Below are positions 1 through 58,226 of a DNA stretch of 58,226 nt, piece after piece. The position numbers were made by a program, and so were the translations under genes. Below the pieces are notes generated by a model. That model was not told the origin of the DNA. It did no database searches and saw only the letters and a list, made by a program, of their open reading frames with translations. Each line of letters starts with the position of its first letter. The first letter of the stretch is position 1. Origin of the DNA: a virus; IMG/VR virus record IMGVR_UViG_3300021364_002910, positions 1-58,226 of that record; one strand, given 5' to 3'.

Positions 1-51
1 ACACTCCTACAATATATTTACACATGTACCTAAAGTATGCAAACCAAACTG

Positions 52-59
52 GATAAATA
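52..59 (+). promoter_or_regulatory. possible late promoter (GATAAATA) for nitroreductase gene
   Basis: GATAAATA differs at one base from TATAAATA, the late-promoter sequence of T4-like phages. It lies 17 nt before the ATG at 77. A good Shine-Dalgarno sequence (AAAGGAG, 64-70) sits between them. The same GATAAATA variant occurs before the gene starting at 37529. In such AT-rich DNA one mismatch is weak evidence. Confidence 0.35.
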
Positions 60-76
60 ATGCAAAGGAGAATACT

Positions 77-706
77 ATGTTTGAAACCATGCACAAAGAA
101 ATTAAAAAGGCTGTGATTAGAAGCCAACACACACAAAGAAATTGGGATTTAAGCAAAGAAATTCCGCAAGATGACTTAGATTTGTTTGTCCATACAGTAA
201 CTAATTGTCCAAGCAAACAAAACTTTGCATTTTATAACGCTCATTTTATCACAGATAGAAAAATTATAGAAAAAATACATGATCTAAGTTTAGGTCTTGG
301 CTATCAAAATGAACAAGGTGAAAGAGTAGAATGTACAAATCCTCAAACATTAGCCAATCTACTTGTTGTGTTTGAAGAAGCAACAATGTCAGAAGAATAT
401 TGGAAAAAATTTGCACTAAGAGACACTTCATCAAAACGAATTCTTGAAAGAGATAGAGATATGGCTATCGGTATAGCGGCAGGATATTTAAATGTTACTG
501 CTGCAATGATGCACTATCAAACTGGATGTTGTGCTTGTTATGATGAACAAGGTGTGAAAGACTTGTTAGATTTAGAAAATAAACCAATACTTATAATGGG
601 GGTTGGTTATAAAGATCCTAACAGACAACGTAGAGAACATCATACTGATGGTGTAAAAATACAACGTAGGATTAAAGAGAAAATTAAGACACAGTTCTAC
701 ATTTAG
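77..706 (+). CDS. nitroreductase-family protein (copy A)
   Basis: This 209-aa protein looks like an FMN-dependent nitroreductase-fold oxidoreductase, a family that moves electrons from NAD(P)H via flavin to varied acceptors. An N-terminal segment NCPSKQN (residues 43-49) resembles the nitroreductase FMN-phosphate-contacting region. A long helix then leads to a cysteine-rich motif TGCCACYDE (149-157) and a C-terminal HHTDG (188-192). The last two motifs recur in the paralogue at 1809-2471 (TGCCKCYDE and HTDG), so they probably serve a shared function, possibly substrate or metal contact. The ATG has an excellent Shine-Dalgarno AAAGGAG six nt upstream. The 3' end overlaps the convergent radical SAM gene by 23 nt. 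The substrate is unknown. Its position beside radical SAM genes suggests a redox step in the same pathway or a reductase for them. Confidence 0.8.
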   Translation: MFETMHKEIKKAVIRSQHTQRNWDLSKEIPQDDLDLFVHTVTNCPSKQNFAFYNAHFITDRKIIEKIHDLSLGLGYQNEQGERVECTNPQTLANLLVVFEEATMSEEYWKKFALRDTSSKRILERDRDMAIGIAAGYLNVTAAMMHYQTGCCACYDEQGVKDLLDLENKPILIMGVGYKDPNRQRREHHTDGVKIQRRIKEKIKTQFYI

Positions 707-1796
707 GTATTTTTGAATCTGCGCTTGATACACAACTTTTTGTAATACACTGTTTAGGTGTCTTAAATAGCTTAAAACCTGTTTCGATGTTGCCAAGTGG
801 GGCATCATGACAAGAATAGGAACGTTTTATACTACCATCTGGTTCGCGTATGATAATTCCTTGATACCCTGCATTACAGTACCATCCTTCAAAATTATTA
901 AAGTTAAACGCATTTAATCGTTCAGCTTGATCTATGTACCATTTTTTACCTGTTTTATCTTCAAACTCTACTTGAAAATGTCCTGGCACAGACGAGTCGT
1001 CCTGTACTCCTTGAGGAACTTCAAAGGTTGCTTTGGGTCTTGCTGTCAGCTCACGTTTAGATTCTGTGTAGGCACGCTGTGGCATACCATTGTATAGGGT
1101 ATTTAGTTGGTTCTGGGTGTAACTATCTACAACACGAGAAGCTGTAGGATCAGATTGAGGTTTTAGTGTGACATTAATACCGCGCTCATGGAGGTAAAGA
1201 GCGTTCTCCCAATCTCTGTCAAACCATTCAGGCACCATCACCATATTCACTGTAACTTGTACATCGTAGGACTGGCAAAATTCTAACTTGTCTGCAAAGT
1301 TGCTTAAATCTTTCATAGTAGCAACATGTTCAGTATGTAAACTTGCAGTTATACTTGCTCTATGAAATGGTTTTGCATATTCAACATATTGCTCAAACCA
1401 CTTAATAGGACGAGAGCAATTTGATGTCATGTGTATGCTTGTATAATTAGTATTTTCTACATCATCTGCAAGATGCTTTAGTATGTCCAAGTATCCAGGA
1501 TGGAAAGTAGGCTCTCCCCCAGACAAACTAAAGTGAAAACTATTAAACCCATTATTTCTTGCTTGCCTTTTAATTTCATCAATTGTCATTAAACAAAGTT
1601 TTGTTGGCCGATGATCTTTTGTATTAGATCTAGCGTATGGCCAACAATAACTGCATCTATAATTACAGTATCTACCTAATAACCAACTTACAGTAAAAAT
1701 ATCTCTGTATAATAATGTTCGTTGTCCTACAGAGACTATATCGTCAAAAGGTATTTTTGAAAAGTCATATTGACTCCACTTCAAATCTTCAGTCAT
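684..1796 (-). CDS. radical SAM enzyme (rSAM 1), no N-terminal twitch domain
   Basis: A 370-aa radical SAM enzyme. The CX3CX2C [4Fe-4S] ligands are C44, C48 and C51 (CNYRCSYC). The SAM-binding GGE is at 93-95 (SGGEPTFHP). The TIM-barrel core fills the first two thirds. The C-terminal part holds further cysteines (WYCNAG, YSCHD, then C..KSC and KC in the last 25 residues), suggesting a SPASM/twitch-like auxiliary Fe-S cluster. Unlike rSAM 2-6 it has no cysteine-rich N-terminal domain, so it is a different subfamily. Nitroreductase genes lie on both sides: it overlaps one by 23 nt at its 3' end and is 12 nt downstream of the other. No clear Shine-Dalgarno precedes the ATG. The substrate is unknown; a peptide or a sugar are both possible for this family. 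Confidence 0.9.
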   Translation of the reverse strand: MTEDLKWSQYDFSKIPFDDIVSVGQRTLLYRDIFTVSWLLGRYCNYRCSYCWPYARSNTKDHRPTKLCLMTIDEIKRQARNNGFNSFHFSLSGGEPTFHPGYLDILKHLADDVENTNYTSIHMTSNCSRPIKWFEQYVEYAKPFHRASITASLHTEHVATMKDLSNFADKLEFCQSYDVQVTVNMVMVPEWFDRDWENALYLHERGINVTLKPQSDPTASRVVDSYTQNQLNTLYNGMPQRAYTESKRELTARPKATFEVPQGVQDDSSVPGHFQVEFEDKTGKKWYIDQAERLNAFNFNNFEGWYCNAGYQGIIIREPDGSIKRSYSCHDAPLGNIETGFKLFKTPKQCITKSCVSSADSKIPKCRTVS

Positions 1797-1808
1797 ATAG
1801 TTTTAAAA

Positions 1809-2471
1809 TTAAGAAATTATTATTCTGCGTTGTGATTCCTTAGGAAAAGAATCTGATTCATTTATTCCGTCAGTATGTAAATTATGCTTTTCAAATTTAG
1901 GATAACCTATACCAAGCATTAGACAAATATCATATTTATCATACCCATTATCTGTGAATATACTGTCAGGTAATTGTGGTTCGTCATAGCATTTACAACA
2001 ACCTGTTTTTAATCCAAAAAGGTGTGCTGAAAGTCCTACTGCACCTGCAGATATTCCTATCTCACATTGTACTAACCTTTTATAAACTTGAAGATCAATT
2101 GCCGGTCCTGGATCTCTGCGTTTTTTAGCCTTTGATCGACGATTATCTTTCATTACATATAAAAACAATAAATTACAATCAACTTGAGGATTTTGCAAGC
2201 GTTTTCCGGATCTAATTTTTGAACCTTCTTTTAAATAATTTGTATGTTCGCTAACAGCAGCTACTGCACATTGTCTTATTATTTGTCTGTTAGTAACTGC
2301 AATTACATCAAAATTAACTAGATTTTGTTTTGTTGGTGTGCTTAAAGCAACATTATATAAACATTCCACAAGTTGTGGTTCTACAGTGCGTTCTAAATCA
2401 AAGTTGCGTTGGCATCTTTGAAATCCGTTTACAGCTTTTAAAATTTGATCTTGATAAAATAATTCTTCCAT
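1809..2471 (-). CDS. nitroreductase-family protein (copy B)
   Basis: A 220-aa paralogue of the protein at 77-706. Both share the N-terminal pattern (KAV..Q..QRN.DL), an STPTKQN segment (44-50) at the presumed FMN-binding position, TGCCKCYDE (156-164) and a C-terminal HTDG. I chose the ATG at 2471 because it matches the start of copy A and has GGAG upstream. Upstream in-frame TTG/ATG codons at 2511-2516 would overlap the previous gene by about 38 nt. A basic stretch (RRSKAKKRRD, 111-120) in the middle is absent from copy A. It lies between rSAM 1 and rSAM 2 on the same strand and is probably co-transcribed with them. The substrate is unknown. Confidence 0.78.
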   Translation of the reverse strand: MEELFYQDQILKAVNGFQRCQRNFDLERTVEPQLVECLYNVALSTPTKQNLVNFDVIAVTNRQIIRQCAVAAVSEHTNYLKEGSKIRSGKRLQNPQVDCNLLFLYVMKDNRRSKAKKRRDPGPAIDLQVYKRLVQCEIGISAGAVGLSAHLFGLKTGCCKCYDEPQLPDSIFTDNGYDKYDICLMLGIGYPKFEKHNLHTDGINESDSFPKESQRRIIIS

Positions 2472-2478
2472 ATAATAT

Positions 2479-3717
2479 TTATCTCCAATACAACTTGAAT
2501 TCTGGATAGACATCAAGTATATTAGTATTATGATGTTTATCTAAAACCATAGTGTAATCTATGAATTTATGCCAGTATTTAAATTCATCTTTACTATTCA
2601 TATATCGAATAACCTGATTACCGTATCGCTTTGCACTTGCTATTTGAACTTCTACATTTATGTTAGGTTGCAAATTTTTTGTAATGTTATTTTCTATGTT
2701 TTCTAACCATTCATTCCATTTAAGTGTTAATTGTTTTTTCATTTCTGGTGGCAAAATTCTAGGATTGAGAGCTTGCGGATATTGAACTAAACTTGTATGT
2801 ATATAGGCGCCGATGCTATTATAATATTCAAATATTTCAGTAAGCCGAGTAATATTTAAGACACTTGTTGTACAGGTAGCACTTAGTTTTACATTCTTAA
2901 GTTCTGAATTTACAGTTCTAATATTTTGTTCTACATCTTCTATTTTTTTGTGGGTACGAACATATTCATATATAGGTGGATAACCATCTAAACTAACACG
3001 CAATAATATTCGTCTGTATTGATTCCATAAATCTATAACACTTTTACCTTTATATGTTAGTGTTGTAAGATTACTATTGTAACTCAACATTATATTCTTA
3101 GCATTGGGTAACATATTTTTTATAAAATCATAATGCTTGTCATGGTATATAGGTTCGCCGCCAGATATTAGCACAGCTTTTAAGCTATTACTAATACGTC
3201 CAATCTCGTCAATGGTTTCTATATTTAGATTTTTTGGTGCATCTAGTTCCCTATAAGTTCCATGTTCTAACATTTTTTCTTTTAGTGCAGGATTATCTCT
3301 CACTGCAGCATCCCATTTACTACTATAATCCGAACTACAATGTCTGCACATTAGATTGCAAATATTATCAAATCTTACTTCTAAAAAAATAAGATTATCT
3401 AAGGGCATATTGTAATCTTCATCAATTACACTTCTTACTTGTTCTTCAGTTATGTATAAATTATCTTCTTCTTGTTGTTGCCTAGTACTCACTACACCAC
3501 TATCTTCCATATCCCAACAACTTCTACATCCGGAATGTCTCTCATCATTAAGTAGAGCACGTCTGACATCCCGTAATTGTTCGCCATTCCAAGTTTTTTC
3601 TAAGGTATCATCCGTGTAATCTCCTATCTTACCTGGAAAACGCCAACAGGCACTTATTTTACCTTTTTGTTTTATATTAAGATGAGTGAAGGGTAAACTG
3701 CAATATGTTTTAGACAT
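2479..3717 (-). CDS. twitch-domain radical SAM enzyme (rSAM 2)
   Basis: This 412-aa protein has a cysteine-bearing N-terminal domain (C6 in YCSLPF, C24, and GCRSCW with C64/C67) of the type NCBI calls twitch-domain radical SAM. It probably holds an auxiliary Fe-S cluster. The radical SAM core follows, with C120, C124 and C127 (CNLMCRHC) and GGE at 186-188. The C-terminus ends in a motif shared with rSAM 3, 4, 5, 9 and 10: D..HN(T)N....YPEF..YW. It overlaps rSAM 3 by 8 nt, so translation of the two is probably coupled. Of the N-terminal CC pair seen in rSAM 3-5, only one cysteine (CW) remains here. The reaction is unknown; the family includes dehydrogenases, epimerases and peptide-modifying enzymes. 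Confidence 0.93.
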   Translation of the reverse strand: MSKTYCSLPFTHLNIKQKGKISACWRFPGKIGDYTDDTLEKTWNGEQLRDVRRALLNDERHSGCRSCWDMEDSGVVSTRQQQEEDNLYITEEQVRSVIDEDYNMPLDNLIFLEVRFDNICNLMCRHCSSDYSSKWDAAVRDNPALKEKMLEHGTYRELDAPKNLNIETIDEIGRISNSLKAVLISGGEPIYHDKHYDFIKNMLPNAKNIMLSYNSNLTTLTYKGKSVIDLWNQYRRILLRVSLDGYPPIYEYVRTHKKIEDVEQNIRTVNSELKNVKLSATCTTSVLNITRLTEIFEYYNSIGAYIHTSLVQYPQALNPRILPPEMKKQLTLKWNEWLENIENNITKNLQPNINVEVQIASAKRYGNQVIRYMNSKDEFKYWHKFIDYTMVLDKHHNTNILDVYPEFKLYWR

Positions 3718-5104
3718 CTTTAAAAATATCTTTCATCTCTGGAAATGTTTCATAAAAATTTGTATTCCTTTGTTTATCGCATAGTTCTAAGTATTCCTGC
3801 AATTCTGGCAATCTTACGGTCCAGTCCTCAGACTCCATAAAAGATAACATTCCTTCTAATCTTTTTAAGCCATAATTTGCTTTCTCCCAATCTTCATATT
3901 TTACTGTATGCCAACTAGGAATTCCCAAATGATAATTATCTTTCCACCAAGGATAAAAGTCTTGGTATTTTTTTCGACATTCTTTTTTAAACCATTTTGG
4001 TAATACTTTTACGTTGATGTGCCCAGGCCAATAAACAAAATGATGATTTATACCACCTGCACCAAAAGGCCACATATTAATCTTTTTAAAATTTTGGGTA
4101 AGTTTCCAACGAATAAAATCTGGTATGTAAAAAATATTTAGTGCATTAACTGCACAAGCAACAGTTACTTCTACGTTATCGGTTGTTTCATTGTCTAAAA
4201 TATGAAATACTTCCTCAGTTCTTTTCCATTTACTAGGGTAACGTATATACTCATTCATTTCAAATAAAGAATCTACAGAATAATGAAATCTAACTTTCTT
4301 AAAATTACTCCATAATTCAAATAAATCTTCTCGCCATTCAACACCGTTTGAATTGTATCGTATTTCTAAATTTTCCGCAAAGCCATTTTTTATTGCGTAT
4401 TCTAATATTTCATAATGTTCGTCAATAATCAGACTTTCTCCTCCTGCAAAATATACTTGACGCATTGTTGGCATTTGCTCATAAAACTGATTCCAAAATA
4501 TTGGATTATCTTTATGCCAATTATACGATGAGTAATTTGTGCTGCCTTTATTATCCCACTGCATTATTTCTTTTAGAGAGTCATTCTGTACTTTTGGATA
4601 TATTGCTCCCCAGTCTTTAATCCATCCCGATGAATCATGTGGAGAACACATAATACAACCTAGCTGACACTTTGTACCAAATCGTAAATCTATGTATGTG
4701 AGATGAGCAGGTGAATATCCATCTTCTTCAGTATTAGCTAAAATCCTATTTACGTCAACCCGTTGTGTCCAATACTCTGTTTCCCATTGGCGTTTGGATC
4801 TATGCCCTGCTGCTTCTTCCTTATAACACTTCGTACAAGAAGGAGGTTGCTCTCCATTTAACATTTGTTTACGAACATTCTTCATGTATTTGGAATTCCA
4901 TGCAGTTTGAAAATCTGTAACATTTAAATTGTTAGGTTTACCGTCGTCTGTCTTTAATATTCCTACTTGGCCGCCATGTTCTTTATCATTTGTAGGTCCT
5001 ACCGAAGATGCGTTTGCTGTGCAACAAACTCGCATAGATCCGTCTGGTCGAGTGCTTAAATGAACCCAAGGCAACAGGCAGAATGTATTAGATATGTTTT
5101 CCAT
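3710..5104 (-). CDS. twitch-domain radical SAM enzyme (rSAM 3)
   Basis: A 464-aa member of the twitch-domain radical SAM set. The N-terminal domain opens with FCLLPWVHLS (C9), then CC at 27-28 and SCTKC (C90, C93), presumably an auxiliary cluster. The core motif CQLGCIMC gives C146, C150 and C153. The SAM-binding motif is GGES. The C-terminal tail (RNTNFYETFPEMKDIF) is shared with its paralogues and is probably a structural or partner-binding element. It is the largest of the five twitch-type genes in tandem between 2479 and 8931, and overlaps rSAM 2 by 8 nt. A TGGAA sequence lies upstream of the ATG. The tandem paralogues suggest gene duplication followed by substrate specialisation; the substrate is not known. 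Confidence 0.93.
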   Translation of the reverse strand: MENISNTFCLLPWVHLSTRPDGSMRVCCTANASSVGPTNDKEHGGQVGILKTDDGKPNNLNVTDFQTAWNSKYMKNVRKQMLNGEQPPSCTKCYKEEAAGHRSKRQWETEYWTQRVDVNRILANTEEDGYSPAHLTYIDLRFGTKCQLGCIMCSPHDSSGWIKDWGAIYPKVQNDSLKEIMQWDNKGSTNYSSYNWHKDNPIFWNQFYEQMPTMRQVYFAGGESLIIDEHYEILEYAIKNGFAENLEIRYNSNGVEWREDLFELWSNFKKVRFHYSVDSLFEMNEYIRYPSKWKRTEEVFHILDNETTDNVEVTVACAVNALNIFYIPDFIRWKLTQNFKKINMWPFGAGGINHHFVYWPGHINVKVLPKWFKKECRKKYQDFYPWWKDNYHLGIPSWHTVKYEDWEKANYGLKRLEGMLSFMESEDWTVRLPELQEYLELCDKQRNTNFYETFPEMKDIFKDV

Positions 5105-5127
5105 AAAATTCCATATTATTTAAATTC

Positions 5128-6429
5128 TTAATAACCAAATAATTCCTTATATTGCGGTACAATTTTTGTTATATCTTGATTACGCAATTTATCTAAATCT
5201 CTTGTAAAGTGTATGAAGTAACTACGATGTGTATCTTCGTCTTTAGCATTCATGTATTTTGTAACTCCATTTAATATTTTATTAGCTTCTTTTATAACAT
5301 AGTCATCATATTTTTTAAACTCTATTTTTTTCTGTTCATAATGATCTACAACTTGTTTTTTTATTTCACTTGGCAATACTCGTATGCAAGAAGGCCAAGG
5401 ACGATGCGCTACATGATAACTAATAATAGGCTTGACTTTATGAGCATTTATTTTTTTAAATTTTTGTTCTAACTTCCATAACATAAAATCTGGCAGATGA
5501 AAAATGTTTGCTGTCGTAACTGTACAAGCTATCCAAGCCATAACATTATTAGGCAATCTATCTATCTTGTGTAAATTTTCTTCTATAGCCGACCATTTAG
5601 CAGGATACCTTTGATACTCCAAAACTTCTCCATACCCATCAACACTTGCTCCAATTCTAACTTCTTTAAAATGTACCCACATATCCAACACCCGTTGTTG
5701 AACATTTGTAAGATTGGTATTATATTCTAATATAATATTACTTGCTACATTTTCATCTATACATTTTTGCAAAAATTCATAATGACGTTCAATCATTAAT
5801 GGTTCACCACCTGCCATATACACATGTTGAATATTAATTAGATTAGCTTCTAGTTGTTCCCAAAACTTATAACTTTTGTGCCAATTATAATGATCAGTAG
5901 TCCAACGTCCTTTTTCATTTTTTTCTAATTTAACTATTCCATGAGTGTCTATAAATTTAGTGCCTTCTAATGCAACATGATCCTTGTACCAGGTATGACT
6001 ATCTTCGGGACCACACATTCTACAAGCAAGATTACATAAATTACCAAAACGCAAGTCATAATAAACTAACGGAGATTTATTTAAATCTAGTGTGCCGTCC
6101 TTTGTTGTTATGCTTTCTGCCCACTCAATTGTGTGCATGGGCCAATTACGTTGTTCATATTGTCTCCTACTACTAAGGCCACTTTCTTCTTCTGACTGGC
6201 AGCGTTGACAACTTTTGTGCCATTTGCCATTTAGCATAGTCTTTCTTACGTCTTTAATAAATTGGGCGTTTCTTACTTCGTTAAGATTATCTATTCTTGC
6301 ATTGTAAGGTGTTCCATCTTCTTTAAACAATGTACCTCTTTCTGCAGTGCTATTCATTTGACAACATATTCTTATACAACCATTATTTTGAATAGCTTGA
6401 AAATTCCAAGGTAGAGGACAAAAACTCAT
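5128..6429 (-). CDS. twitch-domain radical SAM enzyme (rSAM 4)
   Basis: A 433-aa protein. The N-terminal twitch-like domain has FCPLPWNF (C4), C18, CC at 22-23 and SCQRC (C74, C77). The radical SAM core has CNLACRMC (C132, C136, C139) and GGEP (MAGGEPLMIERHYEF). The tail motif LRNQDITKIVPQYKELF matches the D..RN.....FPE....F pattern of the group with V in place of F. Its start codon overlaps the stop of rSAM 5 by one base (TAATG), so the two are translationally coupled. A 23-nt gap separates it from rSAM 3. It is closest by eye to rSAM 3: both have the W.D....WH....FW segment between the core cysteines and GGE. The substrate is unknown. Confidence 0.93.
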   Translation of the reverse strand: MSFCPLPWNFQAIQNNGCIRICCQMNSTAERGTLFKEDGTPYNARIDNLNEVRNAQFIKDVRKTMLNGKWHKSCQRCQSEEESGLSSRRQYEQRNWPMHTIEWAESITTKDGTLDLNKSPLVYYDLRFGNLCNLACRMCGPEDSHTWYKDHVALEGTKFIDTHGIVKLEKNEKGRWTTDHYNWHKSYKFWEQLEANLINIQHVYMAGGEPLMIERHYEFLQKCIDENVASNIILEYNTNLTNVQQRVLDMWVHFKEVRIGASVDGYGEVLEYQRYPAKWSAIEENLHKIDRLPNNVMAWIACTVTTANIFHLPDFMLWKLEQKFKKINAHKVKPIISYHVAHRPWPSCIRVLPSEIKKQVVDHYEQKKIEFKKYDDYVIKEANKILNGVTKYMNAKDEDTHRSYFIHFTRDLDKLRNQDITKIVPQYKELFGY

Positions 6430-7724
6430 TAAAGCCTGCCTTTTTCAGTTTCATAAGTTTTATTAATTTTTGCAAGTTCTTTTTGAACTACTTCATAAAC
6501 TTCTGGAAAAATTAAAGCAAAGTTTTGATTTCTTAACATATCTAAATCTTTAGTGTGTTCAATGAAATATTTTAAGTCTACTTCCTCATTCAAATCTTTG
6601 TGTAACATATTAATTACTTTGTTGTATATTCTTTCAATTACATATTGCTCTTTAATTGTATTAGAACCATACTTTTTCATTATTTGTTTATATTTTTTTA
6701 TAAGTTCCTTTTTATTTGGTACATGCCGTAAACTATATGCTTCTGGTTTGTAAACACTACTGAAAACAATATCACCGCCGTTGTATCTATTTTTAGCATC
6801 AGTACGTGCTTGAAAATCTAAACCACGTTTAATCCTGTTATCTATCCACCAATCGACTAGCTTGTCTAAAGTTTGAACATTTAAAAAGTTAAGTGTAGGT
6901 GTAAGCACTATGTTTATTATACCTATTTCTTTTTCTAAGTCTAACCATTTTTCTGCACACGAACTGAGAATTTCCCATTTACTATTGTTACGTATGTAAT
7001 CATTCCTTTCTCCGTATGCATCAATACTCATCCAAATATTCACCTTTGCGAATCGTTTTAACATGTCTATAGTTTTGTCTTTAGGAAACCAACTAGTATT
7101 AGTAAAAATTGTAAGTTTTATCTGATCTTCTCTTCCACCTTCTAATAACGTTTCTATAAATCTATTAAAATTAGGATTTAACATTGGCTCTCCACCTACA
7201 AACTTAATTTCTTCTACATGTTCAAAATCTTCAACGTTCCAATTGAAAGGTATATCAATTATTTTTTCACTAGGTTGTATTTCTTCATATGCATGTTGTA
7301 ATTTTACATCATCGTCATGCCAAGAGCTACTCAGGGTGCTGTTACAAGTTCTACAACTTAGATTACAATAATTACCGATACTTACTTCTATATATTTTAG
7401 TTCGTTTTTAATAGGTTTATAATCTTGGTAGATACTATTGAAAAATGTACGCATACTGTAACCAGCTTCTTTTTCTTCTTTTATACATTTCCAACAACCT
7501 TCTACAATTTCACCATTAAGCATTGCTTTACGTAAAGATTCAAATTGCTCACTTTCAACAACTGCTTTAGTGCCTATCTTGTTATGATCTAATTTCCACC
7601 ATTCTCTAGTTTCTTCGAAACCGCCCCAAGATTGAAATCTACAACATGGTTTTGCCTTACCAGCCGGATTAACTGCAAAATGTATAAACGGTAGAACACA
7701 AAATGACTTATTGTCTTTTGTCAT
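6429..7724 (-). CDS. twitch-domain radical SAM enzyme (rSAM 5)
   Basis: A 431-aa protein. The N-terminal domain has FCVLPFIHFAV (C9), CC at 27-28 and GCWKC (C77, C80). The core has CNLSCRTC (C120, C124, C127) and GGEPMLNP. The tail has LRNQNFALIFPEVYEVV. GGAG lies ten nt before the ATG at 7724. It overlaps rSAM 6 by 17 nt and rSAM 4 by one base, inside a five-gene run of paralogues. The C-terminus extends about 20 charged residues past the shared tail motif, unlike rSAM 2-4. Family and cofactors are clear from the motifs; the reaction is not. Confidence 0.93.
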   Translation of the reverse strand: MTKDNKSFCVLPFIHFAVNPAGKAKPCCRFQSWGGFEETREWWKLDHNKIGTKAVVESEQFESLRKAMLNGEIVEGCWKCIKEEKEAGYSMRTFFNSIYQDYKPIKNELKYIEVSIGNYCNLSCRTCNSTLSSSWHDDDVKLQHAYEEIQPSEKIIDIPFNWNVEDFEHVEEIKFVGGEPMLNPNFNRFIETLLEGGREDQIKLTIFTNTSWFPKDKTIDMLKRFAKVNIWMSIDAYGERNDYIRNNSKWEILSSCAEKWLDLEKEIGIINIVLTPTLNFLNVQTLDKLVDWWIDNRIKRGLDFQARTDAKNRYNGGDIVFSSVYKPEAYSLRHVPNKKELIKKYKQIMKKYGSNTIKEQYVIERIYNKVINMLHKDLNEEVDLKYFIEHTKDLDMLRNQNFALIFPEVYEVVQKELAKINKTYETEKGRL

Positions 7725-8931
7725 ATTTTTCTAACTCCATTTCAAAGAAATGTTCTCTCCAACTTATTTTCCTAGCAATATCTAAATCATCTAAATAATT
7801 CAGTAAAGTATTTCCGTGTATGTCCCATAAATCTTTATCCATCATATGATTGATATAAAACGGATAATCTGTTAAATCTCTGTCCAAAAATTTATAATTA
7901 TCAACTCTATTTTTTATTTTTTGCTTTATTTCCACAGGTAAATTTTGAGCACTCATGTGTATAGGCCATTCAACATGATTACAAAATAAAAATTTTATAT
8001 TAGGAAAATCATTTCTTATAATTTCATATGTATCAATTAAATAAAACATACTTACATTACTACATGTCCATTGTACACCTACATCAAATATTTCTTCATC
8101 GTCTATATTCATTTGTTTTTTTGCAATATAAGAATCTATTACTTTTAATTGTTTTGTAAATACATCCCATTTGATCGGAAATCTAAAATATTCTCCTGCT
8201 TTTCCTAAAGCATCAATGCTTAGTCTAAGATTAACTCTTTTAAACTTACTAAGCTGATCTAATATAATCTTATTAATTAATGTACCATTACTTGTATAAG
8301 CAAGATTAACCTTAGAAGCATGTTCTGTTTCTGATAAATCTTTTAAAAATTCATTATGTCTTTTATTTGCAAAACTTTCGCCGCCTAAAAAATTATAGCG
8401 TTTTGTTGCATGCCATGTGCTACGTAAATGGTTCCAAAACTTGTAATCTTGTTCTATCCATTTGTTACTAATACTAATATCTTTTGTATTTTCATATTTG
8501 TTTATTAGCAATTCATCTTCTTTCCACTTGCTACTTGCTCCTGTACCGCAATGTATACACTTTAGATTACAAATAGTGCCAGTACGAACATCTATATGCG
8601 GGGGTTCGTACGTAACAGATCCATCTTTGTTAGTTTTATCAAATAAATGTTGATACTTCTTAAGCCAAAATCCGTTTTCGTCTATGCGTTTACTGACACC
8701 ATCTAAACTTTCAACATATTTACAACGCTTGCAATTTTCAGGCCAGTTACCATTAAGAAAGTCTTTACGAATTTCTTTAAAATACTCGTTGTTCCATTCA
8801 GCAAAAACACTGCTTCCGTCGAGTTTCGCTCCAATCCTTTTTACAGTTACATCGTCGCTATAACCACAAACTCTCGGTCTTCCAAAAGTTGTAGTGCTAA
8901 AATTTATCCAGGGAAGAATACACGGTGTCAT
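7708..8931 (-). CDS. twitch-domain radical SAM enzyme (rSAM 6)
   Basis: A 407-aa protein, first of the five-gene minus-strand run. I chose the ATG at 8931 because it puts the conserved PCILPWINFS at the N-terminus as in the paralogues. A GTG five codons upstream (8946) is also open but lies directly on the AGGGG sequence. Cysteines are C4, C22 and NCKRC (C67, C70), then the core CNLKCIHC (C121, C125, C128) and GGES. The usual N-terminal CC pair is CG here and the FPE tail is degenerate (HFFEME), so this is the most divergent twitch-type member. It is divergent from the aminotransferase-like gene at 8971 with only 39 nt between them, which must hold both promoters. The substrate is unknown. 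Confidence 0.9.
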   Translation of the reverse strand: MTPCILPWINFSTTTFGRPRVCGYSDDVTVKRIGAKLDGSSVFAEWNNEYFKEIRKDFLNGNWPENCKRCKYVESLDGVSKRIDENGFWLKKYQHLFDKTNKDGSVTYEPPHIDVRTGTICNLKCIHCGTGASSKWKEDELLINKYENTKDISISNKWIEQDYKFWNHLRSTWHATKRYNFLGGESFANKRHNEFLKDLSETEHASKVNLAYTSNGTLINKIILDQLSKFKRVNLRLSIDALGKAGEYFRFPIKWDVFTKQLKVIDSYIAKKQMNIDDEEIFDVGVQWTCSNVSMFYLIDTYEIIRNDFPNIKFLFCNHVEWPIHMSAQNLPVEIKQKIKNRVDNYKFLDRDLTDYPFYINHMMDKDLWDIHGNTLLNYLDDLDIARKISWREHFFEMELEKYDKRQ

Positions 8932-8970
8932 AAAAATATTTAGCACCCCTATTAGCGCATAAATAGGTTT

Positions 8971-9819
8971 ATGAGAGACAGTATAAATAGAAAATATACA
9001 GAAGACTGGTTACAATATGAACGTCCGCAACCTATGTACGATAATGAAATAAACAAATTCTATGATAGATTCTACAAAGATAATCCTGTACACAACGAAA
9101 ACTTATTTGAAAATTTCAAAGACGAATTTAGCAAATATCTCGACAATCATACTCTTAACAATATTACAGGATACAAAGAATACAAATACAAAGATATATG
9201 TGTAGGTTGCACACAATATATAGACGACCTATATCAAAGATGCGGAATTAATGGCATTCAAATATTAGAAAATGATTACAAGTATCATTGGCGACTTAAT
9301 CCAGATATTGAATATGTAACTGTAGACACTCTTGATCCTAAAAGAGAACTCATAATAGCCATGCCATTTCCTTATGGCGGTGATGTACATCCACAAATGA
9401 AAGAAATCTTAGATACCTGTCACGAAAGAAATATTCCTGTACACATAGACGGTGCTTGGGTGTCGTGTTGTAGAGATATAACTTTTGATTTTTCTCATCC
9501 TGCTGTAACAACTTTTTGCATAAGTTTAAGCAAAGGCGGATTAGGTGGCAATCGTATCGCACTTAGATTTGCACATCAACGCCCAAAAGGTGCAATAACA
9601 ATTATGAACGATTTCAACATGAATTGTCAAAGCCTTGTCAGTATGGGTATCAAGTATATGCAAGACCTAGGACCAGAATATTTTTGGAAAAAATACGAAA
9701 AGGCTTATAAACAAGTTTGTAAGGATTTTAATTTACGACCTACTAAAGCAATACATTTAGCAACTAGAGATGGAAAACCAGTAGGAGTACGTCCGTTACT
9801 TAGAATTCTTCAACCTTAA
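8971..9819 (+). CDS. PLP-dependent aminotransferase-like protein (fold type I)
   Basis: This 282-aa protein has the two hallmark sites of fold-type-I PLP enzymes. D160 in VHIDGAW would contact the pyridine nitrogen. K188 in SLSKGGLGGNRIALRF would form the internal aldimine, with R195 close by. It is shorter than usual (350-450 aa) and probably has a reduced C-terminal domain. The product could be an amino sugar, amino acid or amino-cyclitol; the sequence does not tell. It is alone on the plus strand among radical SAM genes and overlaps the convergent rSAM 7 by 20 nt. The start is uncertain. The ATG at 8971 has only a weak TAGG upstream, and a perfect TATAAATA (8982-8989) lies inside this 5' end. 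If that promoter is used, translation would begin at the in-frame ATG at 9034. Confidence 0.75.
   Translation: MRDSINRKYTEDWLQYERPQPMYDNEINKFYDRFYKDNPVHNENLFENFKDEFSKYLDNHTLNNITGYKEYKYKDICVGCTQYIDDLYQRCGINGIQILENDYKYHWRLNPDIEYVTVDTLDPKRELIIAMPFPYGGDVHPQMKEILDTCHERNIPVHIDGAWVSCCRDITFDFSHPAVTTFCISLSKGGLGGNRIALRFAHQRPKGAITIMNDFNMNCQSLVSMGIKYMQDLGPEYFWKKYEKAYKQVCKDFNLRPTKAIHLATRDGKPVGVRPLLRILQP
8982..8989 (+). promoter_or_regulatory. TATAAATA late-promoter match inside 5' end of aminotransferase gene
   Basis: An exact match to the T4-like late promoter, 11 nt downstream of the annotated ATG (8971) and 44 nt before the next in-frame ATG (9034). A one-mismatch CATAAATA at 8959-8966 lies just before the ATG. 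If the exact site is active, the shorter start is made from it. If the upstream site is active, the message would be nearly leaderless. Codon-level chance occurrence is possible. Confidence 0.35.
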
Positions 9820-10843
9820 ATTTTCCAATAGGACGAGCACACTTTTGAGATTTAGAACATGTTTGGGTACAGCGGATAAGCCTATCTTTAGCACCAAGTC
9901 CGTGTGTTTTGCTTTGCCAACTGTCAACTAAATCTTCAGAATAAAATCTATTCTCAACTATTTCTTGAAAAGTATAGTGATTTAGACTATTCCAATTTTC
10001 TCCGTAGTTTAAATTGTAACGGTCATAGTGTTCCTTATATTTACTTGCAGTTTGAAAATCAGCATTACGTAAAAAGCAACAAGGCCATACTTTGCTGTCG
10101 TAACTTATAAAATACATTCCTTGTTCTCTAGAAAAACACTCTATTGATTGATTGTTTGTATTTTTCTCTACGTAATTTTTAAATTCTTCCCAGGTCCATT
10201 TTTCCTGTTGAAGATACCATTGAATGTGATCTTCGTAATGGCCTGGAGTAGGCGTTCCTGATCTATCCCTACGATATTTAAATGTTCGGAACCCCATATC
10301 ATTTGCCAGCTGACGTGCTTTTGCAGTGTCTTGTTCATTCCAAGGAAATTCTATATACTGCCATTGTGCATTTGCTTTTGTAGCAATATAAGCTTTTGCA
10401 TTTTCCATTATTTTTTTAAAATTAGATCCTCTCCGGTATAGATGATTAGTATTTTCTAAACCATCTATACTAAATTGCACTTTGCCGTATATAGTTTCAC
10501 CAAGAGTCTTAAAATATTCAGGCGTTCTAAGACTGGCATTTGTATGAACAAATGTTCTTATCTTTTTATCTGCCAGTATTTTTACCATATCTAGGAAATT
10601 TGGATGCACTAAAGGATCATCAACTGATCCACAAAACTGAACCTCTTCAACTTCCTTACTTGCAGGACTTAGTATAAGTTGTTTGAATGTATCTAATGTT
10701 AAATAGATGTTTTTTGGTATTCTTGGGTCACCTTTCATATCAAAACTTAAACCATCAGTTCTACAACATCCTAAACAATTTAGATTGCAATTTGAACTTA
10801 TTTCCATTTGTAATGTTCGTGGGATGCTATAATGTTCGTTCAT
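9800..10843 (-). CDS. radical SAM/SPASM-type enzyme (rSAM 7)
   Basis: This 347-aa protein has the core CNLNCLGC (C19, C23, C26) close to the N-terminus, with no twitch domain before it. The cysteine-rich C-terminal third has C at about 235, a CC pair in VWPCCFLRN, and C325, C329 and C335, as in SPASM auxiliary-cluster domains. The usual GGE is replaced by CGSVDDP (71-77), a variant shared in position with CGNLGDP of its neighbour rSAM 8. Both carry DGL..TNHLYR.G, so they are paralogues. The ATG overlaps the stop of rSAM 8 (ATGA). The end overlaps the plus-strand aminotransferase gene by 20 nt. SPASM enzymes act on peptides or small molecules; the substrate is unknown. Confidence 0.9.
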   Translation of the reverse strand: MNEHYSIPRTLQMEISSNCNLNCLGCCRTDGLSFDMKGDPRIPKNIYLTLDTFKQLILSPASKEVEEVQFCGSVDDPLVHPNFLDMVKILADKKIRTFVHTNASLRTPEYFKTLGETIYGKVQFSIDGLENTNHLYRRGSNFKKIMENAKAYIATKANAQWQYIEFPWNEQDTAKARQLANDMGFRTFKYRRDRSGTPTPGHYEDHIQWYLQQEKWTWEEFKNYVEKNTNNQSIECFSREQGMYFISYDSKVWPCCFLRNADFQTASKYKEHYDRYNLNYGENWNSLNHYTFQEIVENRFYSEDLVDSWQSKTHGLGAKDRLIRCTQTCSKSQKCARPIGKFKVEEF

Positions 10844-11907
10844 TTATATTGCTCTCCAAACGGATCAAACTCTATACCACATTTCGTGGCACAAACCTTT
10901 AGCTTGCCGTCAGAACAAGATGGTTTACTCCAGCTTGCTTCAATGTTATCAAATATTCCTGTCTCAAATACTTTTTGTAAACCGTTACGGGCATCTAACG
11001 CCTGCTTATCTGGTATAAAGTCCCATATTTGTTCTACTGTTGGATCCTTGTGCCACCATTTATACATTCTGCCGGCAGTCCAACAGCATGGTAATGCTAA
11101 TCCTTCAGCTGTTATAAACAAACTGTTTTCTTTTTTCACCTTACAGTGAATAGGAACAGAATCGTAATAATTGTCCATACCACCATAGCGACTGAGAAGA
11201 GCGTCCATATTTTCTACGGCTGCATTTCTATACTCCTCTTTTGGTTTTTTAAGTTCTACAGTTTTATCGCCTTTGCGATTTACTGCTTGATGTTTTTCTT
11301 TTGCTTCTACTTTAGCAGTTACAAATCTTGCTGTTTTTTTAGCTACAAATTTTTCCACACCCCAACTCTCAGCCAATACCCGAGCTTCATCTACTTGATG
11401 TTGATTATGCTCAAATATTAAAAAATCCCAGCGAGCTCTACCACCTGCTTCAATAAATGTTCGCATATTCTGCTCAACGTTGTCCCATACTACCCCTTGC
11501 CGATAAAGATGATTAGTATCGTGTAGTCCATCTACTGAAAAAATCACAGCAGCAGGTTTTTTGAGCACTTTAGCAAGTTCTTTCCACCATTCTCTATCTC
11601 TTGCTCCGCCATTTGTGTTCATAGACAACCACATTTTATCATTGTGATTTCTAAAATATTCAAATATTTTTATTGTATCTTGAGCTATAATAGGATCTCC
11701 TAAATTACCACACATATACATTGTATCTAATTGTTTAATAAATTTTGATTCAAATATTTTTTGGCAATCAAATAATGTAATCTCGTCTAAATTTATATGG
11801 GGATTAAGAGCGCCTCCATTTTGATTTCTATCGCACATTGGACATGAGGCATTACATCTTTGAGTAACCTCTAGATGTATAGCCTTAATATCTTCATATT
11901 TGTACAA
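10840..11907 (-). CDS. radical SAM/SPASM-type enzyme (rSAM 8), TTG start
   Basis: A 355-aa paralogue of rSAM 7. The core is CNASCPMC (C18, C22, C25). CGNLGDP (66-72) stands where most radical SAM proteins have GGE. SVDGLHDTNHLYRQG follows in mid-protein. C-terminal SPASM-like cysteines are IHCKVK, LPCCWTAG and C331, C339 and C343. A Lys/Glu-rich insert (about 195-230) separates core and C-terminal domain and is missing from rSAM 7. The start is TTG at 11907: TAGGAT lies about six nt upstream and no in-frame ATG is near. Upstream lie two TATAAATT elements that could drive this gene and rSAM 7 as a two-gene operon, divergent from the amidinotransferase operon. The target is unknown. Confidence 0.9.
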   Translation of the reverse strand: MYKYEDIKAIHLEVTQRCNASCPMCDRNQNGGALNPHINLDEITLFDCQKIFESKFIKQLDTMYMCGNLGDPIIAQDTIKIFEYFRNHNDKMWLSMNTNGGARDREWWKELAKVLKKPAAVIFSVDGLHDTNHLYRQGVVWDNVEQNMRTFIEAGGRARWDFLIFEHNQHQVDEARVLAESWGVEKFVAKKTARFVTAKVEAKEKHQAVNRKGDKTVELKKPKEEYRNAAVENMDALLSRYGGMDNYYDSVPIHCKVKKENSLFITAEGLALPCCWTAGRMYKWWHKDPTVEQIWDFIPDKQALDARNGLQKVFETGIFDNIEASWSKPSCSDGKLKVCATKCGIEFDPFGEQYK

Positions 11908-11921
11908 GTTTTATCCTAGTT

Positions 11922-11940
11922 AATTTATAGTGAATTTATA
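11922..11940 (-). promoter_or_regulatory. two tandem late-promoter-like TATAAATT elements
   Basis: On the minus strand TATAAATT occurs at 11922-11929 and again at 11933-11940, each one base from TATAAATA. They lie 14 and 25 nt before the TTG start at 11907. They face away from the exact TATAAATA at 11945-11952, which makes a compact back-to-back promoter region in the 76-nt gap. Confidence 0.45.
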
Positions 11941-11944
11941 CGTG

Positions 11945-11952
11945 TATAAATA
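11945..11952 (+). promoter_or_regulatory. T4-like late promoter TATAAATA for amidinotransferase operon
   Basis: An exact TATAAATA in the short intergenic gap, 31 nt upstream of the ATG at 11984. In T4-like phages this element is read by the gp55 sigma factor with gp33/gp45 late in infection. It predicts late expression of the three-gene plus-strand operon 11984-13992. Confidence 0.65.
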
Positions 11953-11983
11953 CTTATCGCTAATATTTTACAAATAATAGATT

Positions 11984-12304
11984 ATGAATATATACACAAT
12001 TTACGCTGACATTGTTGAGGGTAGTGATCCTAAACAATTTGTAAGCAATATGAAAAATTTTCTAGACGTATTGCCTACATTACAATCCTACCGTATCACA
12101 AGAATGAAATTAGGTTTTAGAAGTATGAACTTGCCAGAGTTTCGTATAGATATGGAATTCAAATCCATGCAAGACTTAGATAATGCTATGACACGTGTCA
12201 TAAACAATGATAATAATATAGAAACACACCACGTTTCTTTCAACAGTATGGTTGACATGGAAACCATACAACATTTTTTATATCGAGATTATCCAGATGA
12301 ATAG
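11984..12304 (+). CDS. small protein of unknown function, first gene of amidinotransferase operon
   Basis: I do not recognise this 106-aa protein. It is soluble, with no signal peptide, membrane segment or cysteine cluster. The alternating pattern (NIYTIYADIVE strand, helix, LQSYRITRMKLGF strand, FRIDMEF strand, helix, THHVSFNSM strand) suggests a small alpha/beta ferredoxin-like or dimeric-barrel fold. It lies 31 nt after an exact late promoter and overlaps the amidinotransferase start by 8 nt, so it is very likely made with that enzyme. It may be a partner or accessory subunit (inference). No clear Shine-Dalgarno is present before the ATG. Confidence 0.8.
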   Translation: MNIYTIYADIVEGSDPKQFVSNMKNFLDVLPTLQSYRITRMKLGFRSMNLPEFRIDMEFKSMQDLDNAMTRVINNDNNIETHHVSFNSMVDMETIQHFLYRDYPDE

Positions 12305-13502
12305 AGTTAACAGTTGGGACGAATTTCAACCTTTACAAGAAATCCTTGTAGGAAGCATATACGATAGTAGCTTTTTTGACGATGTTAAAGAAGTAAGAGC
12401 AAGAGATGCTTTAAAACGTATCTTTGACGAAACACAGGAAGATATTGATAACTTTATACATACTATGAAAAGTCATAGCATTACAGTTTATCAAGCAAGC
12501 GCAAAAGAATTAGGCTACAAAGATAGCATTATGGAGTATGTAAATGACAAAGGTGAACTTGGTTATAAACGTAATGCTGGAGAAGATAGAAGTAGACACG
12601 ATTATTCTCTGTACTATAGTGGCATAAAAGGTAATCTTATACCTAATCCTCCTTTACAACCAAGAGACGATGCTATTGTAATGGGCAACAAAATACTTGT
12701 TACAGATCCTTGGACCTTTGCAACAAAAAGTATGTTGCCTAAATTTTACGAGTGGTTTGGTAAAGAAAATGTAGACATTTGCATCCAAGAAAAAGAATAC
12801 ATGTTTACTCGTAGTGATCAAAATATCAAAAATTTATTATTGCGTAGTAATCTGCCTGTTACACTAGAGAATATTGAAAAAGCAAGGGCCGAAGAGAAAT
12901 TAGGATCTTTTTGCAGCCCGAATTTAACGAGAATAGGAACAACTTGCCTCGTTGATACTTGGCAAGTACCCACAGTTGTTGATGACTTTTTAAGTATAGA
13001 ATATCCCAATTTTACCTATAAAGAAATTTTCATTGGTGGTCATAACGATGCAGTATTTAGTGTAATTAAGCCAGGACTTGTTATTGCAACACATGATTTA
13101 GAACCATACAAAGATATTTTCAAAGGTTGGGATATAATTTGGTTCGAAGATCCTAACTGGAGTAAAGTCCGTAACTGGCGTATGTTAAAATATAAAAACG
13201 AAGGAAAATGGTGGGTACCTGGCGAAGAAAATAATGACGAGTTTACACACTTTGTCGAAAGCTTTATACCTAATTGGACAGGTATGGTAGAAGAAACAAT
13301 CTTTGATGTGAACTGTTTGGTAATAGATGATAGACATGTAGTTGTAAACACAGATACTCCGCATCTTTTAAACAGTCTAAAAGAAAAAAATATTGAACCT
13401 ATTGTATGTCCTTTAAGACATAGATTCTTTTGGGACGGCGGATGGCATTGCCTTACACTTGATATTAAAAGGAAAGGTAGTCAAATTGACTATGGAATCT
13501 GA
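12297..13502 (+). CDS. amidinotransferase-like enzyme (glycine / inosamine-phosphate amidinotransferase family)
   Basis: A 401-aa protein of the amidinotransferase fold. It matches the arginine:glycine and arginine:inosamine-phosphate amidinotransferases along its length: an N-terminal W.E..PL.E..VGS, QPRDDAIVMGNKI (about 121-133), a GGHND motif (247-251) with the catalytic His, and a C-terminal GGWHCLTLDI with the nucleophilic C385. Such enzymes move the amidino group of arginine to an amine through a covalent Cys intermediate. All expected catalytic residues seem to be present, so activity is likely. The ATG at 12297 matches the family N-terminus and overlaps the upstream gene by 8 nt. The downstream gene overlaps by 11 nt. 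The acceptor amine is unknown; the nearby aminotransferase could supply it (inference). An arginine-deiminase-type hydrolase is a less likely reading. Confidence 0.88.
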   Translation: MNRVNSWDEFQPLQEILVGSIYDSSFFDDVKEVRARDALKRIFDETQEDIDNFIHTMKSHSITVYQASAKELGYKDSIMEYVNDKGELGYKRNAGEDRSRHDYSLYYSGIKGNLIPNPPLQPRDDAIVMGNKILVTDPWTFATKSMLPKFYEWFGKENVDICIQEKEYMFTRSDQNIKNLLLRSNLPVTLENIEKARAEEKLGSFCSPNLTRIGTTCLVDTWQVPTVVDDFLSIEYPNFTYKEIFIGGHNDAVFSVIKPGLVIATHDLEPYKDIFKGWDIIWFEDPNWSKVRNWRMLKYKNEGKWWVPGEENNDEFTHFVESFIPNWTGMVEETIFDVNCLVIDDRHVVVNTDTPHLLNSLKEKNIEPIVCPLRHRFFWDGGWHCLTLDIKRKGSQIDYGI

Positions 13503-13992
13503 TATTAGTGAATGGATTATCAACAGGTTAAGTACTAATTTACAAGAATTTAATAATTTACCTGCTTGTCCATTTGCTAAACAAGCATGGCTAGAAGGAA
13601 AAGTTCTCACACAACATTTACAAGCTGGCACATTTAATATTGCAATGAAAGATTATTTTCGTGCAGAATTAGAATATTATGCATATAATTGGCCTAAGAA
13701 AAAAGAGGTTGTTATTCTCGGAACTGAGCCTATAAATATTTCATCAGAGGAGTTAAGCAACATTACAAAAAAATGCAATGAATCATTTTTATTTGAAAGA
13801 AACTTCCTTGCATTAGAAGATCATCCTTTAGAAATTGAAATGGTTGACAACTATATATTGAATCAAGGTAAATGGGCCTTAATCCTTTTACAACCATTAG
13901 AAAAAATTAAAAAAGCAAGACAGATATTAAAAAAAAGAGGATATTACAAAAACTGGGATCTTTCGTATTACAACGATGTAATTAAGGATTGA
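13492..13992 (+). CDS. unknown protein, third gene of amidinotransferase operon
   Basis: A 166-aa soluble protein that I do not recognise. It has an N-terminal LPACPFAKQAWLEGKV segment (about 21-36) with one cysteine next to PF, similar in style to the LCPFAK motif of DUF1415-like proteins, but the rest does not let me assign it. The C-terminus is helical and Lys-rich. I chose the ATG at 13492, which overlaps the amidinotransferase stop by 11 nt; the alternative TTG at 13459 would overlap by 44 nt. GGAAAGG lies about 15 nt upstream, which is long spacing. The 3' end overlaps the convergent SGNH gene by 25 nt. Co-transcription suggests a role with the amidinotransferase. Confidence 0.78.
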   Translation: MESDISEWIINRLSTNLQEFNNLPACPFAKQAWLEGKVLTQHLQAGTFNIAMKDYFRAELEYYAYNWPKKKEVVILGTEPINISSEELSNITKKCNESFLFERNFLALEDHPLEIEMVDNYILNQGKWALILLQPLEKIKKARQILKKRGYYKNWDLSYYNDVIKD

Positions 13993-14699
13993 ATTTTTTG
14001 TTCGGCTATCTTACCAATTTCTATATGTACAATTGTAGACCAATGGTCGTTATCTGCGCCAAAGAGCTGGTCTCTACTAAATTTTTTGCGTACAAATTCC
14101 TCTATAGGATCAGCTGCATCTAACCCTATTTGTTTTATTACAGATGGTTTATGTATGTTTGATATAGGTCTTACAAACATTGCTATAAACGGAATACCAA
14201 TGTTTTCAAGATATAGATATGTGTGCTCTATATCATATAAACTCATTTGTTCTATATGATATATATTATATAACCTATAAAAATCTCTTGTTATTTTTGT
14301 GTGACGTCTACCCCATTCTGGGTGTGGAGGCAGAATTTGGTCGCAATTTCCGTTCGGATTATAAATTACTGATCTGTTATAGTAAGTAAATAAAATTGCT
14401 GCAATATCACCGGACTTTGCTGCAAGCTGCGGCGTAGGTTTTCTGTATTTATCTAAAAAATCTTTATACGGAAAGGTTGGATCAATAGCTTTTTTGACTT
14501 GGTTTAGTATTCCATGATTACTACTGCCTGGACATGCATGATTAATTAACTCAAAATTAATAGATTTCGCTAAGTTAGCCGCCCAAGAATGCTTGCTTGG
14601 AATTTTTGTTGGTTGATTTTTTTTACGTGGAACGCAATCTTCCGGTGTTATTCCGTGGCCATATGTATGACTACAGCCAAAAACATGTAATCTACGCAT
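13968..14699 (-). CDS. SGNH-hydrolase-like protein (a)
   Basis: A 243-aa protein with the SGNH/GDSL esterase blocks. Block I is FGCSHTYGHG, with the nucleophile S10. Block II is ACPGSSNHG (G58, N61). Block V is DNDH (D216, H219) near the C-terminus. The family covers esterases and carbohydrate O-acetyltransferases or deacetylases. It has no signal peptide, so it works in the host cytoplasm or virion. It is one of three SGNH proteins in this block (with 19171-20061 and 20048-21031). In a cluster of glycosyltransferases, a role in adding or removing sugar O-acyl groups is plausible (inference). It overlaps the upstream GNAT-like gene by 8 nt and the convergent gene by 25 nt. Confidence 0.8.
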   Translation of the reverse strand: MRRLHVFGCSHTYGHGITPEDCVPRKKNQPTKIPSKHSWAANLAKSINFELINHACPGSSNHGILNQVKKAIDPTFPYKDFLDKYRKPTPQLAAKSGDIAAILFTYYNRSVIYNPNGNCDQILPPHPEWGRRHTKITRDFYRLYNIYHIEQMSLYDIEHTYLYLENIGIPFIAMFVRPISNIHKPSVIKQIGLDAADPIEEFVRKKFSRDQLFGADNDHWSTIVHIEIGKIAEQKIQSLITSL

Positions 14700-15141
14700 T
14701 GTAAGGTCCTAATATTTCTAAACCATCAAACTTTTTTTTATATTCATCAGCACCATGAACGTACATATATTTATATCCTTTATGTTTATAATATGCACAT
14801 TCGCTTTTCAATGATAATATACCTAACCCAAGACTAGGTCTTTCATAATCCCATGCAAATTGATCAGCAGTTACACATTTTGAACTTGGATATTCGAGCA
14901 TTAAACTCCAAGCAATTAATTTATTATTTTCGTAATACCCAAAGACTTTTGTATTTTCAGATGCAAAGTCTTCAACCCACAAAGGCAAAACACTTGTAAA
15001 CTTTTTATATGCACAATATTTTGAATATATCTGCATAAGTTCATTGTAATCCCATTGTGATAAAATTTTAAATTTATTTTCTGGTAATACTTGATAATTC
15101 GTTTTATTTAGATTAATTCTTGCGTATTCATACTCCATCAT
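14692..15141 (-). CDS. GNAT-fold acyltransferase-like protein
   Basis: This 149-aa protein looks like a compact GNAT fold. A strand (KVFGYYENNKLIAWSLML, about 65-82) is followed by QFAWDYERPSLGLGILSLKS (94-113) and a helix plus YKYMYVHG. The SLG...LK.E.A..KH.GY.Y.Y pattern recalls the catalytic C-terminal domain of arginyl/leucyl-tRNA-protein transferases, but the protein is too short to be a full one and lacks their N-terminal cysteine domain. It may acylate an amine, perhaps an amino sugar made by this cluster (inference). The first two codons are both ATG, and either may be used. It overlaps the gene upstream by 14 nt and the one downstream by 8 nt. Confidence 0.6.
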   Translation of the reverse strand: MMEYEYARINLNKTNYQVLPENKFKILSQWDYNELMQIYSKYCAYKKFTSVLPLWVEDFASENTKVFGYYENNKLIAWSLMLEYPSSKCVTADQFAWDYERPSLGLGILSLKSECAYYKHKGYKYMYVHGADEYKKKFDGLEILGPYNA

Positions 15142-15355
15142 ACACCATTATTATGTCTTTACCAGGACCTGTTTGACTTGGTAGTCCTTTATATATCTCA
15201 ACATACCATTCAATTACAGTACGATACCAATTTTGAGAATTATGATGAGCTTGCTTATTAAATTTATAGATATTATCATTTGTCGCTTGCATTGTTGATA
15301 ATGCCCTAGCTGACTCCTTTTGTAGTTCTCTTAAAGTCAATTTACTTATATCCAA
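15128..15355 (-). CDS. small helical protein of unknown function
   Basis: A 75-aa protein, largely alpha-helical at the N-terminus (LTLRELQKESARALSTMQA), followed by a short aromatic C-terminal part with NWYRTVIEWYVEIYK. It has no cysteine, signal or membrane segment. It overlaps both neighbours by 14 nt within the minus-strand block, which supports it as a real, translationally coupled gene. I do not recognise the family. It could be an adaptor for the methyltransferase-like protein encoded just upstream (inference). Confidence 0.7.
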   Translation of the reverse strand: MDISKLTLRELQKESARALSTMQATNDNIYKFNKQAHHNSQNWYRTVIEWYVEIYKGLPSQTGPGKDIIMVYDGV

Positions 15356-16046
15356 TTCGCATATACCTATTATATTTTTCTAAAGGAAGTTCTCCTTCAA
15401 ACAATACCTTAGACATTGGGGTTGAATTACCAAAATCAACTAAGGATTTAGAACAATTAATATGATCTTCTATATCAAAATAATTATTTGTTTGCAAAAT
15501 TAACAATGACCCAGCTGGCAAATAATCATACCATAATCTAAAATTGTCTATATGTTCGCAACTTGTGTTTATAATTGTATTCGCAGAATCAGTTATTGGG
15601 TAACTCATTCTATTATTCTTGACACTCCAAAATGTCCAAGAAAAATCTTTATATGTTATATCATGTATGTCATGATGCAATGCTTTAAACTTCCAATCTT
15701 TTGATACATATTTTTTATTTATAGTTTCTGCAATAGGTACACAATCTACATCAATATCAAATGATAATATCCTGTTTATATCAAAATCATCTTCAAATAG
15801 CATACTAGCCAAAATAGCATACCAACCAGCACATAAAAATACAGTTCCTAATTCTTTTATATTACAATTATGTAGTTCTCGCAATAACCATCTTTTACTT
15901 TTTAATTGCCCCCAGGTCAGAGCATCAGTAAAATCTGCATCATAATTATCAACTGCATTTCGTAGACCAGTAAAAAGATATGAATTTGTAAGTAATATCA
16001 TTCTACCATAAATATCTCTATCATCTTGCCATTGTATGTTTTTCAT
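15342..16046 (-). CDS. class I SAM-dependent methyltransferase-like protein
   Basis: A 234-aa protein with a Rossmann-type methyltransferase layout. A first strand and loop, LGTVFLCAGWYAILAS (about 67-81), is followed by an acidic strand end, ILSFDIDVD (93-101), where the acidic residue would hold the SAM ribose, and later by NTIINTSCEHID (a motif IV-like position). The glycine-rich loop is altered (CAGWYA instead of GxGxG). This makes the call less certain and activity unproved. It overlaps the 3' end of the 550-aa glycosyltransferase gene by 26 nt. It could O- or N-methylate a sugar made by the surrounding enzymes (inference). Confidence 0.65.
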   Translation of the reverse strand: MKNIQWQDDRDIYGRMILLTNSYLFTGLRNAVDNYDADFTDALTWGQLKSKRWLLRELHNCNIKELGTVFLCAGWYAILASMLFEDDFDINRILSFDIDVDCVPIAETINKKYVSKDWKFKALHHDIHDITYKDFSWTFWSVKNNRMSYPITDSANTIINTSCEHIDNFRLWYDYLPAGSLLILQTNNYFDIEDHINCSKSLVDFGNSTPMSKVLFEGELPLEKYNRYMRIGYK

Positions 16047-17673
16047 ATTGTTCTTTTAACCACTCAAAATTATTTATTTTCTTTAATGCTTCTACATCAT
16101 CTTTATTTTTATAACCGTACTCTCTTCCTGCTAAAGCTCCTTCTATAGCGTATTCGCCAAATTCTTTATCAGCTCCTACTGTACACCATATGTCTAATCG
16201 TTCTTCTGTTTCTTTTGATTTTTGTCTATTTATAACTTTAGATGCTAACTTACAACATTCTCTAAAAGCTGATTTCCAAGTATTAAATGGATCTGTATTA
16301 AAAGCTGTAATATTAGAAATGTTCGGCATTGCTTTAAACTTATTTGTTATACTAGTTGTCATATCAGGTTTAGATGTATCCATGTCAATTGTTAATTGCC
16401 TAGGAAACAACTTTATTCCACCATATCCGTACACTAAATCATTAATAGGATTTTTTGACCGCCAAACATGCACTGTTTCTCTATCCCACTTTTCTATATA
16501 TAAATCAAAATTAAAATCATCCATTAATATAGCATCAGCGTCAACAATCCAAACCATTTCAGATTGTGATTGTTTTGCTGCCTGTATATGTGCTTGATGA
16601 ATACCTTTTACACCATGAACACGAGTTGCGTGAGGTGCCTTTTCGATCAATTTCTCATAATGTTCATCTGCATTGGATTCATTGTAACTAATAAAAACAA
16701 CATCATATGGTTTATGTTTACTAGCAATAATATTCCATGATTTTTTATAAACAATATGTCTATATTCGATTTCCTTCTTTGTTAATATTTTATGTTTAGA
16801 AAGTAAAAAAACTCCATTTTCCTTCTGTTCATCGTTGCAAACATTAAGAAATACATGATTTTCTTTTCTATTATATACATCATCATGTGTAAAATATAAA
16901 TTTAATTTTTTATTTTGAATTATCTGCTTACTTGTAGCATAGAATAATTCTGTTTTTGCGTTTTTACAAGCTTGTAGGTATTGTTCATATGAATCTATTT
17001 CAAATGTATCATAATCTGTTGGTCCACTTCCTACAACATTCCATTCTATACGAGATACCAAATGTCTATATTCGATTTCATTTTTTGTTAAGACTTTTCT
17101 CTTACTTAATAAAAAAAGTCCATTATAAAATTCTTTGTCATCAACAATGTGTTTAAAAACATGATTTTCTGATTTTACTATTTCTTTAGTAGTAGTTTTA
17201 TGAAAATTATGTATTAAATCTTGATTCACAGAAATATTAGAACTAGACGCCCAAAACATGGTTGTTTTTGTGTTATTTAACGCATGTAAGTAATCCTCAT
17301 AACTATCAACTTCAAAGTAATCATATTTTTGATTATAACTGGCTAAGATATCTACTTCTTTTCTACTTACTAAAAATCTATATTCTATTTCTTTCTCAGA
17401 AATTTTTTTATTTTTTGGTAATAACCATATTCCATCATAATTTAAACCATTTTTAAACACATGAGATACATCTTGACTCCATTCATCGGGTTTATACGTA
17501 AAATCAAAAGTTTCTTCAATTACAATATCATTCCATACAATCCAATAAAATTTTGTTTTTGCTTTTTTTGCAGCAGAAAAAACATTATCAACCTGTTTTA
17601 AATTAATAAATCTATTTTTCAAATTTTGAAAATTACTTTCAATTTTTTCTCCAACGTAAAAAATATCATACAT
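16021..17673 (-). CDS. glycosyltransferase-like protein with three degenerate N-terminal repeats
   Basis: This 550-aa protein has two parts. Residues 323-550 match, along the length, the single-domain protein at 26631-27554 (YDVVFISYNESNA, then RVHGVKGIHQAH, then the DxD-like D378-A-D380, YGYGGIKLFPR, WCTVGAD..FGEYAI). It is probably a GT-A-type transferase. Residues 1-116, 117-220 and 221-322 are three repeats of about 105 aa, each starting YD.F and ending in EIEYR.(L/I)V plus a short strand. Each has an HVF....G(I/L/V)(W/F)LL.K segment that looks like the HVW....GGIKLFPR part of the C-terminal domain. They lack the DxD and may be decayed copies with a binding or spacing role. It overlaps rSAM 9 by 8 nt. 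The sugar donor is unknown. Confidence 0.75.
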   Translation of the reverse strand: MYDIFYVGEKIESNFQNLKNRFINLKQVDNVFSAAKKAKTKFYWIVWNDIVIEETFDFTYKPDEWSQDVSHVFKNGLNYDGIWLLPKNKKISEKEIEYRFLVSRKEVDILASYNQKYDYFEVDSYEDYLHALNNTKTTMFWASSSNISVNQDLIHNFHKTTTKEIVKSENHVFKHIVDDKEFYNGLFLLSKRKVLTKNEIEYRHLVSRIEWNVVGSGPTDYDTFEIDSYEQYLQACKNAKTELFYATSKQIIQNKKLNLYFTHDDVYNRKENHVFLNVCNDEQKENGVFLLSKHKILTKKEIEYRHIVYKKSWNIIASKHKPYDVVFISYNESNADEHYEKLIEKAPHATRVHGVKGIHQAHIQAAKQSQSEMVWIVDADAILMDDFNFDLYIEKWDRETVHVWRSKNPINDLVYGYGGIKLFPRQLTIDMDTSKPDMTTSITNKFKAMPNISNITAFNTDPFNTWKSAFRECCKLASKVINRQKSKETEERLDIWCTVGADKEFGEYAIEGALAGREYGYKNKDDVEALKKINNFEWLKEQYEKHTMAR

Positions 17674-19174
17674 TGTTATACCAAAAGTTTTTTAATTCAG
17701 GAAAAGTTTGTAGGAAGTCTGTGTTCCTTTTTTGGTCATATTGTTTAAAAAATTTAACAAAATTTTTCCGATTAACTGATTTATTAGAATTTGATTTTTG
17801 AAAATATTCTAAATTTCTTCTACATTTATTAATTTCAAAATCATAAAATCCTTCAAAATTAGATGTATCTGAGTTTTCTTCCATAAACTCAATAGCATCA
17901 ATAAAATATTTGTCAAAATCATTTGGTAGTACCAAAATATTCATCCATTCTGGGTTGCGTAAAAGTGGAATATCAAACCAAATTCTTTGTTTAGGATGGA
18001 CTTCATAATCTGGATGTTTATAATAAGGATCGTGGATCGGAATTTTTTTGATTCCTTGTGCATCTTTATTATACTTTTTTCGCAAGTCTAAAACAAATTT
18101 TAAAAATTCTGTAAATTTAGGCAAACTTAATGCATTAAATGTATTAATAAAAGTTAAAGTGGAATTGAATGTTTGTTCTAAATAACTGTTTACATTTTTT
18201 TCTAATACAGAAAAATTTAAACCATCTCTAATATATTCCGCTTGCTTTCCTACACTATCTAAACTTACAAATAATGAAAAATTCTTAAGAGAAGGATTAA
18301 CATACCAGTAATTACCTGAACCAGGATTGAATTTATTTTTATCTTCCCAAATTTGAATTTCTTCTAATTTTTTAATTTTTCCTAAAAATTTATCAAATAA
18401 AGTATGTGTAGGAGGACACAAGTTAGTAGTTATACTTAATTCTAAACTTATATTAGGATTATTGTAAATATAATCTAAAATTTCAAATGTATTATTATCA
18501 ACTAATGGTTCTCCTCCTGTAATTCTAAAAATTTCTAATTTATTATAAAGTTCAGGCCACCATTTCCAAAATGCTTGTAAATATGGATTATCAGCTTGTT
18601 TCATTTTTTTTGGTAATAAATTTAACTCCGATAACGCATTTAGATTGTTATGCTTTACTAAATTATTTGTACTATCAAATACTTCATAATCTCCGTATTG
18701 ATAAACATGATCTTCCCATGCTGTACTAAGATGAGGACTACAGTACATACACTTTAAGTTACAAGCTTGATTAAAATTAATTTCTAAATATCTTGGTTCT
18801 ATATCACCATCTGCTAATACATCAAAAATATCATTCCTAGAATTCTGTGCCCAGTATTCGCCAGACCTATAAATACGATCGCTTCTATTTCCAGTGTCTT
18901 CAATATTCCAACAGTATGAACAGCCGCTAGGCCGTACGCCCTTTAACATGTCTGCACGTTCTGTTTTTTTCTGATTAGTATTATGTAATGCTTTAGGATT
19001 ATCTTTTATTTGATTTAAATCAATTTTATGTAAAGGAGGATGATAACAACTATGAGTCATACCGTTAGCTAAATTTATACTTGATTGTGTCCACTTAGCA
19101 TAACACATTGTTTTACTTATTTTATTTAATTGCGATTCTGCTATATCTGCAAATTTATCATATTCGCTTTTCAT
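17666..19174 (-). CDS. twitch-domain radical SAM enzyme (rSAM 9)
   Basis: A 502-aa enzyme, the longest of the set. The N-terminal twitch-like domain has MCYAKW (C24), THSCYHP (C43) and GCSYCWN (C85, C88). The core has CNLKCMYC (C138, C142, C145) and ITGGEPLVD. The C-terminus ends in KRNTDFLQTFPELKNFW. With rSAM 10 it forms a distinct subfamily (C.AKW, SCYHP.P.HKI, NP.ALHNT.QKK.ERA.ML.GVR) that differs from the LPW type at 2479-8931. Paralogue identity with rSAM 10 looks high by eye. It sits between a glycosyltransferase and an SGNH protein with 4-8 nt overlaps, so it is tied to glycan genes. The reaction is unknown. Confidence 0.93.
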   Translation of the reverse strand: MKSEYDKFADIAESQLNKISKTMCYAKWTQSSINLANGMTHSCYHPPLHKIDLNQIKDNPKALHNTNQKKTERADMLKGVRPSGCSYCWNIEDTGNRSDRIYRSGEYWAQNSRNDIFDVLADGDIEPRYLEINFNQACNLKCMYCSPHLSTAWEDHVYQYGDYEVFDSTNNLVKHNNLNALSELNLLPKKMKQADNPYLQAFWKWWPELYNKLEIFRITGGEPLVDNNTFEILDYIYNNPNISLELSITTNLCPPTHTLFDKFLGKIKKLEEIQIWEDKNKFNPGSGNYWYVNPSLKNFSLFVSLDSVGKQAEYIRDGLNFSVLEKNVNSYLEQTFNSTLTFINTFNALSLPKFTEFLKFVLDLRKKYNKDAQGIKKIPIHDPYYKHPDYEVHPKQRIWFDIPLLRNPEWMNILVLPNDFDKYFIDAIEFMEENSDTSNFEGFYDFEINKCRRNLEYFQKSNSNKSVNRKNFVKFFKQYDQKRNTDFLQTFPELKNFWYNNV

Positions 19175-20061
19175 ATTCCTTTAACAATGATATTTGATAT
19201 TTTTTCCATAACTGTTGAACTAGGGTGCATAATATCTCTTGCAAACGTTTCATTTATATAATCTACATCTTTGCTATCTTGAAACGTTTCCTTGCCCACA
19301 GTATCCACTGTTGAATTTGTGAGATAAGTTACATCACTAAAAATACTACAAGTAACTAATTTAGTCCTATCTTTACACAAAGCTTGTACTGTTTGATTAA
19401 GATGATATAATTTTACTGCTGTATGGATAGGTGACGTGAAATTTGTTTTATAAAAATTATTGATATTTATTGGATACGCCTCGGTATATGTAACCTCTGA
19501 CTGTTTATTATAAATTGGTTGTGTGCTTACATCCCATGGTCCATAATAATGCTCTTCGTGTGACCCATAAAATGTAATTCTATCATTTGCAGTATAATTA
19601 ATTATTATCATTTTTGGCATTTCAAAATTATTAATTATACATACTAAATTTTGTAAAATTTTTTCGTTTCCTGCAGAAGGAACGCCTAAATTAATAACAG
19701 GCATATCTAATTTCTGTTCAAGGTAGTATGCTAAAGTTTCGTCGTCATCTAAACCTACTCCATATGTGATACTACATCCTAAAAGAACAGCTGAATTTTT
19801 CCAATCTATATCTGCCCATTCTTTTGTTCTATAACCACTTTTATTAAGATTATATGTTATATCTTTTTTATAATATTTCCATCTGTTTCCAAATTTTTTT
19901 GCATTTTTTTCATAAAGTTCGACGTTATCGCCTCTATGCCATTTTATCGATCCGCCATTTGTATTAGGCAAAAAACCAAAAGGATGGTCTTTTGAATCTA
20001 TATATTTAGGCCATTCGAATGCACCTTTTTCGAAGGAAGGTTGATATTTATTTATATTCAT
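19171..20061 (-). CDS. SGNH-hydrolase-like protein (b)
   Basis: This 296-aa protein has a complete set of SGNH blocks: LLGCSITYGVG (S97), LGVPSAGNE (G126, N132), YTAND (N159, D160) and DIMH (D276, H279). All residues needed for a Ser-His-Asp esterase-type site are there. An N-terminal stretch of about 85 residues, with KWHRGDN and SGYRT, precedes the hydrolase fold; the SGYR..EW part resembles the N-terminal lead-in of other SGNH phage and O-antigen-cluster proteins. There is no signal peptide. It overlaps rSAM 9 by ATGA and the next SGNH gene by 14 nt. The likely role is O-acyl transfer or removal on a glycan (inference). Confidence 0.82.
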   Translation of the reverse strand: MNINKYQPSFEKGAFEWPKYIDSKDHPFGFLPNTNGGSIKWHRGDNVELYEKNAKKFGNRWKYYKKDITYNLNKSGYRTKEWADIDWKNSAVLLGCSITYGVGLDDDETLAYYLEQKLDMPVINLGVPSAGNEKILQNLVCIINNFEMPKMIIINYTANDRITFYGSHEEHYYGPWDVSTQPIYNKQSEVTYTEAYPININNFYKTNFTSPIHTAVKLYHLNQTVQALCKDRTKLVTCSIFSDVTYLTNSTVDTVGKETFQDSKDVDYINETFARDIMHPSSTVMEKISNIIVKGI

Positions 20062-21031
20062 TGTTGTAAAACCATTCTGCTAATAATTTATGACTTTTTT
20101 TAGAAGGATGAGCACATATAGTCAAAAAGCCGTTAGGCGTACCTTTATGTAATATATTCAAGAAGTCAAATGACGACCATTCTTCAGGTTCTTGTTGCAG
20201 AATAAAATCTGCGTAATTACTAGCACCATTAGGGGTTACAAAGCAATCCCAGGGATATTCATTAACCATATGCAAATATTTTGATTTTTTTCCTTTTACT
20301 CGGTTTTCTAAATGATTGTAAACTGGACCTAATGTTTGTTTAAAATGATCTTTCGTAAAAAAAGGATTGAATGCAGGCAAAATCATAAACTTACTATTTT
20401 TAAAACTTTTAGATATCCATTGCAAATGCCTTGTATAAAAAAAAAGATCAATGATTGCTCTTTTTTCATTATATGTCCTTGCATACAAAGCACATAAACT
20501 ATGATATAAAACAGATACTCTATCTTTTTTACTAGGTGGATGCGGCCATAATGTCCAATGCCAAAAGTTATTAGATTCATCTACTGTTGGATAATATCCT
20601 CTAGACACATCTGTAGGCATAAAGATTATATCTAAAGTTTCTATACTTCCCCAATCTATTCCAATTATATCTGCATACCTTATAGATGATGCATTTCCAC
20701 AACCAGGCAAACCAAAATTTAACGGAACATAATCATTATTCAAATATTCTTTAGTAAGAATAGAAACAAAAGAATTATCATTTTCTTGTACAAAAGACTC
20801 TTCAAAATAATATCCATCTTTATAATGGCCAAACTTTCCCCTGTACTGATTTATGTATGTTTGATCTAATAAAAATGCACGCCTTGCACCTACCATTTTT
20901 GTAGGAAATTGATCCATTACAGGATCATATGCTCCTTGTCCTGCTGCCCAACTACAACCATAAACTGCAATAGCTTTCTTTTTTAATTTTAATTCTCTAT
21001 TTATAGCATCTATATCAATAATCATAGTCAT
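20048..21031 (-). CDS. SGNH-hydrolase-like protein (c), acid of DxxH missing
   Basis: A 327-aa protein with block I YGCSWAAGQG (S27), a block-II-like FGLPGCGNASS, and a C-terminal ICAHPSKKSHKLLAEWF with the presumed catalytic H308. The aspartate normally three residues before this His is isoleucine (I305), so the triad is incomplete or uses another acid. It may be a weak enzyme or a binding protein. It sits next to SGNH (b), which it overlaps by 14 nt, and overlaps the fucosyltransferase-like gene by 17 nt. ATG at 21031 or 21025 could start it. Assignment to the superfamily is fairly sure, function is not. Confidence 0.72.
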   Translation of the reverse strand: MTMIIDIDAINRELKLKKKAIAVYGCSWAAGQGAYDPVMDQFPTKMVGARRAFLLDQTYINQYRGKFGHYKDGYYFEESFVQENDNSFVSILTKEYLNNDYVPLNFGLPGCGNASSIRYADIIGIDWGSIETLDIIFMPTDVSRGYYPTVDESNNFWHWTLWPHPPSKKDRVSVLYHSLCALYARTYNEKRAIIDLFFYTRHLQWISKSFKNSKFMILPAFNPFFTKDHFKQTLGPVYNHLENRVKGKKSKYLHMVNEYPWDCFVTPNGASNYADFILQQEPEEWSSFDFLNILHKGTPNGFLTICAHPSKKSHKLLAEWFYNNEYK

Positions 21032-22328
21032 TCTCTACAATGGTTTTTATTTTATTATAAATTACACTGTTCATTCTAAATCTTTTTAAAATTAGATCTT
21101 GATTAAACTGCAAAATAGGCATACAATTTTGATAAAATTCTAATTTTTCTTCTTGGCTTTTTTGACAAAAATCCTTTAAGACTGTAATAATTTTATCTAA
21201 TCTAGAAATGTCATCTAGATTATCATAAGATTCGTCAATAAAAGATTCAAAAGTTTTATAACCTAATTCTTTAAGCCTTTGCAAACTAAATTTTGCTCCA
21301 TAAATTATAAAAGGATGTCCGCATGCAATCGGTTTAAATGTTTTTTCACTCAAAAAACCTGTTTCTGCTGCGGTAAAATAATGTGCTTCGCTAACAACTG
21401 TTAACCAAGAATGACACATTATTTCAAAATTTAACTCTTGTATTAATTCACCATTATGAGGACTTGTAAAAAGATTTTCTTTATTTTGGTAATATTTAGG
21501 AATAATAGGCAATAATTTATTCAACTCTCTTACTCTTTTTTCTTCACAATAGATTGGAAAATCTTTAAAATAATGTATAGATTCGTTTGGCAATTTATTC
21601 ATAGAATTTATACCTTTATCTAACAACTTGTTTTCACTTAATTTGTCAAACAAAAAAACTCTATGACCTCTTGCTCTTTTTTGTAAACAATTATAATCTT
21701 TTATACTTTGTAAACGTTTTGCTTTATAAGATAGTTGTTTATTTATATTAGTAATCCTTTTACGATTATTATGCGTTGTTAATATAGAAGAAATATGTGT
21801 TTCAAAAACTTCGTACACAATAACATGCATCTTGACTTTTAAATCAAATTGACTATACCAAGCTTTATAATTTTTTGGTGCATTGAAATCTCCAGTAATA
21901 TAGATAATTTGCTGAATCGGAACGTCATATTTATTCGCATTTGTATGCATCCATTCCCAAAGCCAACTTTCGTGACATCCTTCATGCGATTGATCTAACA
22001 AAAGAAACGCTTTACCTTTTTGTAAATCTTGTATATAATCTTTATTCAAATACTCAAATAAAGTTTTTTTATTATCTTTTGGTCCTTCTGTCCAAAAACT
22101 AGGATCATGTGCTACACCTGTTGATATAACATAAGGTCTATCATATAAAGGAGTACAAGAAAAAGTAGGATCTATACTTCTATCTTTAAATAATGTTTTG
22201 TTTAAAGTTAAGGCATTAACTAAAGGACTTATTGGAAATCTAGGTATACCAGACGTATTTAAATCATCACATTTAATAAAATTTTGCAAACCATTCTCGT
22301 CATCTATTTTTTCAAAAATAAAATGCAT
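21015..22328 (-). CDS. fucosyltransferase-like glycosyltransferase (a)
   Basis: This 437-aa protein has the C-terminal FLSEKTFKPIACGHPFI (325-341), followed by L..LGYKTFESFIDESYD. This resembles the nucleotide-sugar-binding (S/T)EK.FK....(K/H)PFI region of alpha-1,3-fucosyltransferase-like GT-B enzymes and related marine phage proteins. It shares this C-terminal half with the paralogue at 23328-24569. The N-terminal half (about 1-180) is not similar to anything I know. It lies one base after the epimerase gene, which could make its nucleotide sugar donor. Donor and acceptor are unknown. Confidence 0.68.
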   Translation of the reverse strand: MHFIFEKIDDENGLQNFIKCDDLNTSGIPRFPISPLVNALTLNKTLFKDRSIDPTFSCTPLYDRPYVISTGVAHDPSFWTEGPKDNKKTLFEYLNKDYIQDLQKGKAFLLLDQSHEGCHESWLWEWMHTNANKYDVPIQQIIYITGDFNAPKNYKAWYSQFDLKVKMHVIVYEVFETHISSILTTHNNRKRITNINKQLSYKAKRLQSIKDYNCLQKRARGHRVFLFDKLSENKLLDKGINSMNKLPNESIHYFKDFPIYCEEKRVRELNKLLPIIPKYYQNKENLFTSPHNGELIQELNFEIMCHSWLTVVSEAHYFTAAETGFLSEKTFKPIACGHPFIIYGAKFSLQRLKELGYKTFESFIDESYDNLDDISRLDKIITVLKDFCQKSQEEKLEFYQNCMPILQFNQDLILKRFRMNSVIYNKIKTIVENDYDY

Positions 22329-22329
22329 C

Positions 22330-23331
22330 TTACAATAATTTATTTTTCCAGGTTAAAGGAGTTTTGCTGTTACATATTTCAATTGGATATGCATAATCAA
22401 ACTTTTTTACGCCATTGTGTGTAATATAATCTATTGTTTTTTGTATAGCTGTATCTAGATCTGTTTCTGTTTTATAGCCTAAAAGCTGCCTTGCTTTATT
22501 AGAGCTGCACAATGCTATTTTTACTTCTTGTGGTCGATCAGCAACATGTTCAGGCTTTAAATTGCTATTCAGCAAATTTAAAATTTTATTTGTAATAATA
22601 TTAATCGATACTTCTTCTTCATCCGGTCCAATATTAAAAATTTCATTTTTAATTTCTTTAGATAAAATTAATTTTTCTAAACAATTTACACAATCTGTTA
22701 CATAACTAAAACATCTTTTTTGTTCACCATTACCGTAAACAATTGGTGGTTTACCTTGCAACACTCTGTTAATCATAATACTTATTACATTCCTATAAGG
22801 GTCATTATAACGTTGCCTAGGTCCGATTATATTATGTGGCACTGCTATATTGTATTCTAGATTATGAACTTTTGCTAAAACTTTTAAAGTATCTTCGACT
22901 GCAACTTTTGCAATACCATAAGGATCTACAGGAGCAGGAATTAAATCTTCAGTAAAAGGTGTTTTACTGTTACCATAACGAGCCATTGAAGAGCAAAAAA
23001 CAATTCTCTTAACTCCTTTATTTATTGCTGCAGATATAACAGACAACGAAGCTTGATATATATTTTTAGTTATAAAATTTGGACTAAAAACACTAAAACC
23101 TTCATGAGCAGTTGCAGCAGCATGTACAACTACATCTATATCGTCTATTATTCCTAAAATTTTGTCAAAATCACAACAATCAATTTTATGAAACTCTACA
23201 TCTTTAGGTATATTATCTAAACTACCTCCTATGAGATTATCATTTCCAACTACATGATGGCCTAAACTAAGCATCCTGTCTGCAATATGACTTCCTAAAA
23301 ATCCTGCCACACCAGTAACAAATATCTTCAT
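22330..23331 (-). CDS. NAD-dependent epimerase/dehydratase (extended SDR)
   Basis: A 333-aa enzyme of the extended short-chain dehydrogenase/reductase family that acts on nucleotide sugars. The Rossmann motif VTGVAGFLGSH has G7, G10 and G13. The catalytic motifs are S114/S115 (VFCSS) and Y138..K142 (YGIAK). Length and order match UDP-glucose 4-epimerase-type proteins; 4-epimerase, 4,6-dehydratase and reductase cannot be told apart here. I chose the ATG at 23331, which puts MKIFVTG at the N-terminus and overlaps the upstream stop as ATGA; a longer reading from 23370 adds 13 residues of no homology. It probably supplies an activated sugar for the flanking fucosyltransferase-like proteins (inference). 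Confidence 0.88.
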   Translation of the reverse strand: MKIFVTGVAGFLGSHIADRMLSLGHHVVGNDNLIGGSLDNIPKDVEFHKIDCCDFDKILGIIDDIDVVVHAAATAHEGFSVFSPNFITKNIYQASLSVISAAINKGVKRIVFCSSMARYGNSKTPFTEDLIPAPVDPYGIAKVAVEDTLKVLAKVHNLEYNIAVPHNIIGPRQRYNDPYRNVISIMINRVLQGKPPIVYGNGEQKRCFSYVTDCVNCLEKLILSKEIKNEIFNIGPDEEEVSINIITNKILNLLNSNLKPEHVADRPQEVKIALCSSNKARQLLGYKTETDLDTAIQKTIDYITHNGVKKFDYAYPIEICNSKTPLTWKNKLL

Positions 23332-24569
23332 GACAAGTCTCCTAATACTTTTTGTAACCATTCTAAACATTTGCGATGATTAACAGTAGCCTTTGCTATT
23401 TTCGTTGCTACAATATAATTATGCTCTGCTATTGGTTTACATTTATCTATTAATAGATTCATTTCAGCTGCAGATAATCTGTTTATCCTATAGATTTCTT
23501 TACTAATATATCTCATACGAGTGGCATTATCTAATTTACTATCATATCTTTCATTTATCAATGGCGAAAAAGATTTAAAACCTAGTTTTTTAAAATCTAC
23601 AAAAAAATTAGGGGTTGAAACAATTATAAAAGGTTTTTTTAATAAAATCGGTTTAAAAACTTTTTCTGTAATAAATGTAGCAGAAAGCCTTTCCGCTGTC
23701 ATATCTTCAATACCTGGCCACTGTATGTACCTTTTTTCTAATGGATCATAATGAGATTCTATACAGATATGAATATTAGCATTTTTTAACATATCCCATA
23801 CAAAATTATTATATTTTTCAGTTCTATACAAAGTATCATCTTCTGCTTTATAAGGTAGGTTTTCTAACCACTTGAGAAAACCAGAAAGTGGTTTTCCTTT
23901 GATGATTTTGCTATAATCTTCTATTATACTATCTACAGGAACCGTTAGATTTTTTCCATCCAGATCCCAATGATAAGGCATTATATTTTGAAATGTAAAA
24001 TAACTTTCTGGTAAAATATTATTTTTCCAAAGTTTATAATAAAATTCTAATCTCCATAACTGGTAATTCCTAGAAAAAACAGAAAATTTCTTTGTAGGTA
24101 AAGGATCTACATTTGCATTTTCTTTTAAATAGTTTTTAGCTGAGTCTAAAGCTTTATGCAATAAAAAATTAGTAGACATGATATTAAAATTTGTAATTCC
24201 AAACTCATCTCTTAATGTTTTAATTGTCCAATGCTCAAAATTTTTATCTGTACAAACAATTAAAATTTTGTTTGTGGGTATATTGTATTTTTTTAATGGC
24301 TCTGCCCATTCCCTTATATTATACCAATTATAATATTCATCAGGAAAAAAAAACATAAGATATGTATTACGTCTATTTTTTAACAACTGCCATTCTTTTT
24401 CAGAAAAAAGTTGGCTTAATGTTTTGTTTCTTACAGCTTTATCATGCTGGTCACACCAAAACACTAGTTTCAAAGATTCATTTATATAACATACCTTAGG
24501 TATTTCTTTTACAAAAGATTTTTGTGGTAAATCAAAATGATCAGCACCTGTCGGGCTATAAAATATCAA
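23328..24569 (-). CDS. fucosyltransferase-like glycosyltransferase (b), TTG start
   Basis: A 413-aa paralogue of the protein at 21015-22328. FITEKVFKPILLKKPFI (299-315) and LGFKSFSPLINERYDS mark the presumed nucleotide-sugar site. Upstream is FSRNYQLWRLEFYYKLW, an Arg-rich helix also typical of this family. The start appears to be TTG at 24569, with AAGGAA about seven nt upstream and no early in-frame ATG. It overlaps the oxygenase gene by 14 nt and the epimerase gene by ATGA. The two paralogues flank the epimerase on both sides, which suggests successive transfer of one or two sugars. Confidence 0.68.
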   Translation of the reverse strand: MIFYSPTGADHFDLPQKSFVKEIPKVCYINESLKLVFWCDQHDKAVRNKTLSQLFSEKEWQLLKNRRNTYLMFFFPDEYYNWYNIREWAEPLKKYNIPTNKILIVCTDKNFEHWTIKTLRDEFGITNFNIMSTNFLLHKALDSAKNYLKENANVDPLPTKKFSVFSRNYQLWRLEFYYKLWKNNILPESYFTFQNIMPYHWDLDGKNLTVPVDSIIEDYSKIIKGKPLSGFLKWLENLPYKAEDDTLYRTEKYNNFVWDMLKNANIHICIESHYDPLEKRYIQWPGIEDMTAERLSATFITEKVFKPILLKKPFIIVSTPNFFVDFKKLGFKSFSPLINERYDSKLDNATRMRYISKEIYRINRLSAAEMNLLIDKCKPIAEHNYIVATKIAKATVNHRKCLEWLQKVLGDLS

Positions 24570-25227
24570 CTGGGATTCCTTTTTTATCTTTATAATACAA
24601 ACTTCTATGAGGAATTACATTCTTATTTGAATTATTTTTATAAAAAAATAATCTAAATGTAGTTCTATTTTTAATTTTTACTTTATCGTATCCATGTAAA
24701 GTATTTTCAGAGTGAGAAAAAAGTATACACCTGTTAAATTTAGGTGTTACTGAATACAATAATTCATCATTAATATTGTAAAAATTTAAATTACCACCAT
24801 ATACTGACTTCCAGTCTTCTGTCAGATAGACTATTAAAGAATACGCTCTTTCTAATCTTAATTCATCATTCCAATTAAAATCAACGTGTGTTTTTAATTC
24901 TTTATTTAACGGTGTTTTACTATATCCTGCACCAATCAAATATGGATCGCAAATCAAATAAGGAATTCTCACAAAATTTGACATTTCTGTTAAAAATTTT
25001 TTGCTGTGGCATAAATTTACAAATTCTTGAGCATACTTACAATTTTCGATTTGATTATACTCTAACATTAAACTGTCATTTCTGTCAAACTTTTTACACG
25101 TATCTTCATTAATAAGCATTAGTTCAGCATACATGTTTTTAATTAAACTACTACAAAAAAAATCATCTTTATAAAATATAACTTGCTTAGTAGGCAATAA
25201 TATTTTCACAAAATTATTAAAATCCAA
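24556..25227 (-). CDS. 2-oxoglutarate/Fe(II)-dependent oxygenase, TTG start
   Basis: This 223-aa protein fits the prolyl-4-hydroxylase-like oxygenase fold. The iron ligands are H114-x-D116 (THVDF) and H178 (TLHGY). R192 (or R188) would bind 2-oxoglutarate. YGGNLNFYN (143-151) is the usual GG.L.FY strand between them. Such enzymes hydroxylate amino acid side chains, sugars or other small molecules. The start is TTG at 25227, with AAGGAT about nine nt upstream and no in-frame ATG nearby. A late-promoter-like AATAAATA lies 26 nt upstream. It overlaps the fucosyltransferase-like gene (b) by 14 nt. The substrate is unknown; hydroxylation of a virion protein to give a glycan attachment site is one idea (inference). 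Confidence 0.85.
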   Translation of the reverse strand: MDFNNFVKILLPTKQVIFYKDDFFCSSLIKNMYAELMLINEDTCKKFDRNDSLMLEYNQIENCKYAQEFVNLCHSKKFLTEMSNFVRIPYLICDPYLIGAGYSKTPLNKELKTHVDFNWNDELRLERAYSLIVYLTEDWKSVYGGNLNFYNINDELLYSVTPKFNRCILFSHSENTLHGYDKVKIKNRTTFRLFFYKNNSNKNVIPHRSLYYKDKKGIPVDIL

Positions 25228-25253
25228 AATACATAATCCTTGTTATAACTATG

Positions 25254-25261
25254 TATTTATT
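25254..25261 (-). promoter_or_regulatory. possible late promoter (AATAAATA) before oxygenase gene
   Basis: AATAAATA on the minus strand, one base from TATAAATA. It lies in the 36-nt gap before the TTG start at 25227, one of the few gaps in this tightly packed block. It could re-initiate late transcription of the genes from 25227 down to 13968. Confidence 0.35.
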
Positions 25262-25263
25262 TT

Positions 25264-26628
25264 TTAATGAACAGACTGTTTACATAGATTAAAGAACGAT
25301 TCTAATTCAGGAAATGTAGAAATAAAATTTGTATTTCTACGCACATCATATTCTGTAAACCAATTATAAAAATCTCTCCTACCTTCTAAAATTATTTTTT
25401 CTTCATAAGTTACATTAGCAAAATAATTTCTAACCCGCCTAAATCTTTCATATTCTAAATTAGAAAATTTAGTTGTATCATTATCATCGGTATTATTTTT
25501 AATATACTCTAATATATTATCAAAATATGGTAAAAATTCAGTCTTTGGCAATATATGCATATCATATTGCAAAGGTTCTTTTAAATATGGTGTGTCAAAT
25601 CGAATTCTACGTCTATCTTTATGATAAAATTCTTTCCTCCATTCTAATACTTTACTTAAAAATTTTTCAAAACTTGTTACACTTAAAATATTAAAAGTAC
25701 ACATTATAGAAAGATTACAAGGAGTTAATCGTAAATAATCTTTCATATTTTTTTCCCATAAAGATATGTCTAAACCTGTCCGTATATATTCTGCTTTATT
25801 ATCATAAGTATCCATGCTAGAATACAATTTAAATCTTTTAACACTCCCATTTTCTATCAAAGTATTAACTATTTTTATTAAACGTTTTACTAGTCTATTA
25901 GAAACTCCTAAATTACTATTAATATTAAGTTCTATATTTGGCCTAGGATTTTTTACCAAATAATCTAAAATTTTCCAAGTACTCTTATGTAATAACGGTT
26001 CACCGCCTGTAATTCTTAAAATATTTAATGTTTCTGATAATTTAGGCCACCATTTCCACCAAGCCTGGATATACGGATTATTATCTTCCTCCATTGGATT
26101 AAACCAATCTATATCTAAATTATGATTGTGTACACCAGGAACTTTACCAAATTTTTGAATTTCTGCATGATATGAACTACTTGCCATAGGATGACAGTAT
26201 CCACATTTAAAATTACACTCATTACTGAAAGCAATTTCTACATATTCAGGAGCAACATCAAAGTCCCAAGGATTCTCTAAAATTTCGTTTACTCTATTTT
26301 CAGTGTAAATGCTTTCATTTCTAATCATTCTATCACTAATGTGGTTATCACCTAAATCTTCAACATTCCAACAATATTGACATCCGTCGCATCTTACCCC
26401 AGTTAACATCTTTGCACGTTCTTTCTTTTTTTGTATTGTATTATGCAAAGCACTAGGATTATTTTCTATTTCTTCTAAGGGTATTTTATGAGGGGCTGGA
26501 TGATAACAACTATGAGTATCACCTGTGTGAAGATATATTGTTGTGTGGTGCCATTTAGCCAAACAAAATGTAGGACTAATTTTTTCTATTAATGAATTGT
26601 TTTTCCTAATTTTTTCTGTTTCGCTCAT
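25264..26628 (-). CDS. twitch-domain radical SAM enzyme (rSAM 10)
   Basis: A 454-aa close relative of rSAM 9. The N-terminal domain has FCLAKW (C22), THSCYHP (C41) and GCQYCWN (C83, C86), with an extra C80. The core has CNFKCGYC (C138, C142, C145) and ITGGEPLLH. The C-terminus has RRNTNFISTFPELESFF. The core cysteines fall at exactly the same residue numbers as in rSAM 9. Sequence agreement is strong through the N-terminal 150 residues and the GGE region, while the loop after the core cysteines is shorter. It follows a glycosyltransferase gene by 2 nt, as rSAM 9 follows one in the reverse order. The substrate is unknown, but the pairing with this transferase family is seen twice in the window. 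Confidence 0.93.
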   Translation of the reverse strand: MSETEKIRKNNSLIEKISPTFCLAKWHHTTIYLHTGDTHSCYHPAPHKIPLEEIENNPSALHNTIQKKKERAKMLTGVRCDGCQYCWNVEDLGDNHISDRMIRNESIYTENRVNEILENPWDFDVAPEYVEIAFSNECNFKCGYCHPMASSSYHAEIQKFGKVPGVHNHNLDIDWFNPMEEDNNPYIQAWWKWWPKLSETLNILRITGGEPLLHKSTWKILDYLVKNPRPNIELNINSNLGVSNRLVKRLIKIVNTLIENGSVKRFKLYSSMDTYDNKAEYIRTGLDISLWEKNMKDYLRLTPCNLSIMCTFNILSVTSFEKFLSKVLEWRKEFYHKDRRRIRFDTPYLKEPLQYDMHILPKTEFLPYFDNILEYIKNNTDDNDTTKFSNLEYERFRRVRNYFANVTYEEKIILEGRRDFYNWFTEYDVRRNTNFISTFPELESFFNLCKQSVH

Positions 26629-26630
26629 GT

Positions 26631-27554
26631 TTATTCTGGATCAATTACTGCTTTAGAAATTCTAGCCGGATTCTGATATACTGATTTAAAAAACTTACTT
26701 TGATCTGAATTTAGATGTTGTCTACAAATAGGAATCTCTAAATGTTTTAGTATTTGTGTGCCTGTTAAATGTATTTGTGTTTGTATTTGTGTATGTGTCA
26801 TATTCTTATAATCATTTGCCCAAAGATTATTTAGATATTTAAAATCTCTCACATTTACATAATCCCAATCAGTACACATTGTTTTATACAAACCTTCACG
26901 AGCACCTAATATTGCCCATTCTCCATTTTCTACATCAGCTCCTACCATCAACCAAATATATAATCTATGAAGATTTTTCCAATGATTATTTTTAAATTTT
27001 TCTAAACTAGGCTTTACTCCTTGATCTAATGCCATTTTGACACCTTCTCTAAAGCCTGCTCTCCATGCTTGATGCGGAGTTGAATTGTTATATACATCTG
27101 AAAAACAAGAATTCATTTGAATATATTCTAAATCCCAGCAAAAATCTACTTGTGCTTGTAGATTGTTTACATCTGCATTTTCATGAGTCTTCATATTTAA
27201 AACAAATTCTTTAGGCCAACATTTAACTCCTCCATTACCGTACATGAGTCCATTTATAACATTATGACCGCACCAAGAAATAACTTTATTTTCTAATTCA
27301 ACATGTTCTTCAAAATCAATTTCCTGTGTTAAAAAATGTTCTCTTATACGATTGTCTCCATCTACTGTCACAAATCTATCAGTTTCGGATAGATTTGCAC
27401 AAGCTTTATGAGCTGAATCAGAACCTTCTACACCATGCACTCGCTTTGCCCAAGGAATTTTTTTACACAAATCAGTATAATTTTGTTCAGCGTTAGGCTC
27501 ATCATAACTTAGATAAATTACATCATAATCTAGTACTCTAAATTTTTTACTCAT
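26631..27554 (-). CDS. glycosyltransferase-like protein (single-domain form)
   Basis: This 307-aa protein has the same domain as the C-terminal part of the 550-aa protein at 16021-17673. It opens with YDVIYLSYDEPNAEQNY, then RVHGVEGSDSAHKACA, a DxD-like D65-G-D67, MYGNGGVKCWPKEF and MVGADVENGEWAI. The pattern fits a GT-A-like nucleotide-sugar enzyme, but I cannot place it in a numbered GT family. It overlaps the downstream unknown gene by ATGA, and the next gene is rSAM 10. A low-complexity THTQIQTQIHLTGTQ segment lies near the C-terminus. Donor and acceptor are unknown. Confidence 0.7.
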   Translation of the reverse strand: MSKKFRVLDYDVIYLSYDEPNAEQNYTDLCKKIPWAKRVHGVEGSDSAHKACANLSETDRFVTVDGDNRIREHFLTQEIDFEEHVELENKVISWCGHNVINGLMYGNGGVKCWPKEFVLNMKTHENADVNNLQAQVDFCWDLEYIQMNSCFSDVYNNSTPHQAWRAGFREGVKMALDQGVKPSLEKFKNNHWKNLHRLYIWLMVGADVENGEWAILGAREGLYKTMCTDWDYVNVRDFKYLNNLWANDYKNMTHTQIQTQIHLTGTQILKHLEIPICRQHLNSDQSKFFKSVYQNPARISKAVIDPE

Positions 27555-28102
27555 ACTGAAAATCTTTCATAATTATATTCGAATAATTTATTAGTAAATA
27601 AACTAATTGGTAAATTAGTTGTTTCAAAATTCATTGAAAAAGGTAAAATTTGATAATGATTTTTTACTAATTGTTCTAAATTAATTGTAAGTTGCTTGTA
27701 CAAGACATTTGGATTACCATATTCAGTAACACTAAAATATATTTCGTAATCTGTATAAGAATTTGTTGTTTTTAACTCTACTTCTAATTGTTCACTTATC
27801 AAAAATTTCCAACATTCATTTTGAACATCCTGTATAACTGTTATTCCATTCCTAATATTAATTTTTGGGATTTCATAAACAATATCATTAATTGTTTTCT
27901 GAAAAACATTAATAACATTTTTCTTTTGCAGTTGATATGCCTTCTTTTCTTCATCAAACTTAACTGTATATTTGTGTACTGATTCTTTACCAGTATGAAT
28001 TAATTCTACATCTGCAATATCTACTTCTATATAATCAAACTCAGGTAATACATTTGTTATTGATAAGATATCTCCTGAATCAGGATTAAAGTGTATAAAC
28101 AT
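27551..28102 (-). CDS. unknown protein, mostly beta
   Basis: A 183-aa protein that I do not recognise. It begins MFIHFNPDSGDILSITN, a short strand-turn-strand that looks like the start of a phage structural or beta-sandwich protein. The rest alternates short hydrophobic strands without cysteine, signal or membrane segment. It overlaps a glycosyltransferase gene on each side by 1 and 4 nt (TAATG and ATGA), so it is surely translated as part of the block. It may be an acceptor or accessory protein of the flanking transferases (inference). Confidence 0.72.
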   Translation of the reverse strand: MFIHFNPDSGDILSITNVLPEFDYIEVDIADVELIHTGKESVHKYTVKFDEEKKAYQLQKKNVINVFQKTINDIVYEIPKINIRNGITVIQDVQNECWKFLISEQLEVELKTTNSYTDYEIYFSVTEYGNPNVLYKQLTINLEQLVKNHYQILPFSMNFETTNLPISLFTNKLFEYNYERFSV

Positions 28103-28929
28103 TAAATGATTCCTAAATATTTTTCATATTTTTTAGTTATACTTGAATCTACAAAATTTTGCGAAGCATAATGAAAAATTCCTGTCTGGAAATAATTTCC
28201 TACGTAAAATTTTAAATCAGCCGTCAAATAAGAACCAACTTTGTCTTTCCATAAAGGTATATCTTTTTTCCAACCTTGCAGTTTTGATTTCATATGAATA
28301 AATTTTAAAAAATCTACTTTTTTATTCGTTATTTCCATATCATTATTTAAAATTTTACTTGCAATTGCACAAGACAAATCCATACTAGGGTTTTCTGGAT
28401 AAAATTCTTTACAATATTGTCCATAAAACAATTCCCAATTTTTAGAAATTAATTCTAGCCAAGAAAAAAATTCCTTAGCTTTTTCTGATTTTTTAAAATA
28501 ATGAAATCCACTATATAAATTTGGTAAATTGTTTTCTACAAAAGCTTTTCGATATATAGTACTTGTTATTTCAACAGATCTATAATTAAATACTTTACTT
28601 AAATAAAAAATATCATAATTTTCTAAAAAATTCCACCACAAATCAATATTTTGCAAAACTAATACATCAGTATCTAGCACAATTGTTTCTTCATACGGAC
28701 TATTATGATAAATTTTCCATCTGTTTAAAGTATTATACCTACTATCGTCATGTTCAATCCATAGCGGGCTTATAACTTCATCAAAAATATCTTTATATTT
28801 TTTTGGAATATCATTTATTGTAATTATGCTTATCGGAGTGTCATTTTTAGATTTTATGCTCATTGCTGCTAGACAGGCTTGTAGGACATAATCTGTACCA
28901 TTTGCATATAAAACAAATCCTTTAGACAT
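28102..28929 (-). CDS. glycosyltransferase-like protein with DTD motif (a)
   Basis: A 275-aa protein like GT8-type or related GT-A enzymes. The N-terminal GFVLYANGTDYVLQACLAA is typical of nucleotide-sugar folds. The metal-binding DxD is D86-T87-D88 in IVLDTDVLVLQN. SGFHYFKKSEKAKEFFSW follows in mid-protein. It shares its layout with the next gene (28922-29824), so the two look like paralogues. It overlaps that gene by 8 nt. Without a family-level search the donor sugar cannot be named. Confidence 0.75.
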   Translation of the reverse strand: MSKGFVLYANGTDYVLQACLAAMSIKSKNDTPISIITINDIPKKYKDIFDEVISPLWIEHDDSRYNTLNRWKIYHNSPYEETIVLDTDVLVLQNIDLWWNFLENYDIFYLSKVFNYRSVEITSTIYRKAFVENNLPNLYSGFHYFKKSEKAKEFFSWLELISKNWELFYGQYCKEFYPENPSMDLSCAIASKILNNDMEITNKKVDFLKFIHMKSKLQGWKKDIPLWKDKVGSYLTADLKFYVGNYFQTGIFHYASQNFVDSSITKKYEKYLGII

Positions 28930-29824
28930 TTTTTATATCCTCATCAATGCATCTATTTAGGCTAAATTTATTCATCACATGCACAGTGGTTCCTTTCCAT
29001 GACGAAAGCGTATATTCTCCTGTGTAATTTTCTTTCTCCAACAAAAAAGTAATTTTATCATTTTTGATTTGCCAACAAATATCTTTATCTGTAGTATAAA
29101 ATAATTTGCCCGGCATAGGCTGTGCAAAATCTCCTTCTGTATATCCATTCATTATATGAATGGCAATGCTAAATGCATGATCATTTCGAAAATAAGTTTG
29201 ATTTATTTGAAATATTGATCGATAATGATTCCAATTTTCTTGTATATGTTCAAGTAAATCAAAAAATATTTTATTTTCTGGTGTTTTTCTAAAAAACACA
29301 GCAGTAGCCCAATAAAATTTTACTCCTATATCATTCACATATTCAAATTCTGAATAATCTCTAAAACCTGCTATATCTAAAGCATTGTGATATATTAAAA
29401 AATCATTATTTTGATTAAAACAATTTAGATAGTAATTATTGCACAAAACTATATCTGTGTCTAATAATAATGTTTCATCGTAAGGAGATATATTATAAGC
29501 AGTCGATCTTAATTGATTTTTAAATTGTAACTTTACTCTAGAAAGTGTTCCGTCATTATAGGACTTATAGTCATGTTTTTCATATTTACTTAAAACTGTA
29601 TTATCTTTTATTTTATCTGCAGACCATACAACAGAAATAATATTATCAAAAACAGCGTCTGCGTCAGAATAATTTTGTCGCAAATAACTTACACTGTCAG
29701 TCACTACGGTAGTTGGTAAATTTAAAAAATTTTTTATACGTTTTGCAAGATAATAAGCTTGTTTAACATAATCTATCTTATTATTATTCCTAGCAAAAAG
29801 TAACACACCTTTTGTAGAACTCAT
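28922..29824 (-). CDS. glycosyltransferase-like protein with DTD motif (b)
   Basis: This 300-aa paralogue of the 28102-28929 product begins KGVLLFARNNNKIDYVKQA, has D122-T123-D124 in LLLDTDIVLCNN, and WATAVFFRKTPENKIFFDLLE in mid-protein. It carries a longer loop before the DTD. It overlaps the small conserved gene at 29821-30168 by ATGA and is the second gene after the late promoter at 30189. A pair of consecutive related transferases suggests two successive sugar additions (inference). Confidence 0.75.
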   Translation of the reverse strand: MSSTKGVLLFARNNNKIDYVKQAYYLAKRIKNFLNLPTTVVTDSVSYLRQNYSDADAVFDNIISVVWSADKIKDNTVLSKYEKHDYKSYNDGTLSRVKLQFKNQLRSTAYNISPYDETLLLDTDIVLCNNYYLNCFNQNNDFLIYHNALDIAGFRDYSEFEYVNDIGVKFYWATAVFFRKTPENKIFFDLLEHIQENWNHYRSIFQINQTYFRNDHAFSIAIHIMNGYTEGDFAQPMPGKLFYTTDKDICWQIKNDKITFLLEKENYTGEYTLSSWKGTTVHVMNKFSLNRCIDEDIKNV

Positions 29825-30168
29825 ATATCCGTTAAATTTGCTACTGTTCTTTGTTTTTTTATTCTGTTGTAATCATTAATAAAACTATTAGATGCTTCAA
29901 AGTAAATATTAATTATATTTTCTAAAAACAATTTTAAATTTTCTATTTCAGTAGGAATATCATTATCGTCTATTAAGACAATTTCTTCTTGATTATTCCG
30001 TAACATAGTATCACAAAAAGATATTAAACCTTGTGTTACAGTAAATTGACTTCCGTTATAGTAATAAACAATATCTTGATAGAATTTTTCTTGGAATGAT
30101 TTTTTTTGATTATATAGAGAAACCATATAATTTGAGAAATCCAATGCTTTTTCTAGTCTTTCGTCCAT
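29821..30168 (-). CDS. small conserved phage protein of unknown function
   Basis: A 115-aa, largely helical protein starting MDERLEKALDFSNYM, followed by a YYNGSQFTVTQGLISFCD stretch, an acidic LIDDNDIPTEIENL turn and a C-terminal helix. To my recollection similar small proteins occur in many marine T4-like phages, with no known function. It is the first gene of the accessory block. An exact late promoter lies 20 nt upstream and TAGGAG stands before the ATG, so it should be well expressed late in infection. It has no cysteine cluster or membrane segment. Confidence 0.8.
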   Translation of the reverse strand: MDERLEKALDFSNYMVSLYNQKKSFQEKFYQDIVYYYNGSQFTVTQGLISFCDTMLRNNQEEIVLIDDNDIPTEIENLKLFLENIINIYFEASNSFINDYNRIKKQRTVANLTDI

Positions 30169-30188
30169 AATACTCCTAATAGTAGAAA

Positions 30189-30196
30189 TATTTATA
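30189..30196 (-). promoter_or_regulatory. T4-like late promoter TATAAATA for accessory block
   Basis: An exact TATAAATA on the minus strand in the 58-nt gap between the virion module and the accessory block. It lies 20 nt before the ATG at 30168, with TAGGAG in between. The genes from 30168 to 13968 are joined by overlaps or very short gaps, so this may serve the whole block. Confidence 0.7.
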
Positions 30197-30226
30197 GATT
30201 TTTAAAAAATAAAAAAAAGTATTGGA

Positions 30227-31147
30227 TTAAAAAGTACTATTTGTTGTATATGTAGGACTTGTTAATGAGACATAACTACCTGAAGCAATAAATTCATCTA
30301 CTGTGCAAGTTATTGTTCCTTGAACATTTTCATCTACTGCTGCACCTACGCCAGTTCGATCTCCTGTATCATCATCTTGTAATCTTATTTCAAATTGCAA
30401 TTGATAAGGATTTGTTAAGGTTTTTACTCGTACAATTACATCATTTTCTGCATAAACACCTGAACCAACAGCAGTATAAAGATTTGTCCATGCTGAAGAT
30501 AAACCACTGTTAATAGAATAACCACACCTTATCGGATCAGGAGCATTTGTAATCATTGTTTGCCAATTTAAAGTTTTTGGCTCACCTCCAGTGTATGCGT
30601 GGCTCAAATTAATTCTTATTTCTCCGCCTGTATTAAAAAAATATCTCCTAGCATTATTACTTCCAAAATCCACTGTAAATACAAAATTCCTCGTACCGTT
30701 CCACCCAGCCGATAAAGTACCACTTCTCTTACTAGGATTTGTTGTCATTTGACCATTGTTTAAACTTGTAGTAGGTAAGCGATTAGAGTCGATTGTATTA
30801 ACATAATAAACATATTGATTATGAGTTTTTGTGTCGCTACCTGCTGATCCTCCTGCTGTGATTTCATCACCTACAGCTATATCACCTAAAGCAAAAGCTG
30901 TGGTTGTTTGATGAATCCAACATTTTTGGATATCACTTCTTAAATCGTCTAATTGTTGAGCTGTTACAAAATCACCTACTGACGGTTGTGCAGGATAATT
31001 GCTAGCTACAACTTGGCTGCTTGATACTGTTTGTCCGTAACCATAATCACCAGATCCTACTCCTAAAATTTGTTCAACTTTAGATTGTAGATTGTTATAA
31101 TCAGTAGCATTTATACTTCCACCTGAGACAACTGTTGAAATTGCCAT
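30227..31147 (-). CDS. virion structural protein (tail fibre or baseplate-associated)
   Basis: A 306-aa protein with an N-terminal helix-rich part (INATDYNNLQSKVEQILG, about 12-29, and FVTAQQLDDLRSDIQKCW) and a Gly/Ser/Thr-rich beta C-terminal two thirds typical of phage appendage proteins. The type is common in marine T4-like phages, where I recall it as an uncharacterised structural protein. It is last in the structural run and has its own exact late promoter (31172-31179) and TGGAGTT upstream of the ATG. There is no signal or membrane segment. The exact virion site is unknown. Confidence 0.75.
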   Translation of the reverse strand: MAISTVVSGGSINATDYNNLQSKVEQILGVGSGDYGYGQTVSSSQVVASNYPAQPSVGDFVTAQQLDDLRSDIQKCWIHQTTTAFALGDIAVGDEITAGGSAGSDTKTHNQYVYYVNTIDSNRLPTTSLNNGQMTTNPSKRSGTLSAGWNGTRNFVFTVDFGSNNARRYFFNTGGEIRINLSHAYTGGEPKTLNWQTMITNAPDPIRCGYSINSGLSSAWTNLYTAVGSGVYAENDVIVRVKTLTNPYQLQFEIRLQDDDTGDRTGVGAAVDENVQGTITCTVDEFIASGSYVSLTSPTYTTNSTF

Positions 31148-31171
31148 ATTTTTAACTCCAAAATAAAACTT

Positions 31172-31179
31172 TATTTATA
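31172..31179 (-). promoter_or_regulatory. T4-like late promoter TATAAATA
   Basis: An exact TATAAATA on the minus strand, 24 nt before the ATG at 31147 and overlapping the stop codon of the upstream fibre gene (31175-31177). It would give separate late expression of the 306-aa virion protein. Confidence 0.65.
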
Positions 31180-32743
31180 CAATTATTTCTATCATACCTA
31201 TTTGGTTAGACTTGAAATTTTCTAAACTTTTGCCAATAATACAACTACTATGCGGCATATTTCCTTTATCTGCAGCTTTTGCTACACCTGGTATTTCAGA
31301 GGTAACAAGTATATCACCTTTAACAATAGGACCAATTACTTTACAGGGTACCCTTCCTCTAAGGGCAACTGCAACTTTCATTCCTTGTAGCTCACTATTC
31401 ATTAAATGTGCAGGATTCGTTGATACAACACCAATTACTTTGCTGTCTTCTGTATTTGTTGACTCTGTTACTTCAGCTGTATCTCCTATTACTAGCACTG
31501 TTCCAGGTTCATAATCTTTATCGCTAGTATACATTTCAGCTAAATCTGCATACTGAGCTGAAGTTGCAATTCCCCTAAATAAATTACCCCAAATATCTCC
31601 AGATAAATCTCTTGCAACTATACTAACACCTGCAGTTGGTCTTGCATCTGCTGCAAAATATTCATTTGTTACTACTGTACTTTGAGCATTTATATAAGTT
31701 GCTTTGAATGAATTAGATTTTGTTGCTGTTCCTTCAAAGGTTGTAGCATAAACACTTTGAAAAACATCTGTTGAGCTACCGATATCAACTGTATTTGTGC
31801 CTGAAAACACAAAAGAAGAACTTGCTGGATCAATATTTTGAGCATATCCTGGTAAAATTTTATTATGTGTAAATCTAATAGGCATTCTAACATTATTATC
31901 AGGACTTTTTACTTGAATTATCATTTCAACACCCTGCTCATTACCTACAAGAGCTACATTGTCATTTATTACTCTTAATCCAAGATCTTGCTCATTACCG
32001 ATTTTTATTCCATTATCTCCAAAAGACACTGTAGTACCAGAAAAATCAGCAGCATCTAATCTAACAAACTTATCAGCAGTAAACCCACCTAATCTATCAG
32101 AATTTGTAGCCGTTCCCCACCATCTGTGAGCTGTACTTGTTACTCCAGATGTAGTATTAATAGTATTTTTTAGAGTTAACCCTTCATGGATTTTGTCAAA
32201 GCCCGGATAATTTGTTGCATCTTCTGTACCTATAGTAAATGTAGTACTGCTGATAATGTGAATTACTTCATCGTTTACTACACTTACTATAATAGGTCTA
32301 TTAACTCCTTCGGAATCTCTAAGAGATCTGCTTTGGAATTGAGTAACATTTTCACCTGCACCTTGTGGACCTATTAGAATCCATTCGGTTCCATTATAAA
32401 CATATAATTGTTCATTTTGGCTATCCCACCAAAAATCCCCTTGTGTCAATCCTGCCGGAGCAGTACCACCAACTTCAGAACCGCCAGAAGTTCTCCATTG
32501 TGTACCATCATAAAATTTCAGTTTATTCTGACTATTATCAAACCAAATTTGTCCAGCCAATGCCTTCGGTGGTTGATTTGCGCCTGCAAAATTTTCTAGT
32601 AAAAAAACAAAATTTTCATTTTGTATTTCTCCATATCCAGCATAGTTTTTTCCTACAAGTTTTAGATCTGTAGTCTGATCAATAGTTCCATCTTCTACTA
32701 CAGTTAACTGTGCAGTATTATATGTATTAATTATATAAGCCAT
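31175..32743 (-). CDS. tail-fibre-like protein with C-terminal YADLAE domain
   Basis: This 522-aa protein has an N-terminal module of about 130 residues (TDLKLVGKNYAGYGE.., NENFVFLLENFA, GQIWFD, YNGTEW) shared with the two fibre proteins upstream. It probably binds a common site on the tail. The middle is beta-rich. The C-terminal domain, from YADLAEMYTSDKDYEPGTVL at about 399 to the end, is a module often seen at the end of phage fibre proteins, in some cases annotated as a self-cleaving or intramolecular chaperone (peptidase G2-like) domain; cleavage here is not shown. AGGGG precedes the ATG. It is a candidate receptor-binding or short tail fibre. Confidence 0.78.
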   Translation of the reverse strand: MAYIINTYNTAQLTVVEDGTIDQTTDLKLVGKNYAGYGEIQNENFVFLLENFAGANQPPKALAGQIWFDNSQNKLKFYDGTQWRTSGGSEVGGTAPAGLTQGDFWWDSQNEQLYVYNGTEWILIGPQGAGENVTQFQSRSLRDSEGVNRPIIVSVVNDEVIHIISSTTFTIGTEDATNYPGFDKIHEGLTLKNTINTTSGVTSTAHRWWGTATNSDRLGGFTADKFVRLDAADFSGTTVSFGDNGIKIGNEQDLGLRVINDNVALVGNEQGVEMIIQVKSPDNNVRMPIRFTHNKILPGYAQNIDPASSSFVFSGTNTVDIGSSTDVFQSVYATTFEGTATKSNSFKATYINAQSTVVTNEYFAADARPTAGVSIVARDLSGDIWGNLFRGIATSAQYADLAEMYTSDKDYEPGTVLVIGDTAEVTESTNTEDSKVIGVVSTNPAHLMNSELQGMKVAVALRGRVPCKVIGPIVKGDILVTSEIPGVAKAADKGNMPHSSCIIGKSLENFKSNQIGMIEIIV

Positions 32744-32784
32744 TCATATTACCCCTGATATATATCTTATATTTACCCTAATTC

Positions 32785-34809
32785 TTAGACAATAACCCTA
32801 TCAACTCCTGTACTGTTCCAATTTGCTCCATCACTGCGAAATCTATATACAAATCTGTCAACCGTAAACTCTATATTTGTTGTAGATCCTGAATATGCAG
32901 GGTTTGCAACAATATCTTGGACAACTGCAACTGTTCCAGTATTATCAAAATTTCTTACAGTAACTCTAGATTTTTGTAAAACTGCAGTATCTTCTTCAGA
33001 AACTGTTATAGGAAAAACTGCTGTAATTTGTCTAATTCTTGTAGCCATTATTTTTACATCAGTATTTGGCAAAGATTCTTCTATAGGTAACATGTAATTT
33101 AATACAGTCCTAACATTATCTATTGTTGCTGCATAAAAAGGTGTATAATCTGGATCACCGTCAACAATCAACCCGTTTATATCTAATGACAATAATATTT
33201 CTTTACCGTCTACTGCTCTATCAACATATTCTTTATTTGCACCATCTTTTAAATCTACTGGATCAGCTAAATTTGTTATTCTATTATAATTTGCAAAACT
33301 GACAGTACCATTATCTGCTGGTGTAATACTTGTTCCTCCAGCATTAATTGTAATACCTTTCCCATTTATTCGAGAAATTGTTGCAGAATCTATATTAATA
33401 TTATCAACTGTAAGGTTAATTAAAGTTCCTAATTCGCTTAATCCAGTACCTTTTGTAACCGCTGGAAATAATTCGTCACCTGATAAAACCGTAACACCAT
33501 CTACTTTATAAACTGGATCAGTGTTATTTGCTGTAACTTTCAAATCAATATTTTGGTTACTAGTCCAAGATTCATTTGTTAAATCCCATAAAAATTCTTT
33601 ATTGCTATCAGTACTTCTTAGTATTATACCACCACCATCAATTGCAGCATCATTTCCAACTACATCATTTTCACCTACTGCTAATTCTATAGTCTTATCT
33701 GCTATTCTTAAATCTTCTGAATTTACATAAGTTATGTCTCCGCCTACAGCTAATGACCCTCCAATGGACATATTACCTGTAACAGTTAGATCAGCATTTA
33801 CATCAAATTCAGGTCTACTCTCCAAAATATCGAACGGTGGTAACCCTGAAAACATTGAAATTTTATAAGACGATGTATCTATCAATAATGCATTTAAAAA
33901 ATTATTAGGAAATTGGCTATTTTTAATTCTTATGCCAAAATTTGAATTAACTTGTAAATTATCTATAAATGCTGTAGAACCAGATATTTTCGTGTTTACA
34001 AAAGGTCTATCTCCAATACCTATTGTTAACCCTTGACTGTTTTTTATATTAATATATCCTGTAGTGACTCCGTTTCCATCTGTTGGTAAAAAATTAACAG
34101 CAGTTTTTTGAACACCTTGATCGTCTATCAAAAATTTTGCATTTACACTAGTTCCTCTCCACCAAAAACCGTCTATACCCGAATCTGTTGATAAAGATGC
34201 AATATTAAAACCTTTATATAATTTTTGCCTTTTAGGTGAAATAGTGTCATTCTCCCAAATATCTAGCCCTGGAATGGAAAACTGAATAGGGATAATAAAT
34301 TCTGCTGGCGAATATATACCAACTAACACACCGCCTAGGAAAAGTTTTAATATAGTTCTAGTAATATTATTAGAATCTACTTGACTAGCAGATTCGAACC
34401 CAGTCTTTCCTTGCCCTGCATCATATGTAGGTCCAACTAAGGTTAAATCAGACCCATCAAACAGATATAATCTATTGTTTGCATTATCTATCCATATATC
34501 GCCGGCTACTAAATTTGTTGGTTGCGAACTATTAACAATAGTTCCTGTTGCAGATCTAAAAGTTGTTCCGTTAAAAATCTTTAATCTTTGATCTTGTTTG
34601 TCATACCATAATTGACCTGTTAAAGGATTTGCAGGTTGAGATGTACTTGCAAAATTTTCTAATAATTTTACAAAATTTTCATTTAACCATTCGCCAAAAC
34701 CTTTATAATTTCGGCCTATCAAAGTTAAATCTGTTGCACTGGTATCTATTATACCATCAATCAAATCTACTAACAATTCACCGTCAGTTCTATTAATCCT
34801 ATAACTCAT
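32785..34809 (-). CDS. tail-fibre-like protein (674 aa)
   Basis: This protein shares the N-terminal module (TDLTLIGRNYKGFGE, NENFVKLLENFA, PLTGQLWYD, FDGSDLTLVGP) with its two neighbours. A long beta-rich shaft follows, with GSLAVGGDITYVNSEDLRIA and similar strand-turn repeats (about 350-480). Its C-terminus lacks both the collar domain of the upstream paralogue and the YADLAE domain of the downstream one. It has AGGAT before the ATG and is four nt downstream of the collar-domain fibre gene. It is probably a tail-fibre or whisker-like part; which of the three binds the host is unknown. Confidence 0.75.
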   Translation of the reverse strand: MSYRINRTDGELLVDLIDGIIDTSATDLTLIGRNYKGFGEWLNENFVKLLENFASTSQPANPLTGQLWYDKQDQRLKIFNGTTFRSATGTIVNSSQPTNLVAGDIWIDNANNRLYLFDGSDLTLVGPTYDAGQGKTGFESASQVDSNNITRTILKLFLGGVLVGIYSPAEFIIPIQFSIPGLDIWENDTISPKRQKLYKGFNIASLSTDSGIDGFWWRGTSVNAKFLIDDQGVQKTAVNFLPTDGNGVTTGYINIKNSQGLTIGIGDRPFVNTKISGSTAFIDNLQVNSNFGIRIKNSQFPNNFLNALLIDTSSYKISMFSGLPPFDILESRPEFDVNADLTVTGNMSIGGSLAVGGDITYVNSEDLRIADKTIELAVGENDVVGNDAAIDGGGIILRSTDSNKEFLWDLTNESWTSNQNIDLKVTANNTDPVYKVDGVTVLSGDELFPAVTKGTGLSELGTLINLTVDNINIDSATISRINGKGITINAGGTSITPADNGTVSFANYNRITNLADPVDLKDGANKEYVDRAVDGKEILLSLDINGLIVDGDPDYTPFYAATIDNVRTVLNYMLPIEESLPNTDVKIMATRIRQITAVFPITVSEEDTAVLQKSRVTVRNFDNTGTVAVVQDIVANPAYSGSTTNIEFTVDRFVYRFRSDGANWNSTGVDRVIV

Positions 34810-34813
34810 TAAA

Positions 34814-36910
34814 TTATCCTGCGTATATTATATAATTAAGTGCCATGAAAGGGTTTATAACATCAACAGCAGTGTTTAGTATTTGATCTGTTTTAATCCC
34901 TTGTGTATTTTTCATCGCAACTCCTGTAAATTCTGTTTGCTGCTCATAAAAATGATAATCAACTACTTCGTCATCAACTATCTCAAATTGTTTTTGTGTT
35001 GTAGCATAAAATTGTGTATCATTATAATATAAATCATGTTTATGGTCAGGCAAATTTGTTTCGTCTAACACAACTGCCTCTTGTCCCCCTATACCACCTA
35101 TTATTTGAGCATTAGGATCGTTAACAATACTTTGATTAGGTGTAAGTCCTCCCATATTATGAACACCTAAAGGAAATCTACCTCTCAAGTCTGGTACAGC
35201 AAAAAATCCCACTTTAACTAAATCAACTGATTTGTACTTATATCCTATTAGTGAGTACAATTCTTGATAATCAACCGTTTGTACTTCTTGTCCATTACAT
35301 AAAAGCCAACCAACTGGCGCATTATCTCCTGCAAAAGGAACAATAGTACCAATTGGCATTACAGGAACAGTTGCAAGTAAATCGTTAACTGCTACTTTTT
35401 TAAGTCCAATATTTTCTCTAATACGATATAAAATTAATTCATCATCAGGTTGAGTATTAATAATTTTTTCTTTACTATTAATAAAAGGCGCTGTTAACTC
35501 AGTAATGAATTCAACCTGCTCACCTTGTCCTGTAAAATTTAAAACCCCTTCCTCTACTTCTGTGGAATTTAATAATTTTACGTCACCTGAAAAAATAAAT
35601 TGTGATGCTTTAGCAAGTTTATTTGCAGACCCTGCTCTACCTGTTACAGAGCCTGTAACAGTTCCTGTTAAATCACCATAAAATCTTTTAGAATAAACAG
35701 CATTATATCTTAAACTAGGCGTTCCTAAATAGGAATCTTCTGTCCCTAATAATTCGTCAGCATCACGATTTGGAACAAGTTTATTTGAAAATATTTGGCT
35801 ATCAATATTAGCATTTAAATAAAGATTACCACCAATTGTAACACTTTTCGCAACTCCTATGCCGCCAGCAGTAACAATAGACCCATTTGAAAATAAATTA
35901 CTATCTTGCGTATTATTAACAAAAATTTTACCTTTAGATAAATCATTTGCAGGAACAGAGGTTTGTATATTACCATTTACATCTAATTCTGCATCTGGAT
36001 TGTCTTTAGCTATACCTACTTTCATGGAGCTGTCAAAACGAGCTATTGTTTTAAAAATTCCATCGTTTCTTACTTTTAAATCAATAGCTGATCCTGCTAC
36101 ATTATGTTTTAGAACACCAACTGACCCTTCTACTCCTATTGCTAATTCTGAATTACGTCCGTATAGAATGCCTGTATTATTCAAAACAGAAATTTGAAAA
36201 TTCGTTGCGCTAATTGCATCGCCTCTTAAGAAATTACCGCCAAGAACTGTTTCGTTACCAATCTGCAAACTTTCTGCTTTTTCAGCTAGTCCATAATACT
36301 TTGCTTCAGACTGTCCTGGTAATATTTTATTTGTAAGATTTAATCCTGGTTTTATTGTAACAAATCCATCAATTTTTAATTTAGGCGTAAATTCTCGCAT
36401 AGAAATAATTACAGAAGGAACTCCATTTATATCTATCTGTAACACATTATAATTTTTATCATCGATACCAGATAATACTTTAGGAGTTGCGCCTGTAACT
36501 ACTCCGTCACTAAATTCTGGTCCAATTAGTATCCAACCTCCTGCATCTGTGTACATATATAATTGTAAATTCTCTCTGTCAATCCACAAATCGCCTTCTT
36601 GTTTAATAGCTGGAGCAGATTCTGATTTGTTAACGCCATTCACAGGAGCCCAATTAGCTCCATTGTAAACCATTAATTGTTCTTTATCTGGAGAAGAATC
36701 GTACCAAACTTGGCCTTCTACTGGCGTGCTAGGTGCAGTAGGAGATGCAAAATTTTCTAATAAGTGTAGAAAGTTTTCTGCTATTATTGTACCATAAGAT
36801 GTAGTATTTTTTCCAGGCAATTTAACCGATGTTTCATTGTTAATACTACCATCCTCTACAACAATGCCTAATTTATTAACATAATCTGTAAATAATATTT
36901 GATATGGCAT
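34814..36910 (-). CDS. tail-fibre-like protein with tail-collar domain
   Basis: A 698-aa protein. The N-terminal module is shared with the next two genes (SVKLPGKNTTSYGT, AENFLHLLENFA, PVEGQVWYD). A beta-rich middle follows, and then a phage tail-collar domain at about 520-590: MPIGTIVPFAGDNAPVGWLL, CNGQ, then VPDLRGRFPLG. This domain is known from T4 short tail fibre gp12 and many fibres. It is followed by HKHDLYYND and a C-terminal trimer tip. TAGGAG precedes the ATG. It is the best candidate for a gp12-like short tail fibre in this window, though the N-terminal module is not that of T4 gp12. Confidence 0.85.
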   Translation of the reverse strand: MPYQILFTDYVNKLGIVVEDGSINNETSVKLPGKNTTSYGTIIAENFLHLLENFASPTAPSTPVEGQVWYDSSPDKEQLMVYNGANWAPVNGVNKSESAPAIKQEGDLWIDRENLQLYMYTDAGGWILIGPEFSDGVVTGATPKVLSGIDDKNYNVLQIDINGVPSVIISMREFTPKLKIDGFVTIKPGLNLTNKILPGQSEAKYYGLAEKAESLQIGNETVLGGNFLRGDAISATNFQISVLNNTGILYGRNSELAIGVEGSVGVLKHNVAGSAIDLKVRNDGIFKTIARFDSSMKVGIAKDNPDAELDVNGNIQTSVPANDLSKGKIFVNNTQDSNLFSNGSIVTAGGIGVAKSVTIGGNLYLNANIDSQIFSNKLVPNRDADELLGTEDSYLGTPSLRYNAVYSKRFYGDLTGTVTGSVTGRAGSANKLAKASQFIFSGDVKLLNSTEVEEGVLNFTGQGEQVEFITELTAPFINSKEKIINTQPDDELILYRIRENIGLKKVAVNDLLATVPVMPIGTIVPFAGDNAPVGWLLCNGQEVQTVDYQELYSLIGYKYKSVDLVKVGFFAVPDLRGRFPLGVHNMGGLTPNQSIVNDPNAQIIGGIGGQEAVVLDETNLPDHKHDLYYNDTQFYATTQKQFEIVDDEVVDYHFYEQQTEFTGVAMKNTQGIKTDQILNTAVDVINPFMALNYIIYAG

Positions 36911-36914
36911 TTAT

Positions 36915-37529
36915 TTAAACTCCTAAAATACCTGAAAGACTTTGTACTCGAACTGTATAATCTATTTGTATTAACCTGTTTAAACTTTTTTGCACAGGAT
37001 GAAAAATTACATGCGTAAGTAGCATTCCAGTATCATTACTACTCCAACTTTTTAAACCAAGTTCATCAAAAACATATAGACTATCAGCACTAGAACTTGT
37101 ATCAAAAGCATCTTGCCCAGCAGGCTCACCGTAGTCTAATAAACATGTAACAAGCACATCTGTATAATTTGTTCCACTTACATGTCTTACTTCAGTCTTA
37201 TTTCTAAATGGATCTACATTGTTTACACTTCTATCATCTACAATTTTATCAAAAGTTTGATTATACAAACTTGCATTAGTACCTGTGCTATTAGGAGTCA
37301 AATAAGTTATAATTCCTGTTGGATCTACGCTTGTTCCGCCATTACCAAAACTCATAGAATATATAAATCCATTTCCAGAATTACTAATACTATCTGCTAA
37401 TGCTATACTCATGTTTTCGTAATGAATGGCATTTCTTTTGCTCACAAAAACTTTTTGTGTTTCAGGATCAAAAATTTTTATATGTCCTTCGATTACTGTT
37501 CCGCTTTGTTCATTAAATTTATCAATCAT
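36915..37529 (-). CDS. phage structural protein of unknown position
   Basis: A 204-aa protein opening with DKFNEQSGTVIEGHIKIFD, then VFVSKRNAIHYENMSIALAD, a strand pattern seen in small virion proteins of marine T4-like phages. No enzyme motif, signal or membrane segment is present. It stands between the giant virion protein and the fibre genes. By place it might be a connector for fibres (T4 has gp8-gp11 in this region), but I see no direct similarity to those. GATAAATA at 37547-37554 may be its late promoter. Confidence 0.75.
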   Translation of the reverse strand: MIDKFNEQSGTVIEGHIKIFDPETQKVFVSKRNAIHYENMSIALADSISNSGNGFIYSMSFGNGGTSVDPTGIITYLTPNSTGTNASLYNQTFDKIVDDRSVNNVDPFRNKTEVRHVSGTNYTDVLVTCLLDYGEPAGQDAFDTSSSADSLYVFDELGLKSWSSNDTGMLLTHVIFHPVQKSLNRLIQIDYTVRVQSLSGILGV

Positions 37530-37546
37530 AATTTATCCTACTAAGT

Positions 37547-37554
37547 TATTTATC
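37547..37554 (-). promoter_or_regulatory. possible late promoter (GATAAATA)
   Basis: The same one-mismatch form as before the gene at 77. It is 17 nt before the ATG at 37529 and overlaps the stop of the giant gene, much like the exact site at 31172-31179 overlaps a stop codon. Confidence 0.4.
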
Positions 37555-40500
37555 TTGGCAAGTCTGCCTGTGCTGATCGTATTTTTTTTGCAATATTATT
37601 ATCACTTTTACTTAACGCTACGCCAGGTTCACTCCAAATTTTACCTATCCGTCTAATAATTGTTATTTTTTGATTTATTCCTGGAATTGATGTTAAATTT
37701 AAATTATTTCCGTCTAAAGAAAATTCTGGCGGTAAAACCGTATCAGCTTCAGGCGAATCTAAACCTAACTCTGGTTTGTAAGTGGTTAATTCAGTTTTCC
37801 TTAATCTTACGCCGCCTACGTATACTTCGAATTCATTTACACTATTCGGAATAAAATCTAATATGAATGTATTATCTACACCATTTCCAACAAAACTTAT
37901 AGTTTTCGTTTCATCTTTGTACGGTATCATTGTTCCTAAACTTTGATCATAAATTTCTATTCCAGCTTTATGTGTCTGTTTAACTCCTGTTCCTAATGTA
38001 CCTCTACGCAATTGTGTTAAAATATTTCCATTTCTATTCCAATATTCTATTCGTTCTCCATCTACAACTACAATTCCAGGATATTTACTATTTCTTGTAG
38101 GAGCAGGTAGTTTATCTCCATTTACTACTTGTATTGTTTTATCATACCATTGTAAATCAACAGCTAATGTAATATTATTTTGACCATTTACAACATTATA
38201 ATGGTTTTGATTTAGAATATCATTAAATTGTTTCCATGCAAAGCTAGGTTGAAACTTGTCTCCACTAAAATGTATTGTTTGGATATTATCATTTTCTTCT
38301 AAATTTTGGTGTAAAACAACAGACATTTTATCATTGCTAATAAAATAATCTACACTGGGATCTAATAGTATACCATTTTTTGCTACCCAAACAAATTGAT
38401 CATCAATTGCTGGACTATTTAAGGGAACAATGCCATTTCTTAGTCTTCTTAATTCGTACCAATCTGATGCACCTTCATCCAAAATAACTTCACTTTGCAA
38501 TTGTTCTATTTTTATAATATCTCCGTCGTTTGCTTGCACTCCAATAGCAGATAAATCAACAAAACGAGCTCCAGTTCCATACGGAGTTAGAATCTCTGCT
38601 GTAGGGTTTGAAGCAGCTTCTGTTCCAAAATTTTCATCATCTATACGTATCCCATTTCTATAGATGGAATATTTTGCATTTGTGTTAAATTCAAAATCTA
38701 ATTCTATTATATTAGAATCAGTCTTTCTCCTTGTAACATAAGCATTGGAAACTCCTCGACCTAGGTCAGTTCTTTCAACAATGTCAAAGCTTTGCCAATC
38801 TATATTTTGTGTATTATGATTGCTAAATTGATAAACTTTAATTTTATCACCATCGTACAAAGGAACATTAATATGCAATTTTCCAGGAGTTTTAACAAAT
38901 TCTCCGTCTTCAAAATATCCATATCTATAATCTCCACCCGAATCAGTACTATCATCCCAGGCATTAATATATACTTTAAGAAGGTCTCCCGGATTTGATA
39001 ATCCTCTTTTTATAGCAATAGAGCTTCCTGTTTGTTGATCATCTCTTAAAAATTGATTTATAGTTCCTGCAGAAGTAAAATTCCATTCTTTTAAATGCTG
39101 TAATTCTCTACCATTTAAAAATATTCGCAATTGCTTAAAACTAACAGAACTTAGTGGAACTTGATACAATTTAAGATTGTATTCCAAAGAATCAGTTGTT
39201 ACAAAAGTTTCAACATATCCAGGGTTCAAAAGCTTATTATTTAAAATTACCATTGTATACCATTCTGCCGGTTCCTGTACAAATGGGACTTGAGATAGAA
39301 TAAACTGATTAGAACTTCCATCTGCTATAAAGTCATCTATAATAAGTTCACTATACGGTTTAACAGATCCAAATGATATTGCATACCTGACTATATCTCC
39401 TTGAGATAATCTATTTGCAAATTTAATTGTAACACTGTTGGTACTATCATTGAATTCGTTATCTGAATTAACAAGCACATATGAAATATTTTCACCATTT
39501 ACAGTGACTTGACTGTGTAAATCTTCTTCATATCTTGCATTTATCTTAAATGCAGATTTTTCTCCGTCTGCAATAATTGTACCTAAATCCAAAATATTAT
39601 CGCCTGAGAATCCCATTGTTATCAAATTGATTTTTGCGTTTATTGCAGGCGTTTGAACAAAAGTAACATTATTATTACTATAGCTTATGCTATAATCAAC
39701 ATCTAATTCTTGAATCACATTATTAATTTTAACAATAGTAGATTCTTTCCTTCTTGGTAATGTTCCAATATTATAACTTTTCTGTGTTCCGTTTCCTCTA
39801 TAATTCCTTGATACAATATTGCTAGTTCCTACTGTTGGTCTTTCATAAACCGTTATATTCACAGCATCCTGCACTAAACCAGGAATTTGTTCATCTGTTC
39901 CTTTTGAATTAGTTGGGGTTACAAAATTATCTCCATCTACAATAATTTCTTCAGCTGCAATACCTTGAGCATTACTGTAATTAATATTACCCCCTAACAA
40001 TAAAGCATCATAATCTAAATCTGTAGGCAAATAACTTCCATCGCTAGACGATTTTCTAATTACAAATACATCACCTGTCTCTACTTCTATTGCGTAATCT
40101 TTTAATGATAAAGTATTAGATATACCGTCACCTATGATAGTTTTCATTAGCGCACTTGGATTTGTAACTAAATTATTATCGCCAAAATTTTCATCGTCTA
40201 TCCTAACATTATTTTTATAAACATTATATGAAATACCTTGTTCAAAAACACCAGGTAACACAATTTGTAAATCTTCTAAAATTTGTTCTGTAAACAGATC
40301 ACTAATGTCATTGTCTGACAAATTGTCAAAAATTGGCAAAATTTGTGTATGAATATTGTTTATTACTGTCGGATTTGATGTTTCTCCTAACGAAAATTCT
40401 TGTATTGCATTTGCACTATTAAATGTAAGCCTAGATGTAATAATTACATTTAAATCTTCGTCTATATATTCTATAATTTCATCTAATACATTTAAAATAG

Positions 40501-43500
40501 ATACGCCATCTAAAGGATCTACTAAATTATTTCCTAAAGCATCAACATTGAAAATTTCAAAAAATCTAGTAGGAATATTAGGACTATCTCCGTTTACGAT
40601 TGCATTTACTGCTTTTGCAAAATTTACAAAATTTATTTGCGCTTTATATTGGTATCCTGATGCTTGTATAAACAATAAATCACGTGGTATAATGTAAGTA
40701 ACATCTTCATATGCAGTGTCATACGTGTCATACTCGCTTGTTAAAAAGCCACTAGTATCCCATCCACTTTTGTTTCCAAAATCAAAGCTTTTTACTTCAA
40801 CTCCGCTGTAATCTACTCCTTCCATTAATTGTGCTAAATCATTTCCAAATTGTCCAACATTAGGCAAATAAAATAACTGAATCCTGTCTTGAGCAGTTAA
40901 TAAACTTTGATTTTTTTCGTAATTAATAATGACATTAGCAAAATTTTCTGCAGGTAAAGTTAAAATTACTCTTCCAAAATATCTATCATAACCTTTGCTT
41001 GAATCTAAAACATTTTCATATGTATACTCAGAAAATAATAAAATATTACTGTTTATTGAAACTTGTATTTTTCTTCTATCATATGTAATAGGCCAGGTTA
41101 AATCAAACACATATTTAGATCCTGATCCAACAAACTGTTCTTCTGTTGCTAATACAGATATAACAGATTCGCTTGTTATTCTATCTATTTTTATTGCTGT
41201 TTTTAAACTTCTACTTTTACTATTACCTACTATTACACTTAACCTTGCATCATACCCATCTTCATTTAAAGATCCATTAATAAAAATGTTTGGCGTAGAG
41301 ATATAACCTTTTCCACCATTTGTAACATTTACCGAAACAATACTGCCATCATCTCCAATTTGACAAATAGCACTTGCACCCGATCCACCTCCTCCTTCAA
41401 ATTTTAAGACTGGAGGCCAGGTATAACCTTTTCCGCCATCTGCTATCTCTACACCAATTATTTCATAACTAAAATTATCTAACCAAAATTTATAAGGATA
41501 TTCTTGTAAATTTTCTTCTCCAATTAATTGATCTCCTAAAGCTATAACTTGTTGCGGTAATATTTTGTTATATATTGTATTATAACTAGGAGGCAAATCA
41601 AAATCACTTGTTAAAGATCTAGATTCTTCAATTTTTTCGTAAGCACTTAAATATTCTCTAATTTTAACTTTGAAAGGTTTCACTTCTTTTACATAAGCTT
41701 CGTAACTAGGCAAATTATCATTGTTAAATGTTACATCTTGCCGTAAAGTACCTACATTGTGTTTTATCTTAAGAAAATTAGTTTTAAATACCCAATCAAT
41801 ATTTTTTTGCTCCTGCAAAACATATTTTAATGTGCTTATAAACAATTGATTATATTCATAGGCTAGATCTCCTGTAAATATATCATTCTTAATCGCATTG
41901 GCAATAATCCTTATTTCTTCACTAGGTATACTATCATAAAAATTACTATCATAACTTATAAGATCAAAATTTACAAAAGCTGCATATGGATCATATAAAT
42001 TTGGTAAGAAATATATTGTGCCATTTTGCCTACCAATTGTTTTATAATTAATAGTGTAATCTACGTTTTCTAAATTATTAATTTTTTCTAATAATAACCA
42101 CCCACTGTTACCAATATTTTGTATTTTTACTATTTCTCCTATGCTATCATTAATATCAAAAATTTGGTATGAATAATCTACAATATGATCGATCTTAGTA
42201 TTAACGTTATAACCTTCCATATACCAATCAATAAAATCCCAGTAAAGAGAGCAATTAAAGCCTTGACTTTGTATTCTAGACCAAGAATTAGCTGTGTAAT
42301 CTCTTTCATATAATGACCATTTACCAAATATTGTTTCATCTGATAACACAAGGGCAGTAAATTTCCTAATTATTACATACGAAGACTTATTATAATTTTT
42401 ACCTGGATTAAGTATTACTACACTAGATATACTTCCAGTTGAAGAAAGTACAAATTCTAATTCAAGTCCTGTACCTTTTCCTATAACAGTATAAGTTGGT
42501 GTTTTTAGATAACCTCTGCCAGGATTTATAACAACAACACCTGTAACTTTACCGTTTTCAATTTCTAAAACAATTTCTGCTTGTGCGGCTTTTGCTATGC
42601 CATAATTGTCAAGTTCAACTTTATTATCAACTACTAAATCATAATAATTAAGAATTTCAGAAGGATAGTTATCTTGGGAATATAATGCGTCAAGGTTTTT
42701 GTTTCCTACAATTAATTGTTTTAACAATACTCTATTAACACGCTCTATGTATTGTTTTAACGCTTCTTGTTTATTAACAAACCAACCTTGTCGTGGTTCA
42801 TTTAAATTTCCATATTTGTATTTTTCACTTAAACTAGGATCTGGTACTGTCCTACCATAGGCATCGTAACCTACTAAACTATCGACCCATTTAGTCTCAA
42901 TCGCCGATGTAGGTAAACTTGTTTCAAGACCATCAGTTATAATCTTATATTGATAATGAACATTATTAACTTCGCTATTATCATCATTATAATACTGTAT
43001 TGAAATTACAGTATCATCATTTTTAAGATATTTTTCACAATTAAACAAAGAAAATTCATTTTCATTTATAAATGCTACAAACGGATAGCCTTCATTTCTT
43101 GGATCTCTAATTAAGTTTGAAACTTTTAATGAATTTAAATTTCTGTTATCTAAATTTGGTATGCTCGTAATACCTTTTACCCAATAATAATAAACAGTAG
43201 ATAATTTTCCTGTAAAACTATTATACACTTTTTTCTTCACATATGCATTATCGCCATATTTTGACAACCCTGTTATACCTTGACTAAATCCTTCACTAGT
43301 TGACGACAAAGCATCCCATTGACTAGGTAACAAATCTGAAGCTACCCATTCATAAACATCTACACTGCTAGTTGGCCATAACTTTGTCCAGACGTTAGTT
43401 GAAAAGCTAATATCACTTTGATAAGGATAGTAATATTTTATTTTACTAATATCCCACCAAAGTTTTCCTACATTTTCTTTTCCCCATGCTGAATTTTCGT

Positions 43501-46500
43501 TTACTATTACTTCTACACTGCTTGATCCAACTGTGTATATTGCAGGATCATACTTTAATTTATATGACAAATTTTGTTCTGCTATTCCTGCAATTTTTCC
43601 TTGTAATGGATCTATGTAATCTAAATTTTCTATAAGATTTTTTGATTTTTTATCATACAGAAATACTTTTTTAATTTTATTTAGATCAACAACATTTTTA
43701 TTTTCTCTTTCTACATTCCATAATGGAGTATTTCCTTTTCCATATTCTACAATTTGACCATAATCCATATAACTAGGAATGCCCATATATATATTATTTT
43801 TCTTTAATCTAAGTATCATATTGTTATGTAATTTTTTACCAAGCTCTGTATAGGCTATTTTATGTCTATATATAAAATACCCATCTAGCAAATGGAAAAT
43901 GTTTACAGACCCTACATTTTCGTTAGTAAATTTAAATGTAGTAAAATTTTCGTCAAATATGGTATCTGATTTATCAAATGTAGTTTTAGTTGTAGTTTCT
44001 CCATTTTTAGATGTTACAACTAAAATATTGTCATCGATTAATACTTTCTCGCCAAACATCCCTAATGGATGAGCAAATGGAGATTCTAAAATAGCCTTTA
44101 ATTCAAAATTTCCGTTGATTTGGTTATAAATGTAAACTACTCCTTCCTCTTTATTTTGTATTGTTTCTTTAGGACTACCAACAACCAAAATTGTTCCGTC
44201 GTTATTCAAACTAATACTTTTACCAAAATCTATATTTGGTTTGGGAGCATTTATATTTTGCATCCAACGATAAAACCCATCTTGTTTTCTATATATAGCA
44301 ATTGCATCAAAACTGTCATAATACACTTTAATTGCTATTACCTCTCCATCATTACTAGTAGTAAATGTAGTTGCAAAATCATATAAATTTTCATTAGGCA
44401 ATGTGCTTATTTCTGCAGAATCAGAAATCATACTTAAATTATTTGAATTAGGCAAAATACCAGTATAATCAATTAATTCAGTCACTGGCGACCATAACTC
44501 TTGATTCCAGGATCCTGGAATTATACTTGTTCTTGCCACCCAGAATGTATGTGCTAGATCATAAAAATAAACTATATTTCCTGTAAAGTAGTATGATTGA
44601 TCATTAAATAACCCTTTATATTGTTTACTCTTTGCTAAATTCCAATAATATTCACCATCTTCTGTATACTTTAATAAATGTAAATTACCCGGATAACTTA
44701 TATCATTGTCACTGTCTGCAGAAACAACATAACCTCTGTATTCATTTTGCAATTTTAAACATTTTACTTGTATACCAAATCGGTGATTGTCTTTCCGCAA
44801 TGTGGACAACATTTGTTTTATTTGTACAAAATTTGTTCCAAATCTTTCATAAATGTAAACGCTACCTTCTTTAGAGTACTCGCTCGGCGAACCACCTATA
44901 TTGTCTATAGGTAAATCGTTAACTTCTTGCCAAACCCTACTTACACTAGACGGAATTTCTGCAATTCGAGGCAATCCTTCTACTATTTCTTTCTTGTAAA
45001 CGATATATTCCTGTCCAACTAATTCGTTTATTTGTATACCAGTTTCTTGATCAACAATTATAGGTAAAGTTAAAGAATGTTTAAAGACTGCAAGTTTTCC
45101 TATATCGCCATATCCTATTGATGTAGTGTTAGTGATTCCAATTTCTCTTACCACTGTATATATATTAGGCCTGCCAAACAAATCTATTCCACCGGCATAG
45201 GGTAACATTTCTATTTGTGATTCTTGTGTTTCACCATCAACAATAAAATTCAATCCTTGCGACCAATTTCCTAAAACATTATCTACGTATATAGTTAAAT
45301 TAGTCGGTGTGTTCCGTTGCACATACATAACTTCTGCAGTATTTAATGTACCTTTTTCACGTATAATTTGACCAGTCCTACCTGGATCTGTTTTTAATAA
45401 TGTAGGTGATAGAGGATCTTCATAATATTTTCCAATTGGCACATAAGGATAACCTTCGTCGCTGTATCTGTTTTCTGAGTAATTTATATATCCGTCCCAT
45501 AAGTTCCAAATTTCTGTTCCATTATTATTGTCGTTAATTGCAGATTGAGATTCAAAACCTATTTTTTCTATAGAAGTGTAAATATCTTGAATTATTCCTA
45601 CCGGCCGAGCAAATATTTCTCCGCTAATTGAGCCGAATATTTCATCAACAAAATTAAAAGCAGCACCATCATAATTCGCACTGTAAAATTGTATTTCAAT
45701 TATGTAAATTGGTCTTGTTGGATCAATATTATTTTCTTCTATTACAACAGATGAACTGTAAACTGTTGCAGTTGCATCTGTATTTCTTTGTTTGATAATT
45801 TCTCCTGCAACAACTTCCGGAGGCAATACAAATCTTGTATTTCTTACCCTTAATTTAGAAACTGTCTTTTTTAATTGATTAGTATAAAGAGATACTTCAG
45901 TTCCAGCAACTAAGTTATCACTTGCAATTTTAGGCAATCGTAAAGCATAATAAGACATAGATCTATATACTTCTGCAGTAGCATCTAAATTTAAACCATT
46001 ATAACTAAATGCTCTAATTAAGCTAGGTACAGTATCATTTTCTGAAATTGTATAATCTAATATATTATAATAAAACATATTTGAAACAGAGCTATCTGTT
46101 ATAACTTCCTGAATAACTAAGCCTGCACCAAAATCTGTTGTATTATACGGTAAATAGTATGGTTCAATTTGAATCATTAGCATACCATCAAAATAAGTAT
46201 CAACAGGCGATACTATAGTATAATCTCCTACCAAAATTTCGCTTATATAAAGATCTGCTGTTTCTTGTAATTCTCCTTTGACATTATTAATATAAATTAT
46301 GTAATTATTAACTGCACTATCTTCTCTATAAATGTAAACAATTTGTCCTACAGCGGTTGCAGTTAAAACAGTATCTCCTAATTTAGGAGTAACTTGTGCA
46401 TTATTAATTGTGATTATATGCTCTACTTTGTTTTGAATGACATGTTTTCGCGTTAAAACATCACTCATTTTTAAATTAGGATCATTTACAAATCTTATAT

Positions 46501-49500
46501 TTCCATCAAACGGTTCGGTTTCTATTAAATTTAGTTGCGTTTGATTAGCATTTGTAAATTTATTCCATTTGAGTATAATTTCATCGTTTTCTGCAACTCC
46601 ATTATACAATTCTAAACCAACTCTTAGCAAAATATGATCAGTAGTAATTGACGCACTACCTGTTCTTACAAGAGTAGGATAATCACCTGTAAGCATCCTA
46701 GGTATCAAATTTGCATTTTCATCATTTAGATTATTTTGTAACAAAAATTCTGACGGGTTGAAAAAAGCTTCAAATATCTGTGCATCAGCTGCAGGTAGTA
46801 TTGTTATTAATGCTTGGTAGTACAATCCATTATATTTTACAATGTCTCCAGCAGTATATTGATTATTTTCACTAAAATCTCCTTGAATTTTTGTTTTTAG
46901 ATTAGAACTATTTGGTGCTCCTACAAACAAAAATCTACCATCATCTGTAATATCTATGCTATAACCAAATTTAGAATTTATATCTGTATCATGGGGTTCT
47001 AATATTTTTAAAATTTTCCATTCTTTATCTATCGAAGCTCTGCTATAAACATAAACTTTTCCGTTGCCATCGTCAGGCGATCCAACTGCCAAGTATGTGT
47101 TCCTGCTATCTACTGCAAAACTCTGCCCATAATTTGTATCAAGAGCAGTAGGATTTAGTATTTGATATTTTTTATTAAATAAAGATCCAGTTTTCATTAC
47201 TTTCCAATTATTTTCTTCATCTCCATCTAACCATATCGTAGCGTTTTCGTCTGGATCTTTATCAACAATTATTTTCAAATCTTGAACATCATTTGCTCTT
47301 GCCTTTACAAAATATGTTAATGTTCCTTTACATTCTAATAAATCTATATTTTGTAGTGTAGAAAACAACGCAGGTTCTGCTATACAGAAAATTTTATTTT
47401 GAATTATTCTAGATACTACAAAAAATCCTTTAACATCATTTATATTATTAAACACTGTTTGAACGCTAGAATCTCCCTCTTGTGACTGTAATAGGATAAC
47501 ATCTTTTATACCAATTATGTCATTTACTTGGATTGTATTGTCAATTTTATCTAACTTTACAAAAAATTCTTGAGCATTCTCTCCTATATCAATTGAAACA
47601 ATCTTAGAGAAATAATTTTTATATCTAAAAACGTTCCAACTTTTGTTAACATCTCCTACCCATACATAATCATTATAATTATAATTTTCTATATCTTGGG
47701 TAAGTATATCATCAAACTTTGTAATAATTTTTTCTACTTCTGTAGGAATAACATTACCTGCAGTAGGAAAATAATTTATTAATTGTTCTTTTATTGGAAA
47801 AGGTTTATGAGTATAATTATTTGGCTTGACGTAAGTTTCGTAACTTTTTATTCTATATATTAAGTCAGTTTCATTGGCTGCTATACTATCAGTTAATAAA
47901 ATAGGTTGTGGATTTAACTTAAAAACTTTATCTTCTAATACATAATCAACTTCGTCAAATGCTGTTACTCCGCCGTAAACACCTGTTCTTACTGCCCATT
48001 CTTCATAAAATTCTAAGCTATCTTTTTCTGCGCTTGCTAATACATCAAATAATTTTGTAAGTGAATTTTTTGTACCTTTTTCCTGAATATATCCTTGATA
48101 AAATTTGTATTGGCTTACATCATTATTAATGATATTTTCTAAAAAGTTTCTCTTTTGATATCCTATTAAATGCTGCGCTAATTTTTGTTGCTCTATGTCT
48201 AAATTATCACTGTCTAAATCATAAAAATCTTTAAATTGTTCTGCCTTATAATCAAAATTAGGATACAAATTTATTTCTGGAGCTTTATCTAATTGCCTCC
48301 ATTCTTTGTAATCAAAAAATTCTTTACCATTTATTTTATTCGTAGCTATATAATAAAATTCTTTATATTTAATTAAATCTCCAGCAGTATAATCTTCCCA
48401 TTGCATCCATTCTTTTGCTACAGCATCATCGTAAAAAAATCCAGGAATATTTAATCCTCCTGCCCAATTTGCAGTTCTATATCCTAAAACTTTTATCCGC
48501 TCTTGCCTATATCCAGGAGTTTTGTCAAAAATTGTATCATTAAACACTGTTTCATCGTCAATTAAAACAACGTGTTCTTTAGTAATCAGTGGTAATCTTA
48601 TTAAATATATCCCTGCATCAACGTTTGCTGGCTGCACACTAAAATTATTGCTATTATCTCTAAAGAATCTTAAGTTATTCTTATTGATTATAGTTCCGTC
48701 TGCTTGTAATATACTATACCCTTGTGACGAATTTAATGTATCGCCAACAATTGCAAAAGGATTTGTATAGTTTATTTTTTCAGCTCCGGGACTTAAAGTT
48801 AAAATTGCGCCAGCTTTCCAACTCTGCGTTACCCAAAAACAAAATTGTTTTGCAGAAAATAACCAATCTGCTACTTCATATTGGTTTTCAACAAATCTAT
48901 CAAAAGTAAAACCAATGCTTTCTAAATATTGTCCATAACCTAATAAAAAATCTACAACATTTTGATAATTTTTAAATAAAGTACCATAATCTAAATAACT
49001 AATAACTTTTTCAAACGTTACTCTATTTTTTAAATCAACACCCCCTGTTAATGGCAAGCTAGGAAGCGAGACAAATTTACTATTATCAAACGAGTTTTCA
49101 CTTACATGCGTTACTTTAGTCCTATAAAATTTATCTACTACTCTTACAATAGAATCTTGACTATATGTTTTATTAGCTTCCCACGTTAAGAAAGATTCGC
49201 TTACACCTCCTATATTAATAACTGTGTCGGAATCTTTAGGTATTGCTTTATAATATGGAAATTTGTTTAATAATCTATCATAACCTCTAACGTAAAAACC
49301 TTCTGGTTGTTTTTCTATTATTACACCACTATAAATAATTTCTTCAATATTAAAACTTGAGTTTAGGAAGATTTGATAATTTTCTTCAGGAATAAACACA
49401 TTACCCTGATTTAGCGGTGTCCTACTATCTAAAATTAATTTAAATTTAGATTTGTCTGTGAACCCGCCTACTTTAAAACTTAACTGATTGTTAATTTTTG

Positions 49501-52500
49501 CAACATTTTCTTTGTATTCTTTATAAAAATTTAAAAAAGCAGTATTTTGATATTCTACTATGTAATTTAATAATCCTGCGGTAATAACATCCTCTGTATC
49601 ATTAAACGTGCTAGGAAAAACTAATCTATTAATTTGTATATGATTGTTAGTATCTTTATAAATTATTTGTCCAGAATTACTCCTAATTTGCCTTATCCTA
49701 TCAAATCCAGTTGCAAAACTATACGCAGGCTTGTTAACAACAATTGCTGCAATCAAACTAAACCTATAGAGACTTGTTTTTTTCCAAGCACTTTCAACAG
49801 GTCCCCCATCACCAAATTTAAAACTGTCTTCTATATAATTTGGATTATACACAGATACAGCATTACTAAACGTAGGACTTAATAATTCTCCATGATCATC
49901 CACGGGTATCATTTTGTTTAAATAAGGCCTAACATATTTTTTATCAATTTTAAAATTAGGTTGTCGTATAATTCCATTTTCTAAATCTGACCATAAATGT
50001 AAATTGTTTTTTGTGTAAGGTCCTTTTCCATATTCATCATCCCACCAATTAGGTTTTACGCTAAATCCTAGCATTTCCCAAGGATGAGTGTGCGGTCTAT
50101 CGGTATCATACAAATATTTGTATATTTCTCTCCACCAACCTGGAGATTTTGAACCATCAGTTAATATACTTTTAGAAAAATTATATGTAAAAGAATTTAA
50201 TCTATCAAAATATCTATGCGGTGCATATTCGACATTTACAAACGTGGTCCAATCGATAAAATCTTTAATTAACACATTGTTTAAAAATTCTATAGGAGTA
50301 TCTGTTTTCCTATATGCACCACTTATAATATCATGAATATTAAAAAGACTATTATCATACTCAACTTTTAAATTATTATAAATTCTTTTTTCTAATTCTA
50401 AAATTAAATTATCTCTATAGTCCTTAAATACCGGTTGCAAACTGCCGTCATGTCCTTGAATAACAGCTTGTCCTTGCAACCATTCATCATAAATTGTTGT
50501 ATCTTGAGCTGCAATATTCCTATCATTAATTGGCATATAAAAAACTGTTTCTAGACCGTTAAATTTGTGTATAGTAAATTCTCCAGTACCTCCCAAACTA
50601 ATATCGTAATCTCTTGCTTCTTCGTATGTTTTAAACAATGGATAAAACCATCCTAATTTGTTATCGGAAATCGGCTCAAGTACTTCTAATCCATAAATTT
50701 TAAATGGTCCATTATCTATAGATGGTGTCACTTGGGTAGTAGTATCAATATAGAACTCTGGTTCATATTTAGGAAATAGTCCTAATTTTGTCGGAGTAGG
50801 AGGAATAAAGTTTGCCTTAGTACTTTCAAATTCATATATGTCAATTACATCATCTACATTTTTAAAACCAAAAATTCTTACAAATCCTTCGTCATTAAAA
50901 TCATAATCTTTTTTGTAAATCAACTGCTTATTGTTTCTGTAAACATTTACAGCTCTATAACTAGGTGTATTAATATCAAAAACTTTACTTAAAGCAAAAT
51001 ACTGTTCATCTGTATCAATAATTTTATAAGAATTTGTAAGTTGACCTCCATTTGGAACCATATCAGAAAAATAAAATGGCATAGATTCGTTCGCATCTTT
51101 GTTTATTTCTGATATTATTCTATCTACATGCTGTTTATCATATCCGGAAAACCCACTATTTGTAGCATAATCTATAAACTTCCGTTTAAACTTACTATAT
51201 TCTTTACCAGCAAACGAAATTGAATTTTGTATATTTGCCTTTTCATCTAATAAATGATAACTATATAGATTATATAAAGAAGAATGTTTCAAAAACTTTT
51301 TACCAAAACTGGATACATTTCCTACATCTCTTAAATTACTGTTTCCTGGAAATGATCCTATTATATCAGATGTTTCTTCTACAATTGTAAAGACATGATC
51401 TAAAACTTCTCCAAACGTAAATTCATTCAAATTTTCATTTAAAGGATTTTTTTCTAAACTAGCAGGAATTTCATAAAATCCTTTTTCATTTTTTTCTTTT
51501 TTTGACCGAGTTTTTATTGTTATTGAAGAGTTTTTTTCAATTGTATCAAAAAACTCTATATAATGTTTGCCATTTACATCCATAATTAATTTATAATGAA
51601 TATCTACCTTTTTAAGCTGATTTTCTACATAAACTCTTAACCATAAATCATTTATAAATGTATTATCATCATACATATCCAAAGCAAAAACTTTTTCTAA
51701 ACCATTACTAACATATAATCTAATTACAGTTTGTTTACCTTTTCCTGCTGCTGTCCAACCATTTATATTACTATATGTTTCTCTATCGATATATTTCCGT
51801 AAAAAAGCTATATCAGTTTTATATTGCGTTACTGTATTATCTAAATTGTAAGTAAATATATCGTTTAACAAATTAAATTCAAATATTATATCTCCACTAT
51901 TAATAATATTTTTGTACTCTAATGCAAATCCTAATTCGTCATCAACAATACCCTCACCTATTTTATATGAGAAAATTTTAGTACCATTAAATTGACTAAA
52001 GGAATATGTATTATTATCTTTTAACCATATATCGTTATTATCAAACATGTCAAAAAGTGGAGGCTGATTGACATTTACTTTATCTTGTGCTATTACCCAA
52101 TCTATTCCATTATAAAATAAATATTTTCCTTTATAAACATTACCGTTAGTTACTAAAACATTTTGATTTATTAACGGCAATGAATCTTCTTCTTCAACTA
52201 AGCTTATTTGCCGAGTATTTTGGAATGTAATAAATTTAACCTTAAATATGCGTCCATTTACTAAAACATCCGGATCTGCTAAAAATAAGATACGCATACC
52301 TTCTGTCAAATCAACCCCATCTATATTATATCCTATACTGCCTTCTATAATGCTAAATGCATCCTTTGTAAAATTATCTACTAAATCAACATTATCTTTT
52401 ATTTCTGTACCAAAGTTATACAATTTAATATTTGATTCAAATTCTATAATAGGTCTACTTGCCCGCAAGTTTACATCTATAGACGAATTTTGTCCATTTA

Positions 52501-53785
52501 ATTCTAAAGATTTTTCAATAACATCAATATGAAACCAACGGTTATATTTACTCCATAAATTTCCGTCATTACTTGCTCTGTTTATAGTAATATAATCTTT
52601 TTGTAAAGGATAACCAAGCGCCTCACTAAATGGTAATTGATCAAATCCATTATCATCAAATTCTACCTCAATATCATTAACAAATAAACTAGATAGGCTT
52701 AAATTATCACTGCTAATTAATTTAATTTGCTCTCCAACTCCTTCAACATACCATTCTCCTTGGCTATATTTTTCAGGAAAAACGGTGCCAGCAAAGTTAA
52801 TTTTCATACCATTAGACAAAGCAAAATTTGCACTTGTTGTATATGTAGCTTTTCCTATTATTTCATTTTCTACGTTTATTTCAGTATTTTCTAAAATATC
52901 AAAAATTTTAATTATTCCTGACAAATTAGGATCGTCTTTAGATATGTAAAAAAGAGTATCCGGCGCTGTTTCTGGAACTACAAATTCTATTACACCTTCT
53001 TCTAAAAATACATCTTCAATAATATTTCCATCTGTATCAAATTTTGTAATACCATTATCAAATACTAACGAAGTATTTGTTACAGGATCACCATACTCTC
53101 TACCTGGTGTAAATGTTATTCTTGTTGCGAATGTAATAGGATAACTAGGTACATTAACTTTAAACTGATAAGTTTGACCTCTATATAAAGTAATAGTTGG
53201 ATTATTTGATAATCCGTCTGGTGTAAATAGATACGTAACATTATCTATATTGTCTTTAAGTTGAATACTGTAAGTGCTTTGTACTTCTTTACTTTGCCCA
53301 ACAACTGTAACGGTTTGAGGTCCATTAGATAACCAATAATATTCTCTAAAATTGATGAATTTGTCCCAATCTATATGCGGATCCCACGCATAAGTTTCAC
53401 TAGAATTAATAGAATTATGATTTTTATAATTTCCTTTCCTTATTTTAATATTATTAATAAAATCATTATAATCAGCATAATAAGAAACATTACCTAAATT
53501 ATCTTTAATTAATGTTGCAGGTTCTAATTGATAATTTTCTCTATCTACATTGTTTTCTTCTATGTAAATATCTTTTGCATAATCAAATGCTTTTGCATTT
53601 TTTCGGCCTACAAATCCATTTACATTTTCAACTACACCAGGTTGTATCATTTGATCTAATGTAGAACTTAAAAATTTTTTATTAAAATTTGTTCTAAAAT
53701 ATTTAGGTAAATGGTTTACAGATTCTCTTTTATCATTGTCTCCAATAGGCAAATTTGGTTCAGTTTGGTTATTTTCAAAAGCCAT
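37550..53785 (-). CDS. giant virion protein (5,411 aa), baseplate/tail-fibre region
   Basis: One uninterrupted reading frame of 16.2 kb with AAAGGA before the ATG. It follows gp25 and gp6, where T4 has gp7 (about 1,030 aa), so it may be the functional counterpart of gp7 or a fused fibre; this is inference. Visible parts: an N-terminal FREYYWLSNGP segment, then a beta-sandwich module with LYRGQTYQFKVNVPSYPI (about 180-290); Y..GD.V.Y...YY.A strands (near 1540, 1800, 2310 and 3070) like carbohydrate-binding modules; FG-GAP-like repeats such as FGYSIDITDDGRFLFVGAP and FGKSISLNNDGTILVVGSP (about 2225-3250); two GGKGY..P.......GGGSGA-type repeats (about 3755 and 4135); and two RIDDENFG repeats (about 4532 and 5048). 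It has no signal peptide or protease site that I recognise. Confidence 0.9.
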   Translation of the reverse strand: MAFENNQTEPNLPIGDNDKRESVNHLPKYFRTNFNKKFLSSTLDQMIQPGVVENVNGFVGRKNAKAFDYAKDIYIEENNVDRENYQLEPATLIKDNLGNVSYYADYNDFINNIKIRKGNYKNHNSINSSETYAWDPHIDWDKFINFREYYWLSNGPQTVTVVGQSKEVQSTYSIQLKDNIDNVTYLFTPDGLSNNPTITLYRGQTYQFKVNVPSYPITFATRITFTPGREYGDPVTNTSLVFDNGITKFDTDGNIIEDVFLEEGVIEFVVPETAPDTLFYISKDDPNLSGIIKIFDILENTEINVENEIIGKATYTTSANFALSNGMKINFAGTVFPEKYSQGEWYVEGVGEQIKLISSDNLSLSSLFVNDIEVEFDDNGFDQLPFSEALGYPLQKDYITINRASNDGNLWSKYNRWFHIDVIEKSLELNGQNSSIDVNLRASRPIIEFESNIKLYNFGTEIKDNVDLVDNFTKDAFSIIEGSIGYNIDGVDLTEGMRILFLADPDVLVNGRIFKVKFITFQNTRQISLVEEEDSLPLINQNVLVTNGNVYKGKYLFYNGIDWVIAQDKVNVNQPPLFDMFDNNDIWLKDNNTYSFSQFNGTKIFSYKIGEGIVDDELGFALEYKNIINSGDIIFEFNLLNDIFTYNLDNTVTQYKTDIAFLRKYIDRETYSNINGWTAAGKGKQTVIRLYVSNGLEKVFALDMYDDNTFINDLWLRVYVENQLKKVDIHYKLIMDVNGKHYIEFFDTIEKNSSITIKTRSKKEKNEKGFYEIPASLEKNPLNENLNEFTFGEVLDHVFTIVEETSDIIGSFPGNSNLRDVGNVSSFGKKFLKHSSLYNLYSYHLLDEKANIQNSISFAGKEYSKFKRKFIDYATNSGFSGYDKQHVDRIISEINKDANESMPFYFSDMVPNGGQLTNSYKIIDTDEQYFALSKVFDINTPSYRAVNVYRNNKQLIYKKDYDFNDEGFVRIFGFKNVDDVIDIYEFESTKANFIPPTPTKLGLFPKYEPEFYIDTTTQVTPSIDNGPFKIYGLEVLEPISDNKLGWFYPLFKTYEEARDYDISLGGTGEFTIHKFNGLETVFYMPINDRNIAAQDTTIYDEWLQGQAVIQGHDGSLQPVFKDYRDNLILELEKRIYNNLKVEYDNSLFNIHDIISGAYRKTDTPIEFLNNVLIKDFIDWTTFVNVEYAPHRYFDRLNSFTYNFSKSILTDGSKSPGWWREIYKYLYDTDRPHTHPWEMLGFSVKPNWWDDEYGKGPYTKNNLHLWSDLENGIIRQPNFKIDKKYVRPYLNKMIPVDDHGELLSPTFSNAVSVYNPNYIEDSFKFGDGGPVESAWKKTSLYRFSLIAAIVVNKPAYSFATGFDRIRQIRSNSGQIIYKDTNNHIQINRLVFPSTFNDTEDVITAGLLNYIVEYQNTAFLNFYKEYKENVAKINNQLSFKVGGFTDKSKFKLILDSRTPLNQGNVFIPEENYQIFLNSSFNIEEIIYSGVIIEKQPEGFYVRGYDRLLNKFPYYKAIPKDSDTVINIGGVSESFLTWEANKTYSQDSIVRVVDKFYRTKVTHVSENSFDNSKFVSLPSLPLTGGVDLKNRVTFEKVISYLDYGTLFKNYQNVVDFLLGYGQYLESIGFTFDRFVENQYEVADWLFSAKQFCFWVTQSWKAGAILTLSPGAEKINYTNPFAIVGDTLNSSQGYSILQADGTIINKNNLRFFRDNSNNFSVQPANVDAGIYLIRLPLITKEHVVLIDDETVFNDTIFDKTPGYRQERIKVLGYRTANWAGGLNIPGFFYDDAVAKEWMQWEDYTAGDLIKYKEFYYIATNKINGKEFFDYKEWRQLDKAPEINLYPNFDYKAEQFKDFYDLDSDNLDIEQQKLAQHLIGYQKRNFLENIINNDVSQYKFYQGYIQEKGTKNSLTKLFDVLASAEKDSLEFYEEWAVRTGVYGGVTAFDEVDYVLEDKVFKLNPQPILLTDSIAANETDLIYRIKSYETYVKPNNYTHKPFPIKEQLINYFPTAGNVIPTEVEKIITKFDDILTQDIENYNYNDYVWVGDVNKSWNVFRYKNYFSKIVSIDIGENAQEFFVKLDKIDNTIQVNDIIGIKDVILLQSQEGDSSVQTVFNNINDVKGFFVVSRIIQNKIFCIAEPALFSTLQNIDLLECKGTLTYFVKARANDVQDLKIIVDKDPDENATIWLDGDEENNWKVMKTGSLFNKKYQILNPTALDTNYGQSFAVDSRNTYLAVGSPDDGNGKVYVYSRASIDKEWKILKILEPHDTDINSKFGYSIDITDDGRFLFVGAPNSSNLKTKIQGDFSENNQYTAGDIVKYNGLYYQALITILPAADAQIFEAFFNPSEFLLQNNLNDENANLIPRMLTGDYPTLVRTGSASITTDHILLRVGLELYNGVAENDEIILKWNKFTNANQTQLNLIETEPFDGNIRFVNDPNLKMSDVLTRKHVIQNKVEHIITINNAQVTPKLGDTVLTATAVGQIVYIYREDSAVNNYIIYINNVKGELQETADLYISEILVGDYTIVSPVDTYFDGMLMIQIEPYYLPYNTTDFGAGLVIQEVITDSSVSNMFYYNILDYTISENDTVPSLIRAFSYNGLNLDATAEVYRSMSYYALRLPKIASDNLVAGTEVSLYTNQLKKTVSKLRVRNTRFVLPPEVVAGEIIKQRNTDATATVYSSSVVIEENNIDPTRPIYIIEIQFYSANYDGAAFNFVDEIFGSISGEIFARPVGIIQDIYTSIEKIGFESQSAINDNNNGTEIWNLWDGYINYSENRYSDEGYPYVPIGKYYEDPLSPTLLKTDPGRTGQIIREKGTLNTAEVMYVQRNTPTNLTIYVDNVLGNWSQGLNFIVDGETQESQIEMLPYAGGIDLFGRPNIYTVVREIGITNTTSIGYGDIGKLAVFKHSLTLPIIVDQETGIQINELVGQEYIVYKKEIVEGLPRIAEIPSSVSRVWQEVNDLPIDNIGGSPSEYSKEGSVYIYERFGTNFVQIKQMLSTLRKDNHRFGIQVKCLKLQNEYRGYVVSADSDNDISYPGNLHLLKYTEDGEYYWNLAKSKQYKGLFNDQSYYFTGNIVYFYDLAHTFWVARTSIIPGSWNQELWSPVTELIDYTGILPNSNNLSMISDSAEISTLPNENLYDFATTFTTSNDGEVIAIKVYYDSFDAIAIYRKQDGFYRWMQNINAPKPNIDFGKSISLNNDGTILVVGSPKETIQNKEEGVVYIYNQINGNFELKAILESPFAHPLGMFGEKVLIDDNILVVTSKNGETTTKTTFDKSDTIFDENFTTFKFTNENVGSVNIFHLLDGYFIYRHKIAYTELGKKLHNNMILRLKKNNIYMGIPSYMDYGQIVEYGKGNTPLWNVERENKNVVDLNKIKKVFLYDKKSKNLIENLDYIDPLQGKIAGIAEQNLSYKLKYDPAIYTVGSSSVEVIVNENSAWGKENVGKLWWDISKIKYYYPYQSDISFSTNVWTKLWPTSSVDVYEWVASDLLPSQWDALSSTSEGFSQGITGLSKYGDNAYVKKKVYNSFTGKLSTVYYYWVKGITSIPNLDNRNLNSLKVSNLIRDPRNEGYPFVAFINENEFSLFNCEKYLKNDDTVISIQYYNDDNSEVNNVHYQYKIITDGLETSLPTSAIETKWVDSLVGYDAYGRTVPDPSLSEKYKYGNLNEPRQGWFVNKQEALKQYIERVNRVLLKQLIVGNKNLDALYSQDNYPSEILNYYDLVVDNKVELDNYGIAKAAQAEIVLEIENGKVTGVVVINPGRGYLKTPTYTVIGKGTGLELEFVLSSTGSISSVVILNPGKNYNKSSYVIIRKFTALVLSDETIFGKWSLYERDYTANSWSRIQSQGFNCSLYWDFIDWYMEGYNVNTKIDHIVDYSYQIFDINDSIGEIVKIQNIGNSGWLLLEKINNLENVDYTINYKTIGRQNGTIYFLPNLYDPYAAFVNFDLISYDSNFYDSIPSEEIRIIANAIKNDIFTGDLAYEYNQLFISTLKYVLQEQKNIDWVFKTNFLKIKHNVGTLRQDVTFNNDNLPSYEAYVKEVKPFKVKIREYLSAYEKIEESRSLTSDFDLPPSYNTIYNKILPQQVIALGDQLIGEENLQEYPYKFWLDNFSYEIIGVEIADGGKGYTWPPVLKFEGGGGSGASAICQIGDDGSIVSVNVTNGGKGYISTPNIFINGSLNEDGYDARLSVIVGNSKSRSLKTAIKIDRITSESVISVLATEEQFVGSGSKYVFDLTWPITYDRRKIQVSINSNILLFSEYTYENVLDSSKGYDRYFGRVILTLPAENFANVIINYEKNQSLLTAQDRIQLFYLPNVGQFGNDLAQLMEGVDYSGVEVKSFDFGNKSGWDTSGFLTSEYDTYDTAYEDVTYIIPRDLLFIQASGYQYKAQINFVNFAKAVNAIVNGDSPNIPTRFFEIFNVDALGNNLVDPLDGVSILNVLDEIIEYIDEDLNVIITSRLTFNSANAIQEFSLGETSNPTVINNIHTQILPIFDNLSDNDISDLFTEQILEDLQIVLPGVFEQGISYNVYKNNVRIDDENFGDNNLVTNPSALMKTIIGDGISNTLSLKDYAIEVETGDVFVIRKSSSDGSYLPTDLDYDALLLGGNINYSNAQGIAAEEIIVDGDNFVTPTNSKGTDEQIPGLVQDAVNITVYERPTVGTSNIVSRNYRGNGTQKSYNIGTLPRRKESTIVKINNVIQELDVDYSISYSNNNVTFVQTPAINAKINLITMGFSGDNILDLGTIIADGEKSAFKINARYEEDLHSQVTVNGENISYVLVNSDNEFNDSTNSVTIKFANRLSQGDIVRYAISFGSVKPYSELIIDDFIADGSSNQFILSQVPFVQEPAEWYTMVILNNKLLNPGYVETFVTTDSLEYNLKLYQVPLSSVSFKQLRIFLNGRELQHLKEWNFTSAGTINQFLRDDQQTGSSIAIKRGLSNPGDLLKVYINAWDDSTDSGGDYRYGYFEDGEFVKTPGKLHINVPLYDGDKIKVYQFSNHNTQNIDWQSFDIVERTDLGRGVSNAYVTRRKTDSNIIELDFEFNTNAKYSIYRNGIRIDDENFGTEAASNPTAEILTPYGTGARFVDLSAIGVQANDGDIIKIEQLQSEVILDEGASDWYELRRLRNGIVPLNSPAIDDQFVWVAKNGILLDPSVDYFISNDKMSVVLHQNLEENDNIQTIHFSGDKFQPSFAWKQFNDILNQNHYNVVNGQNNITLAVDLQWYDKTIQVVNGDKLPAPTRNSKYPGIVVVDGERIEYWNRNGNILTQLRRGTLGTGVKQTHKAGIEIYDQSLGTMIPYKDETKTISFVGNGVDNTFILDFIPNSVNEFEVYVGGVRLRKTELTTYKPELGLDSPEADTVLPPEFSLDGNNLNLTSIPGINQKITIIRRIGKIWSEPGVALSKSDNNIAKKIRSAQADLPR

Positions 53786-53797
53786 TTACATTTTCCT

Positions 53798-56700
53798 TTA
53801 TGTTGATTGTATACCAGTTGTGCTAGATGTAACAGATGTTAATACGGCACCTGTTGATTTTATTTCTTCTGCAGTAATTTCGTCTATTATTTCTATATCG
53901 TTAACTGTTGCACCACTGACTAAAATTTCGTCATCTTCTGCTCGTATTTCGTATAAACTTCCAAAACTTTGATTTGCTTGTAATGGTACTAACAAAATGC
54001 TAACTATATTTGGAGACATTTCCTGCATTATATATGCAGCCATTTCAGACATATAAAAAGTATCTCCAAAATCCCAATTATTTAAACTAAAAAATTGATT
54101 AATATATTGTATCACAGATGCTTTTATATCATTATCATTTGTGTATATATCAGCATTTTTAATAATTTTTATCTTTGCTTGCAAAGCTGCATCAGCTTTT
54201 TCACCAAATATAATTCTATACTTTGCAGGATGATAGATTATTTCATCAGTCAATGATTTTATTTTTTCTAATGGTCCGCCATAATTTAAAAATAATGTAT
54301 CAGATGATAAAGGCAATGGTTTAGTAGATTTAACATTATTTAAATATTCTCTAAAAGCTAAATCATATTCTCTTGTTAAAACGTAAACATCAATAATATT
54401 AGAAATACTTGGGTCAATCCTATTATCTTCGTCTGCTGCGTGAATATATCTAAATTGTAATTTATCTCTACCTAAAGCAGCCTTATAATCTGTTGTTATA
54501 GTTAATAAATTATTAGATTTATTGAAAATTTGAAAAATATCTTCTGCAACAAAGTATAAAATTTGATTATTTTGGTATTGACTTAGCGGTCCTATATCAG
54601 TTAAACTAGTACGAACAATAATATTTAAGTCATTATTTGAGGTATAAACAAATGTTTCTACACCATTTATTGATAATGTTTTTTTAAAAAAAACATACTT
54701 AGTGAGAGATAAATTATTGGGTTTTACAATTTCTTCAAACAACTCTTCATCATCAGAAATACCATCGTCGTCGCTATCAAAAAAATCAACTTCAACTTTT
54801 TTACTTGTGATATATCCTAATGGGTCTCTATATGTATTTGTAATAGCCCAATCAAAATCTTTTGTAAAATTTTCTAGGCCTGCATCCTGTTCTGTTGCAG
54901 GTTTTTGGTTAATAGATAATATCGAAATTTTATCTTTTACTATTTTTCCAGTCACTGCATCATATATTTTATCGCTTTCGTCAAAATAAAATTTAACTTC
55001 ATTTGCGCTTTCAAAAACATATCTCAAAGCCCTATATTCAATAATGTAAGATTCTTTGTTTGTTGTAAATTTTAAAAGCCAACTTGCATCTAATTGTTGA
55101 GCTGTTGTGTCTCCTTCTTTACCAATACCAAAAGGACTAGTTACATCTAAATTTTCTTCTAAAATTATATCCCACCTTTCTACATTACGATTATAGCGTA
55201 GTCCAAATTGTTTATATGAAAAAATTAAATCAATTAAATTTACTTTTACATCATCTGATATTGTTTTAGATAAAAAAGGTCTAATTTCTGCTAATAATGC
55301 ACCAGTAGGTATTTTATCTGCAAAAACTACAGGTCCCCTACCATCTTCTAAAATTTGTGTTCCGTCATTATATGTAGTTACAACCTTAACCCAATAATAT
55401 AGTACCGATCCTTTTTCTATAGCTGGTCCAGCTGCTAGCTCTCTATCGGCTGTAAAATGATAACCTTCAGGTGCAGAAAATTTTATCATTGTGTTAGTTG
55501 TAATAAATTTTAATATTGATGTAGTTGCAGTTCCTAACACTTGTATAATTCCATTTTCATTTTGCAAATATCCGGTATTATAATTAGTATCATCTGTAAT
55601 ACTTACCCACCTAATACCCTGATCTACATATGGAATTCTAGTTACATTAGAATAATAATAATTTTTAACAGCAGTGCTTTGCACAATAGGATCTACTACA
55701 TTAAATAAAACTGTTTCAATGTCAGTCAAAGTTTCGAAATCAAAACTTAACTTTTTTGTATATTGTTCTAGGAACAAAACCCCGTCTGTTCCATATAAAT
55801 TTGTTTTACTGTATCTTCCAGATGCATCATTTAAATCAAAATACCTAGATATTCCACTAGAAATTCTATTTACGCTCTTACTTTTTATAATTTCATTACT
55901 CGATAACAATGGTCCGATTTGATAATCTTCAGCATTAACTAATCTATTTTGCGTATAGTAGCTCATAGGTGCTAATTTTCTTATAGTTTCATTATCTTCT
56001 GTACTACTTGCATTATCTACTGTGTATTGTAATTCTAATACTAAAGATAACGTTTCTATTTTATTTTGAGCACTTATATATTCAAGATCTAAGCTTATTC
56101 CTAACATATCTCTTGGTGTTATTGTAGAGCTTACATTTCTACTTGTACGATAATAAACTCTAAAATTTCCTTTTGGTAACTCGCCAAAAACACCATCTGA
56201 AAATATCAAAGTAATTCTATCATTTATACGAGTTAGTACGCTATATATTGTTTTAATATTTTTATCTACAGTATTATAGATAACATTATTACCTTCTACC
56301 GCTTCGACTTTCGTCCATAATTCACTTGGATTTCCGTTATCATCTAATTTATATAACCATACATCGTCGTTGTTTATATTAATTGCATCAATTGTTACTA
56401 GTTGATTTGCACTAGGATTTGTAATTTCAAAATCTCCGTAATCAATTGATCCTTGCTTAAACAAAACAAAAAATCCTGTATTGTTGCTTGCAGGTCCTAT
56501 TCCGTCTTCTCTATAGATTAATGAAAATGCCTGGCCTGGCAACGGAACTTCTTCTTTAATTACACTATCAAAGTCAGTTGGTACGATTTCAAAACCTACA
56601 GATGCTCCGTCAACGGTTTTAGTAAAATTTAAAATAGGTAAATTGTCAGCGTTATTTGTTTGGATTCTATATTTAGATGTTGAAATATTACTTATAGTTT

Positions 56701-57229
56701 CTTTTTTTACAGGTTTTCCAAATTTTTCAGTAGATAACAATGCTACATTCATTACAGTTATAAATTGCTCATACCAATTAGGATTACTAGGATCGTTCCA
56801 TAAAATATTTTGATTTTGTAATGCTAAATTGTTACTATCAGTTGTAGACTGTGAAGTTCTTACACTTACAACTTTTAATAAACCAGTTGCAGCTAAATTT
56901 CTTTTTGGACTGTAGCTTAGTAGTCGTGCTAATCTAAGAACACTTTCTCTACGTTCAGCTAATTCAAGAAAATTTTCTCTAGAATTTAAATCTATTCTAA
57001 AAGATAAATTTTGACCTAAGTATGCAATCAAATCAATCAAAGCAATATATTCTGAACTTTCTATATAATCATTAAAATCTTCAGGATAATTTTCTCTTAA
57101 ATAATTTACCATTACCCGTCTGAGATTTTCAAAATCATAACTTTGGAAATCAGCTTTTTGATAAGATTGATAAATTCGTTTCCAATCTTCTGCTACTAAT
57201 AATCTATTTTGCCTATCTGTAGAAGACAT
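53798..57229 (-). CDS. 6: baseplate wedge subunit gp6
   Basis: This 1,143-aa protein has the gp6-type N-terminus: NYLRENYPEDFNDYIESSEY (about 48-67), then ALIDLIAYLGQNLSFRIDLN and RESVLRLARLLSYSPKRN. Baseplate-J-like strands follow, with RVYYRTSRN and a C-terminal half containing the Y..AAYIMQEMSPNI segment. In T4, gp6 dimers form the inflexible ring of the baseplate wedge. T4 gp6 is 660 aa, so this form is nearly 500 residues longer, mostly in the middle. It sits between gp25 and the giant protein, in T4-like order. AAAAGGAAA precedes the ATG, and AATAAATA at 57247-57254 may be a late promoter. Confidence 0.9.
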   Translation of the reverse strand: MSSTDRQNRLLVAEDWKRIYQSYQKADFQSYDFENLRRVMVNYLRENYPEDFNDYIESSEYIALIDLIAYLGQNLSFRIDLNSRENFLELAERRESVLRLARLLSYSPKRNLAATGLLKVVSVRTSQSTTDSNNLALQNQNILWNDPSNPNWYEQFITVMNVALLSTEKFGKPVKKETISNISTSKYRIQTNNADNLPILNFTKTVDGASVGFEIVPTDFDSVIKEEVPLPGQAFSLIYREDGIGPASNNTGFFVLFKQGSIDYGDFEITNPSANQLVTIDAININNDDVWLYKLDDNGNPSELWTKVEAVEGNNVIYNTVDKNIKTIYSVLTRINDRITLIFSDGVFGELPKGNFRVYYRTSRNVSSTITPRDMLGISLDLEYISAQNKIETLSLVLELQYTVDNASSTEDNETIRKLAPMSYYTQNRLVNAEDYQIGPLLSSNEIIKSKSVNRISSGISRYFDLNDASGRYSKTNLYGTDGVLFLEQYTKKLSFDFETLTDIETVLFNVVDPIVQSTAVKNYYYSNVTRIPYVDQGIRWVSITDDTNYNTGYLQNENGIIQVLGTATTSILKFITTNTMIKFSAPEGYHFTADRELAAGPAIEKGSVLYYWVKVVTTYNDGTQILEDGRGPVVFADKIPTGALLAEIRPFLSKTISDDVKVNLIDLIFSYKQFGLRYNRNVERWDIILEENLDVTSPFGIGKEGDTTAQQLDASWLLKFTTNKESYIIEYRALRYVFESANEVKFYFDESDKIYDAVTGKIVKDKISILSINQKPATEQDAGLENFTKDFDWAITNTYRDPLGYITSKKVEVDFFDSDDDGISDDEELFEEIVKPNNLSLTKYVFFKKTLSINGVETFVYTSNNDLNIIVRTSLTDIGPLSQYQNNQILYFVAEDIFQIFNKSNNLLTITTDYKAALGRDKLQFRYIHAADEDNRIDPSISNIIDVYVLTREYDLAFREYLNNVKSTKPLPLSSDTLFLNYGGPLEKIKSLTDEIIYHPAKYRIIFGEKADAALQAKIKIIKNADIYTNDNDIKASVIQYINQFFSLNNWDFGDTFYMSEMAAYIMQEMSPNIVSILLVPLQANQSFGSLYEIRAEDDEILVSGATVNDIEIIDEITAEEIKSTGAVLTSVTSSTTGIQST

Positions 57230-57246
57230 TTTTTTTCCTTTTTACA

Positions 57247-57254
57247 TATTTATT
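57247..57254 (-). promoter_or_regulatory. possible late promoter (AATAAATA) for gp6
   Basis: A one-mismatch late-promoter sequence on the minus strand in the 48-nt gap between gp25 and gp6, 17 nt before the ATG at 57229. Confidence 0.35.
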
Positions 57255-57277
57255 TGTATATAAAATACATATATTTC

Positions 57278-57727
57278 TCATAAAGATAAAAATCCTGCAT
57301 TTTTATCAAAATTTAATTGCATAGATTCTTGTATATTGTAAGGTAAATATATTAGATTACATTCAATCTGTATACCACTTTCATACTCATCAATAATTAT
57401 ACTGTCTACTTTGACTCGAGGATCACTTTGTATAATATCATTTACATTCTGCACAATTAAATCTCGCAAAGCAGGTGTTAAAGGATCAAAAAGTAAATCC
57501 CATACAATAGTACCAAATGTAGGATCTGATAATTTTTCTCCTTGTCTAATATGAAAATGATTAATAATATCTTGTTTTATTAACGCAAGATCATATATAG
57601 TTGTTGTTTCATTTTCAACATTAACAGAACTTATGCCTTTATAAACTTTCATACCATCGACAAAACGCCTATTAATGTTTTTGCCTCTGACAACAAGTTC
57701 TTTATATAATGCAGTTTTTTTATACAT
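57278..57727 (-). CDS. 25: baseplate wedge subunit gp25 (GPW/gp25 family)
   Basis: This 149-aa protein is close in length to T4 gp25 (132 aa) and shows the family signature IRQGEKLSDPTFGTIVWDLL (60-79), then FDPLTPALRDLI. gp25 forms part of the baseplate wedge next to gp6 and gp53 and helps to start sheath assembly. The ATG overlaps the stop of the gp5-like gene (TAATG), and AAGGAAAA lies upstream. No lysozyme-like site is needed for this role. Confidence 0.93.
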   Translation of the reverse strand: MYKKTALYKELVVRGKNINRRFVDGMKVYKGISSVNVENETTTIYDLALIKQDIINHFHIRQGEKLSDPTFGTIVWDLLFDPLTPALRDLIVQNVNDIIQSDPRVKVDSIIIDEYESGIQIECNLIYLPYNIQESMQLNFDKNAGFLSL

Positions 57728-58226
57728 TATTTTCCTTTCTTAAATGTGTCTTCTTGTGCCCCACCCTGATATGTAATAGGCGGTTTTATTTCTTCTTGCT
57801 TATAATTTTCAACAAACACACAATCATCTTTTATAGAAATTGTACTGTCAGTCTTATCAGGATAGAAAGTTTTTGGCTCTAAATTTTCATGACTATAGTA
57901 AGGTTCGTGTGTAGGAATTCTAATCGGAATATACGTATGATGAGCACATTCTGGCAACAAAGCATCTATTGCATCTGTTGCCTTATCTGCTGTTGCACCA
58001 TTTGATCCTTTTGCAGATCCGCTTCCAAAAAATTGCAATTTACTCATATTATTTACAGGTGCATTATATTCATTTGCCGCTCCTGCAGTTAAAAAATTGA
58101 TATTTGCTGCCTTAAAATGATTAGCATTCATTGCAGTTATAAAATTTGTTTTACTTTTAACAATAGCATTTACATCTGCATAACAGCGCAGATCTTTATC
58201 ACTTCTAATGTGCATATTAGCTCCGG
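57727..58226 (-). CDS. 5: baseplate hub protein gp5-like, C-terminal part (cut by window edge)
   Basis: The reading frame is open to the right edge of the window, with GAN before the first ATG at 58213-58215. At least 162 residues are present and the start is probably further upstream. The part seen contains RIPTHEPYYSHENLEP (about residues 98-113 from that ATG) and FYPDKTDSTISIKDD, which I associate with the region before or around the C-terminal beta-helix of gp5 hub proteins in marine T4-like phages. Short strand repeats (DLRCYADVNAIVKSKTNF) at the start fit the OB/beta region. Its place just before gp25 agrees. A lysozyme domain, if any, lies outside the window. Confidence 0.55.
   Translation of the reverse strand, partial: GANMHIRSDKDLRCYADVNAIVKSKTNFITAMNANHFKAANINFLTAGAANEYNAPVNNMSKLQFFGSGSAKGSNGATADKATDAIDALLPECAHHTYIPIRIPTHEPYYSHENLEPKTFYPDKTDSTISIKDDCVFVENYKQEEIKPPITYQGGAQEDTFKKGK

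Follow-up and report, generated by a model that had tools for sequence, protein, structure and literature searches.

Phages that carry at least ten radical SAM genes have been on record since 2010, without an assigned function. The Campylobacter phages CP220 and CPt10 (2010) encode 11-12 radical SAM proteins together with an amidinotransferase (PMC2853527); a 183-kb T4-like Tara genome, TARA_ERS488813_N000010 (2017), is credited, in the passage that mentions it, with 12 radical SAM genes and Fe-S assembly genes (PMC5332604); and the Pelagimyophage host-recognition cluster is described, in the portion of the paper drawn on here, as having radical SAM cassettes that can be swapped, close to its tail-fibre genes (PMC7029224). 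A literature search that combined radical SAM enzymes with virion glycosylation returned zero reports.

The DNA analysed here (‘the window’) is a 58-kb fragment with a coding fraction of 0.987. Its attribution to a phage is provided by a match to the baseplate wedge family phrog_10646 (E=1e-292), along with gp25-type wedge and tail-fibre matches in PHROGs; identity to jumbo myophages, Atu_ph07 among them, is ~36%. A sequence-only reading had counted ten radical SAM genes in ~26 kb of this DNA, against a background in which single radical SAM genes were the known phage examples. The CP220/CPt10 and Tara precedents contradict that background; the count itself is borne out below, as a minimum, because the gene island is cut by the left end of the window.

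The ten radical SAM enzymes

All ten genes (R1-R10, each on the minus strand) are open frames, with zero broken frames among them. The sixth, R6, is open from a GTG start at 7708-8946, with the family start better fitted by an ATG (7708-8931). Exactly one CX3CX2C motif is present in each of the ten proteins, and in 0 of the 30 other annotated proteins of the window; about 0.002 matches would be expected in the ten by chance, at background Cys frequency. Seven proteins exceed the 170-bit cut-off of NF033640 (N_Twi_rSAM, NCBIfam; N-terminal twitch radical SAM), with scores of 278-416 bits over almost the full model length: R2 (2479..3717; 307 bits), R3 (3710..5104; 416 bits), R4 (5128..6429; 369 bits), R5 (6429..7724; 288 bits), R6 (7708..8931; 278 bits), R9 (17666..19174; 306 bits) and R10 (25264..26628; 316 bits). 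The original reading had likewise assigned N-terminal auxiliary-cluster domains to seven of the ten, and cysteine-rich C-terminal domains to three. The family model carries no function.

The remaining three fall short of NF033640 (45-51 bits, core only) and are matched instead by PF04055: R1 (684..1796; 2.6e-15), R7 (9800..10843; 1.8e-12) and R8 (10840..11907; 1.5e-8). Their C-termini contain four or five Cys after the core that are invariant in orthologues (C307/C329/C350/C355 in R1; C236/C255/C256/C325/C329 in R7; C255/C274/C275/C339/C343 in R8), in a pattern that is SPASM-like in R7 and R8 and SPASM/twitch-like in R1, yet without a Pfam SPASM match. Conservation over 50 diverse N-twitch proteins is complete, or almost complete, at the SAM-cluster cysteines, the twitch cysteines and the GGE motif. 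The prospect that the genes might be frame-broken copies, raised at the outset, is ruled out by the intact frames, the family matches and the conservation of these cysteines and of GGE.

Judged by CX3CX2C, by PF04055 or NF033640 matches, by GGE in the N-twitch proteins and by the predicted (AF2) structure of R3, the ten proteins are members of the radical SAM superfamily. The R3 model (pLDDT 90) has a radical SAM fold, and its nearest solved folds include both peptide-modifying enzymes (anSME, CteB and SkfB) and sugar- or nucleotide-modifying enzymes (DesII, BlsE and viperin), so that the structure leaves the substrate class undecided.

In a tree of the family, most of the window's N-twitch enzymes are nearest to proteins of other phages, which indicates reshuffling and rules out an origin by local gene amplification; the sisters R9 and R10 form an unresolved cluster. 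Bacterial NF033640 homologues are rare, with N-twitch genes found in only four non-phage bacterial genomes. One of these carries four tandem N-twitch genes in an O-antigen-type locus with WbsX, an ABC-2 transporter, RmlC and RmlD; another (L144) has no sugar context. The only close relative of R3 in a bacterial genome lies on a 13-kb contig of a Neisseriaceae MAG; this contig shows the gene order of the phage island and probably derives from a phage, and the acquisition from bacteria of a block for host metabolism is accordingly unsupported.

A fixed skeleton with exchangeable enzymes

The island in the window is one of hundreds of its kind among IMG/VR contigs. From the tail fibres, it runs through two GT8 genes, a GT-A gene (g26631), an N-twitch enzyme and a variable sugar cassette to a second GT-A-type gene (g16021), a methyltransferase-like gene (MT), a gene for a 75-aa protein (SH) and then the ‘anchored’ radical SAM genes R8, R3 and R1, with 0-6 swappable radical SAM enzymes between successive anchors. 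The arrangement R8-[0-6 radical SAM]-R3 is found in 76 loci and R3-[0-6]-R1 in 32, locus counts that are non-independent, given the partial redundancy among IMG/VR contigs and, for loci retrieved with R3, the automatic presence of that gene. Among the island's enzymes, R3 is conserved best (67-79% identity; 80 loci kept of 116 found); R1 orthologues are 67-81% identical in 34 loci, and R8 occurs in 76 of 81, both counts including the window, and is the first radical SAM gene after MT-SH in most. Individual contigs hold 5-18 radical SAM enzymes, and 508 radical SAM ORFs plus the window's ten fall into 93 families. Fe-S assembly genes were seen in 5 of 18 related contigs.

R2, R5 and R7 belong to the variable set (the R2 family is in 13 loci), and R4 to a frequent family (35 loci). 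R6 travels with AMT, a PLP fold-type-I aminotransferase-like protein (8971..9819, plus strand), which it adjoins in loci L016, L025, L026 and L145-L149; AMT has HIDGAW and SLSK motifs, invariant D160 and K188, and profile matches to the solved aminotransferases 3if2 (7.9e-6) and 3g7q (3e-5). A nitroreductase-family flavoprotein, NTR1 (77..706, plus strand; PF00881, 1e-9), often lies beside R1, and NTR2 (1809..2516, minus strand) is weakly nitroreductase-like (PF00881, E 1.1e-4, marginally below the cut-off). An optional cassette (11984..13992, plus strand) contains DUF6614 (PF20319, 1.1e-18), an amidinotransferase (12252-13502, plus strand) and g13459, with an acyltransferase-like (ATE_C-like) partner at 14692..15141 on the minus strand that is suggested by synteny and by PF04377 (5.8e-5, marginally below the cut-off). 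The amidinotransferase matches HsvA (3.3e-9) as well as SxtG and AGAT, including the C-terminal catalytic-Cys region, where FHCATLDVKR aligns with WHCLTLDIKR. Its gene group is conserved and occurs also without radical SAM genes, which weakens the case for making it part of the radical SAM pathway.

On the tail side, the order tail fibres - g29821 - GT8b - GT8a - g27551 - g26631 - radical SAM is conserved: GT8a and GT8b are each present in 79 of 80 g26631 loci, and in 69 of the 78 g26631 loci away from a contig edge the next gene is a radical SAM gene, here the anchored R10. The adjoining tail-fibre and virion structural genes (30227..36910, minus strand) have PHROG tail, tail collar fibre and virion structural matches over 31175-36910, and 30227-31147, without a PHROG match, is assigned to the tail by synteny. 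The GT8-type label of GT8a and GT8b (28102..29824, minus strand) reflects a profile match to glycogenin (2e-5). The AF2 model of g26631 (26631..27554, minus strand; pLDDT 87.7) best matches GT-A enzymes, headed by WrtF, RmlT, TarP and SunS (best Z 10.3), and a D-x-D-type motif with invariant D64 and D66 agrees with that predicted fold. In g16021 (16021..17673, minus strand), N-terminal repeats precede a putative GT-A-type C-terminal domain, so assigned from its motif and because it occurs fused to g26631, for which there is a model: in loci L031, L037, L038 and L055, g26631, the g16021 C-domain and MT form a single ORF. MT itself (15342..16046, minus strand) is called methyltransferase-like from sequence motifs alone, with zero family matches and no solved relative in a profile search. 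The variable sugar cassette (19171..25227, minus strand) comprises two SGNH-like proteins (PF00657, 1.4e-4), putative GT-like proteins without a family match (21015-22328 and 23328-24569), an NAD epimerase (22330-23370; PF01370, 7.8e-49) and a 2OG-Fe(II) oxygenase (24556-25227; PF13640, 7.7e-15). No integral-membrane exporter was recognised among the island proteins, which is compatible with direct glycosylation of a cytosolic protein.

SH (15128..15355, minus strand), absent from the gene list of the sequence-only reading, begins at a TTG that overlaps the end of MT. It is found in at least 309 viral contigs, at ~70-82% identity in most, as one copy per locus between MT and R8, and 469 of 849 nucleotide differences fall at codon position 3. 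The protein is conserved along its full length, with no leader/core split or known motif seen, and searches of Pfam, PHROGs and PDB gave it no convincing match; PDB matches to de novo repeat proteins were judged spurious, involving a short helical stretch, and no domain passes alone. SH stays nearly constant between loci whose accessory radical SAM sets are entirely different.

What the island may do

The suggestion of a whole pathway, as opposed to one auxiliary gene, gains support from the anchored gene order in dozens of phages. Presence of the block in virtually every related phage, with a known host metabolic function, had been named as counting against a new pathway; half of this applies, in that the island is near-universal in the group but has no known host metabolic function. 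The pathway was further proposed to produce an unusual group on glycans or proteins of the virion or host, and here a link to glycans and the virion is provided by the neighbours (GT-A, GT8, epimerase and SGNH genes beside tail fibres) and by the O-antigen-type locus in a bacterium; as to the substrate (sugars), the target (the virion) and the identity of each reaction, these are what we infer.

We give an even chance to the interpretation that the island encodes a cytosolic pathway of glycan decoration linked to the tail fibres, with a fixed core of glycosyltransferases and radical SAM enzymes to which exchangeable radical SAM enzymes bring diversity. Its observed basis is the intact enzymes, the conserved order, modular exchange, the fusion of both GT genes with MT, and tail-fibre adjacency, to which the modelled GT-A fold of g26631 and the GT8 similarity of GT8a and GT8b are added; radical SAM genes amid polysaccharide genes occur also in other phages and some bacteria. 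The fixed cytosolic GT8a, GT8b, g26631 and g16021, with MT, would assemble a glycan whose most likely carriers are proteins of the tail fibres or of other parts of the virion; the fixed radical SAM core (R10/R9, R8, R3 and R1) would perform steps common to all these phages; and the swappable set, with the sugar-cassette enzymes, the aminotransferase and sometimes the amidinotransferase cassette, would introduce strain-specific modifications, among which dehydrogenation, epimerisation, deoxygenation, amination and guanidination of sugars are candidates. The outcome could be a fast-changing chemical coat that influences how the phage binds its receptor or evades recognition by the host. A bolder and tentative proposal, which we consider somewhat improbable as a whole, is that a large uncultured phage clade keeps 90 or more radical SAM families as a combinatorial library surrounding a fixed core (SH, R8, R3, R1, R10 and the GTs), that cassette exchange yields virion coats that are genetically programmed and differ in their chemistry, SH being a new kind of carrier, adaptor or substrate, and that such diversification plays a role comparable to O-antigen variation, but by radical chemistry.

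Many SPASM and twitch enzymes act on peptides, and the radical SAM enzymes might instead behave like RiPP or protein maturases, altering amino-acid side chains in virion proteins (those of the tail fibres or others) or in a small peptide, with the GTs then acting on modified residues. The alignment of the R3 model with anSME and CteB (Z ~12), the adjoining tail-fibre genes and the candidate peptide substrate supplied by SH all fit; however, the four tandem N-twitch genes in the bacterial O-antigen-type locus have no visible peptide, SH hardly changes as the accessory sets switch and would thus be a poor substrate for variable enzymes, and the coding fraction leaves no space for a precursor gene besides SH, so that we regard this explanation as doubtful. 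SH also figures in the idea that, with R8, R3 and R1, it makes a small peptide-derived or other redox cofactor for the remaining island enzymes, much as PqqA and PqqE lead to PQQ. These four genes are indeed the most conserved and stay together as others vary, but SH lacks traits of known cofactor precursors (it is conserved over its full length and has no known motif) and no dehydrogenase user was identified, making a cofactor very unlikely.

Remodelling of host surface polysaccharide or lipid A during infection, for superinfection exclusion or release, would likewise account for the GT, epimerase and SGNH genes and for bacterial homologues in LPS-type loci, and PagP and LpxC do lie near radical SAM/GT genes of Vibrio phage K566. 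It is nevertheless unlikely: no flippase, ABC exporter or lipid-carrier enzyme was recognised in the window, and the island continues on the same strand into the tail-fibre genes, with conserved adjacency. Radical SAM, PLP and transferase enzymes can all take part in the modification of bases by phages, but the island holds no nucleotide-biosynthesis or base-modification gene and its neighbours are glycosyltransferases and tail genes, so that hypermodification of DNA or nucleotides is scarcely credible.

Should the glycan interpretation hold, the virion surface chemistry of a widespread phage group would be far more elaborate than assumed. The fixed skeleton of tail fibres, GT8, GT-A, radical SAM and 75-aa protein genes directs specific tests to few genes and to virion glycans, and the diverse natural radical SAM set is a likely source of new chemistry.

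Comparison with described systems

CP220 and CPt10 resemble the window in carrying many radical SAM genes in one phage; five of theirs share a cluster that is interchangeable with genes for an amidinotransferase and for nucleotide-sugar transferases as further members (PMC2853527). In CP220, the cluster adjoins two nucleotide-sugar transferases, and the amidinotransferase is homologous to that of the window (E 5e-9). In contrast to the window's seven N-twitch enzymes, the CP220 cluster proteins match a SPASM-like profile and not the N-twitch one; neither an R3 relative nor the conserved tail-GT order was found in CP220. No relation was detectable between one CP220 sugar transferase and the g26631 profile, and two CP220 hypothetical proteins gave zero matches to the aminotransferase profile. 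With weak similarity (R8, 26.6% over 47%) and different enzymes and order, the window's module is not of the CP220 type.

The Tara genome, compared by description only, is presented in a one-sentence report as a case of Fe-S metabolism, a sentence that includes neither architecture nor a glycan link (PMC5332604). The Pelagimyophage cluster follows a similar idea but belongs to another group of phages, with no enzyme families or fixed core set out in the portion drawn on here (PMC7029224). Vibrio phages K566 and K567 also combine N-twitch with GT8 genes, five of the former being interleaved with the latter, but at 20-28% identity and on mixed strands, and the R3/R8/R1 anchors and SH were not found in them. 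Thus, a large battery of radical SAM genes is not in itself new. What appears to be new is the conserved architecture, along with its ties to glycosyltransferases and tail fibres, and the gene for the 75-aa protein.

Radical SAM genes and their neighbors

All ten radical SAM genes proposed in the sequence-only reading (R1 to R10) were found with uninterrupted frames, and every one of their proteins has a single CX3CX2C motif, as described (by chance, approximately 0.002 matches would be expected in the ten); no other annotated protein in the window contains it. An HMM search, as that reading had suggested, upheld its claim of N-terminal auxiliary domains in seven: R2-R6, R9 and R10 match the ‘N-twitch’ model NF033640 nearly full-length, at 278-416 bits (cut-off 170 bits). 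R1, R7 and R8 match PF04055, and each has four to five invariant C-terminal cysteines, in line with the three Cys-rich C-terminal domains counted in that reading. Across 50 diverse N-twitch proteins three cluster cysteines, three twitch cysteines, a GGE motif and several further positions are invariant, and a fourth twitch cysteine is almost so. The solved folds closest to R3 do not tell peptide and sugar substrates apart. The source is a myophage of the T4 superfamily whose baseplate genes are of the jumbo type; because the window is a 58,226-base IMG/VR fragment, ten genes is a lower bound.

Alongside the ten are encoded an NAD epimerase, a 2OG-Fe(II) oxygenase, an SGNH-like hydrolase, nitroreductase-family proteins, a DUF6614 protein, an amidinotransferase (its relatives include HsvA, SxtG and AGAT), an aminotransferase-like protein (Asp and Lys invariant), two GT8-type proteins (GT8a and GT8b) and g26631 (26631-27554), which is, as modeled (pLDDT 87.7), a GT-A glycosyltransferase. 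A group of DUF6614, amidinotransferase, g13459 and acyltransferase-like genes (11984-15141) also occurs in phages with few or no nearby radical SAM genes (loci L179-L181, L192 and L195 having none or hardly any). Tail-fibre genes come directly after the block. A giant virion protein (5411 aa; 37550-53785, minus strand; phrog_10938, E 1e-249) has carbohydrate-binding (CBM_5_12) and head-closure-type (phrog_460) matches in its C-terminal third.

A conserved core with interchangeable genes

The same block recurs in related genomes, a survey of which the sequence-only reading had recommended. R3 is present in 116 viral contigs, and 80 loci (67-79% identity) were kept for comparison. The recurring order is g16021 (a second GT-A-type gene, 16021-17673), a methyltransferase-like gene (MT), R8, radical SAM genes, R3, radical SAM, aminotransferase and nitroreductase genes, and finally R1, with 0-6 extra radical SAM genes between R8 and R3 (76 loci) and again 0-6 between R3 and R1 (32 loci). 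NF033640 matches number 5-18 per contig in 18 larger contigs. When the 508 radical SAM ORFs from these loci are clustered with the window's ten at 40% identity, 93 families result; three or four are anchored, and most others are sporadic. In the phylogeny likewise proposed, the window's enzymes are dispersed among those of other phages. Of 141 loci found from g26631, 80 were examined: GT8a and GT8b are present in 79, and 78 have a radical SAM gene. Such a gene lies directly downstream of g26631 in 69 of 78 non-edge loci.

Several phages encode g26631, MT and the C-domain of g16021 as a single polypeptide, and in others two radical SAM domains are fused. ORFs with two complete N-twitch domains (G007 196980-199625, G013 28702-31353 and L068 12661-15210) suggest, from their architecture, enzymes that work as pairs. 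A-type carrier or IscU-type genes in 5/18 related contigs (G003, G006, G007, G008 and G010) are consistent with a high demand for Fe-S enzymes and agree with PMC5332604. One contig (L197) matches the window's proteins from g36915 through R10 at 88-100% identity and evidently derives from a near relative.

The block's one sizeable gap is occupied by a gene that the sequence-only reading did not list, SH (15128-15355, minus strand, 75 aa), whose TTG start overlaps the end of MT. It is found in at least 309 viral contigs, in single copy per locus, typically directly after MT (or fused MT) and ahead of R8. Mean column identity is 83% in a sample of 16, and 469/849 differences fall at third codon positions; because of this clustering, SH is very probably translated and constrained. 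Searches of Pfam, PHROGs and the PDB gave no convincing match to it, and isolated phages gave none. SH, R8, R3 and R1 are the island's best-conserved parts.

Occurrence outside this phage group

Among 50,697 isolate phage records, R3 was found in three distant records, R8 in four and R1 in none. Vibrio phage K566 (L127) alternates five N-twitch genes with GT8 genes; PagP and LpxC homologues adjoin that cluster (27984-29250), which suggests, by homology, lipid A remodelling in K566. In Campylobacter phage CP220, five radical SAM genes are accompanied by genes for an amidinotransferase and for nucleotide-sugar transferases.

NF033640 is scarce in sampled Pseudomonadota genomes. One bacterial genome holds four tandem copies among WbsX, methyltransferase, ABC-2 transporter, RmlD and RmlC genes; two others hold a single copy near GT2 and/or epimerase genes (the GT2 label in L142 being by sequence motif), and one showed no such context. 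A close R3 relative lies on a low-GC contig of a Neisseriaceae MAG (CANEUJ010000032.1; L128/L140). This contig has the phage island order (g26631, MT, R8, R3) and is probably phage DNA, mis-binned or from an infecting phage, making it a possible pointer to the host.

Proposed chemistry and known systems

The conserved glycosyltransferases positionally tied to the radical SAM core, the adjacent tail-fibre genes, the glycosyltransferase neighbors in unrelated phages and the O-antigen-type bacterial setting together point to glycan chemistry. No protein encoded between 684 and 30168 has an exporter-like hydrophobic profile (the highest single windows, in MT and the epimerase, barely exceed the threshold, versus 68 windows above it in a transporter control); this lack of export machinery suggests that virion proteins are decorated directly in the cytosol. 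The twitch/SPASM enzymes BtrN, NeoN and AprD4 oxidize, epimerize or deoxygenate sugars and aminocyclitols. By analogy with streptamine-type pathways, radical oxidation might be followed by PLP-dependent amination and then amidino transfer, although the occurrence of the amidinotransferase gene group without radical SAM genes as well lessens the case for this last step.

Phages with large radical SAM sets have been described before: CP220/CPt10 encode 11-12 radical SAM proteins, with an interchangeable module and an amidinotransferase (PMC2853527), TARA_ERS488813_N000010 has 12 radical SAM genes (PMC5332604) and pelagimyophages carry radical SAM cassettes in host-recognition clusters (PMC7029224). 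The open-licence literature yielded no description of the fixed core, the glycosyltransferase/tail-fibre order or the 75-aa gene. The island appears to be a new, well-organized form of the known but unexplained radical SAM sets of phages.

Follow-up and report, generated by a model that had tools for sequence, protein, structure and literature searches.

The K4 chondroitin polymerase of E. coli (PDB 2z86) possesses two full GT-A glycosyltransferase domains with separate donors, and, as in CHSY3-CHPF, two GT-A domains are thereby present in one chain or complex. In LH3 (PLOD3), a human lysyl hydroxylase and glycosyltransferase (GT), a non-catalytic GT-A-like domain known as the AC domain shares its chain with an active GT, and a role in substrate recognition has been proposed for it (PMC6082870). 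Among phages, marine myophages have host-recognition clusters in which tail fibres are found with glycosyltransferase and radical SAM cassettes (PMC7029224), and 12 radical SAM genes have been described in the genome of a T4-like phage (PMC5332604).

The gene described here, GT_B (protein P0001), comes from an uncultured phage represented by a 58-kb IMG/VR virus record (IMGVR_UViG_3300021364_002910), and the window referred to throughout is the whole of this 58,226-nucleotide stretch. The explanation we prefer, in which about half of our confidence is placed, is that GT_B is a glycosyltransferase with an arm of pseudo-GT modules that arose through repeated duplication of its own core, the arm most likely binding the acceptor. 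The features concerned are as follows.

16021-17673, minus strand: GT_B (P0001), ATG start, 550 aa, three pseudo-GT modules and a GT-A catalytic domain
17338..17673, minus strand: module R1 (aa 1-112), read as a truncated GT-A core, first Asp of the DxD replaced (VWND)
17026..17337, minus strand: module R2 (aa 113-216), compact, former active site SSSN
16720..17025, minus strand: module R3 (aa 217-318), compact, former active site TSKQ
16024..16719, minus strand: predicted catalytic domain (aa 319-550), from its GT-A fold match and invariant residues
16534..16542, minus strand: DxD motif D378-A379-D380, both Asp invariant
16417..16431, minus strand: glycine-rich YGYGG (aa 415-419), candidate G-loop, with invariant residues and assigned by position
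16024..16290, minus strand: C-terminal helices (aa 462-550), not present in the modules, candidate base and acceptor region
17569, no strand: recombination junction within R1, start of the block common to the window and locus L003
26631..27554, minus strand: GT_A (P0002), paralogous catalytic GT without modules
15342..16046, minus strand: conserved downstream neighbour, 234 aa, no family match
684..1796, minus strand: radical SAM enzyme of the shared five-gene cassette
3710..5104, minus strand: twitch-domain radical SAM enzyme of the shared cassette
10840..11907, minus strand: radical SAM enzyme of the shared cassette
31175..36910, minus strand: tail fibre and tail collar genes, 14 kb upstream of GT_B

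Gene neighbourhood and partner enzymes

The window also encodes a gp25-like baseplate protein, a 1143-aa baseplate wedge protein, and tail-collar and tail-fibre genes. By its sequence the window is likely to be a fragment of a jumbo myovirus, since the closest relatives of the wedge protein in phage records (33-38% identity) belong to large myoviruses, among them Atu_ph07 (490 kb) and GAP32 (359 kb). A single 5411-aa ORF (37550-53785, minus strand) has the baseplate wedge gene on one side and the tail fibres on the other, and around ten radical SAM genes are present in the window (684-11907, 17666-19174 and 25264-26628), several of which belong to the twitch-domain family NF033640. Sequence similar to the downstream neighbour of GT_B was found in 38 of about 90 loci, with nothing matching it in Pfam, PHROGs or NCBIfam.

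Two MAG contigs of Bdellovibrionia (L091 and L092) each carry counterparts of five genes of the window, encoding GT_A, GT_B and three radical SAM enzymes, and GT_B is bare there, that is, without modules. Judging from neighbouring ATPase and protease genes, these contigs are probably chromosomal, and identity to the set in the window is 43-63% (59%, 46% and 62% for the radical SAM proteins). Partial sets occur in other Bdellovibrionia, and a GT_B-like match was found in 11 of 144 Bdellovibrionia genomes. A GT_A-type domain was detected in 35 of the 136 ladder loci and 22 of the 38 bare loci, both counts being limited by short flanks. GT_A and GT_B are also found fused in a single chain (L049:4056-5678, L063:4074-5681 and L090:3051-4634), and an independent pseudo-GT fusion is seen at L077:4347-5675, where an N-terminal GT_A-like stretch without a DxD precedes a GT_B catalytic domain.

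At six module-gene loci (L004, L021, L053, L168, L171 and L172) an S74-chaperone tail fibre and an Anp1-like GT are present. Behind these two genes in L168 (3605-6139), L171 (3839-6373) and L172 stand module-only genes, whose proteins have seven confident modules and one divergent module without a catalytic domain. In L174 and L176 the array extends over two overlapping ORFs, 3998-5296 (four modules) and 5274-6251 (one module and the catalytic domain). Assembly error is unlikely to lie behind the module-only genes, which come from three samples, and is less surely excluded for the split arrays, which come from two.

The arm could be a protein-protein scaffold that docks GT_A, the radical SAM enzymes and small GTs to GT_B, rather than a binder of sugar or acceptor, as GT_A and three specific radical SAM enzymes accompany GT_B from phages to Bdellovibrionia contigs, GT_A-GT_B fusions occur, and module-only proteins adjoin a separate Anp1-like GT. 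The Bdellovibrionia set, however, contains a bare GT_B, which makes the pathway independent of the arm, and 0-16 copies with similar neighbours are hard to reconcile with fixed docking partners. We regard docking as unlikely, if still worth serious consideration, and prefer acceptor binding because the length of the arm varies freely, because bare forms occur with the same partners, and because an aromatic residue often stands in the remodelled former donor site.

Homology, predicted fold and motifs

Self-alignment of GT_B shows three tandem modules, as the initial annotation had proposed, with boundaries within around 4 aa of those given there. In local alignments against 500 shuffles, the module pairs scored Z 14.7 (R1/R2), 16.8 (R1/R3) and 35.7 (R2/R3), and R1 aligned with the first 108 aa of the catalytic domain at Z 11.6, equalled by 0 of 500 shuffles. 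Pairwise, neither R2 (Z -0.3) nor R3 (Z 2.2) was by itself significantly similar to the catalytic domain, their relation to it being visible through profiles only. A profile of 168 modules matched one of 75 catalytic domains with an E-value of 3.4e-16, across the N-terminal 112 of 231 columns, and five control comparisons (the C-terminal half, a reversed profile and three column-shuffled profiles) gave E-values of 0.018 to 0.53. The modules had been likened to the N-terminal half of the catalytic domain; the homology holds, but the copied part is more than half, module 1 spanning in structure alignments the GT-A core that the catalytic domain also has, and the extent homologous to the modules is the N-terminal 60% of the domain. 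A module profile made without catalytic domains weakly matches the catalytic domain of its own proteins (20-43 bits) and has no match in the paralogous GT_A proteins, including the nearby P0002, which fits intragenic duplication. Derivation of the modules from the other GT (P0002) was dropped on this absence of a match.

The full-length AlphaFold2 model, built with 31 relatives, has a pLDDT of 88 and a pTM of 0.74, and a model of the modules alone (20 relatives) has a pLDDT of 91 and a pTM of 0.81, a high confidence which suggests that the predicted arrangement is defined and not loose. Against GT-A structures, aa 319-461 of the catalytic domain scored a best Z of 11.3 (B4GALNT1), with Z about 10 over 131-135 residues for WrtF (9omh) and ThuS (7msk). 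Module 1 was taken from the modules-alone model, in which the catalytic domain is absent so that no signal is borrowed from it, and scored Z 8.7 against the same structures over 116 residues (rmsd 2.9 A), a Z just above 8 being moderate. Both align to residues 5-193 of WrtF (9omh_B), and module 1 ends ahead of the C-terminal helices. Structure prediction, the check suggested alongside the original observation, therefore gives a GT-A core for module 1 and not an unrelated fold, and R2 and R3 are taken to share this fold through their clear homology to module 1. The strand-helix unit alpha1-beta2 is retained in R1 and missing from R2 and R3, and the modules are interpreted as GT-A cores minus the C-terminal helices, with internal modules also lacking alpha1-beta2. 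Foldseek found nothing at E <0.001 in the PDB for the modules-alone model, the best matches again being GT-A enzymes, and with the full model the top match was the K4 chondroitin polymerase. That the modules are degenerate copies of the protein's own fold is backed by sequence, profiles and predicted structure, and both their intragenic duplication and their GT-A fold are well supported.

The DxD (D378-A379-D380) is positioned as first reported and missing from the modules, and both of its Asp residues are invariant in the alignment of 31 sequences and in 75 catalytic domains. Y415, G416, G418 and G419 of the downstream YGYGG are invariant in the 31-sequence alignment, and by position this motif may be the G-loop of GT-A enzymes described in PMC7185993. 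In the same alignment, F470, R471 and E472 of the C-terminal helices are invariant and W466 nearly so, making these helices a candidate base and acceptor region. An obvious xED was not seen in the catalytic domain, in which E472 is invariant and D461 nearly invariant; GT-A families without the xED-Asp exist (PMC7185993). Another GT-A-like enzyme, for example a nucleotidyltransferase in a radical-SAM-dependent pathway, might be considered since IspD and MobA score near GTs in structure comparison and the Pfam GT2 matches of P0001 fall under the curated cut-offs (14.9 vs 23.3 bits for PF00535, 16.1 vs 27 for PF13641). Such an enzyme is nevertheless highly improbable, because the DxD is invariant and has a glycine-rich motif after it, an order known from GT-A transferases, because the weak matches in Pfam are mainly to GT families (GT2, with a best E-value of 3.5e-05 over 31 relatives), and because the top Foldseek matches of the full model are mostly GTs.

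At the former active site, R1 of the window retains the second Asp of the DxD within VWND, while R2 has SSSN and R3 TSKQ. The first Asp is gone from 298 of 300 modules (73 proteins), the residues at this position including W (100), S (90), P (61), Y (15), F (7) and Asp (2), and is thus replaced by an aromatic residue in 122 of the 300. Aromatic residues are frequent in sugar-binding sites, and those at the first-Asp position may be linked to sugar binding. Module types W (aromatic), S ([ST]SxN) and P (PxD) were recognized from the former active site, these classes being defined after inspecting the sequences. A lone module at L054:4917-6032, one of the two with the first Asp, still has DDD at the DxD position and is a possible intermediate between an active copy and a pseudo-module. 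Were the modules still to bind nucleotide sugars, as a donor reservoir or as transferases of low activity, the second Asp of the DxD in R1 (retained in 67 of 73 first modules) and its alpha1-beta2 unit would have a ready explanation, and some metal-independent GT-A families lack the DxD (PMC7185993). The near-universal loss of the first Asp, however, together with the missing alpha1-beta2 of internal modules and the missing C-terminal helices of all modules, makes donor binding very unlikely.

Duplication, recombination and selection

Patterns for the catalytic domain identified at least 595 confirmed viral stretches and those for the modules at least 547, and the GT_B family occurs in >500 viral contigs. 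Searching 50,697 phage records by tblastn with P0001, the catalytic domain of a relative (L005) and P0002 gave no match; the search itself works, as the baseplate protein of the window found 66 records in the same set. Pfam, PHROGs, NCBIfam and PADLOC gave no confident family for GT_B, and a sequence search of the PDB gave nothing useful. A match to phrog_5150 (E 0.0056) was dropped, only two members having matched. In BFVD, the three-module model matched A0A6J5LK21 (388 columns, E 1e-11) and A0A6J5L5L5 (519 columns, E 9e-11), uncharacterised proteins of uncultured Caudovirales phage that are probably of the same family.

Module copy number per protein is 0, 1-7 or 16, with 39 GT_B-type domains lacking modules. 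On the catalytic-domain tree, a quick search with moderate support, module number changed at least 31 times and module presence at least twice (starred branches) to six times, with the bare Bdellovibrionia proteins placed near the root. Two genes with 98% identical catalytic domains (L061 and L071) differ in copy solely by one in-frame 321-nt gap, corresponding to one module (five modules in L061, four in L071), and in L044 an A-B-C super-unit of modules is repeated. Tandem Repeats Finder returned nothing on L044 because the module copies have diverged at the DNA level. The variation in copy number, its changes on the tree, the one-module difference and the super-unit bear out the earlier suggestion of recurrent duplication. 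The window and L003 share a 1630-bp block that is 99.6% identical and starts at 17569 within R1, with no similarity upstream, and this sharp junction is a mosaic exchange.

Modules may also be mainly the by-product of recombination-prone repeats, tolerated but not used. Frequent changes in copy number, the mosaic junction within R1, and the 25 of 82 internal modules whose nearest relative is in the same protein would all be expected of such a ratchet. We consider it highly unlikely all the same, since the modules are, by their sequences, under purifying selection about as strong as that on the catalytic domain (omega mostly 0.05-0.3, rough values as many dS exceed 1 and are near saturation), their end types are conserved and their order is non-random, and modules are retained as module-only proteins. 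Neutral decay was dropped on the omega values and the conserved order. For first modules the nearest outside relative is also a first module in 38 of 38 cases, and for last modules it is a last module in 30 of 39. Mixed arrays have a W-type module first in 36 of 45 and a P-type module last in 31 of 45, compared with means near 12 in within-protein shuffles, none of 5000 being as high, although the proteins are related and the shuffles overstate independence. The W-first, P-last order itself is plain from the sequences. It is conceivable, if rather unlikely, that the arrays are a combinatorial recognition device: the three types would be strung as W-S...S-P, or as repeated W-S-P-like cycles in the 16-module proteins, such that their order and number correspond to the repeats of a glycan or fibre acceptor, much as tandem DNA- or RNA-reading repeats correspond to a sequence.

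Proposed role of the arm and known systems

As an acceptor-binding glycosyltransferase, GT_B would be a metal-dependent GT-A enzyme in a phage-encoded pathway that modifies a surface or a tail fibre. Its N-terminal modules would have come from repeated in-frame duplication of its own GT-A core, the copies losing both the DxD and the catalytic helices at the C-terminus and being retained as a rigid, stackable arm. This arm would most likely bind the acceptor, either a glycan or a fibre protein with repeats, via the rebuilt former donor pocket and hand it to the single active site, with changes in module number and type tuning reach and specificity. We infer catalysis, acceptor binding and the identity of the acceptor in this scheme, and the ladder of sugar-binding modules feeding one active site put forward in the initial annotation is a reasonable inference. 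The existence of bare relatives without any arm counts against it. Conservation of the modules may stem from packing and not from a binding site, because the best-conserved residues are partly fold residues (G, L and an aromatic core). The S74 fibre is found in only 6 of the 136 ladder loci within the flanks examined, and as far as these loci go, tail fibres are not the substrate throughout the family.

By analogy, the AC domain of LH3 is the nearest precedent for the arm. An LH3 chain (6fxm) is among the Foldseek matches of the full GT_B model, and the modules have features of an AC-type pseudo-GT, namely the GT-A fold (module 1) and the loss of catalytic motifs. The likeness is at the domain level, and LH3 differs in that its one accessory domain is fixed and belongs to an enzyme that also has a hydroxylase, whereas GT_B has a variable tandem array. 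The K4 chondroitin polymerase shares the pairing of GT-A domains but lacks truncated modules in arrays. GT2-like GT-A transferases (WrtF, ThuS, PF00535/PF13641) share the catalytic fold, the DxD and a weak Pfam GT2 match, but have no N-terminal module array, and GT_B scores under the Pfam cut-offs. The host-recognition clusters of marine myophages resemble the context of GT_B, although a module array is not described in the available parts of those reports (PMC7029224, PMC5332604), and a full-text search of open-access literature returned no paper on such pseudo-GT arrays.

GT_B gives access to a gene family that is widespread among uncultured phages and has no name, and whose bare form is also found in bacteria, in a cassette of five genes of which three encode radical SAM enzymes. 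The arm, which probably grips whatever GT_B modifies, seems to be extended and rearranged by phages. Single inactive GT domains beside active ones are known, whereas the literature searched yielded no array of 0-16 whose length differs by entire modules from one near-identical phage gene to another, and GT_B provides a natural series, the same catalytic domain with different arm lengths, in which to ask what pseudo-enzyme domains contribute to an enzyme.
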